The translations under genes were made by a program, and so were the position numbers. The notes under the pieces are model-generated. The model saw only the letters and a list, made by a program, of their open reading frames with translations, was not told the DNA's origin and searched no databases. A DNA stretch of 64,000 nt from Henningerozyma blattae CBS 6284 (lineage: Eukaryota; Ascomycota; Saccharomycetes; Saccharomycetales; Saccharomycetaceae): contig NC_020191.1 of NCBI RefSeq assembly GCF_000315915.1, positions 310,001-374,000 of the forward strand, given 5' to 3'. Shown here piece by piece: positions 1 to 64,000 of the stretch; the stretch's first letter is position 1, and the number at the start of each line of letters is the position of its first letter.

Positions 1-1240
1 CATATATATCTCAATAACATATATAATAAACCTAATCTGATTGCTAGCTTACTATAAGATATATAAAGTTTTAGAATACATACATTAAGAAAATATGCAA
101 AGAATAGCTAAGTTTATGCATAATCGCATTGTTTATTATTTTTTTTTTCTTTAAGTGTTCAATAAGGTTTTTCAAATCGATATTATGAGATATTTAATTT
201 ACCATGAGTAGACTATCAAACACTGTGGATTTATAATGCCATGGCATAAGAGTCTAGAAAAATCCAAGAAAAAATGCTTTATTTTAGCCCTAATAATTTT
301 ATTTCCTTGGAAACTTTATTCGGTGGAAGATATTAAAAAAATATTTTTCACCGAAGGCTATAAAAAGGCATTGAAATTTTGAGTTTTTTTAATATTCAAT
401 TTTTCAAACAGTGCAGCATCAAAAAGGAAAGTAACGTCTTAGCATGGTATAAGGGTTATATTCTCCAGTTGGAAAGTATAATATATTATCTGTAAAGACA
501 ATTTTGGATTTTACCACTTTATGATTGAAAATTTTTGTAATTTACTTTTTTATTTCAATTATATTTTGCATTTAAAATGATTATAAAACTTTTTAGCCCT
601 GACTTTGTCAGAGCTTTGTTACTGAGGATGTATATGCAGGACATATTGTTAATTAGGAATTCTTCGTTTATGATTTCATAGAATGCAAGGAAAATTGAAA
701 CTTTGAAAAGTATATTGAAAATTTATTAATTATTTTGTAGTATTTGTTTATCATGAGTTCATGGTAGATCATTGATAATGGAATTTTGCTTCTAAGTACT
801 TTAATTGTTTTTAAGATTTTATTTTAACTGATGAATAGGCTTCCACGTCTTTTTTTATCCGACGATGATTCTCAAGAATATGTGTCTGGATTATACATGC
901 ATCACCATCTGACTCTTCTAGAATCTTATTTTATTTTGCTTCTAAGAAAATTGTAATTATCTGTGATTAAATGACAAACATTTGATCTTGTTTATAAAAT
1001 AATTCGAAATATTTATTGTGATGATAAAACTATTTTCAGTTCTGCTTCTGAACCAAAAATATCATGAAGATAACCAATTTTACCAAAACATTTCTGAAAT
1101 AAATATTCAAATTATATTGTTTTTTCTCTTGTCAATAAAATTATTATATTAAGATTATACCTACTATTTAGCTTGTTGGTAAACCTATTGAAAGTCGTAA
1201 CTATAAAAAAATAAATTAAAAACGATAGAAGGTAGCTAAT
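1..1240. other. AT-rich intergenic region, no gene seen
   Basis: No open reading frame of convincing length or composition and no tRNA is visible here. The sequence is A/T-rich with many stops in all frames. An imperfect inverted repeat lies at about 319-355 (arms TTCGGTG and CACCGAA around an AT-rich centre). The right end is the 3' flank of the minus-strand POM33-like gene. Confidence 0.6.
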
Positions 1241-2077
1241 TTAGGCTGTAGCTTTATAAGCTTCTTGTCTCTTTTCACGCTTTTCTCTATTTTCCTTTAA
1301 GAAAGTTTTAAGCTTTTCCCATTGCTTCTTCTTACTCTTTGGCACAACTTTATCCATTTTAATTAAAATTGATAATACAGTAAATTGAAGATATGGTGAG
1401 TAAATTAATCTTAACCAGAAAATACCCAAATATAGTATTAAAGAGACACCTGCTGTACCATATTTCATCAAAAAGGTATCTAGAAATAATGTAATCATTA
1501 AGAATACTTCTGAATAAGCAATCAATTTTAAGATCTTGGAATGCTTTCTTGCAACGTCACTATTCAATTTATCATCAACTTCGTTTGTCATTTCATATTT
1601 CTTATTCATTAAATGAATTAAACTGTTTGCCATTAAAGGTAAGATTCTATAAAATGACTTACCAAATGTAAATAACCATAATAAAACGATCATTAAAGTT
1701 TGGAAATTTTCACTACTTAATAAATCATACCATGTTGGACTCCAACCTTTACAATTTTGTTTCATTGTTGTACTGTAAGCTAAAACACCGCCTACCAATG
1801 CTAATCTATATAGAATTTGTGGAGCCCATTTTAATAATTTATGAAACCATCTAGTACCAGTAACAATTGAATATTCGGATTTAGATTTTAAGAATAACCA
1901 CTTAATATCACGATATTTAAAAAATAATATAGCATGATAAAAATATGTTATACTAAATATTAGACCCAATACAAGCATCATTGAATGACCGATTGTCCAT
2001 AGTAACTTTTCTTGAGCTAAGGGATCTTTTTTCTTTTCATGAGACTTTTTTTTAATAACTTTAATCTTGCGTGGCAT
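1241..2077 (-). CDS. POM33: Pom33/Per33-family nuclear pore and ER membrane protein
   Basis: The 278-residue product belongs to the Pom33/Per33 (TMEM33-like) family, integral membrane proteins of the ER and nuclear envelope that help distribute nuclear pore complexes in yeast. Several hydrophobic segments are visible, at about residues 25-47, 90-105, 125-145 and 190-230. A conserved central motif, WYDLLSSENFQ, is shared almost exactly with the second family member at 23.6 kb. The C-terminus is basic and charged, as expected for the membrane-binding amphipathic tail of this family. I chose the ATG at 2077 (MPRKIKVIKK) because the paralogue starts at the matching place; an upstream in-frame extension has no conservation. 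Its length is close to S. cerevisiae Pom33. It is divergent from THG1. Whether it is the true POM33 or the PER33 counterpart cannot be settled from this window. Confidence 0.85.
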   Translation of the reverse strand: MPRKIKVIKKKSHEKKKDPLAQEKLLWTIGHSMMLVLGLIFSITYFYHAILFFKYRDIKWLFLKSKSEYSIVTGTRWFHKLLKWAPQILYRLALVGGVLAYSTTMKQNCKGWSPTWYDLLSSENFQTLMIVLLWLFTFGKSFYRILPLMANSLIHLMNKKYEMTNEVDDKLNSDVARKHSKILKLIAYSEVFLMITLFLDTFLMKYGTAGVSLILYLGIFWLRLIYSPYLQFTVLSILIKMDKVVPKSKKKQWEKLKTFLKENREKREKRQEAYKATA

Positions 2078-2344
2078 TTTTAAAATGTTTTTTGTTTTAT
2101 AATACAATAAAAATACGTTTATTTATTTTTAATAAATTGTTATTCTAAGCTCAAACAAATAAAAATATCTTAAAATATTGGTTATGGGGTTTGTTTACCA
2201 TTTTATCTTTTTTTATTACTATTGGATAGTTATATTATTTTTTAAATTTCAAAATCCTTGAAATTTCAAATTTCAGGGAACCGTTTTGGGCGATTTTTTT
2301 TCACCCCGAAAAGGGTAAATTAAAAATACTAAAATTTAGAAAAT

Positions 2345-2361
2345 CGATGAGATGAGATGAG
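2345..2361 (+). promoter_or_regulatory. PAC-like element in POM33/THG1 divergent promoter
   Basis: CGATGAGATGAGATGAG matches the core of the PAC element (GCGATGAG), which is typical of yeast ribosome-biogenesis and Pol I/III-related promoters. It lies about 125 bp upstream of THG1, a tRNA-processing gene. The 409-bp spacer between the two divergent genes holds no gene. Confidence 0.55.
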
Positions 2362-2486
2362 AAATCTGAAGAGTGTAGCATCATTAACATTAAGAAAGCA
2401 GCTTATGTTATTCATCTTTACACAGAAAGGTCGGAGTACTTCGAATAAGCATATAGGTAGGTAAAATATATCAAGAAAAAAAGAAA

Positions 2487-3203
2487 ATGGCAAAATCTCG
2501 GTTTGAATATGTTCGTCAATTCGAATCTCAAAATCTGTTACTACCTCAGACTTATATAGTAGTTAGAATTGACGGTAAAAAGTTCCATGAGTTTTCCAAA
2601 TTTTATAATTTTAATAAGCCTAATGATGAAAGAGCATTAAAATTGATGAATGCATGTGCTAAAAATGTTGTACTGACTTATAAGACAGATATGATTTTAG
2701 CATTTGGTGAAAGTGATGAATATTCATTTATCTTAAAAAAAGATTCACAATTATACAATAGGAGATATGACAAACTATCTACATTAATTGTATCACTTTT
2801 TACATCAAATTATGTCCATTTATGGCCAAAATTTTTCCCTGACGTTCAATTAAGTCCTAAACACTTACCTTTTTTCGATTCCAGATGTGTTTGTTATCCA
2901 AATATTGCCACCATTAAGGATTATTTAAGTTGGAGGTTCGTTGACACTCATATCAACAATTTATATAATACTGTTTTCTGGCAATTAATTCAAGTATGCG
3001 GTATGACTAATCAAGAAGCTGAAGATAAATTATCTGGTACCGTAAGTAGTGAAAAACAGGAAATCTTGTTTACAGATTGTAAGATCAATTATAATAATGA
3101 ACCAGAAATGTATAAGAAGGGTTCTTTAATTACAAAAAAGGGTGAACTTTTACATATTGACGTAATTAAACAAATAGATGAACTGTTTAAAGGCTTCGAA
3201 TAG
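2487..3203 (+). CDS. THG1: tRNA-His guanylyltransferase Thg1
   Basis: Thg1 adds the extra 5' guanosine (G-1) to tRNA-His, an identity element for histidyl-tRNA synthetase, by reverse (3'-5') nucleotide addition. The 238-residue product has the full family length. The catalytic metal-binding motif RIDGKKFHEF is at residues 27-36 (Asp29), and the second carboxylate motif GESDEYSF is at 74-81 (Asp77, Glu78). The conserved FDSRCVCYP strand and the C-terminal KKGSLITKK segment are also present. The ATG at 2487 is the first one and gives the standard N-terminus MAKSRFEYV. In S. cerevisiae this gene is YGR024C, next to MTL1. Here it sits between a POM33-like gene and a GLO1 relic, so local order has been rearranged. 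Confidence 0.95.
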   Translation: MAKSRFEYVRQFESQNLLLPQTYIVVRIDGKKFHEFSKFYNFNKPNDERALKLMNACAKNVVLTYKTDMILAFGESDEYSFILKKDSQLYNRRYDKLSTLIVSLFTSNYVHLWPKFFPDVQLSPKHLPFFDSRCVCYPNIATIKDYLSWRFVDTHINNLYNTVFWQLIQVCGMTNQEAEDKLSGTVSSEKQEILFTDCKINYNNEPEMYKKGSLITKKGELLHIDVIKQIDELFKGFE

Positions 3204-3291
3204 TCACCTTTAATAAAGGTAACTCAATTTTAAGTTTATTTAACTACATAGGAAAATGGCATATATTATAAAAATCATAGATCTATTTGAT

Positions 3292-3765
3292 TCACAAAGC
3301 AATGCTACGTGGAATAATTTTAATGAAATATTTATCAGAATCTCTTACAAAGGGAAAATTTTTCATTCTTCCCTCATTCCATTTAGGAGCCTAAGTAATC
3401 TTTTTGCCATAAATGGCTTCAATTTCTTTACAAAAGGCTTTAAGATTTTCTTGAGCTAATGCAAATGTGGCAATAATCTTGGGGTTGTTTATTAATATTG
3501 TGATAAGCAAAGCCCTTATCATTTTCAGTACCCCAATTATAAGTCAACCCCCAGAAACTTTCTTCTGAGACAAATTCATTCCCTTCAGAATAAGCTAAAA
3601 AGTATAAACTGAAGTTTGCAGTTGGAAAATCGTATTTATTATATAATTCCATACCTAATACATTTGTATAACATTCTAATGTTGGATTTGTATTTTTACT
3701 ATGGATTATGGTATGATTAAGCATATGATCATTTCCACTTGTGTCAGCACAAGTACCTCTACCAT
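3292..3765 (-). pseudogene. GLO1: Decayed GLO1 (glyoxalase I), C-terminal half only
   Basis: The minus strand encodes recognisable pieces of the second glyoxalase domain of yeast Glo1. These are LNHTIIHSKN, YTNVLGMELYNKYDFPTANF, NWGTENDKGFAYHN and HICIS (about 3440-3724). A frameshift near 3460 then leads into KAFCKEIEAIYGKKIT, an in-frame TAG at 3391-3393, NEGRMKNFPFVRDSDKYFIK and a final TGA at 3292. Glo1 converts the methylglyoxal-glutathione hemithioacetal to S-lactoylglutathione, and the yeast enzyme is a fused two-domain monomer. No convincing first domain remains upstream; a stop interrupts the frame around 3765. The frameshift, the nonsense codon and the missing half make this non-functional. 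An intact copy elsewhere is likely but outside the window. Confidence 0.85.
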
Positions 3766-5035
3766 AATGTTAGAAACAGTTGTGGAGAATTCTGCTTACA
3801 AATCAAAATTTCAAAAACTAAGAATTATATTGTAAATACTAGAGTTATAAGGTCCATAAACTGCAAAATATTTTACCAAAAAATATACGAATTTAAGTTA
3901 GCATCTTGTGAAACAAAGGATTTTTTGTTTTTCCAATAATGAATATAACTTAAAGTCTTGAAGAATTATCTCATTAAAACTGATTCACCGAGGTAAATTT
4001 TAAAATTTACTTTAGGGTTAATAATCAAAAAGCTATTATATCTAATCATATATACTAAATATGATTACTTTTTAAACGAAGATCTTGTTTAAATAATATC
4101 TAGGCTTTGAAATATGCTAAGAAGAAAAACAAAAGAAGAGAGGGGAAAAAAACCTAAAAGTCTTGACTAAAAAATTTGTAAATAGTAAATAAGTTACGAC
4201 GATGTAAATCAAGCACAATCCTACTGAATTACTAAAGAGTAATAAGCACATATATCTAAAGAAAAATGTAGCGTCACATATTCCCAAGATGAGTGTCATA
4301 AAATATTAAATTATAAGTTGGAATACTAAATAATTGTAAATATAGATAGACAAACAAAAGAAGACGACAAAAGAATAAAAATAAATCAGATATATTTTTA
4401 CACCATGAAATATGATATTATGAATTAAAAGAAGCAGATCGTATGGCTAGAAGGACAGGAAAACTAGGTTAAGAATATATTTTTATATTCGAATAATTAA
4501 AAAAAAAATACCCAAAAATGTACCAGGAATTTTGATTCTAAATATAAGAGCTGTTAATAGCCAAAAATGATAATCATAGAAACATATTTGATTTAGTTGT
4601 ATATTCAATGTATGATAATATTGTTCCAAAATTAATAGATCTCTAAAAGTATGAAAGAATTTGATATTTTTCTCCCAATATTCACTTCATTTGCTCTATT
4701 ACACTTTCCCTTTCTTTTCTTACTACTAATAGATCATTTGCCTTTTAATTTTCATTTTTGAACTTAATGTCACTTTTAATTTAAAACGTCATAACTTATT
4801 TTGCTAAATCCCACTATAAATTGGGCATAGCAAATTAGTAAAACTGAAAATGCCAGTCTTAATATTTTGTCGTAGATCGTTCTATGGTCAGTTATAATTC
4901 TTACTATATAGAATGTATATATTACCCGGTTTTCGAATTCAGCCAGGAATTAATATAAAATTTGGTTGTTTCGTTAAACAGAATACTCTTCCTGAATATC
5001 CATCTTCATAGAACCTTCCTCTTATATAAGACCTA
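3766..5035. other. Intergenic region, no gene seen
   Basis: AT-rich sequence with no supported gene. Any remains of the GLO1 N-terminal half have decayed beyond recognition. Base composition becomes noticeably more GC-rich after about 4920, where the hairpin-dense stretch begins. Confidence 0.5.
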
Positions 5036-5332
5036 TGTCTCGTCAGACACAAGCTTCCTGGACATAACAATTATGTTCTCATCAGAACCGGCGTTCTGGA
5101 AGATACTCTTGACGAGCAGAATTGTAACCGCAGTCCCAATTCGTAGACTACGCCTACCGCATAGTCTCTGCCGATGATAGTAGTACGATGCCTCAACATT
5201 TACCTATCATCCCACTTGTAGAGTTAACTCAGAAGTTAACCTACTTCTAACTTGTATCTGATATCTACAGGCTCGCCCTGTAGATCATCTCAGATCTCTT
5301 GTCTTCTTAGATACTCCTGTATCTAAGAAGAC
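5036..5332. repeat. Array of short perfect hairpins, function unknown
   Basis: About 300 bp contain a series of inverted repeats. They are TGTCT/AGACA (5036-5049), ACATAA/TTATGT (5062-5076), CAGAAC/GTTCTG with a CGGC loop (5083-5098), GACTA/TAGTC (5146-5166), GATGATAG/CTATCATC (5173-5211), AGAAGT/ACTTCT (5231-5248), ATCTACAGG/CCTGTAGAT (5263-5285) and a perfect 14-bp stem with a TCCT loop (5301-5332). No open frame on either strand explains this. The array lies on the 3' side of tRNA-Ile, about 200 bp away. It may be part of a retroelement or encode a structured RNA; neither can be shown here. Confidence 0.6.
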
Positions 5333-5493
5333 CCGATGATAGATTACGCCATCCTCTCTCGAAATACATTCTTCCCGTGCACATTTTCAAGCTACATACT
5401 TATTCATCTGTATAAGCTCCAAAGTCTGGCTTCTGCCCACGTAACCCCATAAGCTCTTGGTCACATGCCGTAACTGGATCTACAATAGTAACA

Positions 5494-5501
5494 TCACGTG
5501 A
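5494..5501 (-). promoter_or_regulatory. RTCACGTG element downstream of tRNA-Ile
   Basis: TCACGTGA, preceded by A on the tRNA strand, starts 26 bp beyond the 3' end of tRNA-Ile, past its T-run terminator. It matches the Cbf1/CDEI-type consensus and is one of six such sites at tRNA genes in this window. Confidence 0.7.
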
Positions 5502-5527
5502 TTTGAATTCATTGATCAAAAATCTAA

Positions 5528-5601
5528 TGGTTCCTAGCGGGATCGAACCGCTGATCCCCGCGTTATTAGCACGATGCCTTAACCAACTGGGCCAAGGAAC
5601 C
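5528..5601 (-). tRNA. tRNA-Ile (anticodon AAT)
   Basis: A 74-nt cloverleaf with discriminator A. The acceptor stem GGTTCCT pairs with AGGAACC, the anticodon loop is CTAATAA (AAT) and the T-loop is TTCGATC. No intron. The minus-strand 3' flank has the TTTTT terminator. Upstream are a TATATC box and a CAAGAAACA initiator-like sequence. In the 5' direction it is followed after 54 bp by solo LTRs. Confidence 0.97.
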
Positions 5602-5655
5602 ACTGTTTCTTGAATTTTGATATAAACCAACTTAGAAGTACAATACACTTAAATA

Positions 5656-6076
5656 GTAATACGAGACTGGCAGGACAACGATGGTATTTCAGAGTTCGGA
5701 TGGTACTGAGACCAGTAGTTACAGGTTGTATTACACAAGATTATTGTATCTCCCCTTGGTCCTTCTCTATATAGTATATAATAGTATATTGATCTATACA
5801 TGCTCTTTATATACTTCTTTAGAGCTGGACAGTTCTGGGTCCATAGTTACAAGATGCGGTACATTCATTGAAACCTGGGTGTCATTCTTACTAATAGGTT
5901 TCCGAGATGAACCAGAAGTGGGTGAAGATTCAGTGGTTACAGTTGATGTTCCACGCCTGTTGAATAGATGTTTCTCAGCTGTGGTCAGATGATCTGTCCT
6001 TTCTCGAGGCTTCTCTTGTACCGATTTCTTGTAAGTATTACATGAAAGGCGACAGCGCTTAGACGGTTTTACAACA
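5656..6076 (+). mobile_element. Solo LTR, family B, copy 1 (5' terminus lost)
   Basis: Nearly identical to the complete family-B LTR at 8079-8503, but the first few bases (TGTT) are missing and the element starts at GTAATACGAG. It ends in TTTTACAACA. The TGTTGTA...TACAACA termini resemble the sigma LTR of Ty3. Long open frames on both strands (103 and about 100 codons) exist because the copy is little decayed. They match no protein I recognise and are not called as genes. Separated by ATTAATTT from the family-A LTR that follows. Confidence 0.8.
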
Positions 6077-6084
6077 ATTAATTT

Positions 6085-6506
6085 TGTTGTAGACATATGC
6101 TAACCAATCAAAAGTAATGTTCTCAAGTTTAGGCTTTAAGCAAACGATCACGTAATCCGATGACTACGAGTCATACAATCGTACAGTCGTGCGTTCATAC
6201 AATTATATGACTATGAGTCATAATATCATGCAATTGTGCAATTGCTTGACAAGTTAATAAACTAATATTCAGGATAAATAGTTCTATTTGAAAACGTATA
6301 AATAGGGCTACTTATCCATCAAGAATTCATAAGTTTATAGCTCGTTCATATTAATTTTATAGTTATAAGAAGAACAAGTTATTTTTTAAGTACAAGTGGT
6401 ACTTTAGCTTTTAGTGTAAAAGTCCAATAACTCAAGAATAGTTCAGGTTTGTGTAAACCCTAAGCCCTTATAGTATTATTAGTATTGTCGCGAGACGATT
6501 ACAACA
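6085..6506 (+). mobile_element. Solo LTR, family A, copy 1, with 5-bp target duplication
   Basis: A 422-bp element running from TGTTGTAGAC to GATTACAACA, flanked by the direct repeat AATTT at 6080-6084 and 6507-6511. This is the signature of an integrated LTR reduced to a solo copy. A TATAAATAG box at 6297-6305 marks the likely U3/R promoter and gives the orientation. The termini and the tRNA association are those of Ty3/gypsy LTRs. A second copy of the same length lies inverted at 26635-27056. Confidence 0.9.
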
Positions 6507-6511
6507 AATTT

Positions 6512-7171
6512 TTTGAAATAACGTTCTATTGATATTCTCAAGTTATTTCTGTGTTATATGCAAGCTTTAGAAAGTGTGGAACTATATCTAGTTCGTAGTA
6601 CTTATTAAAATAGATTTTAATATATATTTCAGTTAAAATTAATTTTATTATGTAAGAAATATGTTAATAAAATTAGCATATATTTACAGAATTTAAGAAA
6701 ATGTTGGATCTTTATGGTAATAACTGTTCTTATAATTGTCTTCCTCCAGCTAAATACGTATATAAAACTACAGGAGTATATATAAACGAGCATTATTTAT
6801 ATTCTGAGAAATGCAGGTTGTATAAAAATATCACTTAGTACGTAATATTTTACGCTCAACAGAAAACTAATTCATTTTACATCTTGAAAACTACTTATCC
6901 AGATACCTGACACTCTTAAGTTTCAGTAGGATCCACTATAAAAAAAATAATAAATTTGAACATATTATTGAATCAAAATAATTTTATGTTTGGGATGTTA
7001 ATTTATACTGAGGAATGAGTTAATTGATAATTGAGATTAAAAACATTTGGAAATGAACTAAACAATAATTATAAATTAATAGTATCAATAAACTAATAAA
7101 CTTTTTATGTTAAATATTGAATTAGGAGTCAAATACTACGGACTAAATAATGCTTTAATACAAACTGAATT
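6512..7171. other. AT-rich intergenic region, no gene seen
   Basis: No coding frame, tRNA or recognisable repeat beyond the flanking LTR elements. The sequence is AT-rich and stop-dense. Confidence 0.5.
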
Positions 7172-7720
7172 TCTTGGAATATAAAAATATTAATGATTAG
7201 TATTACTAATGATAACAAGCCTTTGTGCTGTTGTAACAGCTACTACTTTAAGAACAATTTGAAAGTATAAAATTGCAGGTAGTGGTAGATATTCATGGTC
7301 TTTATACCTACAACAGTTGATATACTGGTTTAGGATAAAAGATAGTATAATGTGAATATACGTTGCTAATAGAAACCTCAATTAGAAAATTCGTTGTCGT
7401 TAATTAAAGTACATCATGTAGCTTATACAGGATATATTAAGCATGAGAGGCACATAACTCTTGTGAGGTTAATTAGGTGAAAAACGTTCACTTATAGACG
7501 ACGATGAAATGACTTCTCTTGTCCAAAAAATAATGTATAAATTGTCAGGTATAAATTGCCAGCATTTTAGTTGACATCTAATCTCTATATTTTTATATAT
7601 TTTCTATAATTTTAATACCTACTCAAAAGGGTAGGAGGTTTCTATACTTTATAACAATCAGTAAAAAAGAAAAGAATTATTATCTAAATTATGACTAACC
7701 GCAATATTAAGGATTCTAAT
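7172..7720. repeat. Dispersed repeat D, copy 1 (degenerate LTR-like)
   Basis: This roughly 550-bp stretch aligns over most of its length with 44436-44965. Shared blocks include GTGAATATACGTTG, TTCTCTTGTCCAAAAA, GACATCTAATCT and GGTTTCTAT. The left end TCTTGGAATATAAA recalls the TGTTGGAATA start of Ty1-type LTRs, but no clean termini or target duplication are visible. Both copies lie upstream of a plus-strand tRNA gene, here tRNA-Pro at 8519. I infer an old solo LTR of a Ty1/copia-type element. Confidence 0.6.
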
Positions 7721-8078
7721 GTCGTACACATAGGTCTAATGAAAGTTGGATTACCACCTATTTGAGTGCATAAAGCCACAGCTTTTACTTAAAAGAGCAG
7801 GAAGTTTGTATAATATAATAATTCAGCTTCTAATATCGGTGAATTTGCATTACTCGAGAAAAAAAAAAAAATCCAAGTCATACTTTTATTATGGCAGAAT
7901 AAGTACCATACTGGTGCTGACACATGTAATGGTATGCAAAACTAAAAGTCGAATGATGCAAGAATTTGTATGACATTTTATATATATAACATAGGAGAGA
8001 GGAGAGGAGTTTATACGAACCTATAATATATTGCATGTAGCGAGAGACAAAGTCTTCTACAGGTTTGCACAGGAAAAT

Positions 8079-8503
8079 TGTTGTAATACGAGACTGGCAG
8101 GACAACAATGGTATTTCAGAGTTCGGATGGTACTGAGACCAGTAGTTACAGGTTGTATTACACAAGATTATTGTATCTCCCCTTGGTCCTTCTCTATATA
8201 GTATATAATAGCATATTGATCTATAATTGCTCCTTATATACTTCTTTAGAGCTGGACAGTTCTGGGTCCATAGTTACAAGATGCGGTACATTCATTGAAA
8301 CCTGGGTGTCATTCTTACTAATAGGTTTCCGAGATGAACCAGAAGTGGGTGAAGATTCAGTGGTTACAGTTGATGTTCCACGCCTGTTGAATAGATGTTT
8401 CTCAGCTGTGGTCAGCTGATCTGTCCTTTCTCGAGGCTTCTCTTGTACTGATTTCTTGTAAGTATTACATAAAAGGCGACGGCACTTAAATGGTTTTACA
8501 ACA
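8079..8503 (+). mobile_element. Solo LTR, family B, copy 3, complete with AAAAT duplication
   Basis: A 425-bp element from TGTTGTAATACG to TTTTACAACA, flanked by AAAAT at 8074-8078 and 8504-8508. Only 15 bp separate its end from the mature tRNA-Pro start at 8519, the position expected for Ty3-like integration at the Pol III start site. It is the intact reference for family B in this window. It shares only the terminal TGTTGTA/TACAACA with family A; the interior is different. Confidence 0.88.
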
Positions 8504-8518
8504 AAAATCAAGAAAAAA

Positions 8519-8607
8519 GGGCGTGTGGTCTAGTGGTATGATTCTCGCTTTGGGTTACTACAACACGAATATGCGAGAGGCCCTGGGTTCAATTCCCAGC
8601 TCGCCCC
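8519..8607 (+). tRNA. tRNA-Pro (anticodon TGG), with intron
   Basis: Exon 1 ends in the anticodon loop TTTGGG and exon 2 resumes with TGCGAGAGG. The intron is 17 nt at 8555-8571, one base 3' of the anticodon. The acceptor GGGCGTG pairs with CTCGCCC, with the T6-T67 mismatch also found in yeast tRNA-Pro; the discriminator is C. TTTTT follows at once. It is the only tRNA gene here without a CACGTG motif 23-29 bp downstream. A family-B LTR abuts the 5' flank. Confidence 0.96.
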
Positions 8608-8613
8608 TTTTTA

Positions 8614-9223
8614 ATTTTTTGGTGTAACAATTTTATGCTTTGCTAATTCCAGTAGTATATCTTTTTGGCTGCTAGTTTAATACCAACTGTTTATTAAACT
8701 ATACAACTATATACCTGAGCCTATGTAAGTTAAATATTATTATTATTAGGTTCCAATTTGTCCACTATACACTTCCATCTTTTGTATTTCGTTCTTTTTG
8801 TTCTACCTTAACCCTCTAGTTTATTTCTTTTAGCTTTAGATTCTTAAATAGAATTTATGTTCATGATTCACTTGTTAATCTACATGTTCATTCCGTTATC
8901 ACGTGATACTGATATATACACGTGACTAACGTAGCCCACACTATGTGACAATTTTTTTTTTTGCAAAAAATGCGGGGTAAAACTCCCCAAAAAGGCAAAG
9001 ACTTGCCAAGGATAATACCGATTAGAAGAAGAGCAGTAAACATTATACAAAAAAAAGTATTAAAATAATAGTAATGTAATAAAAATATATATAAATACGG
9101 AAGTAAAGGATATATAGATATATATATATATGAGTAGTGGTTAAAAAAAAGTATAGTCATGCGATGAAATGCAGGTTCATAAGCGTCGTTAATAAAAAGA
9201 GAGTGAGATGAGATGAGCTCTAT
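8614..9223. other. Intergenic region between tRNA-Pro and TMA10
   Basis: No gene seen. Two CACGTG motifs occur at about 8899-8904 and 8922-8927, some 290-320 bp beyond tRNA-Pro, too far to fit the spacing seen at the other tRNA genes. The right end is the 3' flank of the minus-strand TMA10-like gene and has AT-rich microsatellite sequence. Confidence 0.5.
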
Positions 9224-9502
9224 CTAATCTTCGTGGTTTTGGATCTTTCTCAAGTCATCCTCGTTAGCGTTTCTGTTTTTGTTGATAGAGTTTCTTCTGT
9301 CCTTTTTGAAGAAATGGATATTTTCATCCAATTCGCCACTGTCCATCAAGTCATTGATTTCGTCACCAGGCTTACCCCAGTTACCTTTACCGTTACCTGA
9401 CTTCTTAATGGAGTTTGGGTCTTGACCTAAGTTACCGTTACGGGTGAAGAATCTGGCGTTAGCCTTTTTTTCGTGAACGGTCCATTTGTTAGTTCTGGTC
9501 AT
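9224..9502 (-). CDS. TMA10: Tma10/Stf2-family small stress protein
   Basis: The 92-residue hydrophilic protein starts MTRTNKWTVHEKK and carries the family core GKGNWGKPGDEINDLMDSGE at about residues 38-57. These mark the Stf2/Tma10 family of S. cerevisiae (YGR008C and YLR327C). Stf2 was described as a factor stabilising the inhibited F1Fo-ATPase and as an antioxidant hydrophilin in desiccation; Tma10 associates with ribosomes. The C-terminal tail is basic and Asn-rich. Which member it is cannot be decided: nearby MSB2 argues for the STF2 side, and MID2/RPS25B order for the TMA10 side. Its upstream region carries several stress-response elements, which fits stress induction. No signal peptide or membrane segment. 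Confidence 0.88.
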   Translation of the reverse strand: MTRTNKWTVHEKKANARFFTRNGNLGQDPNSIKKSGNGKGNWGKPGDEINDLMDSGELDENIHFFKKDRRNSINKNRNANEDDLRKIQNHED

Positions 9503-9882
9503 TTTGAATAATAATATAAGTTGTGTGAGTTGTGTGAGTTGTAAGTGTGAGTTGTTTTGTTATATATAAGCTTAAGCTTGATGACTTATTGGGAGAAAAG
9601 AGAAAAAAGAAAAGATGCAAGGACAAGATACAAGAAGATTCAAAAATAGTTGTTCTTATATAGATGAAGTTTGCTTTCACACCCTCCAAAGATGACCAAA
9701 TGAAGACCCAACAATTAATTAAATTGAGAAATAGGAGAATATTAGAAAAAGCCCCACTTTTGTTACTTTGTTCTTTCATGACGTCTTGTGAGATAAAAGC
9801 AAGCAATCAATCATGAGAGGGTGTTAATAACGTGATAGAGAAGGAAGCTAGATAACACAGCAAGCCCAGAATGGTGTGGGGA

Positions 9883-10037
9883 CCCCTGCACCCACACCCG
9901 GGTTGCTATTTTTGTTATTCAGTCATCAATAATAATAATAATAATAATAATAGACTCTCTCACGCCACGTCCCGCCACTGCCCCGCATTCAAACAAACTT
10001 CCGCAAGGGGCCGAAAGAGGGGCCGAGGGTTGAGGGG
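9883..10037. promoter_or_regulatory. Cluster of stress-response elements upstream of TMA10
   Basis: Four copies of the STRE core (AGGGG or CCCCT) lie at 9883-9887, 10006-10010, 10018-10022 and 10033-10037, about 380-540 bp upstream of the TMA10-like start. STRE is the site of Msn2/Msn4. Clustering in front of a stress-family gene supports function, but binding is inferred. Confidence 0.6.
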
Positions 10038-10148
10038 GTATGAGGGTTGCAAAACGGTTGGCCAAGGGTTAGACGAGGGCTGCCTAGAATTTTCCGATTT
10101 TTTCCCGCGGAATGTCTTGGCGAGGGTTGGCGAGGGTTACTAAGGGTT
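10026..10148 (+). repeat. Array of six AGGGTT motifs
   Basis: AGGGTT occurs at 10026, 10043, 10065, 10123, 10133 and 10143, with a variant AGGGCT near 10076. The last three are exactly 10 bp apart, one helical turn. The reverse complement AACCCT is the core of the Tbf1 site and of TTAGGG-type repeats. This may be a Tbf1-like binding platform or simply a short tandem array. Confidence 0.6.
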
Positions 10149-11554
10149 AAATGTACGAGGAGACAGGGCTGATACACCCGTGGTAGCGCCGTGCATCAAG
10201 GTTTTGGTGTCCGGGATGTTAATTCCATTCACGTACACCGTCCCATCCAGTATTTTGAGGTTTCAGTTTAAAACACTTATCGTGTCTGAGATCGGTGCGA
10301 TTTCCTTATTGAAACATCAAACCCCCATGTTTCGTGTTTTATCTGGTACCTACATTAGTCTTTGCATTTCCCTTCATGTCTTTTTTCCCCTTTAGGGCAG
10401 AAATTCTCGCGTAATGTTGAGTAAATCATTTGCCTTTGATCTCCTACTACCTGTTTCGCGTTTTGGTGTTATTTTCTTTTTTTTTTATTTTTTTCTTTTT
10501 GCTATTTACGTTTCCCCGGTTGGTGTGTCTATTTACGGGCCAGAACCTTAGTTCTTTTTTTTACCCAAAGCATCTTCGCGCCGCGGGAAATTCCGGTCCA
10601 TTTACCGAATCAGGAAGCGTAATGCTCTGTCTTTTCCCTGCACACGTTTTTCTGCCGCCTTCGGAGCTCCGGCATTCTGCAACCTCAAACGCCTCAAGCC
10701 GATGAGCTTGACGTGGCTTTACCCGATTCGGAATTTATATTGCGCCTAGAGTCTGCGCCTCTGTCTGAGGCATCTTGTTGTGAGGCTATTGAGGTTGAAC
10801 TTGAGGCTATTGGCTCATGGAATGCATTATTGTTATTATCCATTTATTCTTTTTCATCTATTATTATTTTTTACCCATTATTATCATCTAAAGACATTTC
10901 TCACCTATTTCTATTACGTGTTTCGTAGGTGATCATGTACGGAAACATATTTCTCGCCCTTTGGAAATTTTGCTCTTGGTAAATCAATCTATAGATTGAT
11001 TCCATGACGATTCAATTCCACTTTGGCTTTTAACTTAAGATCAATCCACCTCTATTTGTCTCTCTGTCTCTTTGTATCTTTGCCTCTCTGCATATCTGCA
11101 TCTCTCTCTCTCTCTTTCTCAAGCCCATGCCCTCTTTGGTAATATAATATATCAGGACACATCATATATATACATGCTGTTACTATCCAACACCTTTTGA
11201 TTTGCTAAAATCACAACAACAGTAACAAAAAAACCATTCAAAAAAAATAGCACTTCGTTACACGTCCTACGCCTCTCCTCCCTTATATTTTCACGCGTAC
11301 CTTTCACTGTCCATATATACCTACTTTTCTACTCCACCTTGATCCCATTAGCCGCATTAGTTTTTTGCTATTACTATACCCTTTATCTACATTATATTAT
11401 TCCTTTCCTTTCTTCTTCCCTTCCCTTCCGTTCTTTCCTAGTCTTCCCCTCACTTCAAGAGTCCTTGTCATATATTAACACACTCTATCCAAACAACTCC
11501 TCCTTTCATTAACAACAATAAAACCAAACCCTTCACGCTCTTTACCCCATCACT

Positions 11555-14500
11555 ATGAACATACGGAATCTCTATTATTGTTTAAATATCCTATTCCTTA
11601 TAAACCATGTTACTGCAAACGCAACTGATCCAACTACAATTCAAAATCTCATACAATCCGAACAGAAAAGTTTGAACATAATCGATCAAGATACACAAGA
11701 TACGTTCACGCCAATAGTACAACCATCTACTTCAACTATAGAATTTGATCAGCCGACTTCGAATATACAAGATGAGCAAACAACTTCCACTTCACAAATA
11801 GATCAATTGACTACTACACAACCTCAACAAGGAACTTCCACCACACAAGGTCGACCCGCCACCACTAATACATTTGTTGGCCAAACTACTTCAAACACAC
11901 AAGTTGAGAAAACGACTTCAAGTTCGCAACTCGTACAAGCTACTTCAAATACACAGGCACCACAGACTACCTCGACTCCAGTTCTACAAACCACTTCAAG
12001 CACCCAAGCGGAACAAGCCACTTCAAATGCACAAGCAGAACAGGCCACCTCAACTCCAATTGCTGATCAAACCACTTCTACCCCAATTGCTGATCAAACC
12101 ACTTCAACTCCAATTGCTGATCAAACCACTTCTACCCCAATTGCTGATCAAACCACTTCAACTCCAGTTGCTGATCAAACCACCTCAACTCCAATTGCTG
12201 ACCAAACCACTTCAACTCCAGTTGCTGACCAAACTACTTCTACCCCAATTGCTGATCAAACCACCTCAACTCCAGTTGCTGATCAAACCACTTCAACTCC
12301 AGTTGCTGACCAAACTACTTCTACTCCAATTGCTGATCAAACCACCTCAACTCCAATTGCTGATCAAACCACTTCAACTCCAGTTGCTGACCAAACCACT
12401 TCCACCCCAATTGCTGACCAAACCACCTCAAACACAATACCTCAACTTACATCTGATACCCAAATTCAGCAGACTACTTCAAATGCAGTTGATGAGACTA
12501 CCTCCAACACACAAGTCGAACAAACTACTTCAATCATACCTGATCCAACTACCTCAACTCCTGCTGAAATGATTACTTCAACCCCAATTGATAAGCAAAC
12601 CACTTCAACCCCAGTTATTGATCAAACAACTTCAAACACTTTTTCTGATCAAACTACTTCAAACTTGGTTGTTGAACAAACTACTTCAAGTCCTATTTAT
12701 CAGCAATTCACCTCAAATACATTTGAGCAAACTACTTCAATTCCAGATGAGCAAACTATATCAACCTTAGCTCAACAAACTACATCGAGCCCACAACAAG
12801 AGCAAACCACCTCTAATATCCTTGATCAAAATACACTTGAACAGAGTACTTCAAACCAATTTGTTGCACAAACCACCTTCAACACATTTAAGCCAACTAC
12901 CTCAAACTCAGATTTTGAACAACATACTTCTAATTTACAACCTATTCAAAGTATTTCTAGTACAATTAAACAGACTGCTCCTAGTACCCAAACTACTTCT
13001 AACACACAATTATCTCAGCAGATTACTTCTAACCAATTCACACAAGAAATTACATCTAGTTCTCCACCAATTGAACAAAGTACATCCAGTACGGATGTCA
13101 TTCAACAAACAATTCCTAGCACTACTAGTCTAATTTTTTCTAGTACAGATGAAGTACAAATAATTATATCTAGTGATAGTGTAATCGAACAAGTTATTTC
13201 AAGCACTCAAGCTGTGGAACAAGGATCTTCTAACTCTCTAGTATTTGACCAAACTACTTCGATGACTCAAATCGTAGAGCAAGTTACATCTAGTACACCA
13301 GAATTTATTCAAACTACTTCAAATACTCAAGTACTGGAGCAAGTCACCTCTAGTATACCACCTCAACTTATTACTTCTGATTCTCAAAACCAACCAGTTA
13401 CTTCTAGTACTCCTATTATTGAACAAGTTATCTCTAACATCCCAACTTTTGATCAAACTACTTCGAGCATTCAAAATAGTGAACTACTAACCTCTAATAG
13501 CCTTGCTCTTGAGCAAACTACTTCGAGTGTTCAAATTGATGAACAAGTCATTTCTAGTTCTCAAACTTTTGTTCAGACTACTTTTAGTGTCCAAGCAAGT
13601 ATACAATCGTCATTTAATAGCTTAACAATTGATCAATCTTCTTCGAATACCCAATATACAGAACAACTTATCTCTAGTTCTATTATTTCAACCGATGAAC
13701 AAACCATCTCTAACGGTCAGATACTCAGTCAAACTACTTCTACTTTCCAATTGAGTGAGTCACCTTCCTCTGATATCCCAATCTTTGATCAAACTACTTC
13801 TACTGGTACCACTAGCCAAGCCATATCTGAAATTCAAACTCCTGGGCAACCTTTTTCTAGTACACCCGCATTCAGCCAATATACCTCTAGTACTCCAGTT
13901 ATCAAACAATCTACCCAAAGTATATCGACCACATCTAGTCTTCAACTTATATCAACTAGTTCAAACACACAATTCACTCCTACTAGTTCCAGTAATGAAG
14001 ATTTCAATGGGCTTATTTTAAGTTCCAATACAGTTTCAACAATATCTAACTCTCAGAGTACCCCAATGATTACTAGTACATCTGAAATTTTACCAGTTTC
14101 AAGCATTGATATCTTGTCTAAAACTGCATCTACTAATACCAACATAGAATCATCCACCACAGATTTAAACTCTAATACTTTGCCTATATCTAATGGTGAA
14201 AGTTTACTAACTTCTTCTCTAACTTCTACTACGTTAGATATCTCTACAGCTTCTTCTATGAAAACTGTATCATCTACCACTCTTCCTATTGTTCTATCTT
14301 CTTCAGTTTCTGAATCACCAGCTGACGTTAGTTCAGCCAACTCCCCTTCGGAACTCAGCCAATCAGTTATGGAGCCAACTTTTAAATCGAGCACAGGCTC
14401 AATAGCTTTCATCTCTACAGACCAATCTTCATTCCCCTCAGAACACTGGTCATCTGAAAATACTTATAAATCATCCTTAGTTTCACAAGATAATATTGAA

Positions 14501-17032
14501 TCTACTGTGTCAAAAACAAGTGATCTTTTAGATTCAGTATCAACTTCTTCATCACCTACTTCTGTAATGGATCCTTCATTAAGCTCAAGCTATGGTTCCC
14601 TATCTGAAAGTATTGTAATTTCAGAAACTTCCGCCAGCGTCTCATCAACTTTGCCATCACAAGAACAAATTTCCAACATTCTACCAACTTCCTCAACATT
14701 GTTATCAACCACTTCTATAGACTCCTCTTCTGAAGAATCTATTGAAAGTACTTCATCTTCCATTCTATCCGTTTCTGCAATTTATTCATCAAATACTGTT
14801 ACAGAATCACAAGCTCTCTCAATTGATGAATCGTCTATTGAACACACACTATCTGAGTCATCTACCTCTGTTAGCATAGTACTATCTAATTCACCTTATT
14901 CATCTGGAAAGCTTTCCTCCAATTTAATAATACCAACTAGAAGTTACCTTTCTTCCGAGGCACAACACTCAGATCATTCTTTTACTACCAGCCAGATTAT
15001 GGAAAGTTCAACTAGAAGCTTTACTTCTAAAGCTATCTCATCACAGGATACTTTATCTACTAGTCTGACAAGTAGCAACCTTGCTCAAACTTATCAATCT
15101 TCTGAAATAACTTCAGAGGAATCTACCTCTACTAGCAAGATTATAGAAAGTTCAACTAGAAGCTACCAAACTTCTATTCTGACTTCATCACAGCACACGT
15201 TTTCTACCACTCAAACAAGCGGAAACTCCACCCAAACTCAAGACCCTTCTGAAGTGAATTCTAAAGAGCATACCTCATCTACTAATTACATCACAACAAG
15301 CTCAATTAGTAAGCCGCAAACTTCCATTCTGATCTCATCAGAGCATACATTTTCTACCACTAAAACTAGTGGAAACTCGACTAGAACTTCTCTCCCATCT
15401 GAATTGATTTTACCGGAACACACTTCTTCTACTAATCAAGCTATTGAAAGTTCAACCAAGCCACAGACCTATTCCTCACTTATTTCACCTAGCTTTACAT
15501 CGATTTCTAGCGAATCACATAAGTTCCGTTCTGAGCAGTCGACTTCTTCTGTCAATTATATTACTTCTTCTACTACATCAGAACTTGTATCTCCAATTAG
15601 TTCTCATTCTATTCATTCTACTACAACAAAAATTTCTGAAAGTGATTTTACTAACTCTAAATTTTCTTCTACTTCAAAAAGCTTTTCAGAAAAAACTTTG
15701 TCAACTTCTGAATTAACGTCACCATCCCCAGAGTCCTTTACTGAAACCTCTGTCACTGAAATCTCAAGCAACAAATCACCAAACTCATCATACCATTCTG
15801 AAACGACCCCCCCAGTTGTTCAAAGTAGCAAACCAAAAACTATTGTTCCAACTTCATCTATTAAATCTACTATTGAACCTAATTCAGAAAGTAACTCCAA
15901 TGTGTTCACATCGTCTGTAGCTGAAACTTCACTTCCACCTTCTCAATTACTACCTTCAGATATCGAATCTTCAACTTTTACTTCATCTGAAATATATTTC
16001 ACTTCCTCAGCACCATCAAGTACAATTACTAGACAATCAAACTGGTGGATTCCTACTTCCTTAGCTGTTGCATCAACTATGAATTCCACCGATACTTCTA
16101 CATTACCAACCCAAGCAATTCCACAAGCAATTGGCTCAGTTGAGCAACCTCCAGCACCAGAAAATCACTCCTTAATCACCATTGGTTTTAAAAAAGAATT
16201 AAATTATGAATTTGTTGTATCTCATCCAATGTCAGGAGCTCAGATTATAAATTATTTACCAAACACTCTAGTTAATGCATTTTTTGGTAATGTGACAAAC
16301 ATATCAGTTAACAACTTGGTGCCATATAATGATACGAAATCTGATTATTTAATTACAATTGCTACAGTTTACTTCCCCACTGATGAAATTAAACATTTGC
16401 GCGAATTAATTCACGATAAATCAAGCAGTTTTTATACTGCAAGCCAAGATGTTGCAAGACAATTAGCTAACTTAGTTGATCCATCAATTCCTTTAACTGG
16501 CCTAAATCTCTTCGGTAACAGTGACGATACCAATAATAATAACCCATACTCTCCAGATAATTCAAATTCTGAAGGTATCGGTACTTTGGATGTTTCACCA
16601 ATTAACAAAGTAAGTGTCCTGAAAAATAATTCTGGTGCATTAAACACCAAGGGTAAAGTTACAGGCTTAATAATTGGTGTAGTTATTGGCGGTTGTTGTC
16701 TCATTGCTTTATCTATCTTCTCTATTGGTCATTTCATTATGAAACGTCATAATGCTAACGTCACTGAAGAAACAAATATTGTGGACCATTTCAATTTTAC
16801 TAAAAAAAGTAATATTAGCACTCTTCATAGCAATTTAACAGAAAAATTTTCAAGGAGATCTCATAATTTTGATGATCCAAATGAAAGAATCAATAGTTGG
16901 ATGGATAACAATTATTTTGGTGACGTAGAAGATACCTATACTGGGACTGCAGAAATTGGTATGAGAGCCAAAGGATTAAAAATATCTCACCCAATCGCAA
17001 GCGAAAATTCACTGGGTTGGAATATTGTCTAA
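11555..17032 (+). CDS. MSB2: Msb2-type signalling mucin, osmosensor
   Basis: Msb2 is a cell-surface mucin that feeds the Cdc42-dependent Ste11 branch of the HOG and filamentous-growth MAPK pathways. The 1825-residue product has a signal peptide (about 1-21, core YCLNILFLINHVTA). A very long Ser/Thr-rich extracellular mucin region follows, and then a conserved membrane-proximal domain (about 1537-1650; LITIGFKKELNYEF, VYFPTDEI, VDPSIPLTGL) that matches the Msb2/Hkr1 regulatory domain. A single transmembrane segment spans about 1703-1725 and the cytoplasmic tail is about 100 residues. The mucin region includes 14 tandem copies of a 9-residue unit (12047-12424). The protein is longer than S. cerevisiae Msb2 (about 1300), as expected for a repeat-expanding mucin. 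Neighbouring YGR016W preserves the S. cerevisiae order and separates this gene from HKR1. Confidence 0.93.
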   Translation: MNIRNLYYCLNILFLINHVTANATDPTTIQNLIQSEQKSLNIIDQDTQDTFTPIVQPSTSTIEFDQPTSNIQDEQTTSTSQIDQLTTTQPQQGTSTTQGRPATTNTFVGQTTSNTQVEKTTSSSQLVQATSNTQAPQTTSTPVLQTTSSTQAEQATSNAQAEQATSTPIADQTTSTPIADQTTSTPIADQTTSTPIADQTTSTPVADQTTSTPIADQTTSTPVADQTTSTPIADQTTSTPVADQTTSTPVADQTTSTPIADQTTSTPIADQTTSTPVADQTTSTPIADQTTSNTIPQLTSDTQIQQTTSNAVDETTSNTQVEQTTSIIPDPTTSTPAEMITSTPIDKQTTSTPVIDQTTSNTFSDQTTSNLVVEQTTSSPIYQQFTSNTFEQTTSIPDEQTISTLAQQTTSSPQQEQTTSNILDQNTLEQSTSNQFVAQTTFNTFKPTTSNSDFEQHTSNLQPIQSISSTIKQTAPSTQTTSNTQLSQQITSNQFTQEITSSSPPIEQSTSSTDVIQQTIPSTTSLIFSSTDEVQIIISSDSVIEQVISSTQAVEQGSSNSLVFDQTTSMTQIVEQVTSSTPEFIQTTSNTQVLEQVTSSIPPQLITSDSQNQPVTSSTPIIEQVISNIPTFDQTTSSIQNSELLTSNSLALEQTTSSVQIDEQVISSSQTFVQTTFSVQASIQSSFNSLTIDQSSSNTQYTEQLISSSIISTDEQTISNGQILSQTTSTFQLSESPSSDIPIFDQTTSTGTTSQAISEIQTPGQPFSSTPAFSQYTSSTPVIKQSTQSISTTSSLQLISTSSNTQFTPTSSSNEDFNGLILSSNTVSTISNSQSTPMITSTSEILPVSSIDILSKTASTNTNIESSTTDLNSNTLPISNGESLLTSSLTSTTLDISTASSMKTVSSTTLPIVLSSSVSESPADVSSANSPSELSQSVMEPTFKSSTGSIAFISTDQSSFPSEHWSSENTYKSSLVSQDNIESTVSKTSDLLDSVSTSSSPTSVMDPSLSSSYGSLSESIVISETSASVSSTLPSQEQISNILPTSSTLLSTTSIDSSSEESIESTSSSILSVSAIYSSNTVTESQALSIDESSIEHTLSESSTSVSIVLSNSPYSSGKLSSNLIIPTRSYLSSEAQHSDHSFTTSQIMESSTRSFTSKAISSQDTLSTSLTSSNLAQTYQSSEITSEESTSTSKIIESSTRSYQTSILTSSQHTFSTTQTSGNSTQTQDPSEVNSKEHTSSTNYITTSSISKPQTSILISSEHTFSTTKTSGNSTRTSLPSELILPEHTSSTNQAIESSTKPQTYSSLISPSFTSISSESHKFRSEQSTSSVNYITSSTTSELVSPISSHSIHSTTTKISESDFTNSKFSSTSKSFSEKTLSTSELTSPSPESFTETSVTEISSNKSPNSSYHSETTPPVVQSSKPKTIVPTSSIKSTIEPNSESNSNVFTSSVAETSLPPSQLLPSDIESSTFTSSEIYFTSSAPSSTITRQSNWWIPTSLAVASTMNSTDTSTLPTQAIPQAIGSVEQPPAPENHSLITIGFKKELNYEFVVSHPMSGAQIINYLPNTLVNAFFGNVTNISVNNLVPYNDTKSDYLITIATVYFPTDEIKHLRELIHDKSSSFYTASQDVARQLANLVDPSIPLTGLNLFGNSDDTNNNNPYSPDNSNSEGIGTLDVSPINKVSVLKNNSGALNTKGKVTGLIIGVVIGGCCLIALSIFSIGHFIMKRHNANVTEETNIVDHFNFTKKSNISTLHSNLTEKFSRRSHNFDDPNERINSWMDNNYFGDVEDTYTGTAEIGMRAKGLKISHPIASENSLGWNIV
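12047..12424 (+). repeat. 14 tandem 27-bp repeats in MSB2
   Basis: Fourteen consecutive units encode TSTP(I/V)ADQT in frame. Ile and Val alternate irregularly at the fifth position, and synonymous changes are scattered among units. Unit homogeneity suggests recent unequal exchange. Copy number probably varies between strains. Confidence 0.95.
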
Positions 17033-17862
17033 GATACTATTTCATTTGCCTAGTTTATTTAAAAGAATCAACGCTATTCCTCATTTCATATCTTGTCTGT
17101 CTTTTCATTTGACATTTTTTTCTTTTCTAAACCTATCATTTAAACAATAATATCATACTAATAATACCCTTCATTTTCATCCGCTTTCCCCCTTCTTTTC
17201 CGTCTGTTTTTATCTTCATTCATAATCTATTATACCATTTTGGTATCTATAATAATACCCTTAAACCATATGTTCACTTCTCTTTTGCACACTTTTCATT
17301 TCGTTTTTTCATATTTCATATTATCATCATAATTTTAAATCATTCCTTTTACTTAAAAAGTAACATTTAAATATATATACTATTATATTCTGATTCACTC
17401 ACTGCCACGTATTTTGATGCTAGTAACTAGCTTTATGAAGTAGTTGATATAATTTCATTAATTACTTTACTATTAAGTAGATAAATAAATTTTTTTTAAT
17501 AATGTTACTTCTTCCTAATAGTATTTTTTTTTTATTATTAGTATTTTTTCTTAATGAAATTGTGACGTAGGTAATAGTAGTAGTAGCAGCAGTTCGGGAT
17601 TTTTACTTTTCAATGTTTCCGATCCAAGAAAATCAAAATATATCTCAACTGTTTGAGAAAGTGGAATGGCAATTTAGGTATACATCAATTCGAGGAAGAT
17701 TTGATTAAGTATTCATTAATTCACGGGTAAAAATTTAAACAAGGGTTTAAAAAAAAAAAGGATAAGGAAAAATTTACCCAAATAGATAAAAACTAATAAC
17801 TAATTGAATTAAACTAATATCAATCATATATACAAACATATACAAGTTATCGCATATATACA
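17033..17862. other. Intergenic region MSB2 to YGR016W
   Basis: No gene seen. It holds T-rich MSB2 3' flank sequence, a TAG/CAG triplet tract (about 17574-17594) and AT-rich DNA before the YGR016W-like start. Confidence 0.5.
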
Positions 17863-18429
17863 ATGTCACGTCTTAGAAGAGTTAATCGTAAAGTTCTAGA
17901 AATGGGTGTTGAAGATTTCCCCATGGATACTAGTGAGCAAGATAAATTGATTGAAAAGTTTGAAAAAGAAAATATAGTTCGTGATAAACGATATATTAAT
18001 GTTATATTCGGGTCGTTACTCATAATTAGTTTATTTTATCCATATCTTTTGAATAATGATCATCTAATGGACAAAGAATTAATTAAATCCAAAAAGTATT
18101 TGAAAACAGCTTTAAGCATTGGTAGTCGATCTATACAATGCTCTGCTATTACCCTAAGGTATGAAGTCTTAAGGGATTATGAAATATTAAATAAAATCAA
18201 GATGAAAATTGATAATAATAAGATAAATTTAGTCAACATAATTCTAATAATACTGGCCAACTGGATCATAGTGAGCCACTGGGAAGATTTACAATTTATT
18301 GAGTTAGTTATCTTGGAGATTCCAGTTATGATTTTTGTATTGACAATTTCTATCAAAAGATGGGGATTTCAAATAGAGACTAGTATTGATGAATTACGTG
18401 GCTTGAAGTACGAATATAAAAATGTGTAG
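17863..18429 (+). CDS. YGR016W: Orthologue of YGR016W, membrane protein of unknown function
   Basis: The 188-residue product starts MSRLRRVNRKVLEMG. It has a charged N-terminus and three or four hydrophobic segments, at about 47-62, 92-108, 121-138 and 146-163. It ends in a conserved-looking cytoplasmic stretch, DELRGLKYEYKNV. Length, the N-terminal MSRLRR-N-RK pattern, the C-terminal LKY-YKN pattern and the position directly after MSB2 all match S. cerevisiae YGR016W, a conserved uncharacterised membrane protein of about 190 residues. I know of no biochemical function for the family. The identity rests on synteny and remembered sequence features, so an alignment should confirm it. Confidence 0.8.
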   Translation: MSRLRRVNRKVLEMGVEDFPMDTSEQDKLIEKFEKENIVRDKRYINVIFGSLLIISLFYPYLLNNDHLMDKELIKSKKYLKTALSIGSRSIQCSAITLRYEVLRDYEILNKIKMKIDNNKINLVNIILIILANWIIVSHWEDLQFIELVILEIPVMIFVLTISIKRWGFQIETSIDELRGLKYEYKNV

Positions 18430-18509
18430 ATAGGTAAATATATATATAAATTGTTTTATTCGGTCAACTATATTGCACGAATATAAAACCAAGCACTGAT
18501 AATTAAATA

Positions 18510-18517
18510 TCACGTGA
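18510..18517 (-). promoter_or_regulatory. RTCACGTG element downstream of tRNA-Val
   Basis: TCACGTGA, read as GTCACGTGATAT on the tRNA strand, begins 23 bp beyond the tRNA-Val 3' end and its T6 terminator. Confidence 0.7.
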
Positions 18518-18540
18518 CAATGATAAATTCTTCCAAAAAA

Positions 18541-18614
18541 TGATTTCGCCCAGGATCGAACTGGGGACGTTCTGCGTGTTAAGCAGATGCCATAACCAAC
18601 TAGACCACGAAACC
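18541..18614 (-). tRNA. tRNA-Val (anticodon AAC)
   Basis: A 74-nt cloverleaf on the minus strand. The acceptor GGTTTCG pairs with CGAAATC (one G-T pair), the anticodon stem-loop is TCTGC TTAACAC GCAGA, the T-loop is TTCGATC and the discriminator is A. No intron. The 3' flank contains TTTTTT. Upstream are TATATAATAG and CAAGAAA, typical Pol III start signals. Confidence 0.97.
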
Positions 18615-19939
18615 ATATATTTCTTGTTTTCTATTATATAGTGATCTGGTGAGTATTTTACAGATGACTATAACCCAGCATCACTATGTCACAAAGTTTT
18701 CGAATTAATATAGAGTTATAAAGCGAATCAAATAAGGAAAGCAAAAAAGGGAAAAACCTTCACTTTTTGCTTCATTGGGTAAACGATAACCCCAGAGCCT
18801 TTGTAGGAACAGTTCTAAACCAATTACTCGTTGGATCCGATTACTGAACAAGCAAAGATTTGCTGACATGATGGTCCTGAAACTGTTTTACCATAACCAC
18901 AGGATGAAACTTATCGACTAGCCCAATTAAAGATGACGCAATCGATCGCCCAAATTAAAAACAATAAAAATACACTCAAACACTAGAGCCGGGTTTCATA
19001 TAGGCACTATTATTGCCACAACACTTCTCCCCTAAGGTGGAGGGTTTCAAGATCATGGCCTATTTGTGACGCGTGCCAGGCACTTCCGGATCATTTCTCC
19101 AGGAACCTTTAGTTCTAGGGAGGTCACGTTGCTCCCATTACGGGTAACTACCTAATCTGACCACTTAAATCAGATTCCAAAAAAAGAAAATATGAGAAAT
19201 GTTCTATAAATAGCGAACTTGCCTGCTTCGCCAATTTTCGCGATATGCTTGAATCTGGAAATAACAAAACAAAGCTCATCACAACGGACCCAATCGGTAT
19301 GTCCAATTTCAGATAAAATGACCAAAATGGAAAATGGCGAAAGTGAAAAAAAATGAAAGAAAAGAACTATTCGGGAATGAACAGCCATTCATTCTTGTTG
19401 TAAACACCAGCATAATCAGCTATTAAACATCAATATCTGGGCAAAATCGGATAAATCAAGTTTCATTCAAGTAAAATAATTCCCTCCATTCGGTAACAAA
19501 AGGAAAGGTTGGCGTAGAAGTATGTTTGCTCTGACACGTTAAGTGAAACAACTTTCTTTTTTTATTTTTAATTTTTTTATGTTATTTTCAAATTTTCGTT
19601 GGCTTCCATTTTATATCAACAAAGGTCATACATATCGAGACGTATTCCAGTATTTGTTGTTGGCTATGAAATAATATTATATTATACTTCAAGGAGTTTG
19701 TTATTATACAAGACTATGCTTAAAGTTTAGACCAACTATATCTTCAATTCTTCTTTTATTGAATATAGCTAGGCCATTAAACATATATTTTGCACATACA
19801 ACAGATTATAATAAGATACCATAATACAGTTATACATTAAACAAACAAACAATATATTATCATAGTTTTCTAACTAAAGTCATTCGTTCGCTCAAGAATA
19901 TATATACCATAAAACATACCCAATCCATTTCTTTTCCAA
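18615..19939. other. Long upstream region of MID2/MTL1
   Basis: No supported gene. The part from about 18990 to 19165 is GC-richer, with small inverted repeats (GTGCC A GGCAC near 19071, CTCC/GGAG near 19030), one CCCCT core, and a Reb1-type site CGGGTAA at about 19141-19147. It could hold an unrecognised small RNA or a dense regulatory region for the downstream sensor gene. Confidence 0.45.
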
Positions 19940-21523
19940 ATGGTCACATTGAACAAATTATTTTTAATATCCATACCATTATGGAATGTAGCACATTCCC
20001 AATTGGCAAACCCCAATGATTATTTCAATGAAAACGATGATAATAATACAACTTCCTCGAATACACCAAGGCTGCATGGAACCACTTCAATATTAGCCCC
20101 GACTTCCTCTACACAAACTTCAACTAGCGTGGTGTTGCCCTCAACAACAATTATAAACCCAATCCCATCTTCTGCATTTTCATCTTCGACAGATACAACA
20201 AGTATATATTCACCCTCTTCAGAGTCCTCAACTTCAATTCGGCCTTTGGTACCCTCTTCTTCATCTTCTACCACAACTACTTTTACTCCATCCACTAGTT
20301 CCTCTACTTCTACAACCAGTACAACTAGTGTTATATCGTCATCTTCATCAACAATAATAATATCATCATCATCAGTGTCATCTATTTCTTCTTCTGCAAC
20401 ATCAACATCATCTCTATCATCGTCAGTTGATCAGACCTCCTCAACTGGGTTTACATCTTCCCTATCAAGCTCATCATCAATTTCTACAAGTTCATCTAGC
20501 TCCAGTGCTTCACATTCATCGTCACATTTTTCATCAGATACCACTCAGGTGAAAGATTTGAATAATTCCACTTCAACTTCTTCAACATATTCAAGTTCAT
20601 CTACTTCTAGATCATCATCTTCCATTTCTTCATCTACATCACCATCTTCTTCACACTCAAAAAGATTGACCACCTATGAATCTAAAGCTACATCCACTGA
20701 ACCAAGAACTATCACTAGTATGGTTCATGGCTCACAAATTGTTTCTGTTTATAATGTAACAGTTACATATACTGCAACTACCACTTCTGATCTAGGTTCC
20801 AATTATAAAAGTAACAATCATCATGGTCTAACAAAAAAAAATAGAAATATCGTCATTGGTGTTGTTGTTGGGGTCGGTGTTCCTATTCTTTTAGCCATTG
20901 CTTTATTCTCATATTTGTTCTGTATTAAATCTAAAAAGACCGATTTCATTGATTCCAATGGTAAAGTTGTTACTGCATATAAGGCGAACATTTTTACAAG
21001 CTGGTGGTATTCTCTATTGGGTAAAGATATCAGTAATAAATATGAAACAAATTCTCCATTAGGAACTGATATTGGTGTCTTAGATGCTACCGCAGATTTT
21101 GGTGGTAGTGCTAGTAGTTCATATGATGAAGATTTTTCATCTTTATCATTAGATTCTAGTAATGCCAATAGGAATAGTAGTCCAAACCATGGCAGTATAT
21201 CAAGAAACGGTACTCGTTCTACAATTGATCATGATATATTTAGAAATATCAGTGGTGCTGGTGAGAAGAGTTCCTTAGGTATAGCTAACAAATCAACAAC
21301 AGATATGGAAGAGACGTATAGTTTAAATGGCGATGATTTGGAAGATATAGTGATACCAAACAATAACATGGTAAGTCCAACAACTTCAACAATGAGAAGT
21401 CCGAATACAACATCAGTTTTAGATCCAAATAATAACCTGAGAAATAATGTTCATAATTTCAATAAAAACAATAGCAACAATCATGATAATTACAGTGGTG
21501 GATTAAATGCAAGAAACTACTGA
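19940..21523 (+). CDS. MID2: Mid2/Mtl1-type cell-wall stress sensor
   Basis: Mid2 and Mtl1 are single-pass plasma-membrane sensors that activate Rho1-Pkc1 cell-wall integrity signalling through Rom2. The 527-residue product has a signal peptide (about 1-20), then a heavily O-glycosylatable Ser/Thr-rich ectodomain with long serine runs. A conserved juxtamembrane stretch follows ([18 protein letters not shown]), then a transmembrane helix at about 304-326 ([19 protein letters not shown]) and an Asn/Ser-rich cytoplasmic tail of about 200 residues. Length is closer to S. cerevisiae Mtl1 (551) than Mid2 (376), and serine-run expansion can mislead. S. cerevisiae has the pair on chromosomes XII and VII; only one is seen here. 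The next gene-coupled tRNA-Asp and RPS25 match the chromosome XII (MID2) order. Confidence 0.88.
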
Positions 21524-23060
21524 TCGTTCAGATCCACATAAAATATAATTGAAAATTTTAATTTCACCATCCAAATATATTATTCTTTCCTTTTTTAATT
21601 TTTTTTTACTGAAAAAATGTCCATTTTTTCCTTTTGTCATTTTGTATTTACATCACAAATCTTCATTTCATTTTATTTTTTACTTCATACATTTTTGTAC
21701 ATTCATTTTGCCTTTTAATCCACTTGGAGATTCTTTTCTCTTTATTCCACCTCTTTTGCATGGCTTTTTATTTGGCTTTAAACAATATATTTTCGCCACT
21801 AATAAAACTTAGAGCAAGCATGCAAGTAACTTCCCATACCAAAAGTGAATGCCCTTCATTATTATATTATATATATATATTTCAACACAATCCCTTTAAT
21901 TCCACTAGAAACACTTTATCTTCACACCCCTCTTTAAGTAGATTATTATTTCTTCTTTAATAAGTTTCTACTTTTAATTTTATTCTTCTTTTTTTATATA
22001 TATATTTAAATTATACTTTATAATAAACCCATATCCACAATAAAAATCAACAATTTTATGTATATTCATATACATTCGTACGCATACATATATATTTATA
22101 TAAATTTAATAAAAAGGTGCAAACATTATAGTATCCAGCTGATTTGAAAGAATCGTGGAAAAATATAATATAATCTGAGATTTCTCAGGTATCGCTATAA
22201 AATAATCTAATAGTTGTTCGAAAAAGTTCACTGAAACAATAGTTAGTTATACTGATAATTAATAAGTTTAAGAATTTTTATTTGAATTTGAAAAACATAT
22301 ATTGAAAAATATGCAATTATGGTTTCTAAAATCAGTTCTCAAATAACAGCATTGGGTAAACAAAAAAACAAAACAAAACAAAACTGGATCTTTACATAGC
22401 TAGATACAACTATATATATTTTTAATAAAGTAAATTAGAATAAACCACATTTTTTAAACATTTTTCTTAAAGAAAAAAAAGTCACCACTTTTTATAATAG
22501 TTTTTTAATACATACAAAAAAATTGTTAAGAGGACAATTACTACCTGATACAATATCTTGAGTGGAATGTTCTAAATAAGAAAGGGATTATATCTTAATT
22601 TATATATCGTACATTTAGAATCTATAAGTAAAGTTCTGGCTTAATCGTAAGTTAGCCTCACTTATATATACTTGAAAACTGAATGTCATTATCATATCAT
22701 TAGGATGATGTGTGTATTTCCAAAATAGTCATTATCAAGTATTGGATGATTAAAAGAATCATGTTGGCAAAGGTTGCTAACAAAAAAAAGAAATAAATAA
22801 GAAATGAGTTATTTAGATATAGGAGTATGACACAAGCAATAGTTTAGTCCTCCTCTTTCGTATATTTATTAAATATCTTCAGAAGGAGAACTTTGGTAGA
22901 CTCTAGATATAATCGAATCCTTGTTAAATAGAGAAGATGCAGCACTTATGCAGGTCTCGCAGAATGAAGGAGTCATACAATTCAATAATATGCTGGAGTA
23001 TTATTGTAGTATTGCAGTATTGAGTTATCGGAGTTATTTTAAATCGCCATGTGATTAAAA
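21524..23060. other. AT-rich intergenic region, no gene seen
   Basis: Fifteen hundred bases of AT-rich DNA between MID2/MTL1 and tRNA-Asp. The frames that remain open encode Phe/Ile-rich low-complexity peptides, not recognisable proteins. No LTR termini were found. Confidence 0.5.
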
Positions 23061-23132
23061 TCCCCGATAGTTTAATGGTTAGAATGGGCGCTTGTCGCGT
23101 GCCAGATCGGGGTTCAATTCCCCGTCGAGGAG
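23061..23132 (+). tRNA. tRNA-Asp (anticodon GTC), acceptor mismatch
   Basis: A 72-nt cloverleaf with anticodon loop TTGTCGC, T-loop TTCAATT and discriminator G. The body matches yeast tRNA-Asp. The acceptor stem TCCCCGA faces TCGAGGA, which leaves C4 opposite A69 unpaired. No intron. TTTTTTTT follows at 23137. S. cerevisiae also has a tRNA-Asp gene between MID2 and RPS25B, as far as I recall. Confidence 0.94.
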
Positions 23133-23159
23133 ATGATTTTTTTTGGAAAATTATTGAGA

Positions 23160-23167
23160 TCACGTGG
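23160..23167 (+). promoter_or_regulatory. RTCACGTG element downstream of tRNA-Asp
   Basis: ATCACGTGG begins 27 bp after the tRNA-Asp 3' end, past the T8 terminator. Confidence 0.7.
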
Positions 23168-23573
23168 GTAAAATTATTGTTGTTTGCATCAAGTATATCA
23201 GACTATTGAGTAGAATTTTTTATTGATTTTTTTTTTTCTTTTTTACAAAACTTAACGTTCCAAAAATATCTAATTAATTTCTAAACCTAATTTATTTTTG
23301 TTTTAGTTCATAATGCTTTTCCTTAAACAATTGCATTGCCAAGCTTCCGTAAAAAAGGGGCGAAGAGACAATGAATCTATAAAACCATATAGAAAAAGCA
23401 ATTATATGTAATATATAATAATATAATACTAACAGAAAAGAAATTAAAATAACGCTAAAAATATAATTTGATTTTTATTCAAATGATTGTTAGCAAAGCT
23501 ACTATCAAAATTAGCTAATACATTATTAACCTTACAATACTCTAGGAGAGAGTTTTATTACAGATATTACACA

Positions 23574-24557
23574 ATGGCTAATACTATTAAGGTTATTAGA
23601 AAGAGAACTGCAAAATCCAAAATAGATCCTTTAAGCAAACAAAGACTCATCTGGTTGGCAGGTCATGCAGTTACTCTAATCTTTGGGACTATATTTAGTA
23701 TAATGTATTTTCATAAAATTTTATTCTTTTTCAGATACTATAATTGGAGGTATTTATTTTTAATAAGATACTCAAAGAAAAGAAATTTGGAGAGAAATAT
23801 ACTTAAAAAATTTATTGAACGATTCTTAACTACAATAATTTATAAACTAGCGTTAATAGGGTTTTTTACAAGTGGGGTTATCACATTGAAACAAGATTGG
23901 GATGGGTTAAACCCAACATGGTATGATTTACTGAGCTCAGAAAATTTCCAATATTTAATGATTACTACCTTATGGATTTTAACACCAAACAATTCCTTTT
24001 ACAGAATCTTACCCTTTTTACTTTTAAGTTTTATGCATCTTAGATATCATGACTTTGAATTTACGATTCCTTTACGACCTAAATCTACTAATCCAACTAC
24101 TAAGATTCCCACCGTTAAAAAGGACTCGAACTCAGAACAAAGTAAGAACACCCCCAAAGAGACTCCACAATCCATACCCAAAACAGGATCACAAGAAGAT
24201 ACTAAAGAAAAATTGAATATAGCTGCAACTGAGGAGGAACAAATTAGTTTAGATAATTATCATCTCTTAGATTTCATTTCGTACTGTGAGATTGCAGTCG
24301 TCATATCATTACTACTAGATTCATTCTTAATGCAAGATGGTACTTCTGGTTTTTGCCTAATTATATATTTGGGGATATACTGGTTAAGGCTACAATTTTC
24401 GCAATATGCCCAAACTGCTATATTAAGGGTATTGACGAAGTTTGATAGATTTATTCCAGCACATTATGTTAAATATTGGGAGGAGACGAAGAGGTTTGTC
24501 TATCATAAATTAAAGGAGAATGAAAAACGTAAAGAGATGTTAACCAAACGTTCTTAG
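23574..24557 (+). CDS. PER33: Second Pom33/Per33-family membrane protein
   Basis: The 327-residue product is homologous to the gene at 1241-2077. It shares the N-terminal KVI-K pattern, LIWLAGHAVTLIFG, the almost identical NPTWYDLLSSENFQ block, and the C-terminal FLMQDGTSGF-L-IYLGIYWLRL segment. Hydrophobic segments lie at about 24-46, 87-103, 118-135 and 225-265. It differs by about 45 extra hydrophilic residues (Thr/Lys/Ser/Glu-rich, about 170-220) between the third and fourth hydrophobic parts. The start is the ATG at 23574 (MANTIKVIRK), matching the paralogue; there is no earlier in-frame ATG. In S. cerevisiae POM33 and PER33 lie far apart; here two members are 21.5 kb apart. Which is which is a guess. 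Confidence 0.8.
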   Translation: MANTIKVIRKRTAKSKIDPLSKQRLIWLAGHAVTLIFGTIFSIMYFHKILFFFRYYNWRYLFLIRYSKKRNLERNILKKFIERFLTTIIYKLALIGFFTSGVITLKQDWDGLNPTWYDLLSSENFQYLMITTLWILTPNNSFYRILPFLLLSFMHLRYHDFEFTIPLRPKSTNPTTKIPTVKKDSNSEQSKNTPKETPQSIPKTGSQEDTKEKLNIAATEEEQISLDNYHLLDFISYCEIAVVISLLLDSFLMQDGTSGFCLIIYLGIYWLRLQFSQYAQTAILRVLTKFDRFIPAHYVKYWEETKRFVYHKLKENEKRKEMLTKRS

Positions 24558-24739
24558 TCATCAGATCATGTGCATAAATAATCATATATTTAACAGTTAG
24601 CTACAATGCAGTTTATTTTTTTTTTTTAAATATTTTTGTTAAAGTTATATACCACTTGTTAAACGTTATAATTATAGTAACTATAAATTGATGACTTTTG
24701 ATTACAAAATGTTAATAATATATAATTAAATTAATTAAT

Positions 24740-25066
24740 TTATTCAGAAGCAGTAGCTCTGGTGTAAATAGCTTGTTTGGAGTGCTTGGAGATTGGAGTA
24801 ATGATACCCTTAGCTTCTAAATCTCTCAAAGCGACTCTGGCCATGGAACCACCAATCTTTAATCTATCAACCAAGATAGAGACAGAGACGTATCTGTAAG
24901 TTGGGACTTCCTTTAAGATTCTGTCGTATTTTTCTTGGTCTAAGATGACAGCGTGAGCGGCCTTGTCCTTGTGGGCCTTCTTGGACCACTTCTTCTTGGA
25001 CTTCTTACCACCAGCCATAGCGGCAGCGGCTTTAGCAGCTTTAGACAATTGTTGCTTTGGAGGCAT
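24740..25066 (-). CDS. RPS25: 40S ribosomal protein eS25
   Basis: The 108-residue protein is full length for yeast eS25, a 40S head protein near the E site that is needed for some IRES-driven initiation and other non-canonical initiation. It has the Lys/Ala-rich N-terminus ([20 protein letters not shown]) and then the winged-helix-like body ([40 protein letters not shown]). No intron, as in S. cerevisiae RPS25A and RPS25B. An ACCCTAA motif (Tbf1-like) occurs about 165 bp upstream at roughly 25229-25235. Position between MID2/tRNA-Asp and NUP2 matches RPS25B (YLR333C). Confidence 0.97.
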
Positions 25067-26491
25067 GTTTAAATGTTATCTATATCACGGTGATTTTCCA
25101 ATTAATAATAAAAAAATCGTACTTGTTAGTAAAATATTACTCCTTTTTTTAATAGTAAACGACTATAAGCTTGAACTTTAGCAATAACTGCCAATATTCA
25201 AACAATAGCTATCATCCATTTGGTACACATACCCTAAACTAACTGGTTCGGTTTGATTAAGAGTCTGTCATTGGGTTGTAGGTTTGTTAGTGTGTGTTTT
25301 GTATATTGTGGATTTCACCAATATCCAATGCGAACCATCTGATTTCTCACAGTCAGCGATACTCTCCTCCATACTTTTCCTCTATGAAAAGATAGCCAGT
25401 GAACTCTGTTTGAATTTTCTGCCCAGAGAGAAAGGAAATTTCTTCCTAGAGTCCTTCTCTGCACTGGGGCGTTCTCACTAGAACCTTTACCGAGATAGTT
25501 TTTTTCCCTGCTTGTCTAATTTTCTCTTCTTCAGATGGTTTTCTTTTCATATTGTGTGGGTGTGTGGATGTCAGCAGTCATGAAAAAATGTTATTTTTTT
25601 TTTTTCGAATTCGGAGTTTTTATATTCTTGAAAAATAAAGTGAATACCTAAATGATGCATATTTCCTTATTTGGAGATAACATTCTCGAATTTTTGGCTG
25701 CCCTTTATTTTAAGAATCGTTTACTTATATTTCATAACATAGCATTACAGTTTATATCATAAAGAGTATTTAATATAGTAAGACGAAACAAACATGCTTT
25801 GACTTCATGCATGATTATAATTATTCAATTCAATTGTGCCATTTTTTATATTAATGATCAAGATACTTACTCTATTATATAGCTCCAAACCAATAAACGT
25901 TTGATTTTTACTTGATTTAGTTTATTTAACACAGAAATGCATAGTAATGATGATTTCTAAGAGATGTTGAATAGATAGGGGAATCACTATTATGTGGTAT
26001 GCATCGTCTTTACTTTTCAAAGAAATATTAGGTGACTCTTGTATCTTCTTTTTCTTTCTCTAAAGTTCGGTATATATAGTATACCTACTGTCTACCATCT
26101 ATAAAACACAGCCGTAATTATCATATTTTATGGTTATTTTGCCTTTTTTTCTGACGTTGTTGCGTATCTTTTACCGCCAGTAAAAGTTTAATATCAATGC
26201 TATTTTTTCAAATGATTAAGAAAGTAATAAGTACACTATATCAAAGAAAGTATGACTTTAATGCTAAGAGGTAAAGATCTTTACTTACTGGCAATAAAAT
26301 ATAATTATCAATATGGCGAGCTAGTTAAATATCGAAAAAAATAATAAACTCTTTATATTGTTAAAAAATTACTACTTTATGGCAACAGCCTATGGTATAA
26401 TCTTCACTTAAAAAGACTGAGTTATATTATTTTGCGACTATTTGGCTCAGTAAACTTTGTTGAAACATAAGAAGAAAGTACAATACGTATG
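25067..26491. other. Intergenic region upstream of RPS25
   Basis: No gene seen. It contains one Tbf1-type ACCCTAA motif close to RPS25 and then AT-rich DNA up to the minus-strand tRNA-Pro. Confidence 0.5.
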
Positions 26492-26499
26492 GCACGTGA
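26492..26499 (-). promoter_or_regulatory. RTCACGTG element downstream of second tRNA-Pro
   Basis: On the tRNA strand the sequence is GTCACGTGCC. It begins 29 bp past the 3' end of tRNA-Pro, beyond its TTTTCTTTTTT terminator. Confidence 0.7.
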
Positions 26500-26528
26500 C
26501 TTCAACCAAATATTTTTAAAAAAGAAAA

Positions 26529-26616
26529 GGGGCGAGCTGGGAATTGAACCCAGGGCCTCTCGCATATTTGTGTCGAACAACCCAAAGCGAGAATCATACC
26601 ACTAGACCACACGCCC
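26529..26616 (-). tRNA. tRNA-Pro (anticodon TGG), with intron
   Basis: The exons are identical in sequence to the tRNA-Pro at 8519 (GGGCGTGTGG..., TGCGAGAGG..., CTCGCCC plus C). The intron is 16 nt at 26565-26580 and unrelated to that of the other copy apart from size. It lies divergent to tRNA-Glu 1.3 kb away, with three solo LTRs stacked in between; the nearest starts 18 bp from its 5' end. Confidence 0.96.
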
Positions 26617-26634
26617 TTCCTTTTGTTGAGAATG

Positions 26635-27056
26635 CGTTGTAGTAGTCTCAAAATGATACTAATAATACTACAAGGGCTTAGGGTTTACACAAACCTGAAC
26701 TATTCTTGAGTTATTGGACTTTTACACTAAAAGCTAAAGTACCACTTGTACTTAAAAAATAACTTGTTCTTCTTATAACTATAAAATTAATATGACCGAG
26801 CTATAAACTTATGAATTCTTGATGGATAAGTAGCCCTATTTATACGTTTTCAAATAGAACTATTTATCCTGAATATTGGTTTATTAACTTGTCAAGCAAT
26901 TGCACAATTGCATGATATTATGACTCATAGCCATATAATTGCGTGAACGCACGACTGTACGATTGTATGACTCGTAGTCATCGGATTACGTGATCGTTTG
27001 CTTAAAACCTAAACTTGAGAACATTACTTTTTATTGTTTAGCATATGTATACAACA
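26635..27056 (-). mobile_element. Solo LTR, family A, copy 2 (inverted)
   Basis: A 422-bp inverted copy of the LTR at 6085-6506, highly similar throughout. The terminal base pair next to tRNA-Pro has changed (CGTTGT instead of TGTTGT). Flanks are GAATG and AAATT, so there is no matching target duplication. The other flank (AAATTAAT, then family B) is the same junction as at 6077-6084. The position 18 bp upstream of tRNA-Pro is that of a Ty3-type insertion. Confidence 0.88.
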
Positions 27057-27064
27057 AAATTAAT

Positions 27065-27487
27065 TGTTGTAAAACCGTCTAAACGCCGTCGCCTTTCTCG
27101 TAATACTTACAAGAAATCAGTACAAGAGAAGCCTCGAGAGGACAGATCAGCTGACCACAGCTGAGAAACAACTATTCAGCAGGCGTGGAACATCAACTGT
27201 AACCACTGAATCCGCACCTACTTCTGGTTTGTCTAGGATACCTATTAGTAAGAATGACACCCAGGTTTCAATGAGTGTACCGTATCTTGTAACTATGGAC
27301 CCAGAACTGTCCAGCTCTAAAGAAGTATATAAAGAGCATGTATAGATCAATATACTATTATATACTACATAGCGAAGAACGAAGCGGAGATACAATAATC
27401 TTGTGTAATACAATCTGGAACTACTGATCTCAGTACCATCCGAACTCTGAAATATCACCCTTGCCCTGTCAGTCTCGTATTACAACA
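27065..27487 (-). mobile_element. Solo LTR, family B, copy 2 (inverted)
   Basis: An inverted family-B LTR with intact TGTTGTAAAACC and CGTATTACAACA ends, more diverged than copies 1 and 3. It is joined to family A through AAATTAAT, exactly as in the 5.7-6.5 kb locus. On its other side AAAAT separates it from the family-C LTR. No 5-bp duplication matches across it. Confidence 0.85.
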
Positions 27488-27492
27488 AAAAT

Positions 27493-27907
27493 TGTTGTAG
27501 ACGAGATCGACTTTATACTCATCTACAAGTTGATAACTAGAAATTATACACAACTCCGAGCAACTGCTAGTTACATACCTGTGAATATCAGTTCGACGCA
27601 TAATCTCTACTAGTTAGCCAGCATTACTCAAAATGAGCACTCCTACCCTTGTAAGTAAGTTTATAAACAATCCAATTAAAGTAAAATGGAAAAGCTGGCG
27701 TTGACCTTTGAAAAGTATTTAAAGGCCAGCTTTTCGAGACTTAAGACATAAATTTATAGTTCTTTTATATAGTTATTTAGTTTAAGAAGAACAACAATTA
27801 TATTCGTAAGTTCGAAGGATTAACTGGTGTTAAGTTAATAAGATTGTTAAGTTAAGTTTTTGGTAGTTACTATTAAGTGTATCGTACTCCTAAGTTGGTT
27901 TACAACA
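27493..27907 (+). mobile_element. Solo LTR, family C
   Basis: A 415-bp element from TGTTGTAGACGAG to TTGGTTTACAACA. Flanks are AAAAT (27488-27492) and AAAAC (27908-27912), a 4/5 match suggesting a mutated target duplication. The segment AATTTATAGTTC...AAGAAGAACAA resembles the corresponding part of family A, so the two are related. It ends 17 bp upstream of tRNA-Glu, at the Pol III start-site distance typical of Ty3-like elements. Confidence 0.82.
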
Positions 27908-27924
27908 AAAACATCAAATAATAA

Positions 27925-27996
27925 TCCGATATAGTGTAACGGCTATCACATCACGCTTTCACCGTGGAGACCGGGGTTCGACTCCCCGTATCGGAG
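27925..27996 (+). tRNA. tRNA-Glu (anticodon TTC)
   Basis: A 72-nt cloverleaf with acceptor TCCGATA/TATCGGA, anticodon loop CTTTCAC, T-loop TTCGACT and discriminator G. No intron. TTTTT follows at 28003. It lies upstream of NUP2. From memory, S. cerevisiae has a tRNA-Glu(UUC) gene and an LTR (the dubious ORF YLR334C) in the same RPS25B-NUP2 interval, so this is probably an ancestral tRNA position. Confidence 0.97.
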
Positions 27997-28023
27997 CATT
28001 TCTTTTTGCAACTCACGTCTATA

Positions 28024-28031
28024 TCACGTGA
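28024..28031 (+). promoter_or_regulatory. RTCACGTG element downstream of tRNA-Glu
   Basis: ATCACGTGACC begins 27 bp after the tRNA-Glu 3' end, beyond the TTTTT terminator. The same ten-base context occurs after tRNA-Arg. Confidence 0.7.
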
Positions 28032-28490
28032 CCTTTTATAATATTTTATCCATATATTCCATCATAATTAATAATACTTTAAGAATTGAAACTTTTATAT
28101 TTTATATTTTATATTCCTTTTTTAATTACTTAGTTACTTGAATAGGCACTCTTAAATCTATGATAACGAATCTTTAAATTAAGCGATCACAGATGAGGTA
28201 TATTTTATGCTTGTTGAAAAATTAGAAATAACGAAAAAAAAGAAAAAAATAAAATATGTAAACAGAAAAATTTTGGATATCGATTTTTCAAACAAAAAGA
28301 GTAAATAACTTTAATCATTGCTTATATAGCAATTCATTTTAAGATATACAAGATAAACTTGAATAGTTTTATTCATCAAAACAAATTAAAAATAAAAAGA
28401 TAAATATAAGTTTTGCCAACTGAAAGAAATTAAAATACTTCGAAAACTGTACAGAAAATACCGATCCACTTACAAATAAAATTATCTACA
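28032..28490. other. NUP2 upstream region
   Basis: AT-rich promoter region without a gene, rich in poly(dA) runs just upstream of NUP2. Confidence 0.45.
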
Positions 28491-30452
28491 ATGTTGAAAA
28501 GAGTATCTGAGAATCAGATAACAAAAGATGATATTGAGGATGAGGAAGATGAAAGATATGGTGCCATCGAGCCATCAAAAATAGCTTCTCCTGAAACTAT
28601 GAGCAAAAGAAAAATCGCAATGCCAAAAAGAAATATGAAATTTTCATTTAGGGGCAGCAATGAAAATGTAAAAGATGAATCTAAAATGGCTAATGCCTTT
28701 TCTTTTCTCAATAATAAATCCACTTCAGCTACAGCACCTGTTTCAGCTTCAGGAAGCAATACTGCTGCTAGTGAAAAAGATCTTAAAATGAAAGCTTTGA
28801 ATAGCCAATTTAAGGACAAGATTATCGACACCATTAAGAATGATCCAATGGCAGATTTAACCCCAATTTTGGAGAAATACAAAAATTTTATGAAGACTCT
28901 TATTCATTCAGGGAACGCTACTGCTGTGCCAACTACTAATCCTGTACCAACTAGTTCATTTACTTTTACCAAACAATCTCCATTGGATTTAGCTTCAGAT
29001 ACAAAATCAGAAAGTGCACCAGTTTCTTCAACAAATACTAAATCACAACCCTCTGATGATAATGAATCTTCTGATGATGAAATCAAAGTTGAAGGCCCAA
29101 CCTTCACTTTATCTAGTAATCCAACTACTAATAATTCTGTATTTACATTTGGTAAGAACAATACCAAAAAGACAAAAAATGATGATGATAGTGAAAGTGA
29201 TGTTGAAATTAAGGGCCCTCAATTCACTTTTAGTGGTGCAGTACAAAGTGATACTTTCAAATTTAAGGATTCTAAGCCTGTAGAAAAACTCGAAACCAAA
29301 GGGACAGAGAACACTAAACCAATTTCTAAAGTTGATTTGCCAACAAATTCTGTTCCAGAATCTACTAATCTTGATACTGCTTCTAAAAATACATTCACCT
29401 TTAGTGCTCCACAAACATCAACAAGTGATAATAAAGCAGACGACACTGCAGCCAAACCAAAGCCATTTTTCTTTGGACAACCAACCTCTACTTCAACTTC
29501 AGATGCTAAACCAAATCCATTTTTATTTAACCAACCTACTCAGACAGAGAAAAAGCAAGAATCAAAACCAGACGCTGATAATTCAAAACTAAGTTTTAAC
29601 TTTGCACCAAAAAATACAGACGCTGATACTCCAAAAACTCCAACTTCTACTTCTACTGTAAAACCTTCATTCAACTTTGGTAATATAGGTTCTAATACAA
29701 ATACCAATCAAGACTCTACTTCGGGGGGTTCCTTTAAATTTTCAACTTCCAATAATTCAACCACAGAAAAGAATACTGATACTGCAAAAAAGACATCGTT
29801 TGTATTTGGTACCTCATCAAAAGAACAAAATAAAGAAGAACTAAAACCAACTTTTACCTTTGGGTCTTCTTCCACAAATTCTGCTCCAACTTTTAAATTT
29901 GGTGCTACTTCTACAAGTTTATCAGCTACTCCACCAGCAGACTTTAAATTTGATTTACCATTTGGACAGGGGAAAAGTAATACACCTACAACTGAAGCAA
30001 CTTCTTCTACTCCAGTTGTTACCACTTCAAATAATGATGAAACTTCTAATGCTGAACCGCTTGAGGAAAGTCATAGTCAATTAGATTTACATAATGGTGA
30101 AGAAGATGAAAATGTTTTATTTTCACAAAAGGCTAAGTTAATGATATTCGATACAGAAAAACATAAATATGATTCAAAGGGTGTAGGTGAAATGAGATTA
30201 TTACAGAAAAAGGACGACAAATCTAAAATTAGATTTTTGTTAAGATCCGATGGTATGGGCAATATATTATTAAATTCTTTACTAGTAAAAAGTTTTAATT
30301 TTGGTCCATTAACCCCTCAAAATGATAATTTAGTTAAAACTCCTGTTATCAATGCTGATGGTAAATTAATAACTTATGTGGTTAAATTTAAACAAAAAGC
30401 TGATGGTCGTTTATTTGTAAAGGCTATTGACGATGCTAAAAATGATATGTAA
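28491..30452 (+). CDS. NUP2: Nucleoporin Nup2
   Basis: Nup2 is a mobile FG nucleoporin of the nuclear basket that binds importin alpha (Kap60) and Gsp1-GTP and speeds release of import cargo. The 653-residue product has the N-terminal Kap60-binding region with KIAMPKRNMKFSF (about 41-53). Two copies of an acidic linker follow (SSDDEIKVEGPTFTLSS and SDVEIKGPQFTFSG), then a central zone of FxFG-type repeats (FTFS, FNFG, FVFG, FKFG). A C-terminal Ran-binding domain spans about 540-653 (FSQKAKLMIFDTEKHKYDSK, GVGEMRLLQKKDD, RSDGMGNILLN). S. cerevisiae Nup2 is 720 residues. Location between RPS25/tRNA-Glu and SGD1 matches YLR335W. Confidence 0.97.
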   Translation: MLKRVSENQITKDDIEDEEDERYGAIEPSKIASPETMSKRKIAMPKRNMKFSFRGSNENVKDESKMANAFSFLNNKSTSATAPVSASGSNTAASEKDLKMKALNSQFKDKIIDTIKNDPMADLTPILEKYKNFMKTLIHSGNATAVPTTNPVPTSSFTFTKQSPLDLASDTKSESAPVSSTNTKSQPSDDNESSDDEIKVEGPTFTLSSNPTTNNSVFTFGKNNTKKTKNDDDSESDVEIKGPQFTFSGAVQSDTFKFKDSKPVEKLETKGTENTKPISKVDLPTNSVPESTNLDTASKNTFTFSAPQTSTSDNKADDTAAKPKPFFFGQPTSTSTSDAKPNPFLFNQPTQTEKKQESKPDADNSKLSFNFAPKNTDADTPKTPTSTSTVKPSFNFGNIGSNTNTNQDSTSGGSFKFSTSNNSTTEKNTDTAKKTSFVFGTSSKEQNKEELKPTFTFGSSSTNSAPTFKFGATSTSLSATPPADFKFDLPFGQGKSNTPTTEATSSTPVVTTSNNDETSNAEPLEESHSQLDLHNGEEDENVLFSQKAKLMIFDTEKHKYDSKGVGEMRLLQKKDDKSKIRFLLRSDGMGNILLNSLLVKSFNFGPLTPQNDNLVKTPVINADGKLITYVVKFKQKADGRLFVKAIDDAKNDM

Positions 30453-30900
30453 AATAATGTAGAATAATAATATTTGGTGTGATAATATTGAATAAAAATA
30501 TTATATATATAGAGAGATTAAAAATAGGTATACTTGAGAATAAGCATAAGCCAATACTGGAAGCAAACAATTCTTAAATATATCCTTTGACATATATTTG
30601 TTATGCTTGTAACTTCAATATTTCTATGGATTCCATTAGCATTCTTTCGAGTAGATGGTTATCTTCTCATTCTTTTACAGATTACTGTGTATGTTTGTTT
30701 TTTTGTTTGTTTGTTTTTTCATTTGGATTCTCTAATATTATATTATGAGAAAGAATATAGATGAGATTATTTAACAAAAAAGCTTTATTTAATTACGAAA
30801 CATCAAAAAAACAAAAAAATAAATATTAAAATACACTAAATATTGTACATTGACTAAAGAAAATATATGGCACTATATGTATTAGGTGGGTTAAAGCGCT
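30453..30900. other. Convergent spacer NUP2-SGD1
   Basis: A 448-bp spacer between two convergent genes, AT-rich, holding both 3' flanks. No other feature. Confidence 0.5.
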
Positions 30901-33900
30901 CTAAATGTCTATAATATCCAAGGATGCTTCAATTTGACTTACAAATTCATGAACTGCCCAATCCAGTCTTCTGTTTTCCCGTATATATTCTTTACTATTT
31001 GGGCTTCCTTTTATAAATGGTTTATATTTGAATTTCTTAGTAGTGAACCATTTTAACCCTTTTAAAATGGTTACTTTATTATCCAACTTGATACCTTCCA
31101 AATGCTTGGTTAAACCAGTAGCTTTGTAAGTATATTCTCTTTTACCGCTGGAGTTCTTCTTTCCCTTTATTTCAGCCTTTTTACCTTCTGCTAAAAAGAA
31201 TTGAAACAATAGGACCTGTACAAACAATAACCCTTCAGTTGTTAAACCACTCATTATTGGGACATGCTTAAATGATTCAAATTTCAAGATACCTTCTGAA
31301 ATTAAGGATCCGAAAAAACTACCTTGATTTGATATTTTCTTCAATCTCTCGTCTTCGTTTAAATCTGAATCATCATCTAACTCTACTTCAGAATCACTTT
31401 CAATATTCATTTTATCTTCCAGTTTCTTAATTATATCCCAAAATAAGAATTGAAATGGTTTCTGTAATTGACTATGATGTTCAGCTAATTTTGAAGCAAC
31501 TAGAGAATAATACGGATTATATCCATTTGAGTTACCATCGGTTACTAAACAATGCAATAAAACTTTTGGTATTTCTAACATCTGTTTATTCTTTAAACCT
31601 AATTTTTCTAACTTTGTAAAAGCATCCATGTAATCATTAGCAGACATTATACTAATGAAAATAGCTCTACGAATATCCGTATTCATTCTCTGTTTCTTAC
31701 TTATAGCCATCCAATCTGGTATTTCATCTAACAACGAGTCATCAAGTGTAATATTATCAGATAATGCAGTGGAATTATTATTGGATTGAGATTCTGCTTC
31801 TTCAAATGCGTTATCCATATTTCCCCTCCACGAAGCACCAACTAACCACCATTTACCCTTTGTCTCTACATTTTTAATATCATCCAATGAAACTTGTAAT
31901 GGTTCTAAGAAACCAGAAGATTTAACCGAACCTTGGATTATTTTTTTCAATTGTTGATTACTAGTAGCAAGGATAGACGGTTTTAATCTATTATTTTTCA
32001 AATCTGATAATGTATCAAGTAAAAATTTTAAACGTGGACTCTTGTTATTAATTGTTTTTACATTTGTTAATAATTCTGAAAGTATATCTTTTAAGGCAGT
32101 AGGATCATCTCCACGAATCAATTGACCAGAGACAGATACAATTTTTAATAATAATTCAGTAGTGAATTCATTAGGAGTTTTAATTAATTCTGAAATCAAA
32201 TTATATATTAGTTTACAGGATATCAATCCAAAATTATAACAATATGATATAAGTGTGATAATGTTACTACATTGTTTTGGAATAATAATATGTTCTTCTT
32301 GATCATTTGAAGGATTTTCTAATTTTTCTTCAGAGTTGGTAATATCTAATTGATTATTAAAATTGATTAAAAAAATTTCTACTGTTGATTGAATAAATGA
32401 TGCACCAACTTCAATACCCTTTAATTTCCACAAAGAATACATGACAGCTGAATAGACCATGATGAAACTATCTAGTAATTTATTACTTTGAACAATGATT
32501 TCCAATATTTGATCGATGATAGCCTTTGTTACATATTGCCTTGGGTTGGAATCATATAGATCATTTAAGGAACTAATAATTATTAGAATATTAGATTCGG
32601 AAAGCTTATTCAATGCTGATTTAACCTTTTTTTTAATTTCTTGCATAATTTGAGAATCATTTTCCACTAAAGGTGTTTTTCTCATAGACGGTGGTATATA
32701 AGAAGTATTTTCAACAGGTGCCATGTATGGATTCTCCCTTTCTGTACTTTTTTTAGAAGATTTATCCCCTTCTAATTCCCTTAATTGTTCCCATTCATCA
32801 GAATCTAAATCTTCTTCATTAAATTCATCAAAATCATCACTATCCAATTCATCATCTGAAGAAAATGGATTTTCAATAACTTCTTCATTAGACTCATTAG
32901 AACTATTATCTTCGCTAATTAGTTCATCTTCATCTTTATTATCATCCTCATCCTCATTTCCAGAAGCATTACTATCCAATTTTTCTTCTTGATAAGTTTT
33001 TTGATTATCATGAGCAAAATCACCATAATCTTCATCATCATTACCAAAATTTTCAAAATAATCCAAACCTTCAAGTAAACCACCAATTGCATCGAATTCA
33101 TTCTTGGCATGAATTTTTTTCGAAGATTTTTTTAACCCCAATTTTTTAGCATAATATTTCATATCCATTTCATCTCTTTCAATTGCTACAATATCTTCAC
33201 GAGACATTGGAATAATAGCAGGTTCTTCTTCTATTTGCTTTTTGCTAGATTTTTTTTTCTTTGGTTTAATTTTTTCTTCATCTTGCAATTTATTTGAATT
33301 TTTCTTTTCTTTTAATGCTTTCAAAGCATCCATTGTTTGTTCTACAGACATGGAAGCATCTAATTCATCATCATCTAATTCATCATCATCTAATTCATCA
33401 TCGCTCTTTTCTTCTTCACTTTGTTCTTCCTCATTATTTTTGATATCTTGGAATTTTTTTGAATTTTTCTTTGCTTTTAAAGCTTTCAAAGCTTCCATTG
33501 TTTGCTCTACAGACATGGAATTGTCTAATTCTTCATCACTGTTTTCCTCATCAGATAGTTGATCGTCTTCATCAGATAGTTGATCGTCTTCATCAGATAG
33601 TTGATCTTTTTTAACTGCTGAAGATTTTTTTAATGCTTTCAATGCAGACATTGTCTCTTCTACTGACATAGAATTATCTAATTCAATATCTTCCGAATCA
33701 TCATCGAAATCGTCATCGAAATCATCATCCGAATTAGCATCAGAACCAATTTCATCAGAACCAATTTCATCAGAACCAATTTCATCAGAATCAATATTTT
33801 TATTATTTTCAATTTCTTTAATTTCTTCACCTCCAAATCTAACTGATTTCTTTTTTGTAGATATTTTCTTTTTCAAAATTTTTTTTTCATTTTCTTGAGA

Positions 33901-34152
33901 AAGTTCAATACGTAAATCTTTTGATTGAATTTTTTTCAAATTATTGATTGAAACTTGTTTTGCTTGATTACGATTTTTTTGTTGAGTCTTTTTCTCTAAT
34001 CTTTGTATTTTCCTTCTTTTCTTTCTACTACCTAAATTTGTACTTTTCCTCCTTTTTTCATATTGGGTGAATCTTTCATCTTTGCTATAATCTTGGTCCT
34101 TTAGTTCATCCAATAAGACACCAGGTATATTTATACCTTGATTAGAGGACAT
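30901..34152 (-). CDS. SGD1: Sgd1/NOM1-type nucleolar MIF4G-MA3 protein
   Basis: Sgd1 is an essential nucleolar protein of the NOM1 family needed for 18S rRNA maturation; it binds the helicase Fal1 through its MIF4G domain. The 1083-residue product is longer than S. cerevisiae Sgd1 (899). It has a basic N-terminus (GSRKKRRKIQRLEKK) and a long acidic low-complexity region (about 120-480). The MIF4G domain is at about 510-740 and the MA3 domain at about 820-960 (DIRRAIFISIMSANDYMDAF). The acidic region contains three copies of a module, SMSVE(E/Q)TM-ALKALK, at about 161, 212 and 267, plus short GSDEI and DEDDQLS repeats. These account for much of the extra length. Its promoter carries a GATGA (PAC-like) tract. 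Synteny matches YLR336C. Confidence 0.95.
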   Translation of the reverse strand: MSSNQGINIPGVLLDELKDQDYSKDERFTQYEKRRKSTNLGSRKKRRKIQRLEKKTQQKNRNQAKQVSINNLKKIQSKDLRIELSQENEKKILKKKISTKKKSVRFGGEEIKEIENNKNIDSDEIGSDEIGSDEIGSDANSDDDFDDDFDDDSEDIELDNSMSVEETMSALKALKKSSAVKKDQLSDEDDQLSDEDDQLSDEENSDEELDNSMSVEQTMEALKALKAKKNSKKFQDIKNNEEEQSEEEKSDDELDDDELDDDELDASMSVEQTMDALKALKEKKNSNKLQDEEKIKPKKKKSSKKQIEEEPAIIPMSREDIVAIERDEMDMKYYAKKLGLKKSSKKIHAKNEFDAIGGLLEGLDYFENFGNDDEDYGDFAHDNQKTYQEEKLDSNASGNEDEDDNKDEDELISEDNSSNESNEEVIENPFSSDDELDSDDFDEFNEEDLDSDEWEQLRELEGDKSSKKSTERENPYMAPVENTSYIPPSMRKTPLVENDSQIMQEIKKKVKSALNKLSESNILIIISSLNDLYDSNPRQYVTKAIIDQILEIIVQSNKLLDSFIMVYSAVMYSLWKLKGIEVGASFIQSTVEIFLINFNNQLDITNSEEKLENPSNDQEEHIIIPKQCSNIITLISYCYNFGLISCKLIYNLISELIKTPNEFTTELLLKIVSVSGQLIRGDDPTALKDILSELLTNVKTINNKSPRLKFLLDTLSDLKNNRLKPSILATSNQQLKKIIQGSVKSSGFLEPLQVSLDDIKNVETKGKWWLVGASWRGNMDNAFEEAESQSNNNSTALSDNITLDDSLLDEIPDWMAISKKQRMNTDIRRAIFISIMSANDYMDAFTKLEKLGLKNKQMLEIPKVLLHCLVTDGNSNGYNPYYSLVASKLAEHHSQLQKPFQFLFWDIIKKLEDKMNIESDSEVELDDDSDLNEDERLKKISNQGSFFGSLISEGILKFESFKHVPIMSGLTTEGLLFVQVLLFQFFLAEGKKAEIKGKKNSSGKREYTYKATGLTKHLEGIKLDNKVTILKGLKWFTTKKFKYKPFIKGSPNSKEYIRENRRLDWAVHEFVSQIEASLDIIDI
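33300..33790 (-). repeat. Intragenic repeats in SGD1 acidic region
   Basis: Three dispersed copies of the SMSVE-TM-ALKALK module are separated by Asp/Glu-rich linkers. Tandem short repeats flank them: GSDEI three times (33730-33790) and LSDEDDQ three times (about 33550-33605). These appear to be local duplications of one ancestral module with acidic spacers. Confidence 0.85.
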
Positions 34153-34621
34153 TTGAGGAATGGACTTTTTCTTTTCTCTTTTTTTTTTTTTTTTAGCCTT
34201 TTTGGCGGTTGTGTTTTAAAAAAAATATTTTACAAGTATATCATTTATTCTATGTTCTTTTTTTCAGTTTATGAAAAAAAANAAAAAAAAAAAAAAAGAA
34301 AAAAAAGAATTTTCAAAATGCCATGAGGTTCGGAGATTTGTAAAGTATATGTAATTGGAGGGGAGGGCTATATATATAAAAATTACATATTACATAAATG
34401 CATTATGAGATGATTGGTATGCAATGTATACGTAGATATATAATAGGAAAAAAAAACAACTAGAATATTTGAGAAAAGATAGGGTGAGATGGGATGGGAT
34501 GAGATGAGATAAGATGAGATGAGATGAGATGAGATGAGATGAGATGAGATGAGATGAGATGAGGTGAGATGAGGTGAGAGTAGCATTTGTTACTATTCGT
34601 CTTGTTACTTGTCTTGTATCA
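34153..34621. other. SGD1 promoter and VRP1 3' flank
   Basis: A 469-bp spacer with long A and T homopolymers (one unresolved base at 34282). A GAATTTTCA sequence at 34308-34315 resembles the RRPE motif of ribosome-biogenesis promoters. The GATGA tract is listed separately. Confidence 0.55.
34484..34580 (+). repeat. GAGAT/GATGA pentanucleotide tract
   Basis: About 95 bp of nearly perfect GATGA repeats (GAGAT units with a few GGGAT, AAGAT and GAGGT variants). The unit equals the GATGAGATGAG core of the PAC element, and the tract lies about 330-430 bp upstream of SGD1, a ribosome-biogenesis gene. It also falls just beyond the VRP1 stop codon. Confidence 0.9.
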
Positions 34622-36769
34622 TTATTTATAATTTTGTAAATCTAATGGAACACTACTGCCTTTACCACTTGGGTATAATTTTTTCTTACCATTAAACATT
34701 CTTGGTTTAGGTAATTGAGAGACATTGGACCATTTGAATCTTGAATCGTCTATATGTAATTTACCCTTTTTCAATCCGAAAGCTGAGTTTCCTATTGTAA
34801 TGTCGGATTGGGAATGAGATTTATTAGAGCCATGTGAGAATAAACGTTGTTTTAAATTGTGAGAGTTTGTTGTAGGAGAAGGTGTTTGTGAAGTTGGTGA
34901 TAGAGGGGAAGAAAGAGGAGGTGAAGTTGTTGGAGGTGCTGGTGCAGAAGGAGGTTTTGAAGTATGCATTGGAAGAGCATGAATTGGAGGAGCAGCCGAT
35001 GGTAAAGGAGGAGCGGCCGATGGTAAAGGAGGAGCGGCCGATGGTAAAGGAGGAGCAGCCGATGGTAAAGGAGGAGACGGCCGATGGTAAAGGAGGAGAC
35101 AGTCGATGGTAAAGATGGAAGGAGGAGGAGGAGGGGTGGATATAGCGGGTGGTTGATATGGAGTTGGTGCAGTATGAGGTATTGATGGTGCAGAGTGTGG
35201 TACAGATGGTGCAGCACCTGGCAATGGAGGTGCTTTAGTTGGTAGGAGGGGGCCAGCTGGGGCCGCGTGTGGTAGGGACGGAGCAGCATGTGGTAGGGAG
35301 GGGGCAGCTGGAGCAGCATGTGGTAGGGAGGGGGCAGCTGGCGCAGCATGTGGTAGGGACGGAGCAGCATGTGGTAGGGACGGAGCAGCATGTGGTAGGG
35401 ACGGAGCAGCATGTGGTAAAGGAGGGGTCGAAGTTGGCAAAGAGGGTAAACCAGAGGGAGAACCGTGATGCTTTAATCTCGATTGAATCTCATCAAACAT
35501 AGAGTTGCCTGTTGATGCAGGAGCGGATGGGTTTTTTGGAGCAGCAGGGGTGGCGGTTGGAGCAGACACACTTGATTGAGATTGTGTGGTGGAATATTTT
35601 GAGTTTGAATCGACCACAAATCTATCATCTCTTTTCCTTTGGATTTCAGCCAAGAATGGTAGTGGACCACCAGCAGATGGAGCCGAGGGTGCCGAGTGGA
35701 TGGAAGTTGGAGGAGCCGAGGGGAGTGTCATTGCAGGAGCAGGAGGGGGTGGAGCAGGTGCGGCAGGGAGTGACATTGTAGGAGGTGGAGGTGGAGGTGG
35801 GGGAGGGAGGAATGAAGATTTTTGAGGTCTAGCAGAAGGAGCCGAGGGGGCTGACAGGGTAGGTGGTGGGGGAGGGGCGGATGGGGCAGCAGGAGGGGCG
35901 GAGGGAGAAGCACGGAGGGAGGAGGATGGAGCGCGGAGGGAGGAGGATGGAGAGCGAGTNNNNNNNNNNNNNNNNNNATCGACTACACCTTTATCGGATC
36001 TCTTTGCGTTGATTTCGGATAGGAAGGGGAGGCCAGAGGGCGGCTGTGGTGCTTGAGATGGGGCAGGGGGAGGAGCAGGCACTGACATTGCCGGTGGAGC
36101 TGGTGGAGCTGGAGGAGCGGGAGGCGCGGGAGGGAGAGTGGAAGATTTTGGACGAGCCGATGGCACGGCGGGGGCCGACAATGTTGGCGGAGCTCCTGTG
36201 GGTAGAGGAGGCGGAGCCGCCAGGCCCAGGGAACTGGAGGAGTTTCTCATTGCGGTGGGAGAGTTCCTATTGATGCTAGACGGACTATTGCCTGGTCTCG
36301 AGGATGGCATTGGTGGCGGAGTCGAGGTGGGTATTGAAGGCGCGGATAGAGAGGGGATTGCTGGGGCAGAGGGGGGGGATGGGGCGGAATTGCTTGGAAT
36401 TCTTCTTGCTGGTCTTGCTGAAGGTATTGATGGGGCACCCGAGGGTGGAGGAGGCGCGGAAGGTGCAGGACCGACGTGTTTGAGCTTTGGGAAGCCGCCA
36501 GCCAAGAGACCACCCAGCTGAGGGGCCGCGGAGGGCAACGAGGGCGCAGAGGGCGCGGAGGGCGCTCTTGGGGCAGCCGAGGCACCGGATGGACCCCCGG
36601 ACGACACTTTCGGAGCACTTCTATCGTCTGTGTGAGCTTTTTTCAACGCCATCCCCTTTCTGATATCACCCAGCAGGGCATCTCTGCCCTGCATGACGGA
36701 AGCGGCGGGTTTTGGCGCTGAGGCAACGCCCAATGCTGGAGGAGGAGGAGGTGGAGGAGGAGGGGGCAT
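34622..36769 (-). CDS. VRP1: Verprolin (WIP family)
   Basis: Vrp1 binds actin monomers and the WASP homologue Las17 at cortical actin patches and is needed for endocytosis and polarity. The product (about 715 residues) begins with a polyproline run. A WH2 actin-binding motif follows at about residues 28-52 (GRDALLGDIRKGMALKKAH), then a very long Pro/Ala/Ser-rich region with many poly-Pro tracts for profilin, SH3 and type I myosin partners. The C-terminal Las17-binding block contains DDSRFKWSNVSQLPKPRMF. Tandem LPHAAPS units lie at about 35238-35420 and LPSAAPP units at about 34990-35075. Eighteen unknown bases (35960-35977) interrupt the sequence, so exact length is uncertain. The 5' half is very GC-rich. 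Synteny matches YLR337C. Confidence 0.93.
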   Translation of the reverse strand: MPPPPPPPPPPALGVASAPKPAASVMQGRDALLGDIRKGMALKKAHTDDRSAPKVSSGGPSGASAAPRAPSAPSAPSLPSAAPQLGGLLAGGFPKLKHVGPAPSAPPPPSGAPSIPSARPARRIPSNSAPSPPSAPAIPSLSAPSIPTSTPPPMPSSRPGNSPSSINRNSPTAMRNSSSSLGLAAPPPLPTGAPPTLSAPAVPSARPKSSTLPPAPPAPPAPPAPPAMSVPAPPPAPSQAPQPPSGLPFLSEINAKRSDKGVVDXXXXXXTRSPSSSLRAPSSSLRASPSAPPAAPSAPPPPPTLSAPSAPSARPQKSSFLPPPPPPPPPTMSLPAAPAPPPPAPAMTLPSAPPTSIHSAPSAPSAGGPLPFLAEIQRKRDDRFVVDSNSKYSTTQSQSSVSAPTATPAAPKNPSAPASTGNSMFDEIQSRLKHHGSPSGLPSLPTSTPPLPHAAPSLPHAAPSLPHAAPSLPHAAPAAPSLPHAAPAAPSLPHAAPSLPHAAPAGPLLPTKAPPLPGAAPSVPHSAPSIPHTAPTPYQPPAISTPPPPPSIFTIDCLLLYHRPSPPLPSAAPPLPSAAPPLPSAAPPLPSAAPPIHALPMHTSKPPSAPAPPTTSPPLSSPLSPTSQTPSPTTNSHNLKQRLFSHGSNKSHSQSDITIGNSAFGLKKGKLHIDDSRFKWSNVSQLPKPRMFNGKKKLYPSGKGSSVPLDLQNYK
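35960..35977. other. Assembly gap (18 N) inside VRP1
   Basis: A run of 18 unknown bases in the proline-rich repetitive part of VRP1, most likely an unresolved repeat. The flanking reading frame is continuous if the gap size is right. Confidence 0.97.
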
Positions 36770-37410
36770 TATCTTGGGGAAGTTTGTTTATCAGTGAGGG
36801 TCTATGTGAAAGTGTATGGACAGGTATACATGGATATATATATATATATATATGTTATAACCCTGTTTTAATAGAGATGCAATGCGGTCGATAATTTTCA
36901 CGCGAGAATGTGAGATTCCGCGAAAGGCACGTGGCAGGTTACCCGGGGTCAGGGGGAGGGCCAAAACAAGGCATATGACGACTGCACTGCACTGCACTGC
37001 ATTGCACTGCACTGCACTCTGTCTTACTACACAACTATCTCTTATTATACACTCGTAACTACTAACATACACACCCTCGCTTGCCCTAACTAAAACGCGA
37101 GAAAAATCGGCCTCGCGCACTATATAAGGCCTGCCTCTTGGCCACCTTAGACATCTTGTTCCCTTCCAGAAGTCTCCATGAAACCTCGGCGTCTTCGAAG
37201 ACGGTCCCGGATGCGCTCGCGCACGTGACGGGCCCGTTCAAAGCGACGCCCAGAGTGAAAAAAAATTTCTATTTTTTTTCAGCCGCACAGTGTCCTGGAG
37301 AGAGAACAACACAAAATTCAAACTCTGGGACAACATGCATTGCAGACAGGCTTGTCCTTTGTTTGTATTGCCAGCTGTGTTGCTGACATTTATGCATTTC
37401 GGATGCATGT
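36770..37410. other. VRP1 promoter, GC-rich
   Basis: The upstream region of VRP1 and 3' flank of POP6. It holds a CACGTG (36928-36933) ten bases from a Reb1-type TTACCCGG site (36939-36946), a CACTG pentanucleotide repeat (36982-37018), and another CACGTG at about 37221-37226. No gene is supported here. Confidence 0.55.
36928..36946. promoter_or_regulatory. Cbf1-type and Reb1-type sites upstream of VRP1
   Basis: CACGTG followed by TTACCCGG, a close match to the Reb1 consensus. They lie about 160-180 bp upstream of VRP1, as expected for general regulatory factors that keep a promoter nucleosome-free. Confidence 0.6.
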
Positions 37411-37797
37411 TTATTGTCGGGAGAGCACGGCCACCAAGATGGGCACGGTGCGTTTCTTTGTGGCATCGATGATGGTGGCACTGTCATTGTCATTGTGCTC
37501 GGTGAAACTGGATAATGTGGTCCGACATTTCACCAGGCCAGAGTCTTGTTTTCTCACACACTCCACTACAGCCAATAGGCGTTGCAAGTGTGGTCCGTAG
37601 GCATACAGACACAACTCGACTGGCTTGTGTGATACTAGTGTCTGGGCAATGCGTGTTGGACGGTCGCGGCACGTGACGTGGCGGGTCATGGTGTGTTTTG
37701 GAGCCGTCTTGGCGACGATGTGATGGAGAATGAATTGGCCGGCACGTTCGGTGTCTTGTAGTTCGAAGCCTATGGGGTGGTTGTGGAAAGTTGTCAT
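37411..37797 (-). CDS. POP6: RNase P/MRP subunit Pop6
   Basis: The 128-residue product carries the signature of yeast Pop6, an Alba-like protein that pairs with Pop7 and binds the P3 domain of RNase P and RNase MRP RNA. The matching blocks are ELCLYAYGPHLQRLLAVVEC in the middle and a C-terminal TVPILVAVLSRQ strand, with an LSSF segment between. S. cerevisiae Pop6 is 158 residues; this one is shorter at the N-terminus and C-terminus. In S. cerevisiae POP6 (YGR030C) lies close to GSC2 (YGR032W), and here it is the gene immediately upstream of FKS, so synteny agrees. Several overlapping open frames exist because the island is GC-rich, but only this one has homology. N-terminal extent is uncertain. 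Confidence 0.78.
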   Translation of the reverse strand: MTTFHNHPIGFELQDTERAGQFILHHIVAKTAPKHTMTRHVTCRDRPTRIAQTLVSHKPVELCLYAYGPHLQRLLAVVECVRKQDSGLVKCRTTLSSFTEHNDNDSATIIDATKKRTVPILVAVLSRQ

Positions 37798-37937
37798 TTG
37801 GGTTGTTGCCTTGCCCTTGCAGTTGGCCTTGCCCTTGCCCTTGCCCTCTTATATATACACATGGAGGGCATCGACAGGTGCCAGAGTGTGGCGTTGCCCG
37901 GCGCGTTACCCGGCTTTTGCGTCGCCCATTTTGCGGC

Positions 37938-38022
37938 ACGCGTCACACGCGTCGCGCCCGCTTTCCGCTTCAGGCAACAGCGCGACGCGTCGCGCTGTTT
38001 TCGGCAAAGGCTCCACGCGAAA
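37938..38022. promoter_or_regulatory. MCB/SCB cell-cycle cluster with 20-bp palindrome
   Basis: Three MCB cores (ACGCGT) lie at 37938-37943, 37947-37952 and 37985-37990, and an SCB-type CGCGAAA at 38016-38022. The third MCB is the centre of a perfect 20-bp palindrome, CAGCGCGACGCGTCGCGCTG (37978-37997). MCB and SCB are sites of MBF and SBF, and S. cerevisiae FKS1 is a G1/S-regulated Swi4 target. Binding is inferred. Confidence 0.75.
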
Positions 38023-38359
38023 ATCTTCTCGGCCACACAGTTGCTTTTTTTTCTTTTTCCTTCGCCTTCAATTTTCGATTCGCCCTACTGCGTTTCCCTT
38101 TTCGGCCCGCTCGCGCCTCTCCTCTCCGTCCTCTTTACTGTCTATTCTTTATTCTATCGATCAAACTCAAACTCAATTTCAAATTCATATTCATTGTGGT
38201 AGTCCAAATATTAGTACTTTTTTTTTCTTTTCTTTTGGTTAATTATTTACTAATATATACATACTTACTTAGTTACTTACCCACAACAACATCTATACAA
38301 AACGTATATATACAAAACGTATTTGAAATTTCACCTCTTACAGCACTTCTTACAATACT

Positions 38360-38412
38360 CGTTTCGCTTGCACTTGCACTTACACTTACACTTACACTTA
38401 CACTTGCACTTA
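38360..38412 (+). repeat. CTTACA/CTTGCA hexanucleotide repeat in FKS leader
   Basis: About eight tandem hexamers CACTT(A/G) end some 20 bp before the FKS start codon. In the coding frame they would read as alternating His-Leu, but there is no ATG upstream of them in that frame, so they are leader sequence. Confidence 0.8.
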
Positions 38413-38430
38413 GACTCCCGCTCGTATCAA

Positions 38431-41400
38431 ATGTCTTATGATCAATACGAGCTACACGATACTGCAAACAACCAGTATCAGAATCCTCGCTTCGATATAG
38501 ACCAGGACTCCACCTCGCAATATCATGACTACGACGTCCAAGATCAAAACGGGTTGATCCAAACCGCAGATGAGTTCAATCAAATGATCAACACTCCATA
38601 CAACGGCTATTACTCCTCTTCCAAGAACAATTCCAAATCACAGTCTCAACCACAACCCCAGCCAGATGAACAATACTCGACCTATTCCATGGGCAACAAC
38701 AGAGAACAATCCACGTTTTCTCAAAACTCCACCCCATACTTCTATTACGATCAAAACGCCATCGACCAAGCATTACCCAACGTCCCATACCCAGCATACA
38801 CCGCAGACCCCAATTCGCCGGTATCCATCCAACAGATTGAAGACATCTTTATCGAATTGACAAACAAGTTCGGGTTCCAAAGAGATTCCATGAGAAACAT
38901 GTTTGATCATTTGATGACGTTGCTCGATTCTCGTTCTTCAAGAATGGAACCTTACATGGCGTTACTTTCTCTTCATGCAGACTATATCGGTGGCGACACC
39001 TCCAATTATAAAAAATGGTATTTTGCCGCTCAATTGGATATGGACGATAAAGTTGGGTTCCGTAATTTGAACTTGGCCAAGTTGAAAAGAGAAAAGAAAA
39101 AAATGCAAAAAAATAAACACGATTACGAAAATGACGATTCCTTAGAAGCTGCAGATTATAGATGGAAATCAGAGATGGATTCCCTTTCCCCCACCGATCG
39201 TATCTACCAGATCGCCTTGTACTTGCTGGTATGGGGGGAAGCCAACCAAGTAAGATTCACCTCCGAATGTCTTTGTTTCATCTACAAATGTGCCCTAGAT
39301 TATTTGAATTCCCCCTATTCCATGGAACAAAACTTGCCGGAGGGCGATTACCTGCACAGAGTCGTCACTCCCCTATACAGATTCATCAGAGATCAAGTCT
39401 ATGAATTAAACCATGATGGCAAGTTCATTAAACGTGAAAATGATCATAACAAAATCATCGGCTACGATGATATCAACCAATTGTTTTGGTATCCACAAGG
39501 TCTTAACAAGATTGTTTTCCAAAACGGCGAAAAATTATTGGATTTATCAAAAGATGAAAGATATTTGAGATTGGGTGATGTTCATTGGCAATCCGTTTTT
39601 TTCAAAACTTACAAAGAAACAAGAACTTGGTTACATCTACTAACAAACTTCAACCGTATTTGGATCTTACACGCCTCCGTCTATTGGATGTACGTCGCCT
39701 ACAATTCCCCAACGTTATATACACATAATTATCAACAATTGTTGGATAATCAACCTTTGGCTGCTTATAAATGGGCGTCGGCCGCCCTGGGGGGTACTTT
39801 AGCATCACTGTTACAAATCGCAGCCACAGTCTGTGAATGGTATTTTGTTCCAAGAAATTGGGCAGGCGCTCAACATTTGAAATATAGATTCTTGGGTATT
39901 TGCATTGTTCTTGGGGTCAATCTAGCACCAATCATTTGGGTTTTCGCATATGATAAAGATGACGTTCAATCATACACCGCTCATGTCGTTTCCGCAGTGT
40001 TTTTCTTTGTTGCTGTCGCCACTTTGGTTTGGTTCTCCATCATGCCTCTAGGTGGTCTCTTCACTTCCTATTTAAACAGATCCACAAGACGTTATGTTGC
40101 ATCACAAACCTTTACTGCCAATTTCGCTCCTTTGAAAGGTTTGGATAGATGGTTATCCTATTTGGTTTGGATCGTTGTCTTTGGTGCCAAATTCGCAGAA
40201 TCATACTACTTCTTAATCTTATCTCTAAGAGATCCCATCAGAATCTTATCCACAATGACAATGAGATGTACCGGTGAATATTGGTGGGGTGCTCACGCTT
40301 GTAGACAACAACCAAAAATCGTCCTTGGTCTGATGATTGCCACAGATTTCATTCTTTTCTTTTTAGATACTTATTTGTGGTATATCTTAGTCAACACTGT
40401 CTTTTCCATTTGTAAATCCTTTTACATGGGTATGTCTGTTTTAACTCCATGGAAAAATATCTTTACAAGATTACCAAAGAGAATTTATACAAAGATCTTA
40501 TCAACAAATGATATGCAAATCCAATATAAACCAAAGATTTTGATTTCCCAAATTTGGAATGCCATCATCATCTCCATGTATAGAGAACATCTATTAGCCA
40601 TCGATCATGTCCAACAATTGTTATACCATCAAGTCCCAGGTAATGAACAAGGTAAAAGATCCTTAAAGGCCCCAACTTTTTTCTTGGCTCAAGGTGATCC
40701 TAAATCCAAGATAGAATTTTTCCCCAAGGATTCTGAAGCTGAACGTCGTATTTCATTTTTCGCTCAATCGTTATCCACTCCATTACCAACTCCATTACCA
40801 ATCGATAATATGCCAACTTTTACTGTTTTGACTCCTCATTATTCTGAAAGAATCTTGTTATCCTTAAGAGAAATCATTAGAGAAGATGATCAATTCTCAA
40901 GAGTTACCCTATTGGAATATTTGAAACAATTACATCCTTTAGAATGGGAATGTTTTGTTAAAGATACAAAGATTTTGGCCGAAGAAACTGACGCTTATGA
41001 ACAACAAAACCTATCAGGTCCTTCCAATGATGAATTCAAGCAAAAGCAACAACAACAAATGGATTTGGAGAAAAACGAATATTCTGGTCAAGATTCTTCT
41101 AAAAACCATGTCGATGATTTACCATTTTATTGTATCGGTTTCAAATCCGCTGCTCCTGAATACACTTTAAGAACACGTATTTGGGCCTCTTTAAGATTCC
41201 AAACGTTATACCGTACTGTTTCTGGGTTTATGAATTATGCAAGAGCCATTAAATTGTTATATCGTGTTGAGAATCCAGAAATCGTTCAAATGTTTGGTGG
41301 CAATGTTGAAGGGTTAGATAATGAATTAGAAAGAATGGCAAGAAGAAAATTCAAATATGTCGTTTCTATGCAAAGATTGGCTAAATTTAAACCTCATGAA

Positions 41401-43956
41401 ATGGAAAACGCTGAATTCTTATTAAGAGCTTATCCAGATTTACAAATTGCTTATTTAGATGAAGAACCTCCATTAAATGAAAATGAAGAACCAATCGTTT
41501 ATTCTGCTTTAATCGATGGTCATTGTGATATTATGGAAAATGGTAGAAGACGTCCCAAATATAGAATCCAATTGTCAGGTAATCCAATCTTGGGTGATGG
41601 TAAATCAGATAATCAAAATCATGCCATCATCTTTTATAGAGGTGAATATATTCAATTGATTGATGCTAATCAAGATAATTATTTGGAAGAATGTTTGAAA
41701 ATTAGATCTGTCTTGGCTGAATTCGAAGAATTAAATGTAGATTATATCAATCCTTATTCTCCAGAGGTTAGATACGAAGATCAAAATAATAATTATCCAG
41801 TGGCTATTGTTGGTGCTAGAGAATATATTTTCTCTGAAAATTCAGGTGTTTTAGGTGATGTTGCTGCTGGTAAAGAACAAACTTTTGGTACTCTTTTCGC
41901 TCGTACTTTATCTCAAATTGGTGGTAAATTACATTACGGTCATCCGGATTTTATTAATGCTACTTTTATGACTACAAGAGGTGGTGTTTCTAAAGCTCAA
42001 AAGGGTTTACATTTAAATGAAGATATTTATGCAGGTATGAATGCCACTTTAAGAGGTGGTAGAATTAAACATTGTGAATATTATCAATGTGGTAAAGGTA
42101 GAGATTTAGGGTTTGGTACTATTTTGAATTTCAACACAAAGATTGGTGCCGGTATGGGTGAGCAAATGTTATCTCGTGAATATTATTATTTAGGTACTCA
42201 ATTACCAATCGATCGTTTCTTATCATTCTACTATGCTCATCCTGGTTTCCATTTGAATAATTTGTTTATTCAATTATCTTTACAATTATTCATGTTGACT
42301 TTATTAAATATGAATGCATTGGCTCATGAATCTATTTTCTGTGATTATGATAGAAATAAACCAATTACTGATATATTATATCCAATCGGTTGTTACAATT
42401 TGTCTCCAGTAGTTGATTGGGTTAGACGTTACACTTTATCCATTTTCATTGTTTTCTTTATCGCTTTTGTTCCAATTATCGTTCAAGAATTGATTGAACG
42501 TGGGTTATGGAAAGCCACTCTAAGATTCTTCCGTCATTTACTATCTCTATCTCCAATGTTTGAAGTATTTGCAGGTCAAATCTATTCTTCTGCATTAATG
42601 ACTGACATGACTGTAGGTGGTGCTCGTTATATTTCTACTGGTAGAGGGTTTGCCACATCTCGTATTCCATTTTCAATTTTATACTCAAGATTTGCTAATT
42701 CAGCAATCTATATGGGTGCTAGATCGTTGTTAATGTTATTATTCAGTACGTGTGCTCATTGGCAAGCTCCATTATTATGGTTCTGGGCCTCTTTAGCCTC
42801 CTTATTATTATCACCATTCATCTTTAATCCACATCAATTCTCTTGGGAAGATTATTTCTTAGATTATAGAGATTTCATCAGATGGTTATCAAGAGGTAAT
42901 AGAAAATACCATAAAAACTCTTGGATTGGTTATATTAGAATGTCAAGATCTCGTGTTACTGGTTTCAAACGTAAATTAACTGGTGATGAATCTGAACAAG
43001 CTGCTGGTGATTCCAAAAGAGCTCGTAAGATTAATTTAGTCATTTCTGAATTCATCCCATTGATCGTATACTCTGCAGGTTGTTTTATGGCTTTCACTTT
43101 TATTAATGCTCAAACTGGTGTTCAAAATGCAACTAGAGTCAATTCTATTTTACGTGTATTGATTTGTACTTTTGCTCCAATTGCAGTTAATATGGGTGCA
43201 TTGCTATTCTGTGTCTGTGTTAGTCCATTAGCTGGCCGTTGTTGTAAACAAGGTGGTTCTGTTATGGCTGCTTTGGCTCATGGTACTTCAGTTATGGTTA
43301 ATTTGATTATGTTCATCGTCATGTGGGTTTTAGAAGGCTTCAATTGGCCAAGAATGTTATTAGGTATTGTTACTTGTATTCAATTCCAAAGATTAATTTA
43401 TCAAGGTATGTCTATTTTCTTATTAACAAGAGAATTGAAAAATGATAGATCCAACACGGCTTTCTGGACTGGTACTTGGGGTAGTAACCATTTAGGTGTC
43501 ACACAACCATTTAGAGAATATTTCGTTAAGATTATTGAATCTGCAGAATTTGCTGCTGATTTCACTTTAGGTCATATCATCATGTTTATCCAATTACCAG
43601 TTTTATGTATCCCATTCATTGATAAATTCCATTCTATGATGTTATTCTGGTTAAAACCATCAAGACAAATTCGTGCTCCAATTTACTCATTAAAGCAAAC
43701 AAGATTACGTAAGAGAATGGTTAGAAAGTATATGGTATTATACTTTATTGTATTCTGCTTAATAATGGCATGCTTTATTGGTCCTGCTGCTGCTTCAAGC
43801 CGTGTTACATTGCACATTAACGCAGGTGATCCAGGTGTATACCATAATCTTATTCAACCAAGAAACTTAAGTAATAATGATACTGGTTTATCTACATACT
43901 CCGGTCATTATTACACAGAAAAACCTTCTATGGAAATATGGTCTACCATTAAATAG
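38431..43956 (+). CDS. FKS1: 1,3-beta-D-glucan synthase catalytic subunit
   Basis: Fks proteins polymerise cell-wall 1,3-beta-glucan from UDP-glucose at the plasma membrane under Rho1 control and are the echinocandin target. The 1841-residue product is full length. It has a Tyr/Gln/Asn-rich cytoplasmic N-terminus, a conserved domain from about 125 ([20 protein letters not shown]), a first membrane block (about 425-680), a large cytoplasmic catalytic domain (about 690-1290, including [15 protein letters not shown] and [20 protein letters not shown]), and a second membrane block. The drug hot-spot segments read FLILSLRDP (594-602) and DWVRRYTL (1329-1336), close to wild-type fungal sequences. 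The ATG at 38431 is the first in frame. The gene stands for FKS1 or GSC2; downstream RPL26 fits both. Confidence 0.97.
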
Positions 43957-44435
43957 CCATAGATCATGATGTGAAAAAGGTAAACACATTACATTGAACT
44001 TTAACTTTGACTTTTTATTATTATCTATATATAAAATTTTTTTTTCTCAATTTTACTCATCATGCTCATCCCTTATCATTTTTTCATCTATATATATTTG
44101 ATGACTGTATATTATATTTGTGTGGGTTAGCTACATTCGGTCTATATAAAAAATTTTTTTAACTCTTAAATTTTGTTCAAAATCTGTTTTCTTTTTTTTA
44201 TTTTTTATTTTTTTTTAGATAAAAATCAAATAAAGACAATATATTTTAAATTTAAATAATAGGAATTTTCAAAAAAAAAAGTTTGTTTAACTTTGTAGTT
44301 TTATCAGAATGAATTTGACAAAGGGAAGAGAGGGACTGTATTTTACTTAATTAGTTTTGCTCCATAAACTTTTTAAAGGTTTTATAGATAAAATTGGTAC
44401 ATTGCGTAAAATAATCGTTACAATAATCTTAAAAA
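43957..44435. other. FKS 3' flank, AT-rich
   Basis: T-rich then A-rich noncoding DNA. No gene or repeat recognised. Confidence 0.45.
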
Positions 44436-44965
44436 ATAATGTATAAATATTTCATTAATAGAAAAGATAATAAAATAATCCTGACTTCACAAATCTAGTA
44501 AATACACTATACCAAACAGGTTTGGATACAAGGAATAATGCTTGTGCTAAATATTTATTGTCTTTACACATAAAGCGATAGGTATACTGTTCCAGGATAA
44601 AAGAGAATATAACGTGAATATACGTTGATAATAAAATCTCCAATTAGATAATTCCTTGTTGCCAAATGGAGTACATCCTGTAACCACTACAGGATATACT
44701 AAGCCTGGAAGCCAGGCATAACTTGTGAGGTTAATTAAGTGAAAAAACATTTTTATTTATAGACGATGATGAATTGATTTCTCTTGTCCAAAAACTAATT
44801 TATAAATTGCCAAGCCTTTATTAGACATCTAATCTTTGTATTTTATGTATTCTATATACTTTTTATTCCGATTCAAAAGGTTAGGAGGTTTCTATTTTTT
44901 TACTACTTAATAAAACCTCAATTATCCTTTTAAATTACGACAGACAATATTACCAATATAAATGA
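44436..44965. repeat. Dispersed repeat D, copy 2 (degenerate LTR-like)
   Basis: It aligns with 7172-7720 over most of its length, in the same orientation. It lies about 720-1250 bp upstream of tRNA-Arg, inside the zone where Ty1-type elements integrate. No clear termini or target duplication. I infer an old solo LTR. Confidence 0.6.
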
Positions 44966-45682
44966 TACTATTGTATAATTAATTGGTGTTATATAAATAG
45001 CAGTATCACTTGAATCCGACATTAGTATAGGGAATTAATTTTTTCTAGTTAATAATATGTTTTTAGCATAGCAATTTCCTACACGCCATACTCATGAACT
45101 TTTTGAATAATTTTTTTTATATATGCTCAAATTATTGAACAAAAACTAAAAAAATATTTAATTTTTAAAGGTCTAATAATTATCTTACTTTATATCGAAT
45201 CTTATTAGTGTGTTACATTAAGTTAACGTACACAATAATGTATAATATATTTCACATGTTTACATGATAGTTTCAAGGATTTTATATGTAGGAATAGATG
45301 ATGATTGAACAATAACAATGGAAGATGAACACAACTTTCAATACGAAAGATGATAGTGGAGTTGTGATATTTGCAAGCAATTACAATAGTTAAACTATAT
45401 ATTTCAAAAACTAAACTAAACCAAACCAAACCAAACCAAACAAATTAAATCCAATAAGTTACTTATATCAATAAGTTACTTATATCAATAAGAGACACCA
45501 AATGCTCCAATTTCCAGAAATAGTATATATATTTTTAAATAAAAATTGAAAAATAAGTTTAACCAATTTGTATTATATTTTAATAATAGTTCTTATACAT
45601 TTACCTAATGCATTGAGCTTAAAATAATAATGAATATAGTTGTCCTCTATAAGTTTACGTTAGTTTAAAAGTTTATAAATCC
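44966..45682. other. Upstream flank of tRNA-Arg
   Basis: AT-rich noncoding DNA. It contains a short AAACC pentamer tract (45410-45440) and a duplicated AATAAGTTACTTATATC segment (about 45464-45488), nothing else recognised. Confidence 0.45.
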
Positions 45683-45754
45683 GCCCCTTTAGTGCAATGG
45701 TTAGCATACATTTTTCCGGTGGATGTGATCCGGGTTCGAGTCCCGGGAGGGGCT
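45683..45754 (+). tRNA. tRNA-Arg (anticodon CCG)
   Basis: A 72-nt cloverleaf. The acceptor GCCCCTT pairs with GAGGGGC (T7-G66 wobble), the anticodon stem CATTT faces GGATG with two T-G pairs, the loop is TTCCGGT (CCG), the T-loop is TTCGAGT and the discriminator is T. No intron. TTTTT follows at 45760. As far as I recall S. cerevisiae has its single tRNA-Arg(CCG) gene next to RPL26A, so position is conserved. Confidence 0.93.
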
Positions 45755-45780
45755 ATGAATTTTTATCACATAGTCACTAA

Positions 45781-45788
45781 TCACGTGA
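45781..45788 (+). promoter_or_regulatory. RTCACGTG element downstream of tRNA-Arg
   Basis: ATCACGTGACC begins 26 bp after the tRNA-Arg 3' end, beyond its TTTTT terminator. Confidence 0.7.
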
Positions 45789-46662
45789 CCAAATATATAT
45801 ACATTTCAAGGCACTAAAGGATTGCTTTATTATTGTGGTAACTTAGTAGAACAATATTTAAATTATTATTATTATTCTGATGACAACAGTTTTACATTAA
45901 ACCCATTTATTATTGGCTGTCAAAAGTGCTTTAAAATAGTTCAAACTTATAAATAGGTAAAACAAAAATATAATATTTTTGATTATAAAATATAATAGAT
46001 TCTTTAAATTGGGTTTCCTACTAGTTATGTTTTCATATTTCGTTATAGGAAGTGTTTCTTATCTTTTTTCTTCTTAGACTATTATAGACTCCATAACTTT
46101 TCTTAGCATGTAAAGCAGAGAAAAAAAAAGACAGGCCGTTAACTTTTCATTTGTTATCTCTTATACATCTTTTATCATTCCAAACTGTTCAAATATTTAA
46201 TTTGTTTAAGATTAATCATTTACTTGACTCATTAATCATGTTTAATACACACAATGCAAAGGCACGCTCAAAGAGTTTTTCATGACTGCCCATCCGTACA
46301 TCCAGAGTTTACTTTTTTTAGATGGAAAAGAATAGCCGTTTTTTTTTTCAATTTTTTGCTCCACCTTGGAAAAATAATGTTCCGGAAGGGAATTTTGTGG
46401 ACAAACGACGCTTGACCAGTGAAGGCTATCTTGAAATTTGTATCAAAGTGAAATTTCACCTTGCAGGGGGAATAACGCTAGATAATGGAACTCTAGGCTA
46501 GGACACTATGAAGCTAGAAGGGAATTAGCATAGGCTGGAAGATTCCTGTAGGAAGGCTGTAGTTGGGATATTATTGATTGATAAAAATATGTAGTTGAAA
46601 AAGACGCCCTGTTTAGTGTACACTTAGATTAACTAGCAACTCATCAGGATATCGAATAAAAA
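45789..46662. other. RPL26 promoter region
   Basis: No gene seen. A ribosomal-protein-type Rap1 site lies at 46291-46303 and a T-rich stretch follows it (46311-46360), the classic arrangement of yeast ribosomal protein promoters. Confidence 0.6.
46291..46303 (+). promoter_or_regulatory. Rap1-type site upstream of RPL26
   Basis: CATCCGTACATCC matches the HOMOL1/RPG class of Rap1 sites. It is about 360 bp upstream of the RPL26 start and is followed by a poly(dT) tract. Confidence 0.75.
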
Positions 46663-47327
46663 ATGGCTAAGCAATCTCTAGGTATGTGGAAATTTAAAGA
46701 ACTAAATGAAATGATGAAGAATTTATGGATTTAATGAAGTAACGAGATGATGGAACTATAATATTTTAAAGAATGAACTAGGATTACGGCAACAACAGTA
46801 GGGGATGAACGTAGTATAGACCGTAAACTTCAGAATTAAATGCATTATATTCATCTAACGAATCATTAAACATCCAATAAACCTACCAAAATATTGGAAA
46901 ACAAATTTACTAACAGCAATATCAATGGATTTAATAATCTATTCAAAATATTTTATATTCAGACGTTTCCTCCGACAGAAGAAAGGCCAGAAAGGCTTAT
47001 TTCACTGCTCCATCCTCTGAACGTCGTGTTCTATTGTCTGCTCCTTTATCTAAGGAATTGAGAGCTCAATACAACATCAAAGCTTTGCCAATTAGAAGAG
47101 ATGATGAAATCATGGTTACCCGTGGTGCCAAGAAGGGTCAAGAAGGTAAAGTTTCTTCTGTTTACAGATTGAAATTTGCCATCCAAGTTGACAAGGTCAC
47201 CAAGGACAAATCTAACGGTGCTTCTGTCCCAATTAACTTACACCCATCCAAGGTTGTTATCACTAAATTACATTTGGACAAAGACAGAAAGGCTTTGATC
47301 CAAAGAAAGGGTGGTAAATTGGAATAA
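46663..47327 (+). CDS. RPL26: 60S ribosomal protein uL24 (Rpl26), one intron
   Basis: Rpl26 (uL24) sits near the polypeptide exit tunnel and 5.8S rRNA of the 60S subunit. Exon 1 is 46663-46681 (MAKQSL plus one base), the intron is 46682-46962, and exon 2 is 46963-47327. The 127-residue product has exactly the family length. The donor is GTATGT, the branch point TACTAAC is at 46908-46914 and the acceptor is TTCAG. The joined reading frame gives [20 protein letters not shown] at the start and the KOW-type segment [18 protein letters not shown] further on. S. cerevisiae RPL26A/B have an intron at the same place. Position after FKS matches both YLR344W and YGR034W. Confidence 0.97.
46682..46962 (+). 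other. RPL26 spliceosomal intron
   Basis: A 281-nt intron with GTATGT donor, TACTAAC branch point at 46908-46914 and TTCAG acceptor. No snoRNA boxes were recognised in it. Confidence 0.95.
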
Positions 47328-47859
47328 ACGACTGTGCTATTATTATAATTCATTATTAACTTTAACATATTATGTATAAATTATATTTAGATTTGTTTAT
47401 TTCTTCACCTTTTTAACATTAACCTATTTCATTAATATAAATTTAAAAAAATAAAACATTTCAAACTATTACACGGTGATATCCCATTATCACGGGTTAG
47501 GTGTTGTAACTCTAGAGGATAACCGCCAATCAGAGTGTCAGAATATTTTGGAGAATACATTCTCTATTTACTGTTGAAATATCGCAATTTTTATTTATTT
47601 TTTTTTTTGTGACGCGGGGGTTTTCTCCAAAAATTAAACTTAAATTTAAAGCAGCCATCCAATAATAAGGGTTTTCTGTAGATTCAAGATTTTAAAGTAT
47701 TGGAGAAATTTTTCTTGTGTTACAAATATTTTTGGATTAATAAAAAACTCCAAATTAATTATTCTTCTTGATCCTAACTGTAATAGTTATATTGAAGAGT
47801 AAAGTGCCATCTCAATAATAATAATAAAAATTTTTTTTTCCTTCTTTTAATATTGGGAT
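47328..47859. other. Spacer RPL26 to YLR345W-like
   Basis: A 532-bp noncoding region. A TTATCACGGGTTAGG stretch near 47488 and T-rich blocks are present; no gene. Confidence 0.45.
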
Positions 47860-49404
47860 ATGGAAAGTTTTCATGCTAATCAAAATGAATTAATTGATGG
47901 TTTAGGTAGTGAACCCTTAAAATCCGGTAATTATATGGCGAGACGAGGTTCTCGATGGTCAATTCACACTGATACAGAACATCAATGCCGAGATTACCTT
48001 CATTATCATAATTGTAATAATGATGATAATGTTCCTAGCAATGGTTCTCTTTCAGATTTAGAACCACCATCTGGTCTATCTGGAATATACCCAGGCCAAT
48101 TGTATTCCAGTTCTCCTGGAAAAATGTTCCATGCAGGTAAAATTCTAATCGTTTTAATGGGTCTTCCTGGATCTTCAAAAACCTTATTATCAGTAGCAAT
48201 TACAAGATTTACGAAATGGTTAGGGGTCTTAACAAAATCCTTCCATTTCTCCAAATACATCGAAGATTATAAATACCATCATACCACTAGAACGATACCA
48301 AGCTTAAATCAACAAGACCAAGATTTTAAAAGGATAGTTATTGATAAGATATGTAATGACATGTTGAACTTCTTTACTAAGGATTGTGGCCAATTAGCAA
48401 TTTATGATGCTTCAAATATTAGGAAATCGGATAGAAAATTACTAAATGATTTTTTCAGTGAAAATGAGATAAAAGTTTTATTTATTGAATCCTTAATCAC
48501 AAATACCGCTATAATTGATAATAATATTAAAAATTCAGTGAAATCAATTAAATTAGCCGAAGGTTTAACACAAGAAGAAGCTGAAGATGCTATAAAGGCA
48601 GAACTATCTCTAAATAAGACATATTTAGAAGAATTATCTATAGATGAAAATCTAAGTTATATTAAATACTTCAATTTCGGTGAAAAATTAACATTAAATA
48701 ACAAGCATGAAGGTTATCTGATTAATAAAATTGTATTGTTTTTAATGAATTTACGTTATAAGACTGGATCTTTATTCTTCGCTCCGTTGGACTATGGTAA
48801 TGATGATATTACGATTTTATCACAGGTAAATATTAATCATATACAAAAAATATATTCAAATGTTTTGAAACGTGTTAGAGTGAAAGGCATTGATGATGAG
48901 CTTAATACTTCCAAACCAATTAAATTGGAGAAAAATGAATTAGACGTATGGATTGCCCCAACTCCACTTTCGGAACAAATTCAAACGAATATTAATGAAC
49001 AATATAAATCTAAGGATGATAAAAATCCTATTAATGTTTATGAGAAATCACAATTGCAGGCTATTCACCTCGGTGAAGTGAAAAACTTGACACAAGAAGA
49101 AATTGAAAAAAAATTCCCAGATGATTTTAAAAGATTTGCGTTAGATCCTTATCATTCTCGTTACCCACGATCAGAATCCTATCACGATTTGGCTATTAGA
49201 ATGGAACCATTACTATTTGAATTGGAACGTTCAACGAAAAATATTTTAATTATTGCGCATCCTTCCAATTTACGTGTGCTATATGGTTATTTTATGGCAT
49301 CTACTTGCTTGGATTTACCTGATTTAGGTTTCCCATCAAATAGAATAGTTGAAATTCAATTTAATCCATTATTAAATACTGCAAATTATATAACAATGGA
49401 ATAG
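47860..49404 (+). CDS. YLR345W: 6-phosphofructo-2-kinase/bisphosphatase-like protein (YLR345W)
   Basis: The 514-residue product has the two-domain layout of bifunctional PFK-2/FBPase-2. The N-terminal kinase-like domain has a Walker A motif, GLPGSSKT, at 101-108. A C-terminal phosphoglycerate-mutase fold follows (ESYHDLAIRMEPLLFELERS and IIAHPSNLRVLYGYFMAS). The catalytic RHG motif that normally opens the phosphatase domain is not visible: the matching strand reads DVWIAPTPLSEQ. Bisphosphatase activity is therefore unlikely. Length and synteny (after RPL26, before KAP95) match S. cerevisiae YLR345W, a PFK26/PFK27/FBP26 relative without a firmly known role. Whether the kinase is active cannot be judged. 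Confidence 0.9.
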   Translation: MESFHANQNELIDGLGSEPLKSGNYMARRGSRWSIHTDTEHQCRDYLHYHNCNNDDNVPSNGSLSDLEPPSGLSGIYPGQLYSSSPGKMFHAGKILIVLMGLPGSSKTLLSVAITRFTKWLGVLTKSFHFSKYIEDYKYHHTTRTIPSLNQQDQDFKRIVIDKICNDMLNFFTKDCGQLAIYDASNIRKSDRKLLNDFFSENEIKVLFIESLITNTAIIDNNIKNSVKSIKLAEGLTQEEAEDAIKAELSLNKTYLEELSIDENLSYIKYFNFGEKLTLNNKHEGYLINKIVLFLMNLRYKTGSLFFAPLDYGNDDITILSQVNINHIQKIYSNVLKRVRVKGIDDELNTSKPIKLEKNELDVWIAPTPLSEQIQTNINEQYKSKDDKNPINVYEKSQLQAIHLGEVKNLTQEEIEKKFPDDFKRFALDPYHSRYPRSESYHDLAIRMEPLLFELERSTKNILIIAHPSNLRVLYGYFMASTCLDLPDLGFPSNRIVEIQFNPLLNTANYITME

Positions 49405-49799
49405 AAACAAACGAGACGTTATGGAATGATTTTAAAGCCAAATCACAGAATTGAAATGACAACCTAACAATGTTACTTATTAATATTCTTCTTTTGTAAA
49501 AGAATAACAAGCATTCTCTATATATCTATTTCTACATATATGTATAATTTATATTATTACTAACATGTTTTACTGTTTTGTTTTTCTTTCAATTATATAC
49601 CAGTCAAGATTTTATTATATAAAATTATAAAGCTGCTAATCTATTTATCTCTACATTACAACTACATATTTATTAATTACAGTATTATTTGGATTTGTAA
49701 TGATGATTCTCTATAAGTATTTAGTAATAATAATATTATTATTATTAATATGCTGGTTAAACCGTGCAATGAAACAACCGTCATGTTTTATATTCAAAA
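49405..49799. other. Convergent spacer
   Basis: A 395-bp AT-rich region between the convergent YLR345W-like and CAX4 genes, with a TAATAAT tract near 49725-49750. No gene; in particular no clear homologue of YLR346C/YGR035C. Confidence 0.45.
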
Positions 49800-50516
49800 T
49801 TAATTCACCTTCTTAGAATCTACACTTCCTGCTGAATATTGTGTCAACCTCAATAAATATGCATCATACTCTTCTCTTAAAGATAAAGGTGCTAAATTAT
49901 AAGAGTCTTTAATATACAATCTTCTTGCTAACCACCAAGATAAAACCCAATTAATTATCCCTATTTCTCTTAGAATCCCAACTAAAAGATAGTAGCTTGA
50001 ACCAGTACATAATCCGATACAAAATCCGATAAATACCTGATCAATGGAATGGTACATTAGATAAACTCTTGATGAGCAAACACAGAATGCTAATAATGCA
50101 AAAAATACTATGCCTAATTTCCTTTTACATACGCTTAAATCTTTCCAAGATAAAGTATATTTTAATGAAATATAGATAAAAAGAAAACCCATAAATTGTG
50201 AATGAGCACTTGGCATGCCATAGCCAGAACGCAAAGTATCATTTTGGAAGGAATCACCGAATGAAATTGGACGCGGCTGTTTAATTATATTTTTGATAAT
50301 ATTATTAAAGATTTCATTAGCTAACTGTCCTGCAGCCATAATGCACGCTTCTAGCTCTCTTGTAGAAATGAACCATGATAAATAAAACGTTAATATTAAG
50401 ATTGGCAAAAGTGAAAAATAAGCACTCAAGAAAGAGATTAGGTCACTTGGATCATAAAGAATATAGGTATCATCAAATGGAATAATATTTGGATTAAGAT
50501 CCGTAATGTTGTTCAT
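49800..50516 (-). CDS. CAX4: Dolichyl pyrophosphate phosphatase Cax4
   Basis: Cax4 is an ER membrane enzyme that hydrolyses dolichyl pyrophosphate on the lumenal side and so recycles the lipid carrier for N-glycosylation. The 238-residue protein has the three PAP2 phosphatase motifs: KX6RP (Lys75 to Arg82-Pro83), PSAHS (102-106) and SR-X5-H-X2-D (Ser149, Arg150, His156, Asp159). It has at least four membrane segments (about 28-50, 105-120, 133-150, 160-180). In S. cerevisiae it is YGR036C, on the chromosome VII copy of this region; here it stands between genes of the chromosome XII copy. Confidence 0.95.
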   Translation of the reverse strand: MNNITDLNPNIIPFDDTYILYDPSDLISFLSAYFSLLPILILTFYLSWFISTRELEACIMAAGQLANEIFNNIIKNIIKQPRPISFGDSFQNDTLRSGYGMPSAHSQFMGFLFIYISLKYTLSWKDLSVCKRKLGIVFFALLAFCVCSSRVYLMYHSIDQVFIGFCIGLCTGSSYYLLVGILREIGIINWVLSWWLARRLYIKDSYNLAPLSLREEYDAYLLRLTQYSAGSVDSKKVN

Positions 50517-51560
50517 GTTATTCTAAACCTATCTCCTCGAGAAATGCAGTTAATTTATTTTTCTTTTTTTTTGTTTTAAATAATTTTAAAATGTATATTA
50601 TATTTTTTTTAATTTTATTTATACGTATAAGAATGGCATTATCTAGATTGTACGGCAACATATCCCGCTTAAGATATTTCCCGACTTGTTTCAAAAACTG
50701 CTTAAGCCACTGTATAGAGTTTCATAAGGTACATTGCAATTCATGTATAAATATGTTGTCAGTATGTTATAAATGATATCTTCTTAGTTGCTATTTGTAA
50801 AATTACTCAAAGAAAATTTAGAACTGCAATAATTGCTATAGTTTTTCAATGTAATTTACCACGCTAGAAGACTGGTGCTTAAGATGTATATACTGCAAGA
50901 TATATTTTAGATACATCAAAGATGAAATTTGTCTATGACCATCTCTTGATGATAAGTAACTACATAAATAAATAATTAATTAACTAATTGAAAAACTTTA
51001 AAAGAAAGAAAAAAAAAAAAAAAAAAAAATAAAACCAAACCAAAGTAGTATGCTATGCCTATATACAAAGAGAGAGAATAATGAGGAAAATGGGATAGAG
51101 AAAAGAGAAGAAAGAAGAAAGAGAGAAGAAAGAAAAAAACAAAAATGAGAAAAGAAAAAAGAAAATATTAATGATATTTATAATAAAACAATAATAATAG
51201 AGAAAGAATGAGAGAGAGAAAAAAAAAGTATAATAAAATGAAATAGAGTGAAGAAAAAAAAATGAAGTAAATATATAACCAAGCCAACAGAATAGTAAGA
51301 ATGGCAATGTGAAGGAAAAAGTTCGAAGTGGTTGTTTGAGGTTAGAAATCATATTAGTGGATATAAAAAGTGAAATTAATGGCGGCAGTATAGTAATAAT
51401 AATAATGATAATAATAATGATAATAATAATAATCAGAAATGGTTAATAGTGATCATAAAATGCAGAGAGTTAAAATGTGTTTTAATGACATGGTGAGATA
51501 ATTATTAATCTTTTTTTCCCCTCCAATATAAAACACACTTATTAAAAGAATGACTTAGTT
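50517..51560. other. Spacer with polypurine tract, CAX4 to KAP95
   Basis: About 1 kb. From about 50998 to 51260 the plus strand is nearly pure A/G (AGAAAG repeats after a run of about 23 A), followed by an AAT/GAT triplet tract at about 51392-51434. A 47-codon Cys-containing frame (50633-50776) is present but not supported as a gene. Confidence 0.55.
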
Positions 51561-54158
51561 TTATAAAGCTAATTGAGCTCTTTGTTGTTCTCTTGCCCAT
51601 CTAGCAGTATCCTTTGTCGATTGGGAAAAGATAGGATTTGTTCTAGTCTTTTTCATAAACTCAGATACCCAATTCTGTTGATAGAATTGTTTAATAGAAC
51701 CATCTGGATACATAGTTGCTAAATCCCCAATTAAACCTACAGCAGATCTGGAAGTAGAATCTTCACCATATAATTGTGGGTCTTCAGCCACCATTGAAAG
51801 AAATTGGAAAATTGTACCTACGTAAGGGAATAAAGGTTGTGGATTATTCGATAAACCGGCAACAATACCAACGTATGCATCCAAAACAGCTTCCAAAACT
51901 TTAATTCTATAATCTAATGCTTCTAAAGTACCATTTTCTGGTTTATCATTTTGAGTAGCAACACATAAGGTAATAACTTCATTTAAATATGGGATGAAAT
52001 CATCTGTAATGTTTGAGGCAATATCACCAAATACACTTAATACAGCAGGTTTTAAATCTTTTCTTGAATTTGATGATGTTATAATTTGACCTAGAACATT
52101 CATAAAAGCTGAAGCATATTTTCTAAAATCTTCTTGTAAAGAATTTGAAATATCAGCAATAAAACCTACAGCAGTGATTGCCACTTGAGAATCTACTTGA
52201 TTTAGAGCTTTTACTAAATAAGCAGAGAAAGGATCCAAATATTTTTCGAAATCTTTACCCAAGGAAGAAGCCAAGGAAGATACTGCATAAAAGACATCAT
52301 CTTCAATATAAGCAGAATCTTGTTGGTTTAACAACTTTAAGAATAGATCCATTAGCATATCTGAGACAGAACTAACACTTTGTGGAGATTTTCTAATAAC
52401 TGAGGCTAATACTGTTAAAATACTTGATTGTAATTCTTGTAAACTTTGCTTATCTTCTAAAGATAAAGTTTCTTCATTGACATTCATAGTTTGACCTAAT
52501 TTATCCATGATAAACGTGGAGATAGAAGCAGAACATTCAGCTACTGTATCATTTGAATATTCTACCACAGTAGTTAAAGAGGTAAAAGCTGAAGCTCTTG
52601 AATTGAATTCGTTATCAGATCTATTAGCAACTTTTAATAAAGCATCCACGATAGGTGAATAATAAGAGAAGATATCGGAGTTTTCTACATCTGCTAATTG
52701 CTCAATTAGATTAATAATGATCCAAGAACAATTTGTTGCAACTTTTGGATGGTCTTGTAAACCTTTCAAACAGGCTTGAATAACTCCCTTTAGATTTGTG
52801 TTTGAATCAATAGATTCAATGACTAGATCTGCGATTCTACCAATACACCAAGCAGCTGTTTCTTTAACTTGGATAACTGAATCGTCCATTAAATTTAAAA
52901 TAGCAGGTAAAGCTTGATGAACGTAATAAACTTTTTGATCTTTAGCTGGACCATCCAAGATAGAACCAAATGACATTACAGCAGCTTCTCTATTTCTCCA
53001 ATTTTCAGAAGTGATATTATTTTCTACAAATTCTAAGACAGGTTCTAAGATGTTATTACCACAGTTTTGAGCAAATAATTGTAAACATGAACCTGCAGAC
53101 ATAGAAACATTCCAATCATCATCTTCAAAATCTTCATTTTGTCTCGTTAATAATTGTAATAGATTTGGAACCACATCACGGATTGATGATAAAGCGAAAT
53201 TATAGCTTTGAAGTGGGGATTCTGGGAATTGGGTTAATTCAAAAGCAATATCGATTTCCTCTTCACAAATGGTGGACCAAAACTCCACGGCCATCGAAGC
53301 AACTTTATCGTTTTCAGATTTCATTGTGGAAATAGTTAATGCATACAAGGCTTGTTCCATATAATGTTTCATTAGAGGGTAATACAATGACATGATTTTA
53401 CATAAACAACCGAACGAAGCAGCTTGAATATCATAATCTTGAGTTTGAGTAGCTTCACAAACGACTTGCATCAAATAATTTCTTTCACCTTCTCTATCCA
53501 TATTATTTTTAATGAAGAGTAAAGAATCAGCCAATGCATTCAAAGCAGTTAATCTAACTTGTTTTGATGGCTCAGTGGATTGAGCACCTTGAACAATAGC
53601 AATCAAAATATTATTGGAAGAAGCAATTAAAGTTTGATCTTGTGGGTCTGCAGCTTCACATATATAACCTAAGGTCAATAACGAGGCTCTTTTCACATTT
53701 TCTTGTTGGGTACTTGAAGTATTATCGACCATAATCTTTAACAATTCTGGCCATTCATTTCTTGGTAATTCGATGTTGGCAATAGCTGCAATCAATTGAG
53801 CAACCGCATTTGAGACTCTTGCAGAAGTAACATTGGAGACTAAAGCCATCAAAGCGTTTTGTTTAATTTGAAGTTTAGAATTCATATCGACATTATTTAT
53901 CCAACGTAAAGAAAATTGATTATTCTTTACTGAATCCTTGGAGATCAATTCATTCTTCAAAGTTAAAGCAGCTAATATTCTTGCTTCATCCTTGATTGGT
54001 ATAGAGGAATCAACCAAGACTTGTGATAGCATTCCTGCAAATTGAATAAAGTTATCATTGGATAGTTTCTTTAATTGAGTTTCAGAAGTCAAACGTACAT
54101 TTTGGTCAGTGGCTAAAATGGTGTTTTCTAACACTTGAACAAATTCAGCAGTAGACAT
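51561..54158 (-). CDS. KAP95: Karyopherin beta, importin beta 1 (Kap95)
   Basis: Kap95 carries Kap60-bound classical NLS cargo through the nuclear pore and is unloaded by Gsp1-GTP. The 865-residue product (861 in S. cerevisiae) is made of about 19 HEAT repeats. The N-terminal repeats with the Ran-binding region span about 1-140 (MSTAEFVQVLENTILATDQN). The acidic-loop sequence EDFEDDDWNVSMSAGSCLQL is at about 339-358, and a conserved NWRNREAAVMSFGSILDGP segment follows. The C-terminus is WAREQQRAQLAL. No frameshift. It shares the window with NUP2, a partner in the same import cycle, though ancestral order explains the proximity. Synteny matches YLR347C. Confidence 0.97.
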   Translation of the reverse strand: MSTAEFVQVLENTILATDQNVRLTSETQLKKLSNDNFIQFAGMLSQVLVDSSIPIKDEARILAALTLKNELISKDSVKNNQFSLRWINNVDMNSKLQIKQNALMALVSNVTSARVSNAVAQLIAAIANIELPRNEWPELLKIMVDNTSSTQQENVKRASLLTLGYICEAADPQDQTLIASSNNILIAIVQGAQSTEPSKQVRLTALNALADSLLFIKNNMDREGERNYLMQVVCEATQTQDYDIQAASFGCLCKIMSLYYPLMKHYMEQALYALTISTMKSENDKVASMAVEFWSTICEEEIDIAFELTQFPESPLQSYNFALSSIRDVVPNLLQLLTRQNEDFEDDDWNVSMSAGSCLQLFAQNCGNNILEPVLEFVENNITSENWRNREAAVMSFGSILDGPAKDQKVYYVHQALPAILNLMDDSVIQVKETAAWCIGRIADLVIESIDSNTNLKGVIQACLKGLQDHPKVATNCSWIIINLIEQLADVENSDIFSYYSPIVDALLKVANRSDNEFNSRASAFTSLTTVVEYSNDTVAECSASISTFIMDKLGQTMNVNEETLSLEDKQSLQELQSSILTVLASVIRKSPQSVSSVSDMLMDLFLKLLNQQDSAYIEDDVFYAVSSLASSLGKDFEKYLDPFSAYLVKALNQVDSQVAITAVGFIADISNSLQEDFRKYASAFMNVLGQIITSSNSRKDLKPAVLSVFGDIASNITDDFIPYLNEVITLCVATQNDKPENGTLEALDYRIKVLEAVLDAYVGIVAGLSNNPQPLFPYVGTIFQFLSMVAEDPQLYGEDSTSRSAVGLIGDLATMYPDGSIKQFYQQNWVSEFMKKTRTNPIFSQSTKDTARWAREQQRAQLAL

Positions 54159-54855
54159 TATGTAAAAGAGTTTATAATTTTATTAGTTATTCTATGTTGT
54201 TGTTGAGTTTTTTATTTGCTTAACGATAAAAGATGAAAATCTTTGATAGATTTGTATAAATAATGATACTAGTGCAATATGAATATGTTCGTAGATGGAT
54301 ATGTGTAAACCAGTGTAAGTGAGTAGATATGTATATTGATATATCGCCTTGAAATCCAATTGTATTTATTCTATCACGATACTTCGATATACTTCGTCCT
54401 GTTTCTTTTTTCTTCTTTTCTATTTTTCAATATTTATTATCTATTTAAATTAAATACATCAATTGCAGTTTTTTTTTCCTTTGTGACGAAAAGAGGCATT
54501 GATAAAAAAAAAAAATTTCAGATGCCTCAAAATCACTTTTAACGGAAGGCAATTCTGAGATCTCGTGACTCAAACAGAAAAGCCGGGTAAATTCACGATT
54601 TAATATAAGACGCCAAAAACATAAAAAAAAAGACACATATTATGTTAACGTCACAAAAACAAAAGACATCAATTTATTTATAATGGCAATTAGGCTCACA
54701 TAGCTGTATGCAAAGACATTATGTAAGATGAAAAGGTTATGCAATATATATATATATATATAGAAAATAAATAATCGTAGCAAAAACATGAGGATATGTA
54801 CACCATTCTACAGACACGAGCCTATATAGGGAAACACAGTTTCAGATAGTTATCC
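54159..54855. other. KAP95 promoter and ACB1 3' flank
   Basis: A 697-bp noncoding region, T-rich on the plus strand near 54400-54480, with a TA dinucleotide tract at about 54747-54763. No gene. Confidence 0.45.
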
Positions 54856-55122
54856 TTAAGCGTACTTGGCAACCAACTCGTCGACCAAAGCAATGTATTT
54901 CTTTTCAGCTTCAGCTTGAGACATACCTCTTAGCTTTTCCCAAGCATCCCACTTGTAACGACCCTTTAAATTGAATACACCTGGTCTAGCATCTTTAGCT
55001 GGGTTATCACCCACAGTGGCTTGTTTGTAAAGAGCATATAATGCTAACATATCATCTTGAGAAACAGAGGATGGAAGATTCTTGGCTTCAGCAGCCTTTT
55101 GTTCGAATTCAGCAGAGACCAT
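54856..55122 (-). CDS. ACB1: Acyl-CoA-binding protein Acb1
   Basis: Acb1 is a small cytosolic carrier of long-chain acyl-CoA, linked in yeast to fatty-acid elongation, sphingolipid supply and vesicle budding. The 88-residue product matches the family length. It has the ACBP four-helix core with LYALYKQATVGDN (31-43), PGVFNLKGRYKWDAWEKLRG, including the conserved Lys-Trp-Xaa-Ala-Trp signature, and the C-terminal helix EKKYIALVDELVAKYA. The ATG at 55122 (MVSAEFEQ) is used; the frame is open further upstream but that sequence is promoter. Two ACCCTAA motifs lie upstream. In S. cerevisiae ACB1 is YGR037C, next to ORM1, as here. Confidence 0.96.
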   Translation of the reverse strand: MVSAEFEQKAAEAKNLPSSVSQDDMLALYALYKQATVGDNPAKDARPGVFNLKGRYKWDAWEKLRGMSQAEAEKKYIALVDELVAKYA

Positions 55123-55695
55123 GACGATGTTTGTGCTTGTTGTAAGGGGAAGATCTCGGGCTATTTTACTTCTTTCCAACGCGTCTTTATATACGCCGTT
55201 TCTCAGTTTCCTGGCAAACCCTACCCTAAACTCAACAAATCGTAAACCCAAGGCTTGCAATGCAAACCCTAAAATTTGAATATCTCAATAACCCTGGACA
55301 AGCCCTACTGTTGAAATCCAAAACCCCTGGGTTACGCCCCTTTTGTTCGCAGAGTGCCGTGTCTGGAAAACACCGTGCTGGTATAACTGACAGAATGGCA
55401 TATCAAGAAGAGGCTGGTATAATTTTATCATTAAGATAAAGTTTTAATATTAAATATCACATAGCTTTAACTCCAAGTTAGGAATCAATCAAAAAGTTAA
55501 ATTTCTGGCATTGTATTGTGTTGTTCGATTGTCATATAATACAGTCTTTGTCTCATTAGTTCATAATAATAATTTTTTTCTCTTCTGTCTTTCTATTTTA
55601 CTCCGTTACTTGGTATTATAGATAATTAATCACATTCCATTGAAATATATACTTAAACTAAGTATTAAAAAAATTACAATAGATTGGTATCAAAT
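55123..55695. other. Divergent promoter of ACB1 and ORM
   Basis: A 573-bp promoter with Tbf1-type ACCCTAA motifs near ACB1, a GC-rich stretch at about 55310-55390, and AT-rich sequence next to ORM. Confidence 0.5.
55223..55273. promoter_or_regulatory. Pair of Tbf1-type ACCCTAA motifs
   Basis: ACCCTAA occurs at 55223-55229 and again within AAACCCTAAA at 55264-55273. Both fit the Tbf1 consensus ARCCCTAA or its core. They lie about 100-150 bp upstream of ACB1. Confidence 0.5.
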
Positions 55696-56592
55696 ATGTC
55701 GAGTGGTATCCATCAAAGAGCTCCGTCGAGCTCTACTTCTGATGCATTGAAACCATTCCCCTCATATGGTGGCAATTCTACCACAACTGGCGCTGCCACT
55801 AATACAGCAAACTCCAACAACAATAACAGTTCTTCTTCCAATAATAACGCTATAATTAATAATAACCTTGCCAATGTGGCCTCTTCAAACTTGGGAAACG
55901 TATCAAGAACAAATACTTTAATATCTACGCATTCTACAGGCACCTCTAAAGATTATATCGAAAATTCAAGTATTATAAGTAGTTCTAGTAATACAAACAA
56001 TTTAAGTCAAGCGATTTCAAATAGTTCTATGGTGTATCAAGCTGAACCAGTCAAGGATCATAGAAGGAGACGTTCCTCTTCCATCATATCTCATGTAGAA
56101 CCAGAAACTTTAGAAGATGAAAATGATCAATTCCTATTACCAAATATGAATGCCACTTGGGTCGATCAAAGAGGTGCTTGGATCATTCATATAGTCATTA
56201 TCATTCTATTGAAATTATTTTATAATCTATTGCCAGGTGTTACAAATGAATGGTCTTGGACTTTAACCAATATGACTTATGTCATTGGTTCATATATAAT
56301 GTTTCATATGATTAAAGGTACACCTTTCGATTTCAATGGTGGTGCCTTTGACAATCTAACCATGTGGGAACAAATCAATGATGAGACGCTATATACTCCT
56401 GCAAGAAAATTCCTAATCACTGTACCAATTGCTTTATTCTTAGTTAGTGCACATTATTCCCATTATGATTTCCATTTATTTGCTTGGAATTTAACTTTAA
56501 CTTTATTATTAGCAGTGGTTCCAAAATTACCAGTTACTCATAGACTAAGAATCTTTATTCCAGGTTTAACAGAACCTGCTCAAATTAAATAA
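55696..56592 (+). CDS. ORM2: Orm-family regulator of serine palmitoyltransferase
   Basis: Orm proteins are ER membrane regulators that bind and inhibit serine palmitoyltransferase (Lcb1/Lcb2) and are relieved by Ypk1 phosphorylation of their N-terminus. The 298-residue product has the conserved ORMDL body from about 155 (NATWVDQRGAWIIHIVIIIL, GVTNEWSWTLTNMTYVIGS, HMIKGTPFDFNGG, LTMWEQINDE) with four hydrophobic segments. The N-terminal region of about 150 residues is Asn/Ser/Thr-rich and much longer than in S. cerevisiae Orm1 or Orm2 (222 and 216 residues in total). It keeps an RRRRSSSIISH segment (about 128-138) that resembles the phosphorylated region. The first ATG is at 55696. ORM1 versus ORM2 is not decidable; next to ACB1 suggests ORM1, next to KAP95 suggests ORM2. 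Confidence 0.93.
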   Translation: MSSGIHQRAPSSSTSDALKPFPSYGGNSTTTGAATNTANSNNNNSSSSNNNAIINNNLANVASSNLGNVSRTNTLISTHSTGTSKDYIENSSIISSSSNTNNLSQAISNSSMVYQAEPVKDHRRRRSSSIISHVEPETLEDENDQFLLPNMNATWVDQRGAWIIHIVIIILLKLFYNLLPGVTNEWSWTLTNMTYVIGSYIMFHMIKGTPFDFNGGAFDNLTMWEQINDETLYTPARKFLITVPIALFLVSAHYSHYDFHLFAWNLTLTLLLAVVPKLPVTHRLRIFIPGLTEPAQIK

Positions 56593-56954
56593 GCTCTTCA
56601 TTTTCATATTTCAATTGTGCTTTTTTCCCCTCCTTCAAGCAAAAAGAAAAATTAAAAAAAATAAATAAATAAATAAAATAATACACTACTACTATATACA
56701 CATATCTATATAGATATATATATATTTGCTTATTTTACACTTTGAACTAAATTGAATTAATGAAATTAGTTAAATTGAGGAAAAATAAAAAAATTTATAA
56801 TATGCATTGGAAAATTAAAATCATTAAGGTTTCTTTGAAACCTGTCATACTGAATAGAGTTTTTAAATTATGGAATTAATAAAAGATATACATATATAGA
56901 TAGATACAAACCGCATTAAGTTGATAAAAGAATATTGATTAGACAACTGTTCTC
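56593..56954. other. Convergent spacer ORM-EFB1
   Basis: A 362-bp AT-rich spacer with ATAA and TA microsatellite sequence. No gene. Confidence 0.5.
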
Positions 56955-57894
56955 TTATAATTTTTGCATAGCAGCAACATCAGTAGATTGAACATGATCT
57001 TCATCATCTTCAATAGCTTGTTGTAAATCATCCATAGAGACCTTGGCATCTTCAACAACACAGTTGATTTGTAACTTCTTGATACCAAAACCGATTGGGA
57101 TGAATTGGGAAGCACCCCAAACTAAACCATCCATTTCGACGGCCTTAACATTGGCAAGCATTTCATCCAAATTGGTTTCATCATCCCATGGTTTGACATC
57201 CAAAGTGATGATAGACTTAGCAGCTGGCTTAGCTGGCTTAGCAGCCTTTCTAGCAGCGTAATCAGCTAATCTTTGGGCCTTTAATTTTTCAGCGGCTTCA
57301 TCAACTTCGTCATCATCAGAACCGAATAAATCAACGTCATCGTCATCTTCTTCTTCGTTGGAAGCGGAAGCAGAAGCGGCTGGGAAAGATTCGAATTCAT
57401 CAGCCAAGGCAGCAATGTGGTTGAACCATCTGGAGAATTGTGGGAATTCCTTTTGGAAAGCCTTGAAAGCAACAACATCAGCTTGAGTAGCATAAGTACT
57501 AAACAAATAAGAGTAGAAAAAAAATTTATGATATAAAATCATAAAAATAAAATTGTTAGTTCTAAAATATTCTATGATGGAAAAAAAAATGATAATTTCT
57601 TTTTCTTTCTTAATGTATTTCTCTAATGATAAGATCAGATATCGTGAAATTAATCACATCTCTTTTGTCACTCATACCAGGGGTCTTACTTCCTGTCATA
57701 AACACGGACCAAAGAATTAAGTTCATCAGTAACAATTAGATGAAAAAACTGAAAAAAAAAAGTTCGAAAATTATTATCATTAGTAATTATCGTAATTGTA
57801 ATAATATAACATACCCTTCAATGTAGGACTTGTCAGCCAAAGCAGCGTTCAACTTAGATAAAGTTTCGATCTTAGAGAAGTCGGAATAAGACAT
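56955..57894 (-). CDS. EFB1: Translation elongation factor eEF1B alpha, one intron
   Basis: Efb1 is the GDP/GTP exchange factor of eEF1A. Exon 1 is 57815-57894 (80 nt, starting MSYSDFSKIETLSKLN), the intron is 57499-57814, and exon 2 is 56955-57498. The 207-residue product matches S. cerevisiae Efb1 (206). It has the N-terminal GST-C-like domain, an acidic linker (EEEDDDDVDLFGSDDDEVDE), and the C-terminal catalytic guanine-exchange domain (SIITLDVKPWDDETNLDEML, QFIPIGFGIKKLQINCVVED, ending DVAAMQKL). The donor is GTATGT and the acceptor TTTAG. S. cerevisiae EFB1 has its intron at the same place, with a snoRNA inside. In that species the gene is on chromosome I; here it follows ORM. Confidence 0.97.
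57499..57814 (-). other. EFB1 spliceosomal intron hosting snR18
   Basis: A 316-nt intron with GTATGT donor and TTTAG acceptor. The only branch-point candidate close to the acceptor is AACTAAC (57555-57561), one base off the canonical TACTAAC. The snoRNA occupies the middle. Confidence 0.9.
57630..57733 (-). ncRNA. SNR18: Box C/D snoRNA snR18, in the EFB1 intron
   Basis: On the minus strand a C box TGATGA (57723-57728) and a D box CTGA (57635-57638) lie 94 nt apart end to end. Between them the guide CTTTGGTCCGTGTTT is complementary to the universal 25S rRNA sequence around A649/C650 (AAACACGGACCAA). It is followed at once by a degenerate D' box (ATGA). Counting five bases from D' places methylation on A649, the known snR18 target with C650. 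Flanking CTAAT/ATTAG can form the terminal stem. The host intron is the same as in S. cerevisiae. Exact ends are estimated. Confidence 0.88.
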
Positions 57895-58952
57895 TTTTTA
57901 TTAATGTATTCTTCTATGAGGGAAAAAGGTGTGAAAAATGAGAGGCAAGTTGGATCAACAATAATTAACGAGTTTAAATATTAATTAAAACAAGAATTGA
58001 ATACTCACGTTTCAAAATATTAAATGATGTATTTAAATGAAACTCTAAAAACAACGAAAAAAAAAAAAGGTCTTGGTGAAATTTTTTTTCGCAAAAGGCT
58101 CTGCACTCGATTTCTTTCGATGAGTGAAAAAATTTTTTTTTTTCCACCGAAATTAGAACCAAAAAATTCAATGTCCTTCTGAGAATGAAGTGCTGGATGA
58201 AAAGGGCAATTTTGAATACAAATGGTAATTGACCACGGTTTTGTGAAACTTTTTAATAGGGTTAGAAAAGAATGCATTTGAAACTACATTTTAGCATACT
58301 CAAAATAATTGGTCAAGAGTTCGTATCATCAGATGGAAAGAGGAAAGGTACCCTTGCCAGGTAGTAATGGTAACCCGTACAAGCATCATTATTAGCTAGG
58401 TGCGCACATACTAGGGCATTTCATTCAAGTAAGAGCAAGAGATAGAACTGGCATTATTTACCAATATTAGATTATAAGTTTATTCAATTAGACCTAGTTT
58501 GTCTTTGTTTTACTATCTGAAAATGGTCCAAGCTGGAAGGCAAAGCCTATCATGTAGCATCCTAGTCATCTTCGGATGAGTAGAATTAAAATAACGATAG
58601 CCTGATCTTGCTTATTGTACATTTCTTAGCTTTCTTGAAAGATAAACAAGAAAAAGAGTATCGTAAAACATGATAATACAATTCAAGTAAATGCCCTTTT
58701 ATGGTAAAATCACGTGATCGTTATTTTTGAACGATCTTTGGATTTCTTTCATTTAATCGATAATTTCGAAATGGAGAATTACCGCGAATAATAAGCTTTC
58801 TAGAAATTGAAAAATGATAAACATGTTTGATTAGTTTTAAAAATAATTCTAATCACAATTAAGGTATTGCTAGATACCGCTTTGAAAATACATCAAGCTA
58901 ATATTTTTTGTCTTTCCATATTTTATTTCAATATAATTGAGCACGTTAAGTA
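57895..58952. other. Divergent promoter of EFB1 and SFH1
   Basis: About 1.06 kb without a gene. It contains a Rap1-type site (58373-58381) and a CACGTG at about 58711-58716 nearer SFH1. Confidence 0.55.
58373..58381 (+). promoter_or_regulatory. Rap1-type site upstream of EFB1
   Basis: ACCCGTACA matches the Rap1 core ACCCRTRCA and lies about 480 bp upstream of EFB1. Rap1 drives EFB1 and other translation-factor genes in S. cerevisiae. Confidence 0.6.
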
Positions 58953-60404
58953 ATGTCAGGGTCCAATCAAGATCTATTGCAACCACAGAAGCTGCTGTTA
59001 CCCCAAGCATATTTGACAAATTTCCATAATAGAATTAGAAATGAAGACGTTCCTATGCTGATTACCGCCCAACCTGTAAGGGGTCATAAGAGAGCCAAAG
59101 TCGTTAATTATGCTGAGTTTGATAACGATATTTTAAATGAATTTACCACCAATCCAAATTCAAATAACTCAAATTCTAATATCAATAGTAATTTAATGAA
59201 TAATAATGGTAATAGTGATCTCAATAATATTAATAGTAATGCTAATAATATGAATAATGATATTAATATGAATAGCTTAAATGGCTTTAATAATAATTTA
59301 ATTGGTAATATCAATTTAATGAATAGTCTTAATCTTAATATTAATAATATGAATATGAATAATAATTTATCAACTTCAAATTCACTATTGAATATCGATA
59401 ATCATGATTTTTTACTAGATCCATCTAGAAATATCTCCAATCTAAATTTGAATATTGGAGATCTTGAAGGAACTGGGTTCTTTAAAGATTTAAACAATAA
59501 TAACAACACAGATGATGCAAATGACCAAATAACTCAAAGCAATACCAACCAATTACTGATGGAAGATGAGCTTTTAAAAAAATCTTTACCTGATATAAAG
59601 GATCAAGATGAATTAATAAATATTCTAAGATATCCAAAGATAAGAGCCACTTTCTCTCAAAGTAAAATTGCTACACCATATAGATTGGATATATCTCCAG
59701 AATTATCGATGAATCAACAGGAACAAATTATAATACCAATCAATTTAAATATTGAACATGGTGATCATACAATAATAGACTCTTTCACATGGAATGTTAA
59801 TGATCATTCGTTAACACCAGAGGAATTTGCTACTATTTATATTAGAGACTTAGATTTTAGTAATTCCTCTTCATTACACTCTCAAATTGTATCTTCAATT
59901 AATGAACAAATTCAAGAATATGAAACAGTTGCCTCAGTAATGGTGCCAGACTTACATGTAATAATAAATTTAACTTGTAGTTTAGAAAATAAAATGTACG
60001 AAGATAATTTTCAATGGAATTTAACTGATAAATCATTATCACCAGAAATTTTTGCAGAAATTGTTGTACAAGATTTAGGGTTAACTAGAGAATTTATGCC
60101 ATTAATATCTAATGCATTACACGAATACATCTTAAAAGTGAAAAAAGAATGGCTAGAAGGTCAATTAAATCAAGATCATGTACCCAATGGTGCTGCATTT
60201 GGTTACCTGTCAGGGTTGAGACTAGATATTGATGAACTAGGTGCAAATTGGTGTCCAAGAGTGGAAGAATTAACTCAAGAGGAAATACAGAAACGTGAAA
60301 TTGAAAAAGAAAGAAATCTAAGAAGATTGAAAAGAGATGCTGATAGAATGGGTAGAAGAGGTAGGCGTAGATTAGATAATTTGGAGACATCTTTAAGATT
60401 GTAG
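58953..60404 (+). CDS. SFH1: RSC chromatin-remodelling subunit Sfh1 (SNF5 family)
   Basis: Sfh1 is the essential Snf5-like subunit of the RSC nucleosome remodeller. The 483-residue product starts with LPQAYLTNFHNRIRNEDVPM, the conserved N-terminal motif. An Asn-rich low-complexity insert (about 68-150) follows. Two SNF5 repeats are at about 252-325 (IIPINLNIEHGDHTIIDSFTWN...LTPEEFATIYIRDL) and 328-400 (VINLTCSLENKMYEDNFQWN...LSPEIFAEIVVQDL). It lacks the long Gln/Pro-rich flanks of Snf5, which favours Sfh1. A basic tail (RNLRRLKRDADRMGRRGRRR) ends the protein. S. cerevisiae Sfh1 is 426 residues; the Asn insert explains the difference. It is near TAD3 and BUD6, as YLR321C is near YLR316C and YLR319C. 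Confidence 0.93.
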   Translation: MSGSNQDLLQPQKLLLPQAYLTNFHNRIRNEDVPMLITAQPVRGHKRAKVVNYAEFDNDILNEFTTNPNSNNSNSNINSNLMNNNGNSDLNNINSNANNMNNDINMNSLNGFNNNLIGNINLMNSLNLNINNMNMNNNLSTSNSLLNIDNHDFLLDPSRNISNLNLNIGDLEGTGFFKDLNNNNNTDDANDQITQSNTNQLLMEDELLKKSLPDIKDQDELINILRYPKIRATFSQSKIATPYRLDISPELSMNQQEQIIIPINLNIEHGDHTIIDSFTWNVNDHSLTPEEFATIYIRDLDFSNSSSLHSQIVSSINEQIQEYETVASVMVPDLHVIINLTCSLENKMYEDNFQWNLTDKSLSPEIFAEIVVQDLGLTREFMPLISNALHEYILKVKKEWLEGQLNQDHVPNGAAFGYLSGLRLDIDELGANWCPRVEELTQEEIQKREIEKERNLRRLKRDADRMGRRGRRRLDNLETSLRL

Positions 60405-60535
60405 CTATCCCATATATTCAACTATTCGAAATCACGGCATTTAATATTTACTAAAGGTATCTTAGATATTAATTCAAAAATGGCATGCATATGTATTTTA
60501 TATATATTTATAAATATTATTAAACAATTGTATCA

Positions 60536-61594
60536 TTAACATGAAACCTCAAGATCAATATCGTCTATAGGAAATTCATCACCAAGCCATTGAAACACTT
60601 CATATTTCGAATTTAATAACTTATTACTATGCATACAAAAACCTTTTCCACTTTCTGGTTTTAAAGTTCCTGTCTTAACCATTGGTTTAATAAAAATCAA
60701 TCTTTTAATTCGAGAATGAACCAATGCCATTGAACACATAGAACATGGTTCATGAGTTGTATAAATGTCAAAATTAAAGCAAAGGTATGTTTGGTGGTTC
60801 TTAATATCATCATTAACTTGATGTTCGTTTGACAAATCACTCTTTGACATTAATGCCCTTCTTTTCACTTCCAAATCTGCCACTTTCTTGATACCATTCA
60901 TTATACTATGATCTGTCGGTATCCCATTTTCAGCTACTCTAGTATCCATGGAGTATATGATGTTCTTTGAATCATTCGGGTTTACGAATGCTGTGATAAT
61001 TGGAAATTCGTTTCCATTTAGTTTTTCTTTTTGAGATAATTTTGTAATTTCTTTCAAAATATTCTTTATTTGAATCATGTCAAACTTATAGTCATTCAAA
61101 ATTTGATCATTTGGATTACCACGCCAGATCAAAGGCCAATATAATTTACTCCATTCTAGCATTCGTTCCTTAGTGGATGGATTTCCCATTGGTACTAGAT
61201 ATTTACAGGTTAAATTGTCGTATCTGTTAATTAAGTCCTCTGTAGAATTATCGCGTATTAAAGTAATAACATCACTTTCATGTGTAATCATCTTTACTGA
61301 ACACAATATAATTCTTAAAACTATTTTTGTTTTATTCTGCTCTTTTTCAGTGCAATCTATTGTTAATTTTTTTAACCTTTTTACATGTAAATATGAAACA
61401 GGATCTTGATCAGTAATATTAACTTTAATAAAATCAATCCATTTCTTGGAATCTTTAGGGTTAATATCAATCGTCCATACATTAACTAGCTCTGGTACAT
61501 CTATATCATTTTTATTTCTTATTTGCAACAATCTATCTTCTACAATGCATTTGACAAAATCAATTTTATAAGGATTATCTGAAATTTTAACCAT
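60536..61594 (-). CDS. TAD3: tRNA adenosine deaminase subunit Tad3
   Basis: Tad3 pairs with Tad2 to deaminate adenosine-34 to inosine in the wobble position of several tRNAs. The 352-residue product has the cytidine-deaminase-type zinc motifs HSI (His229) and PCSMC (Pro283, Cys284, Cys287). The general-base Glu of active deaminases (HAE) is replaced by Ile, as expected for the non-catalytic Tad3 subunit (Val in S. cerevisiae). Conserved flanking blocks are YWPLIWRGNPNDQILNDYK and a C-terminal GKGFCMHSNKLLNSKYEVFQ. The start is the ATG at 61594 (MVKISDNPYKIDF), which matches the yeast N-terminus; there is no earlier ATG in frame. Its substrates include tRNA-Ile(AAU) and tRNA-Val(AAC), both encoded in this window. 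Confidence 0.96.
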   Translation of the reverse strand: MVKISDNPYKIDFVKCIVEDRLLQIRNKNDIDVPELVNVWTIDINPKDSKKWIDFIKVNITDQDPVSYLHVKRLKKLTIDCTEKEQNKTKIVLRIILCSVKMITHESDVITLIRDNSTEDLINRYDNLTCKYLVPMGNPSTKERMLEWSKLYWPLIWRGNPNDQILNDYKFDMIQIKNILKEITKLSQKEKLNGNEFPIITAFVNPNDSKNIIYSMDTRVAENGIPTDHSIMNGIKKVADLEVKRRALMSKSDLSNEHQVNDDIKNHQTYLCFNFDIYTTHEPCSMCSMALVHSRIKRLIFIKPMVKTGTLKPESGKGFCMHSNKLLNSKYEVFQWLGDEFPIDDIDLEVSC

Positions 61595-61933
61595 GTCGTA
61601 TGATTGCAATACAAGTAGTTGGTTGATATTGTTGTTTTTTCAAGTTGAAAATATTTAATTAAAGCAAAAAATTGAAAATTTAGCGATGCCCAAAAATTTA
61701 GGTACATTTTAGATAAAAAAAGCTTAAATGTCCCAAAATAAGCAAAATTAAGCACTTATAAATTTTTTTAAATAGAAGCCTAAATGGTAATGAAAATAAT
61801 TTTCTTATATGAAATTACGTATTATAATTAGACATAAATAATTTTAAAATGCATAAATGATAGATAGTTTCATAAATAAATATGAAAGTACTACTTTTGA
61901 TTAAAAGTCGAAGAATAAAGGTATGTTGACAAC
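61595..61933. other. TAD3 promoter and BUD6 3' flank
   Basis: A 339-bp AT-rich spacer. No other feature. Confidence 0.45.
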
Positions 61934-64000
61934 TCAAAATCCTTCATACATTACACGGAAATGTTCCTTATCCTTTTCATCTCTCATACGATCTACCTCT
62001 TCGATCCCACCTGCGTTCTTTAAATTAGACTGTTGAACAAAAGTTCCAAGTTCGTTTTCAAATTTTGTATTTTTATCTTTATAAATCCTTTCTTTTTCCC
62101 AGAGTTTTTCTGCTCTTTCTAAGGCATCGATTCTACTCTCATGATCTGGAATCATAGATTGTACATCATTTAATAATTTTTCTCTAACATCGTGAGCTTC
62201 GCCAGGCTTAGTTGCTGGTAAAATTGGTACCATTTTTGGACGATTTGGATTTTTCTTTCTCTCTTCACAGCATAGTTTCACTAGTTTAAATGTTTCCATA
62301 GATTTTTGTAAATCTGTTTCTAAATCACTGATTAACTCAACTTGTAATGCCAAGAATTGTTGATCTTCACAAACCTCATTCAACAAATTTTCCCAATGCT
62401 TTTTCCAATGAGGCTTCTCGGTGTCAAGTAGCTTTCTTAGGTTTTCTAAATTAATTGTTGCACTTTCCAATTCTTTTTCAACGGAATTAATCTTTTTTTC
62501 AGAAGGTCTAACACCACGATCTGCTACATCCTTACGCAATAGTTCAATATTATCTTGTAAATCGTCCACCTTAGATAGCAATGCATCAGATATATCACTG
62601 ACTTCATTTTTAGATTTCTCCATATATTCATTTGAGCCAGATTCCGAGGAATTAACTGATAATGCTTTAAATTGCTCAATTTTGTCAACAATGTTACTAA
62701 ATGTGGCTTTCATTAATTTATCGTCTTCTTTATGTATTTGTCGTAGAATACTAATTTGGTGTTTCATATTTTTAACTTTGTTGGCCTCTGCAGTAGATAA
62801 TCCTGAGTTATCAGTTATTTCTTTTTGCTGTGGGGCCTTTGACAAATCGGCAGTAGGTTCATTCAGCTTGGTAGTATTAGAAAGCTCTTTCAACTTATTT
62901 AAGATTTCTAATTGTGATTTATGTATTTCGATTTTCATAGCTTCCATAATTTTTTCAAAAGTGAGATCAAATTCTAATTGTTTTGGTTCTTCTTTAATTT
63001 CTACCTTTTCAATTTTTGCTGGTGTAACAAGATGAAGCTCTAATATGCAACCATCATAAAGTTCATGAAAATTTTGATCATCTAATTGATAGAATACAGA
63101 ATAAGTATTGTCTTTAACATAAATATCAGGTAGCATACCGTCATCTAATGTATAACTGAATTTTTCAACAAAGAGTAGCCTTAATTCATTAAGGTTGGAT
63201 GGTTTTGTAATGACACACTTTTTAACATTATCTTTCAGTTTTAAAAATACAACATATTCATTCTTTGTTGAATCAGATTTTTTTTTCTCATTATCGAGAA
63301 TCTTTTCTGTACCATCTGAACTATGTATTGCTTTCGGCCTAGCACTAGGTATCTTTGGAGGAAGTTGTGTTATAGCATCATCAGCGTGACTAGTTTTTTT
63401 ATTGATTGGAGGGGAAGTAGATGAAGAAAATCCTGTTATCACGTCAAGACTTGGAAGATTATTATTATTCGGTAGCATAGGCGTTGGATTGCTACTATTC
63501 ATTGCATCCGCTGCATCTTTGGCCGTTTGATTAGTTAGTTTAGCCATATGGTATGCAGAGTATCTCTTAGAAGCACGCCTCTGTAAACTAGAACCATTTT
63601 TTAATTGTGATAACGCATCTGCACCTTCTGCTGTTGGTGATGGAAGTCTCTCAACTGGCGTAGAGGCTTCTTCTTCGTGTCGTTGCAAATCAATCTGTAC
63701 ATTAGATAATTTCTCGCGTAAAGATAGTTTACGTGGCATTAAACTAGAAGTGCCAGATGTAATACTACTCCTGGGGCCGTTGTTCAAAGCATTGTCATAT
63801 GGAGAATTCATAGGGGTACCCGTCAAAGAATTATAAGACATCGCTACAGAATTGACTCTGCTGGAACTACTTCTTGGAGAAGTGGTATCATGCCCAGAGC
63901 TGGTCGAATAATTGCTATTTGATGAAGATGTGGAAAGATGAGAGCTTAATTTTTTAGCTTGAGCTTGAGCCTTTTTAATCATTTTTAATTCGTTTTGTTT
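61934..64000 (-). CDS. BUD6: Bud6/Aip3 actin and formin cofactor, 5' end outside window
   Basis: Bud6 (Aip3) is a polarisome protein that binds actin monomers and the formin Bni1 to promote cable nucleation. At least 682 residues are present. They comprise a Ser-rich linker (about 1-240) and the conserved AIP3 region from about 245 (EYVVFLKLKDNVKKCVITKP, LRLLFVEKFSYTLDDGMLPD, FYQLDDQNFHELYDGCILEL). Long coiled-coil helices follow at about 330-560, then the C-terminal actin-binding flank ending HFRVMYEGF. The frame stays open beyond the first visible Met to the window edge (KQNELK before it), so the N-terminal domain lies outside. S. cerevisiae Bud6 has 788 residues, so roughly 100 are missing. 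Near SFH1 and TAD3, as YLR319C is. Confidence 0.95.
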   Translation of the reverse strand, partial: KQNELKMIKKAQAQAKKLSSHLSTSSSNSNYSTSSGHDTTSPRSSSSRVNSVAMSYNSLTGTPMNSPYDNALNNGPRSSITSGTSSLMPRKLSLREKLSNVQIDLQRHEEEASTPVERLPSPTAEGADALSQLKNGSSLQRRASKRYSAYHMAKLTNQTAKDAADAMNSSNPTPMLPNNNNLPSLDVITGFSSSTSPPINKKTSHADDAITQLPPKIPSARPKAIHSSDGTEKILDNEKKKSDSTKNEYVVFLKLKDNVKKCVITKPSNLNELRLLFVEKFSYTLDDGMLPDIYVKDNTYSVFYQLDDQNFHELYDGCILELHLVTPAKIEKVEIKEEPKQLEFDLTFEKIMEAMKIEIHKSQLEILNKLKELSNTTKLNEPTADLSKAPQQKEITDNSGLSTAEANKVKNMKHQISILRQIHKEDDKLMKATFSNIVDKIEQFKALSVNSSESGSNEYMEKSKNEVSDISDALLSKVDDLQDNIELLRKDVADRGVRPSEKKINSVEKELESATINLENLRKLLDTEKPHWKKHWENLLNEVCEDQQFLALQVELISDLETDLQKSMETFKLVKLCCEERKKNPNRPKMVPILPATKPGEAHDVREKLLNDVQSMIPDHESRIDALERAEKLWEKERIYKDKNTKFENELGTFVQQSNLKNAGGIEEVDRMRDEKDKEHFRVMYEGF

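Follow-up and report, generated by a model that had tools for sequence, protein, structure and literature searches.

tRNA genes and CACGTG sites in the window

The window (the whole stretch of 64,000 nucleotides of Henningerozyma blattae that was analysed) contains seven tRNA genes, as the sequence-only reading that preceded this analysis had stated. ARAGORN returned 5 tRNAs in a first run and all seven once introns were allowed; Rfam added two intron-bearing tRNA-Pro genes, 26529-26616(-) and 8519-8607(+), and missed tRNA-Val at its gathering score, and the two programs combined likewise give seven. The genes, their T-runs and the associated sites are as follows.

5495..5500, minus strand: CACGTG, ATCACGTGAT in the tRNA sense, 17 bases beyond the tRNA-Ile T-run
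5518..5522, minus strand: T5 run, tRNA-Ile terminator (read in the sequence)
5527..5602, minus strand: tRNA-Ile (AAT), from ARAGORN and Rfam
8519..8607, plus strand: tRNA-Pro (TGG), intron-bearing, without a nearby site, T-runs at 8608-8612 and 8615-8620, from Rfam and ARAGORN with introns
8623..8950, plus strand: solo-LTR-like repeat (TGTAAC...GTGACA), starting 2 bases past the T-runs of tRNA-Pro 8519
18511..18516, minus strand: CACGTG, GTCACGTGAT, 18 bases beyond the tRNA-Val T-run
18535..18540, minus strand: T run, tRNA-Val terminator, 5 T beyond the ARAGORN gene end
18540..18615, minus strand: tRNA-Val (AAC), from ARAGORN; the final base may be part of the T-run
23061..23132, plus strand: tRNA-Asp (GTC), from ARAGORN and Rfam
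23137..23144, plus strand: T8 run, tRNA-Asp terminator (read in the sequence)
23161..23166, plus strand: CACGTG, ATCACGTGGG, 16 bases beyond the tRNA-Asp T-run
26493..26498, minus strand: CACGTG, GTCACGTGCC, 19 bases beyond the T-run of tRNA-Pro 26529..26616
26518..26523, minus strand: T6 run, terminator of tRNA-Pro 26529..26616 (read in the sequence)
26529..26616, minus strand: tRNA-Pro (TGG), intron-bearing, from Rfam and ARAGORN with introns
27925..27997, plus strand: tRNA-Glu (TTC), from ARAGORN and Rfam
28003..28007, plus strand: T5 run, tRNA-Glu terminator (read in the sequence)
28025..28030, plus strand: CACGTG, ATCACGTGAC, 17 bases beyond the tRNA-Glu T-run
45683..45754, plus strand: tRNA-Arg (CCG), from ARAGORN and Rfam
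45760..45764, plus strand: T5 run, tRNA-Arg terminator (read in the sequence)
45782..45787, plus strand: CACGTG, ATCACGTGAC, 17 bases beyond the tRNA-Arg T-run

All six hexamers that had been reported near tRNA 3' ends were found, at 5495, 18511, 23161, 26493, 28025 and 45782 in plus-strand numbering, and each reads RTCACGTG in the sense of its tRNA, as claimed. The reported distance of 23-29 bp from the tRNA 3' end is correct for five of them and off by one for tRNA-Pro (30), the measured range from the annotated ends being 23-30. The window holds 12 CACGTG hexamers in all, against 3.06 expected, a number reached in 0 of 100 shuffles; those at 8900 and 8919 both lie inside the solo-LTR-like repeat 8623-8950. 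The lone exception among the seven genes, tRNA-Pro 8519, is the one with an LTR-like insertion after its T-run, on which the sequence-only reading was silent.

Genome-wide extent of the arrangement

In the 14.04 Mb genome (10 contigs), the pattern GTTCRANNCN{28,58}CACGTG, which joins a B-box to CACGTG, matched 169 times versus 2 for its reverse; together with the excess in the window, this bears out the claim that the placement is far from chance. Among the 100 of 169 matches listed, a T-run without an intervening LTR tract is present in 79 (candidate tRNAs by pattern, not each confirmed as tRNA) and an LTR tract in 14, and the 7 that have no T-run look unrelated to Pol III. Scaling the 79 of 100 listed to all 169 matches gives an estimate of about 130 genes with the element. 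In a sample of 50 repeat-free tRNA units picked independently of the motif, CACGTG lies within 60 bases in 39, and of the 11 that lack it, 5 show a version with one mismatch at spacing 17-19. The comparison of the +20 to +35 region with background that had been proposed earlier also came out in favour of a positioned element: over 57 tRNA units that have 300 bases of flank on each side, LTR-bearing units among them, 29 CACGTG starts fall at +20..39, 4 at +40..59 and none at +0..19, nor is there any in the 140 bases nearest upstream. Native sites span 18 tRNA amino-acid types, a count that takes in motif-selected loci.

Spacing anchored on the T-run end

From the end of the T-run to CACGTG, the spacing in 117 unique flanks is 17 in 40 and 18 in 27 (17 or 18 in 67/117); it falls at 16-19 in 85 and below 16 in 4. 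Its standard deviation is 3.48, versus 7.00 when T-run ends are permuted, with a value as small in 0 of 20000 permutations, and regression of site position on T-run end across these flanks gives a slope of 0.97. The position of CACGTG is anchored on the end of the T-run, not on the tRNA. The tRNA 3' end and the T-run start were dropped as anchors, as both fitted worse than the T-run end in the anchor comparison and regression. The 117 flanks fall into 75 spacer clusters (70% identity), and these independent clusters reproduce the same spacing peak; copying of one locus, already judged insufficient by the sequence-only reading, therefore fails as an explanation.

A genome pattern of T5 plus TCACGTG gave 125 matches at spacing 16-19, against 37 at 6-9 and 38 at 26-29, these shifted-spacing controls themselves containing some tRNA places. 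An A-run control (AAAAAB...TCACGTG) gave 126 matches, equal to the count for the T-run pattern; on contigs C1-C3, 47 of its 66 matches have exactly length 30 and the other 19 are spread over three spacings. These matches are ascribed mostly to an LTR repeat that has this spacing (of which one copy was seen directly, not each match being checked), which makes the A-run a poor control, and the shifted T-run spacings were therefore used instead. One-mismatch sites occupy 7 of 101 positions at spacing 15-19 versus 1 of 1010 elsewhere, two of the seven belonging to genes added by hand.

T-run length and non-tRNA Pol III genes

A run of T4-T8 on the non-template strand, a feature shared with the canonical Pol III terminator, lies just past the gene and before the site in 117/117 unique native flanks (T5 in 53, T6 in 33, T7 in 17, T4 in 10 and T8 in 4). 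In S. cerevisiae, T6 and T7 predominate among primary Pol III terminators and longer T-runs give more Pol III pausing and release, according to passages of PMC9278858. With 60 bases scored in both classes, the longest T-run reaches at least 8 in 6 of 10 genes without a site or near-site versus 4 of 45 with a site, an exploratory contrast with small numbers and classes defined after looking; the ten include C4:819465, hand-flagged as repeat-linked, and excluding it leaves 6/9. An earlier comparison with unequal windows was weaker (p 0.03-0.11).

SCR1, a non-tRNA Pol III gene, has a T5 run followed by CACGTG at spacing 19. In the genome pattern search SNR6 and RPR1 gave no match to the strict T-run plus CACGTG pattern, and a U6-end pattern with downstream CACGTG gave 0 matches in the genome. 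The idea that non-tRNA matches to the T-run pattern mark new Pol III genes was dropped: on C1-C3, 14 of 59 matches lack a B-box match, their spacing is as flat as background, and only the match at SCR1 is notable, by its location.

The site and its candidate binding proteins

Among 58 unique sites, retrieved by CACGTG, A or G stands at -2 in 97% and T at -1 in 86%. The Cbf1/CDEI consensus is RTCACRTG, and these flank preferences agree with the RTCACGTG, CDEI-type site that had been claimed. The genome encodes Cbf1, the bHLH domain of protein P0003 matching PDB Cbf1 chains with E 1.6e-20, and Tye7 is likewise encoded. Judged by site and gene content, Cbf1 would most likely be the binding protein, with Tye7 as the other candidate. 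In vitro, as described in passages of PMC9371891, Cbf1 is a weak roadblock to T7 polymerase, which counts against a roadblock terminator.

A possible two-part Pol III terminator

Pol III is the textbook example of a polymerase that stops at a T-run, with RNA structure and Sen1 as known helpers, and termination by a roadblock already has precedents in Pol I and Pol II. The reading that we favour, with some reserve, is that most of the sampled repeat-free tRNA genes and SCR1 carry a two-part terminator consisting of a short T-run and a Cbf1-like roadblock. In such an architecture a short T-run, usually of 5-6 T, would be followed after 17-18 bases by a near-palindromic RTCACGTGAY, which a bHLH dimer, most likely Cbf1 and alternatively Tye7, would occupy as a roadblock. 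Pol III would then pause with its active site over the T-run, such that RNA release from a short and otherwise leaky T-run could suffice, and polymerases leaking past the T-run would be halted as well. Occupancy by Cbf1, halting of polymerase at the site and dependence of termination on the site are what we infer from the arrangement. The sequence-only reading had left four roles unranked (boundary, roadblock terminator, reinitiation aid and Ty-integration modulator); the roadblock terminator is now favoured and the others less so, because the site is anchored on the T-run end, site-less genes tend to longer T-runs and SCR1 has the site.

Whether this amounts to a genome-wide rebuild, in one yeast lineage, of Pol III termination into a Pol I-style, protein-assisted two-part terminator is, in our judgement, evenly balanced. 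With a Cbf1-type roadblock at a constant 17-18 bases, T-runs could have shortened to T5-T6, long ones surviving mainly at genes that lack the site, and termination, perhaps also recycling, would have come to depend on a sequence-specific transcription factor and be open to regulation through it. If true, roadblock termination would extend to Pol III at the scaled estimate of genes given above, and the natural range of T lengths and site qualities among these terminators would make the backup of weak Pol III terminators testable.

Relation to known systems

The human DNA-binding protein NF1 is reported to influence how accurately Pol III terminates and its repeated rounds of transcription; it is an unrelated protein and is not known to have a genome-wide site at fixed spacing. 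Pol I termination additionally relies on cleavage by Rnt1 and on Rat1 as a torpedo. In the yeast Pol I terminator, according to passages of PMC7618708, Nsi1 is bound 12-20 nt 3' of the T-rich stop T1. Like the arrangement described here, this terminator (T1 plus Nsi1, Reb1-type) pairs a T-rich element for release with a protein roadblock on the DNA downstream of it, here a putative one whose site lies mostly 16-19 bases past the T-run, but it serves another polymerase and uses a Myb-type protein rather than a bHLH E-box, and the element here is repeated at many genes. By this analogy the element would work like a Pol I roadblock terminator without being a member of that class, as its site is an E-box and not a Reb1-type site and its genes are tRNA genes and SCR1.

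The canonical Pol III terminator model, in the passages of PMC9278858, includes no protein site at a set position downstream of the T-run, unlike the present case. At yeast centromeres the same RTCACGTG-type site is found, and Cbf1 is described in passages of PMC9371891 as a polymerase roadblock that shields centromeres from Pol II, whereas the role proposed here would be the finishing of Pol III genes. A PNA obstacle downstream of a Pol III terminator, reported by Guffanti 2004 as summarised in a review, lowered reinitiation in vitro; it likewise stands past a Pol III terminator but is artificial and reduces reinitiation, and a Cbf1-type roadblock could therefore also cost output. A literature search of titles, abstract openings and passages found no such CACGTG element at tRNA gene terminators.

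Other explanations

It is possible, though we think it unlikely, that the site is a chromatin or transcription boundary, where Cbf1 as a general regulatory factor would hold the gene's 3' edge open or protect it from incoming Pol II, the spacing being simply the nearest place free of Pol III. The protection of centromeres from Pol II by Cbf1 (passages of PMC9371891) fits such a boundary, and a steric limit would also predict the sharp lower bound of the spacing, but a boundary by itself predicts neither longer T-runs at site-less genes nor a peak confined to 17-18 in place of a broad range above that minimum. Still less probable is a role of the bHLH factor in adjusting tRNA output or in aiding Pol III reinitiation, for instance as a link between tRNA synthesis and sulphur or carbon metabolism. 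The genome has genes for two candidates, Cbf1 and Tye7, and a paper on human NF1 reports, in its title, an effect on Pol III termination and multiple rounds; however, regulation by itself needs no fixed distance to the T-run, and the PNA roadblock past the terminator (as summarised in the review) cut reinitiation.

That chance produced the pattern, or that a handful of tRNA loci were duplicated together with their flanks, is hardly credible: some flanks are indeed duplicated, as in tRNA-Gly copies on C2, but the near-empty reversed control, the single peak shared by the spacer clusters and the range of amino-acid types (selected loci included) stand against it. It is very improbable, too, that the sites are relics of a CACGTG-bearing LTR or marks of its integration. 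The LTR does hold CACGTG pairs near one end and directly follows T-runs, LTR tracts occur in the 14 listed matches mentioned above, and 10 of 16 recognised LTR ends begin -1 to +10 bases past a T-run; against this, native-site flanks are varied and without LTR sequence, sites having been scored as native only where no LTR word precedes them. Among 13 LTR-split loci, 4 have a site on the far side of the LTR, which in empty-site numbering stands at +25, +27, +27 and +39, from which we conclude that the site predates the LTR; of the other 9, two have CACGTG at +76 and +85 and seven have none within 90 bases. With no LTR word before native sites and with those four loci at native-like distance, a Ty/LTR origin was dropped. 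As a separate observation, absent from the sequence-only reading, LTR-derived CACGTG makes up part of the genome-wide matches.

Sites downstream of tRNA genes in the window and the genome

The sequence-only reading had placed CACGTG just past the terminator of six of seven tRNA genes in the window. All six positions are confirmed, as is the gene count, ARAGORN finding five tRNA genes (all seven with introns allowed) and Rfam adding two intron-bearing tRNA-Pro genes. Spacing from the end of the T-run to CACGTG is 17, 18, 16, 19, 17 and 17 bases in the six genes, and the window as a whole contains 12 CACGTG hexamers vs 3.06 expected, a number reached by 0 of 100 shuffles.

The search was extended to the genome (14,041,469 bases in 10 contigs, C1-C10, the window being C7:310001-374000). 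Scanning for a tRNA B box with CACGTG 28-58 bases further on gave 169 matches vs 2 for the reversed pattern; among the 100 matches listed, 79 had an intervening T-run without an LTR tract, 14 contained an LTR tract and 7 lacked a T-run. Frequency was estimated on tRNAs found by a covariance model rather than by the motif, together with co-located tRNAs and the window (loci L001-L030, L091-L123 and the window). Excluding 10 genes with a same-strand tRNA within 40 bases downstream left 73 units. A repeat follows the gene in 23 of these (3 flagged by hand), and CACGTG lies within 60 bases in 39 of the 50 repeat-free units, including tRNA-Met C10:101520, where CACGTG is far out and a one-mismatch site stands at spacing 15. 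The claim that this placement exceeds background also held: across 57 units with 300 bases on each side, the hexamer starts 29 times at +20 to +39, 4 times at +40 to +59, and at no position within the 140 bases immediately upstream.

Anchoring of the site to the T-run

For positional analysis, 117 unique native flanks (site reached without an intervening LTR) were pooled, many of them picked because the site was present, and the T-run end was taken as the end of the first run of at least five Ts, or of the first T4 run where there was none. Spacing was 17 in 40 flanks, 18 in 27, 16 in 11, 19 in 7, 14-15 in 4 and 20-44 in 28. Its standard deviation was 3.48 vs a mean of 7.00 when T-run ends were permuted among genes (3.48 or less in 0 of 20,000), and site position regressed on T-run end with a slope of 0.97. 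Clustering the spacers at 70% identity yields 75 groups and leaves the spacing peak unchanged. Among 76 unique flanks, site position varied least when measured from the T-run end (standard deviation 2.77), more when the first run of at least four Ts was measured from its start (3.48), and most relative to the tRNA end (5.43). A regression that takes in both the start and the length of the T-run (coefficients 1.06 and 0.73, SE 0.19; n=112, spacing 14-24) puts the anchor nearer the end of the T-run than its start.

TTTTTV...TCACGTG occurs 125 times in the genome at spacing 16-19, vs 37 at 6-9 and 38 at 26-29, and 45 of the 59 matches at 16-19 on C1-C3 coincide with B-box matches. An A-run control with TCACGTG gave 126 matches, which counts against the pattern; on C1-C3, 47 of 66 control matches have a single common length and are regarded, as a group, as LTR copies.

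LTR-like repeats beyond the T-run

At many tRNA genes that lack the site, a repeat bounded by TG...CA and lying in one or the other orientation begins shortly past the T-run; the window has one copy:

8623-8950, LTR-like repeat, found in both orientations; copies at, e.g., tRNA loci L010 (C3:753251), L033 (C1:359319) and L021 (C5:817447)

The first repeat end, recognised in 16 cases, starts -1 to +10 from the T-run end in 10 and +18 to +30 in 6. Pattern matching located both ends at 13 loci, where the repeat is about 294-405 bases long; a 5-base target duplication is visible in 3. Four of these 13 loci have a CACGTG on the far side of the repeat, with empty-site positions of +25, +27, +27 and +39, so insertion has split T-run from site in at least some loci; 2 more have it at +76 and +85, and 7, including window tRNA-Pro at 8519, have none within 90 bases. 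The same split is likely at tRNA-Pro 8519. The repeat has pairs of CACGTG at one of its ends, and it adjoins many T-runs on their downstream side, unlike S. cerevisiae Ty1 and Ty3, which favour the upstream side of tRNA genes.

Site sequence and candidate factors

The 58 unique sites give the consensus RTCACGTGAY (A/G 97% at -2, T 86% at -1, A 79% at +6, T/C 81% at +7). The RT flank is not distinctive of the tRNA sites, since it also occurs in 72% of half-sites of CACGTG elsewhere in the DNA examined (83 sites; 34 LTR-like removed). The genome encodes eight bHLH domains, of which P0003 is Cbf1 as judged from a PDB match and P0001 is Tye7. By eye, P0002 looks like a second Tye7-like protein, P0006 like Pho4, P0004 and P0007 like Rtg3, P0005 like Rtg1 and P0008 like Ino4. 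Pho4 disfavours T before CACGTG, and Cbf1 or Tye7 would therefore be the best-fitting candidate. The two Tye7-like (C6:380786, C10:185692) and two Rtg3-like domains (C6:373787, C9:178214), named mostly by eye, are possibly duplicates retained from the whole-genome duplication.

A possible two-part Pol III terminator

We consider it moderately probable that the arrangement is a two-part Pol III terminator, in which a short T-run would be assisted by a Cbf1-like protein acting as a roadblock. This reading draws on several observations, of which T-run length is one: runs accompanied by the site are short (T5 53, T6 33, T7 17, T4 10, T8 4; n=117), and longer where site and near-site (one mismatch) are both absent. 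The longest T-run within 60 bases was at least 8 in 6 of 10 repeat-free genes with neither vs 4 of 45 genes that have the site (Fisher p=0.0011), and with near-site genes included the mean was 8.0 (n=15) vs 5.8 (n=45, p=0.002), a post hoc comparison on sequences already seen that combines covariance-model and T5-listed sets; an earlier version with unequal windows gave p 0.03-0.11. One-mismatch TCACGTG sites likewise concentrate at spacing 15-19 (7 of 101 positions vs 1 of 1010 elsewhere) in 21 genes, namely 19 with no CACGTG within 60 bases and no recognised LTR first plus the hand-added near-misses C1:314019 and C10:101520, which supply 2 of the 7. None of 15 tandem pairs (Arg-Asp, Ala-Gly, Ser-Val, Gly-Cys) carries a site between its genes, though the gaps of 1-16 bases leave hardly any room for one, and the last gene is followed by a native site in 9, by an LTR first in 3 and by neither in 3 (3 of the 15 pairs come from motif-picked loci). 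SCR1, whose SRP RNA match ends at C2:1946532, has a T5 run and CACGTG at spacing 19 from C2:1946556. The geometry also suits: a bHLH dimer extends a few bases past CACGTG, so the gap from T-run to protein would be about 12-14 bases, roughly the reach of a polymerase ahead of its active site.

T6 and T7 are commonest in S. cerevisiae, pausing at T6 is not fully efficient and T9 or longer blocks elongation (PMC9278858), and longer T-runs give less read-through (PMC5356446). The arrangement resembles yeast Pol I termination, where the roadblock protein Nsi1 sits 12-20 nt downstream of T1, a T-rich stop (PMC7618708), and the centromere, where Cbf1 is a roadblock (PMC9371891). The helpers described for Pol III are RNA structure and Sen1 (PMC9278858), and our literature search, whose coverage excluded most subscription journals, found no description of such an element. 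Given these likenesses, the arrangement might be called roadblock termination carried over to Pol III. In S. cerevisiae, only U-tract length and U frequency in the 3' flank consistently correlate with read-through (PMC4937561), an indication that the arrangement is not the general rule in that yeast. Two reports count against the terminator reading: in vitro, Cbf1 performed weakly as a roadblock (PMC9371891), and a PNA roadblock beyond the terminator lowered Pol III reinitiation (PMC11346459). Also against it, no TTTTTV...TCACGTG match at spacing 16-19 lies near SNR6 or RPR1, whose contigs the match list covers, and the conserved U6 end followed by CACGTG has 0 matches in the genome.

Two T5 genes without the site, tRNA-Pro C1:1681098 and tRNA-Trp C1:2479095, carry a short inverted repeat directly past the T-run (GTCTCGCTGAGAC and GTCAATCTTTGAC), perhaps another termination aid.

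Other features of the window

Rfam identifies the consecutive C/D box snoRNAs snR57, snR55 and snR61 at 593-1100. The ORF at 11555-17032 (1825 aa) is Ser/Thr-rich, with short TTSTPIADQ-type repeats and a membrane-like stretch towards its end, and by eye looks like a cell-surface protein. The ORF at 34622-36769 (715 aa) is proline-rich, and a short X run in its translation reflects unread bases in the window.
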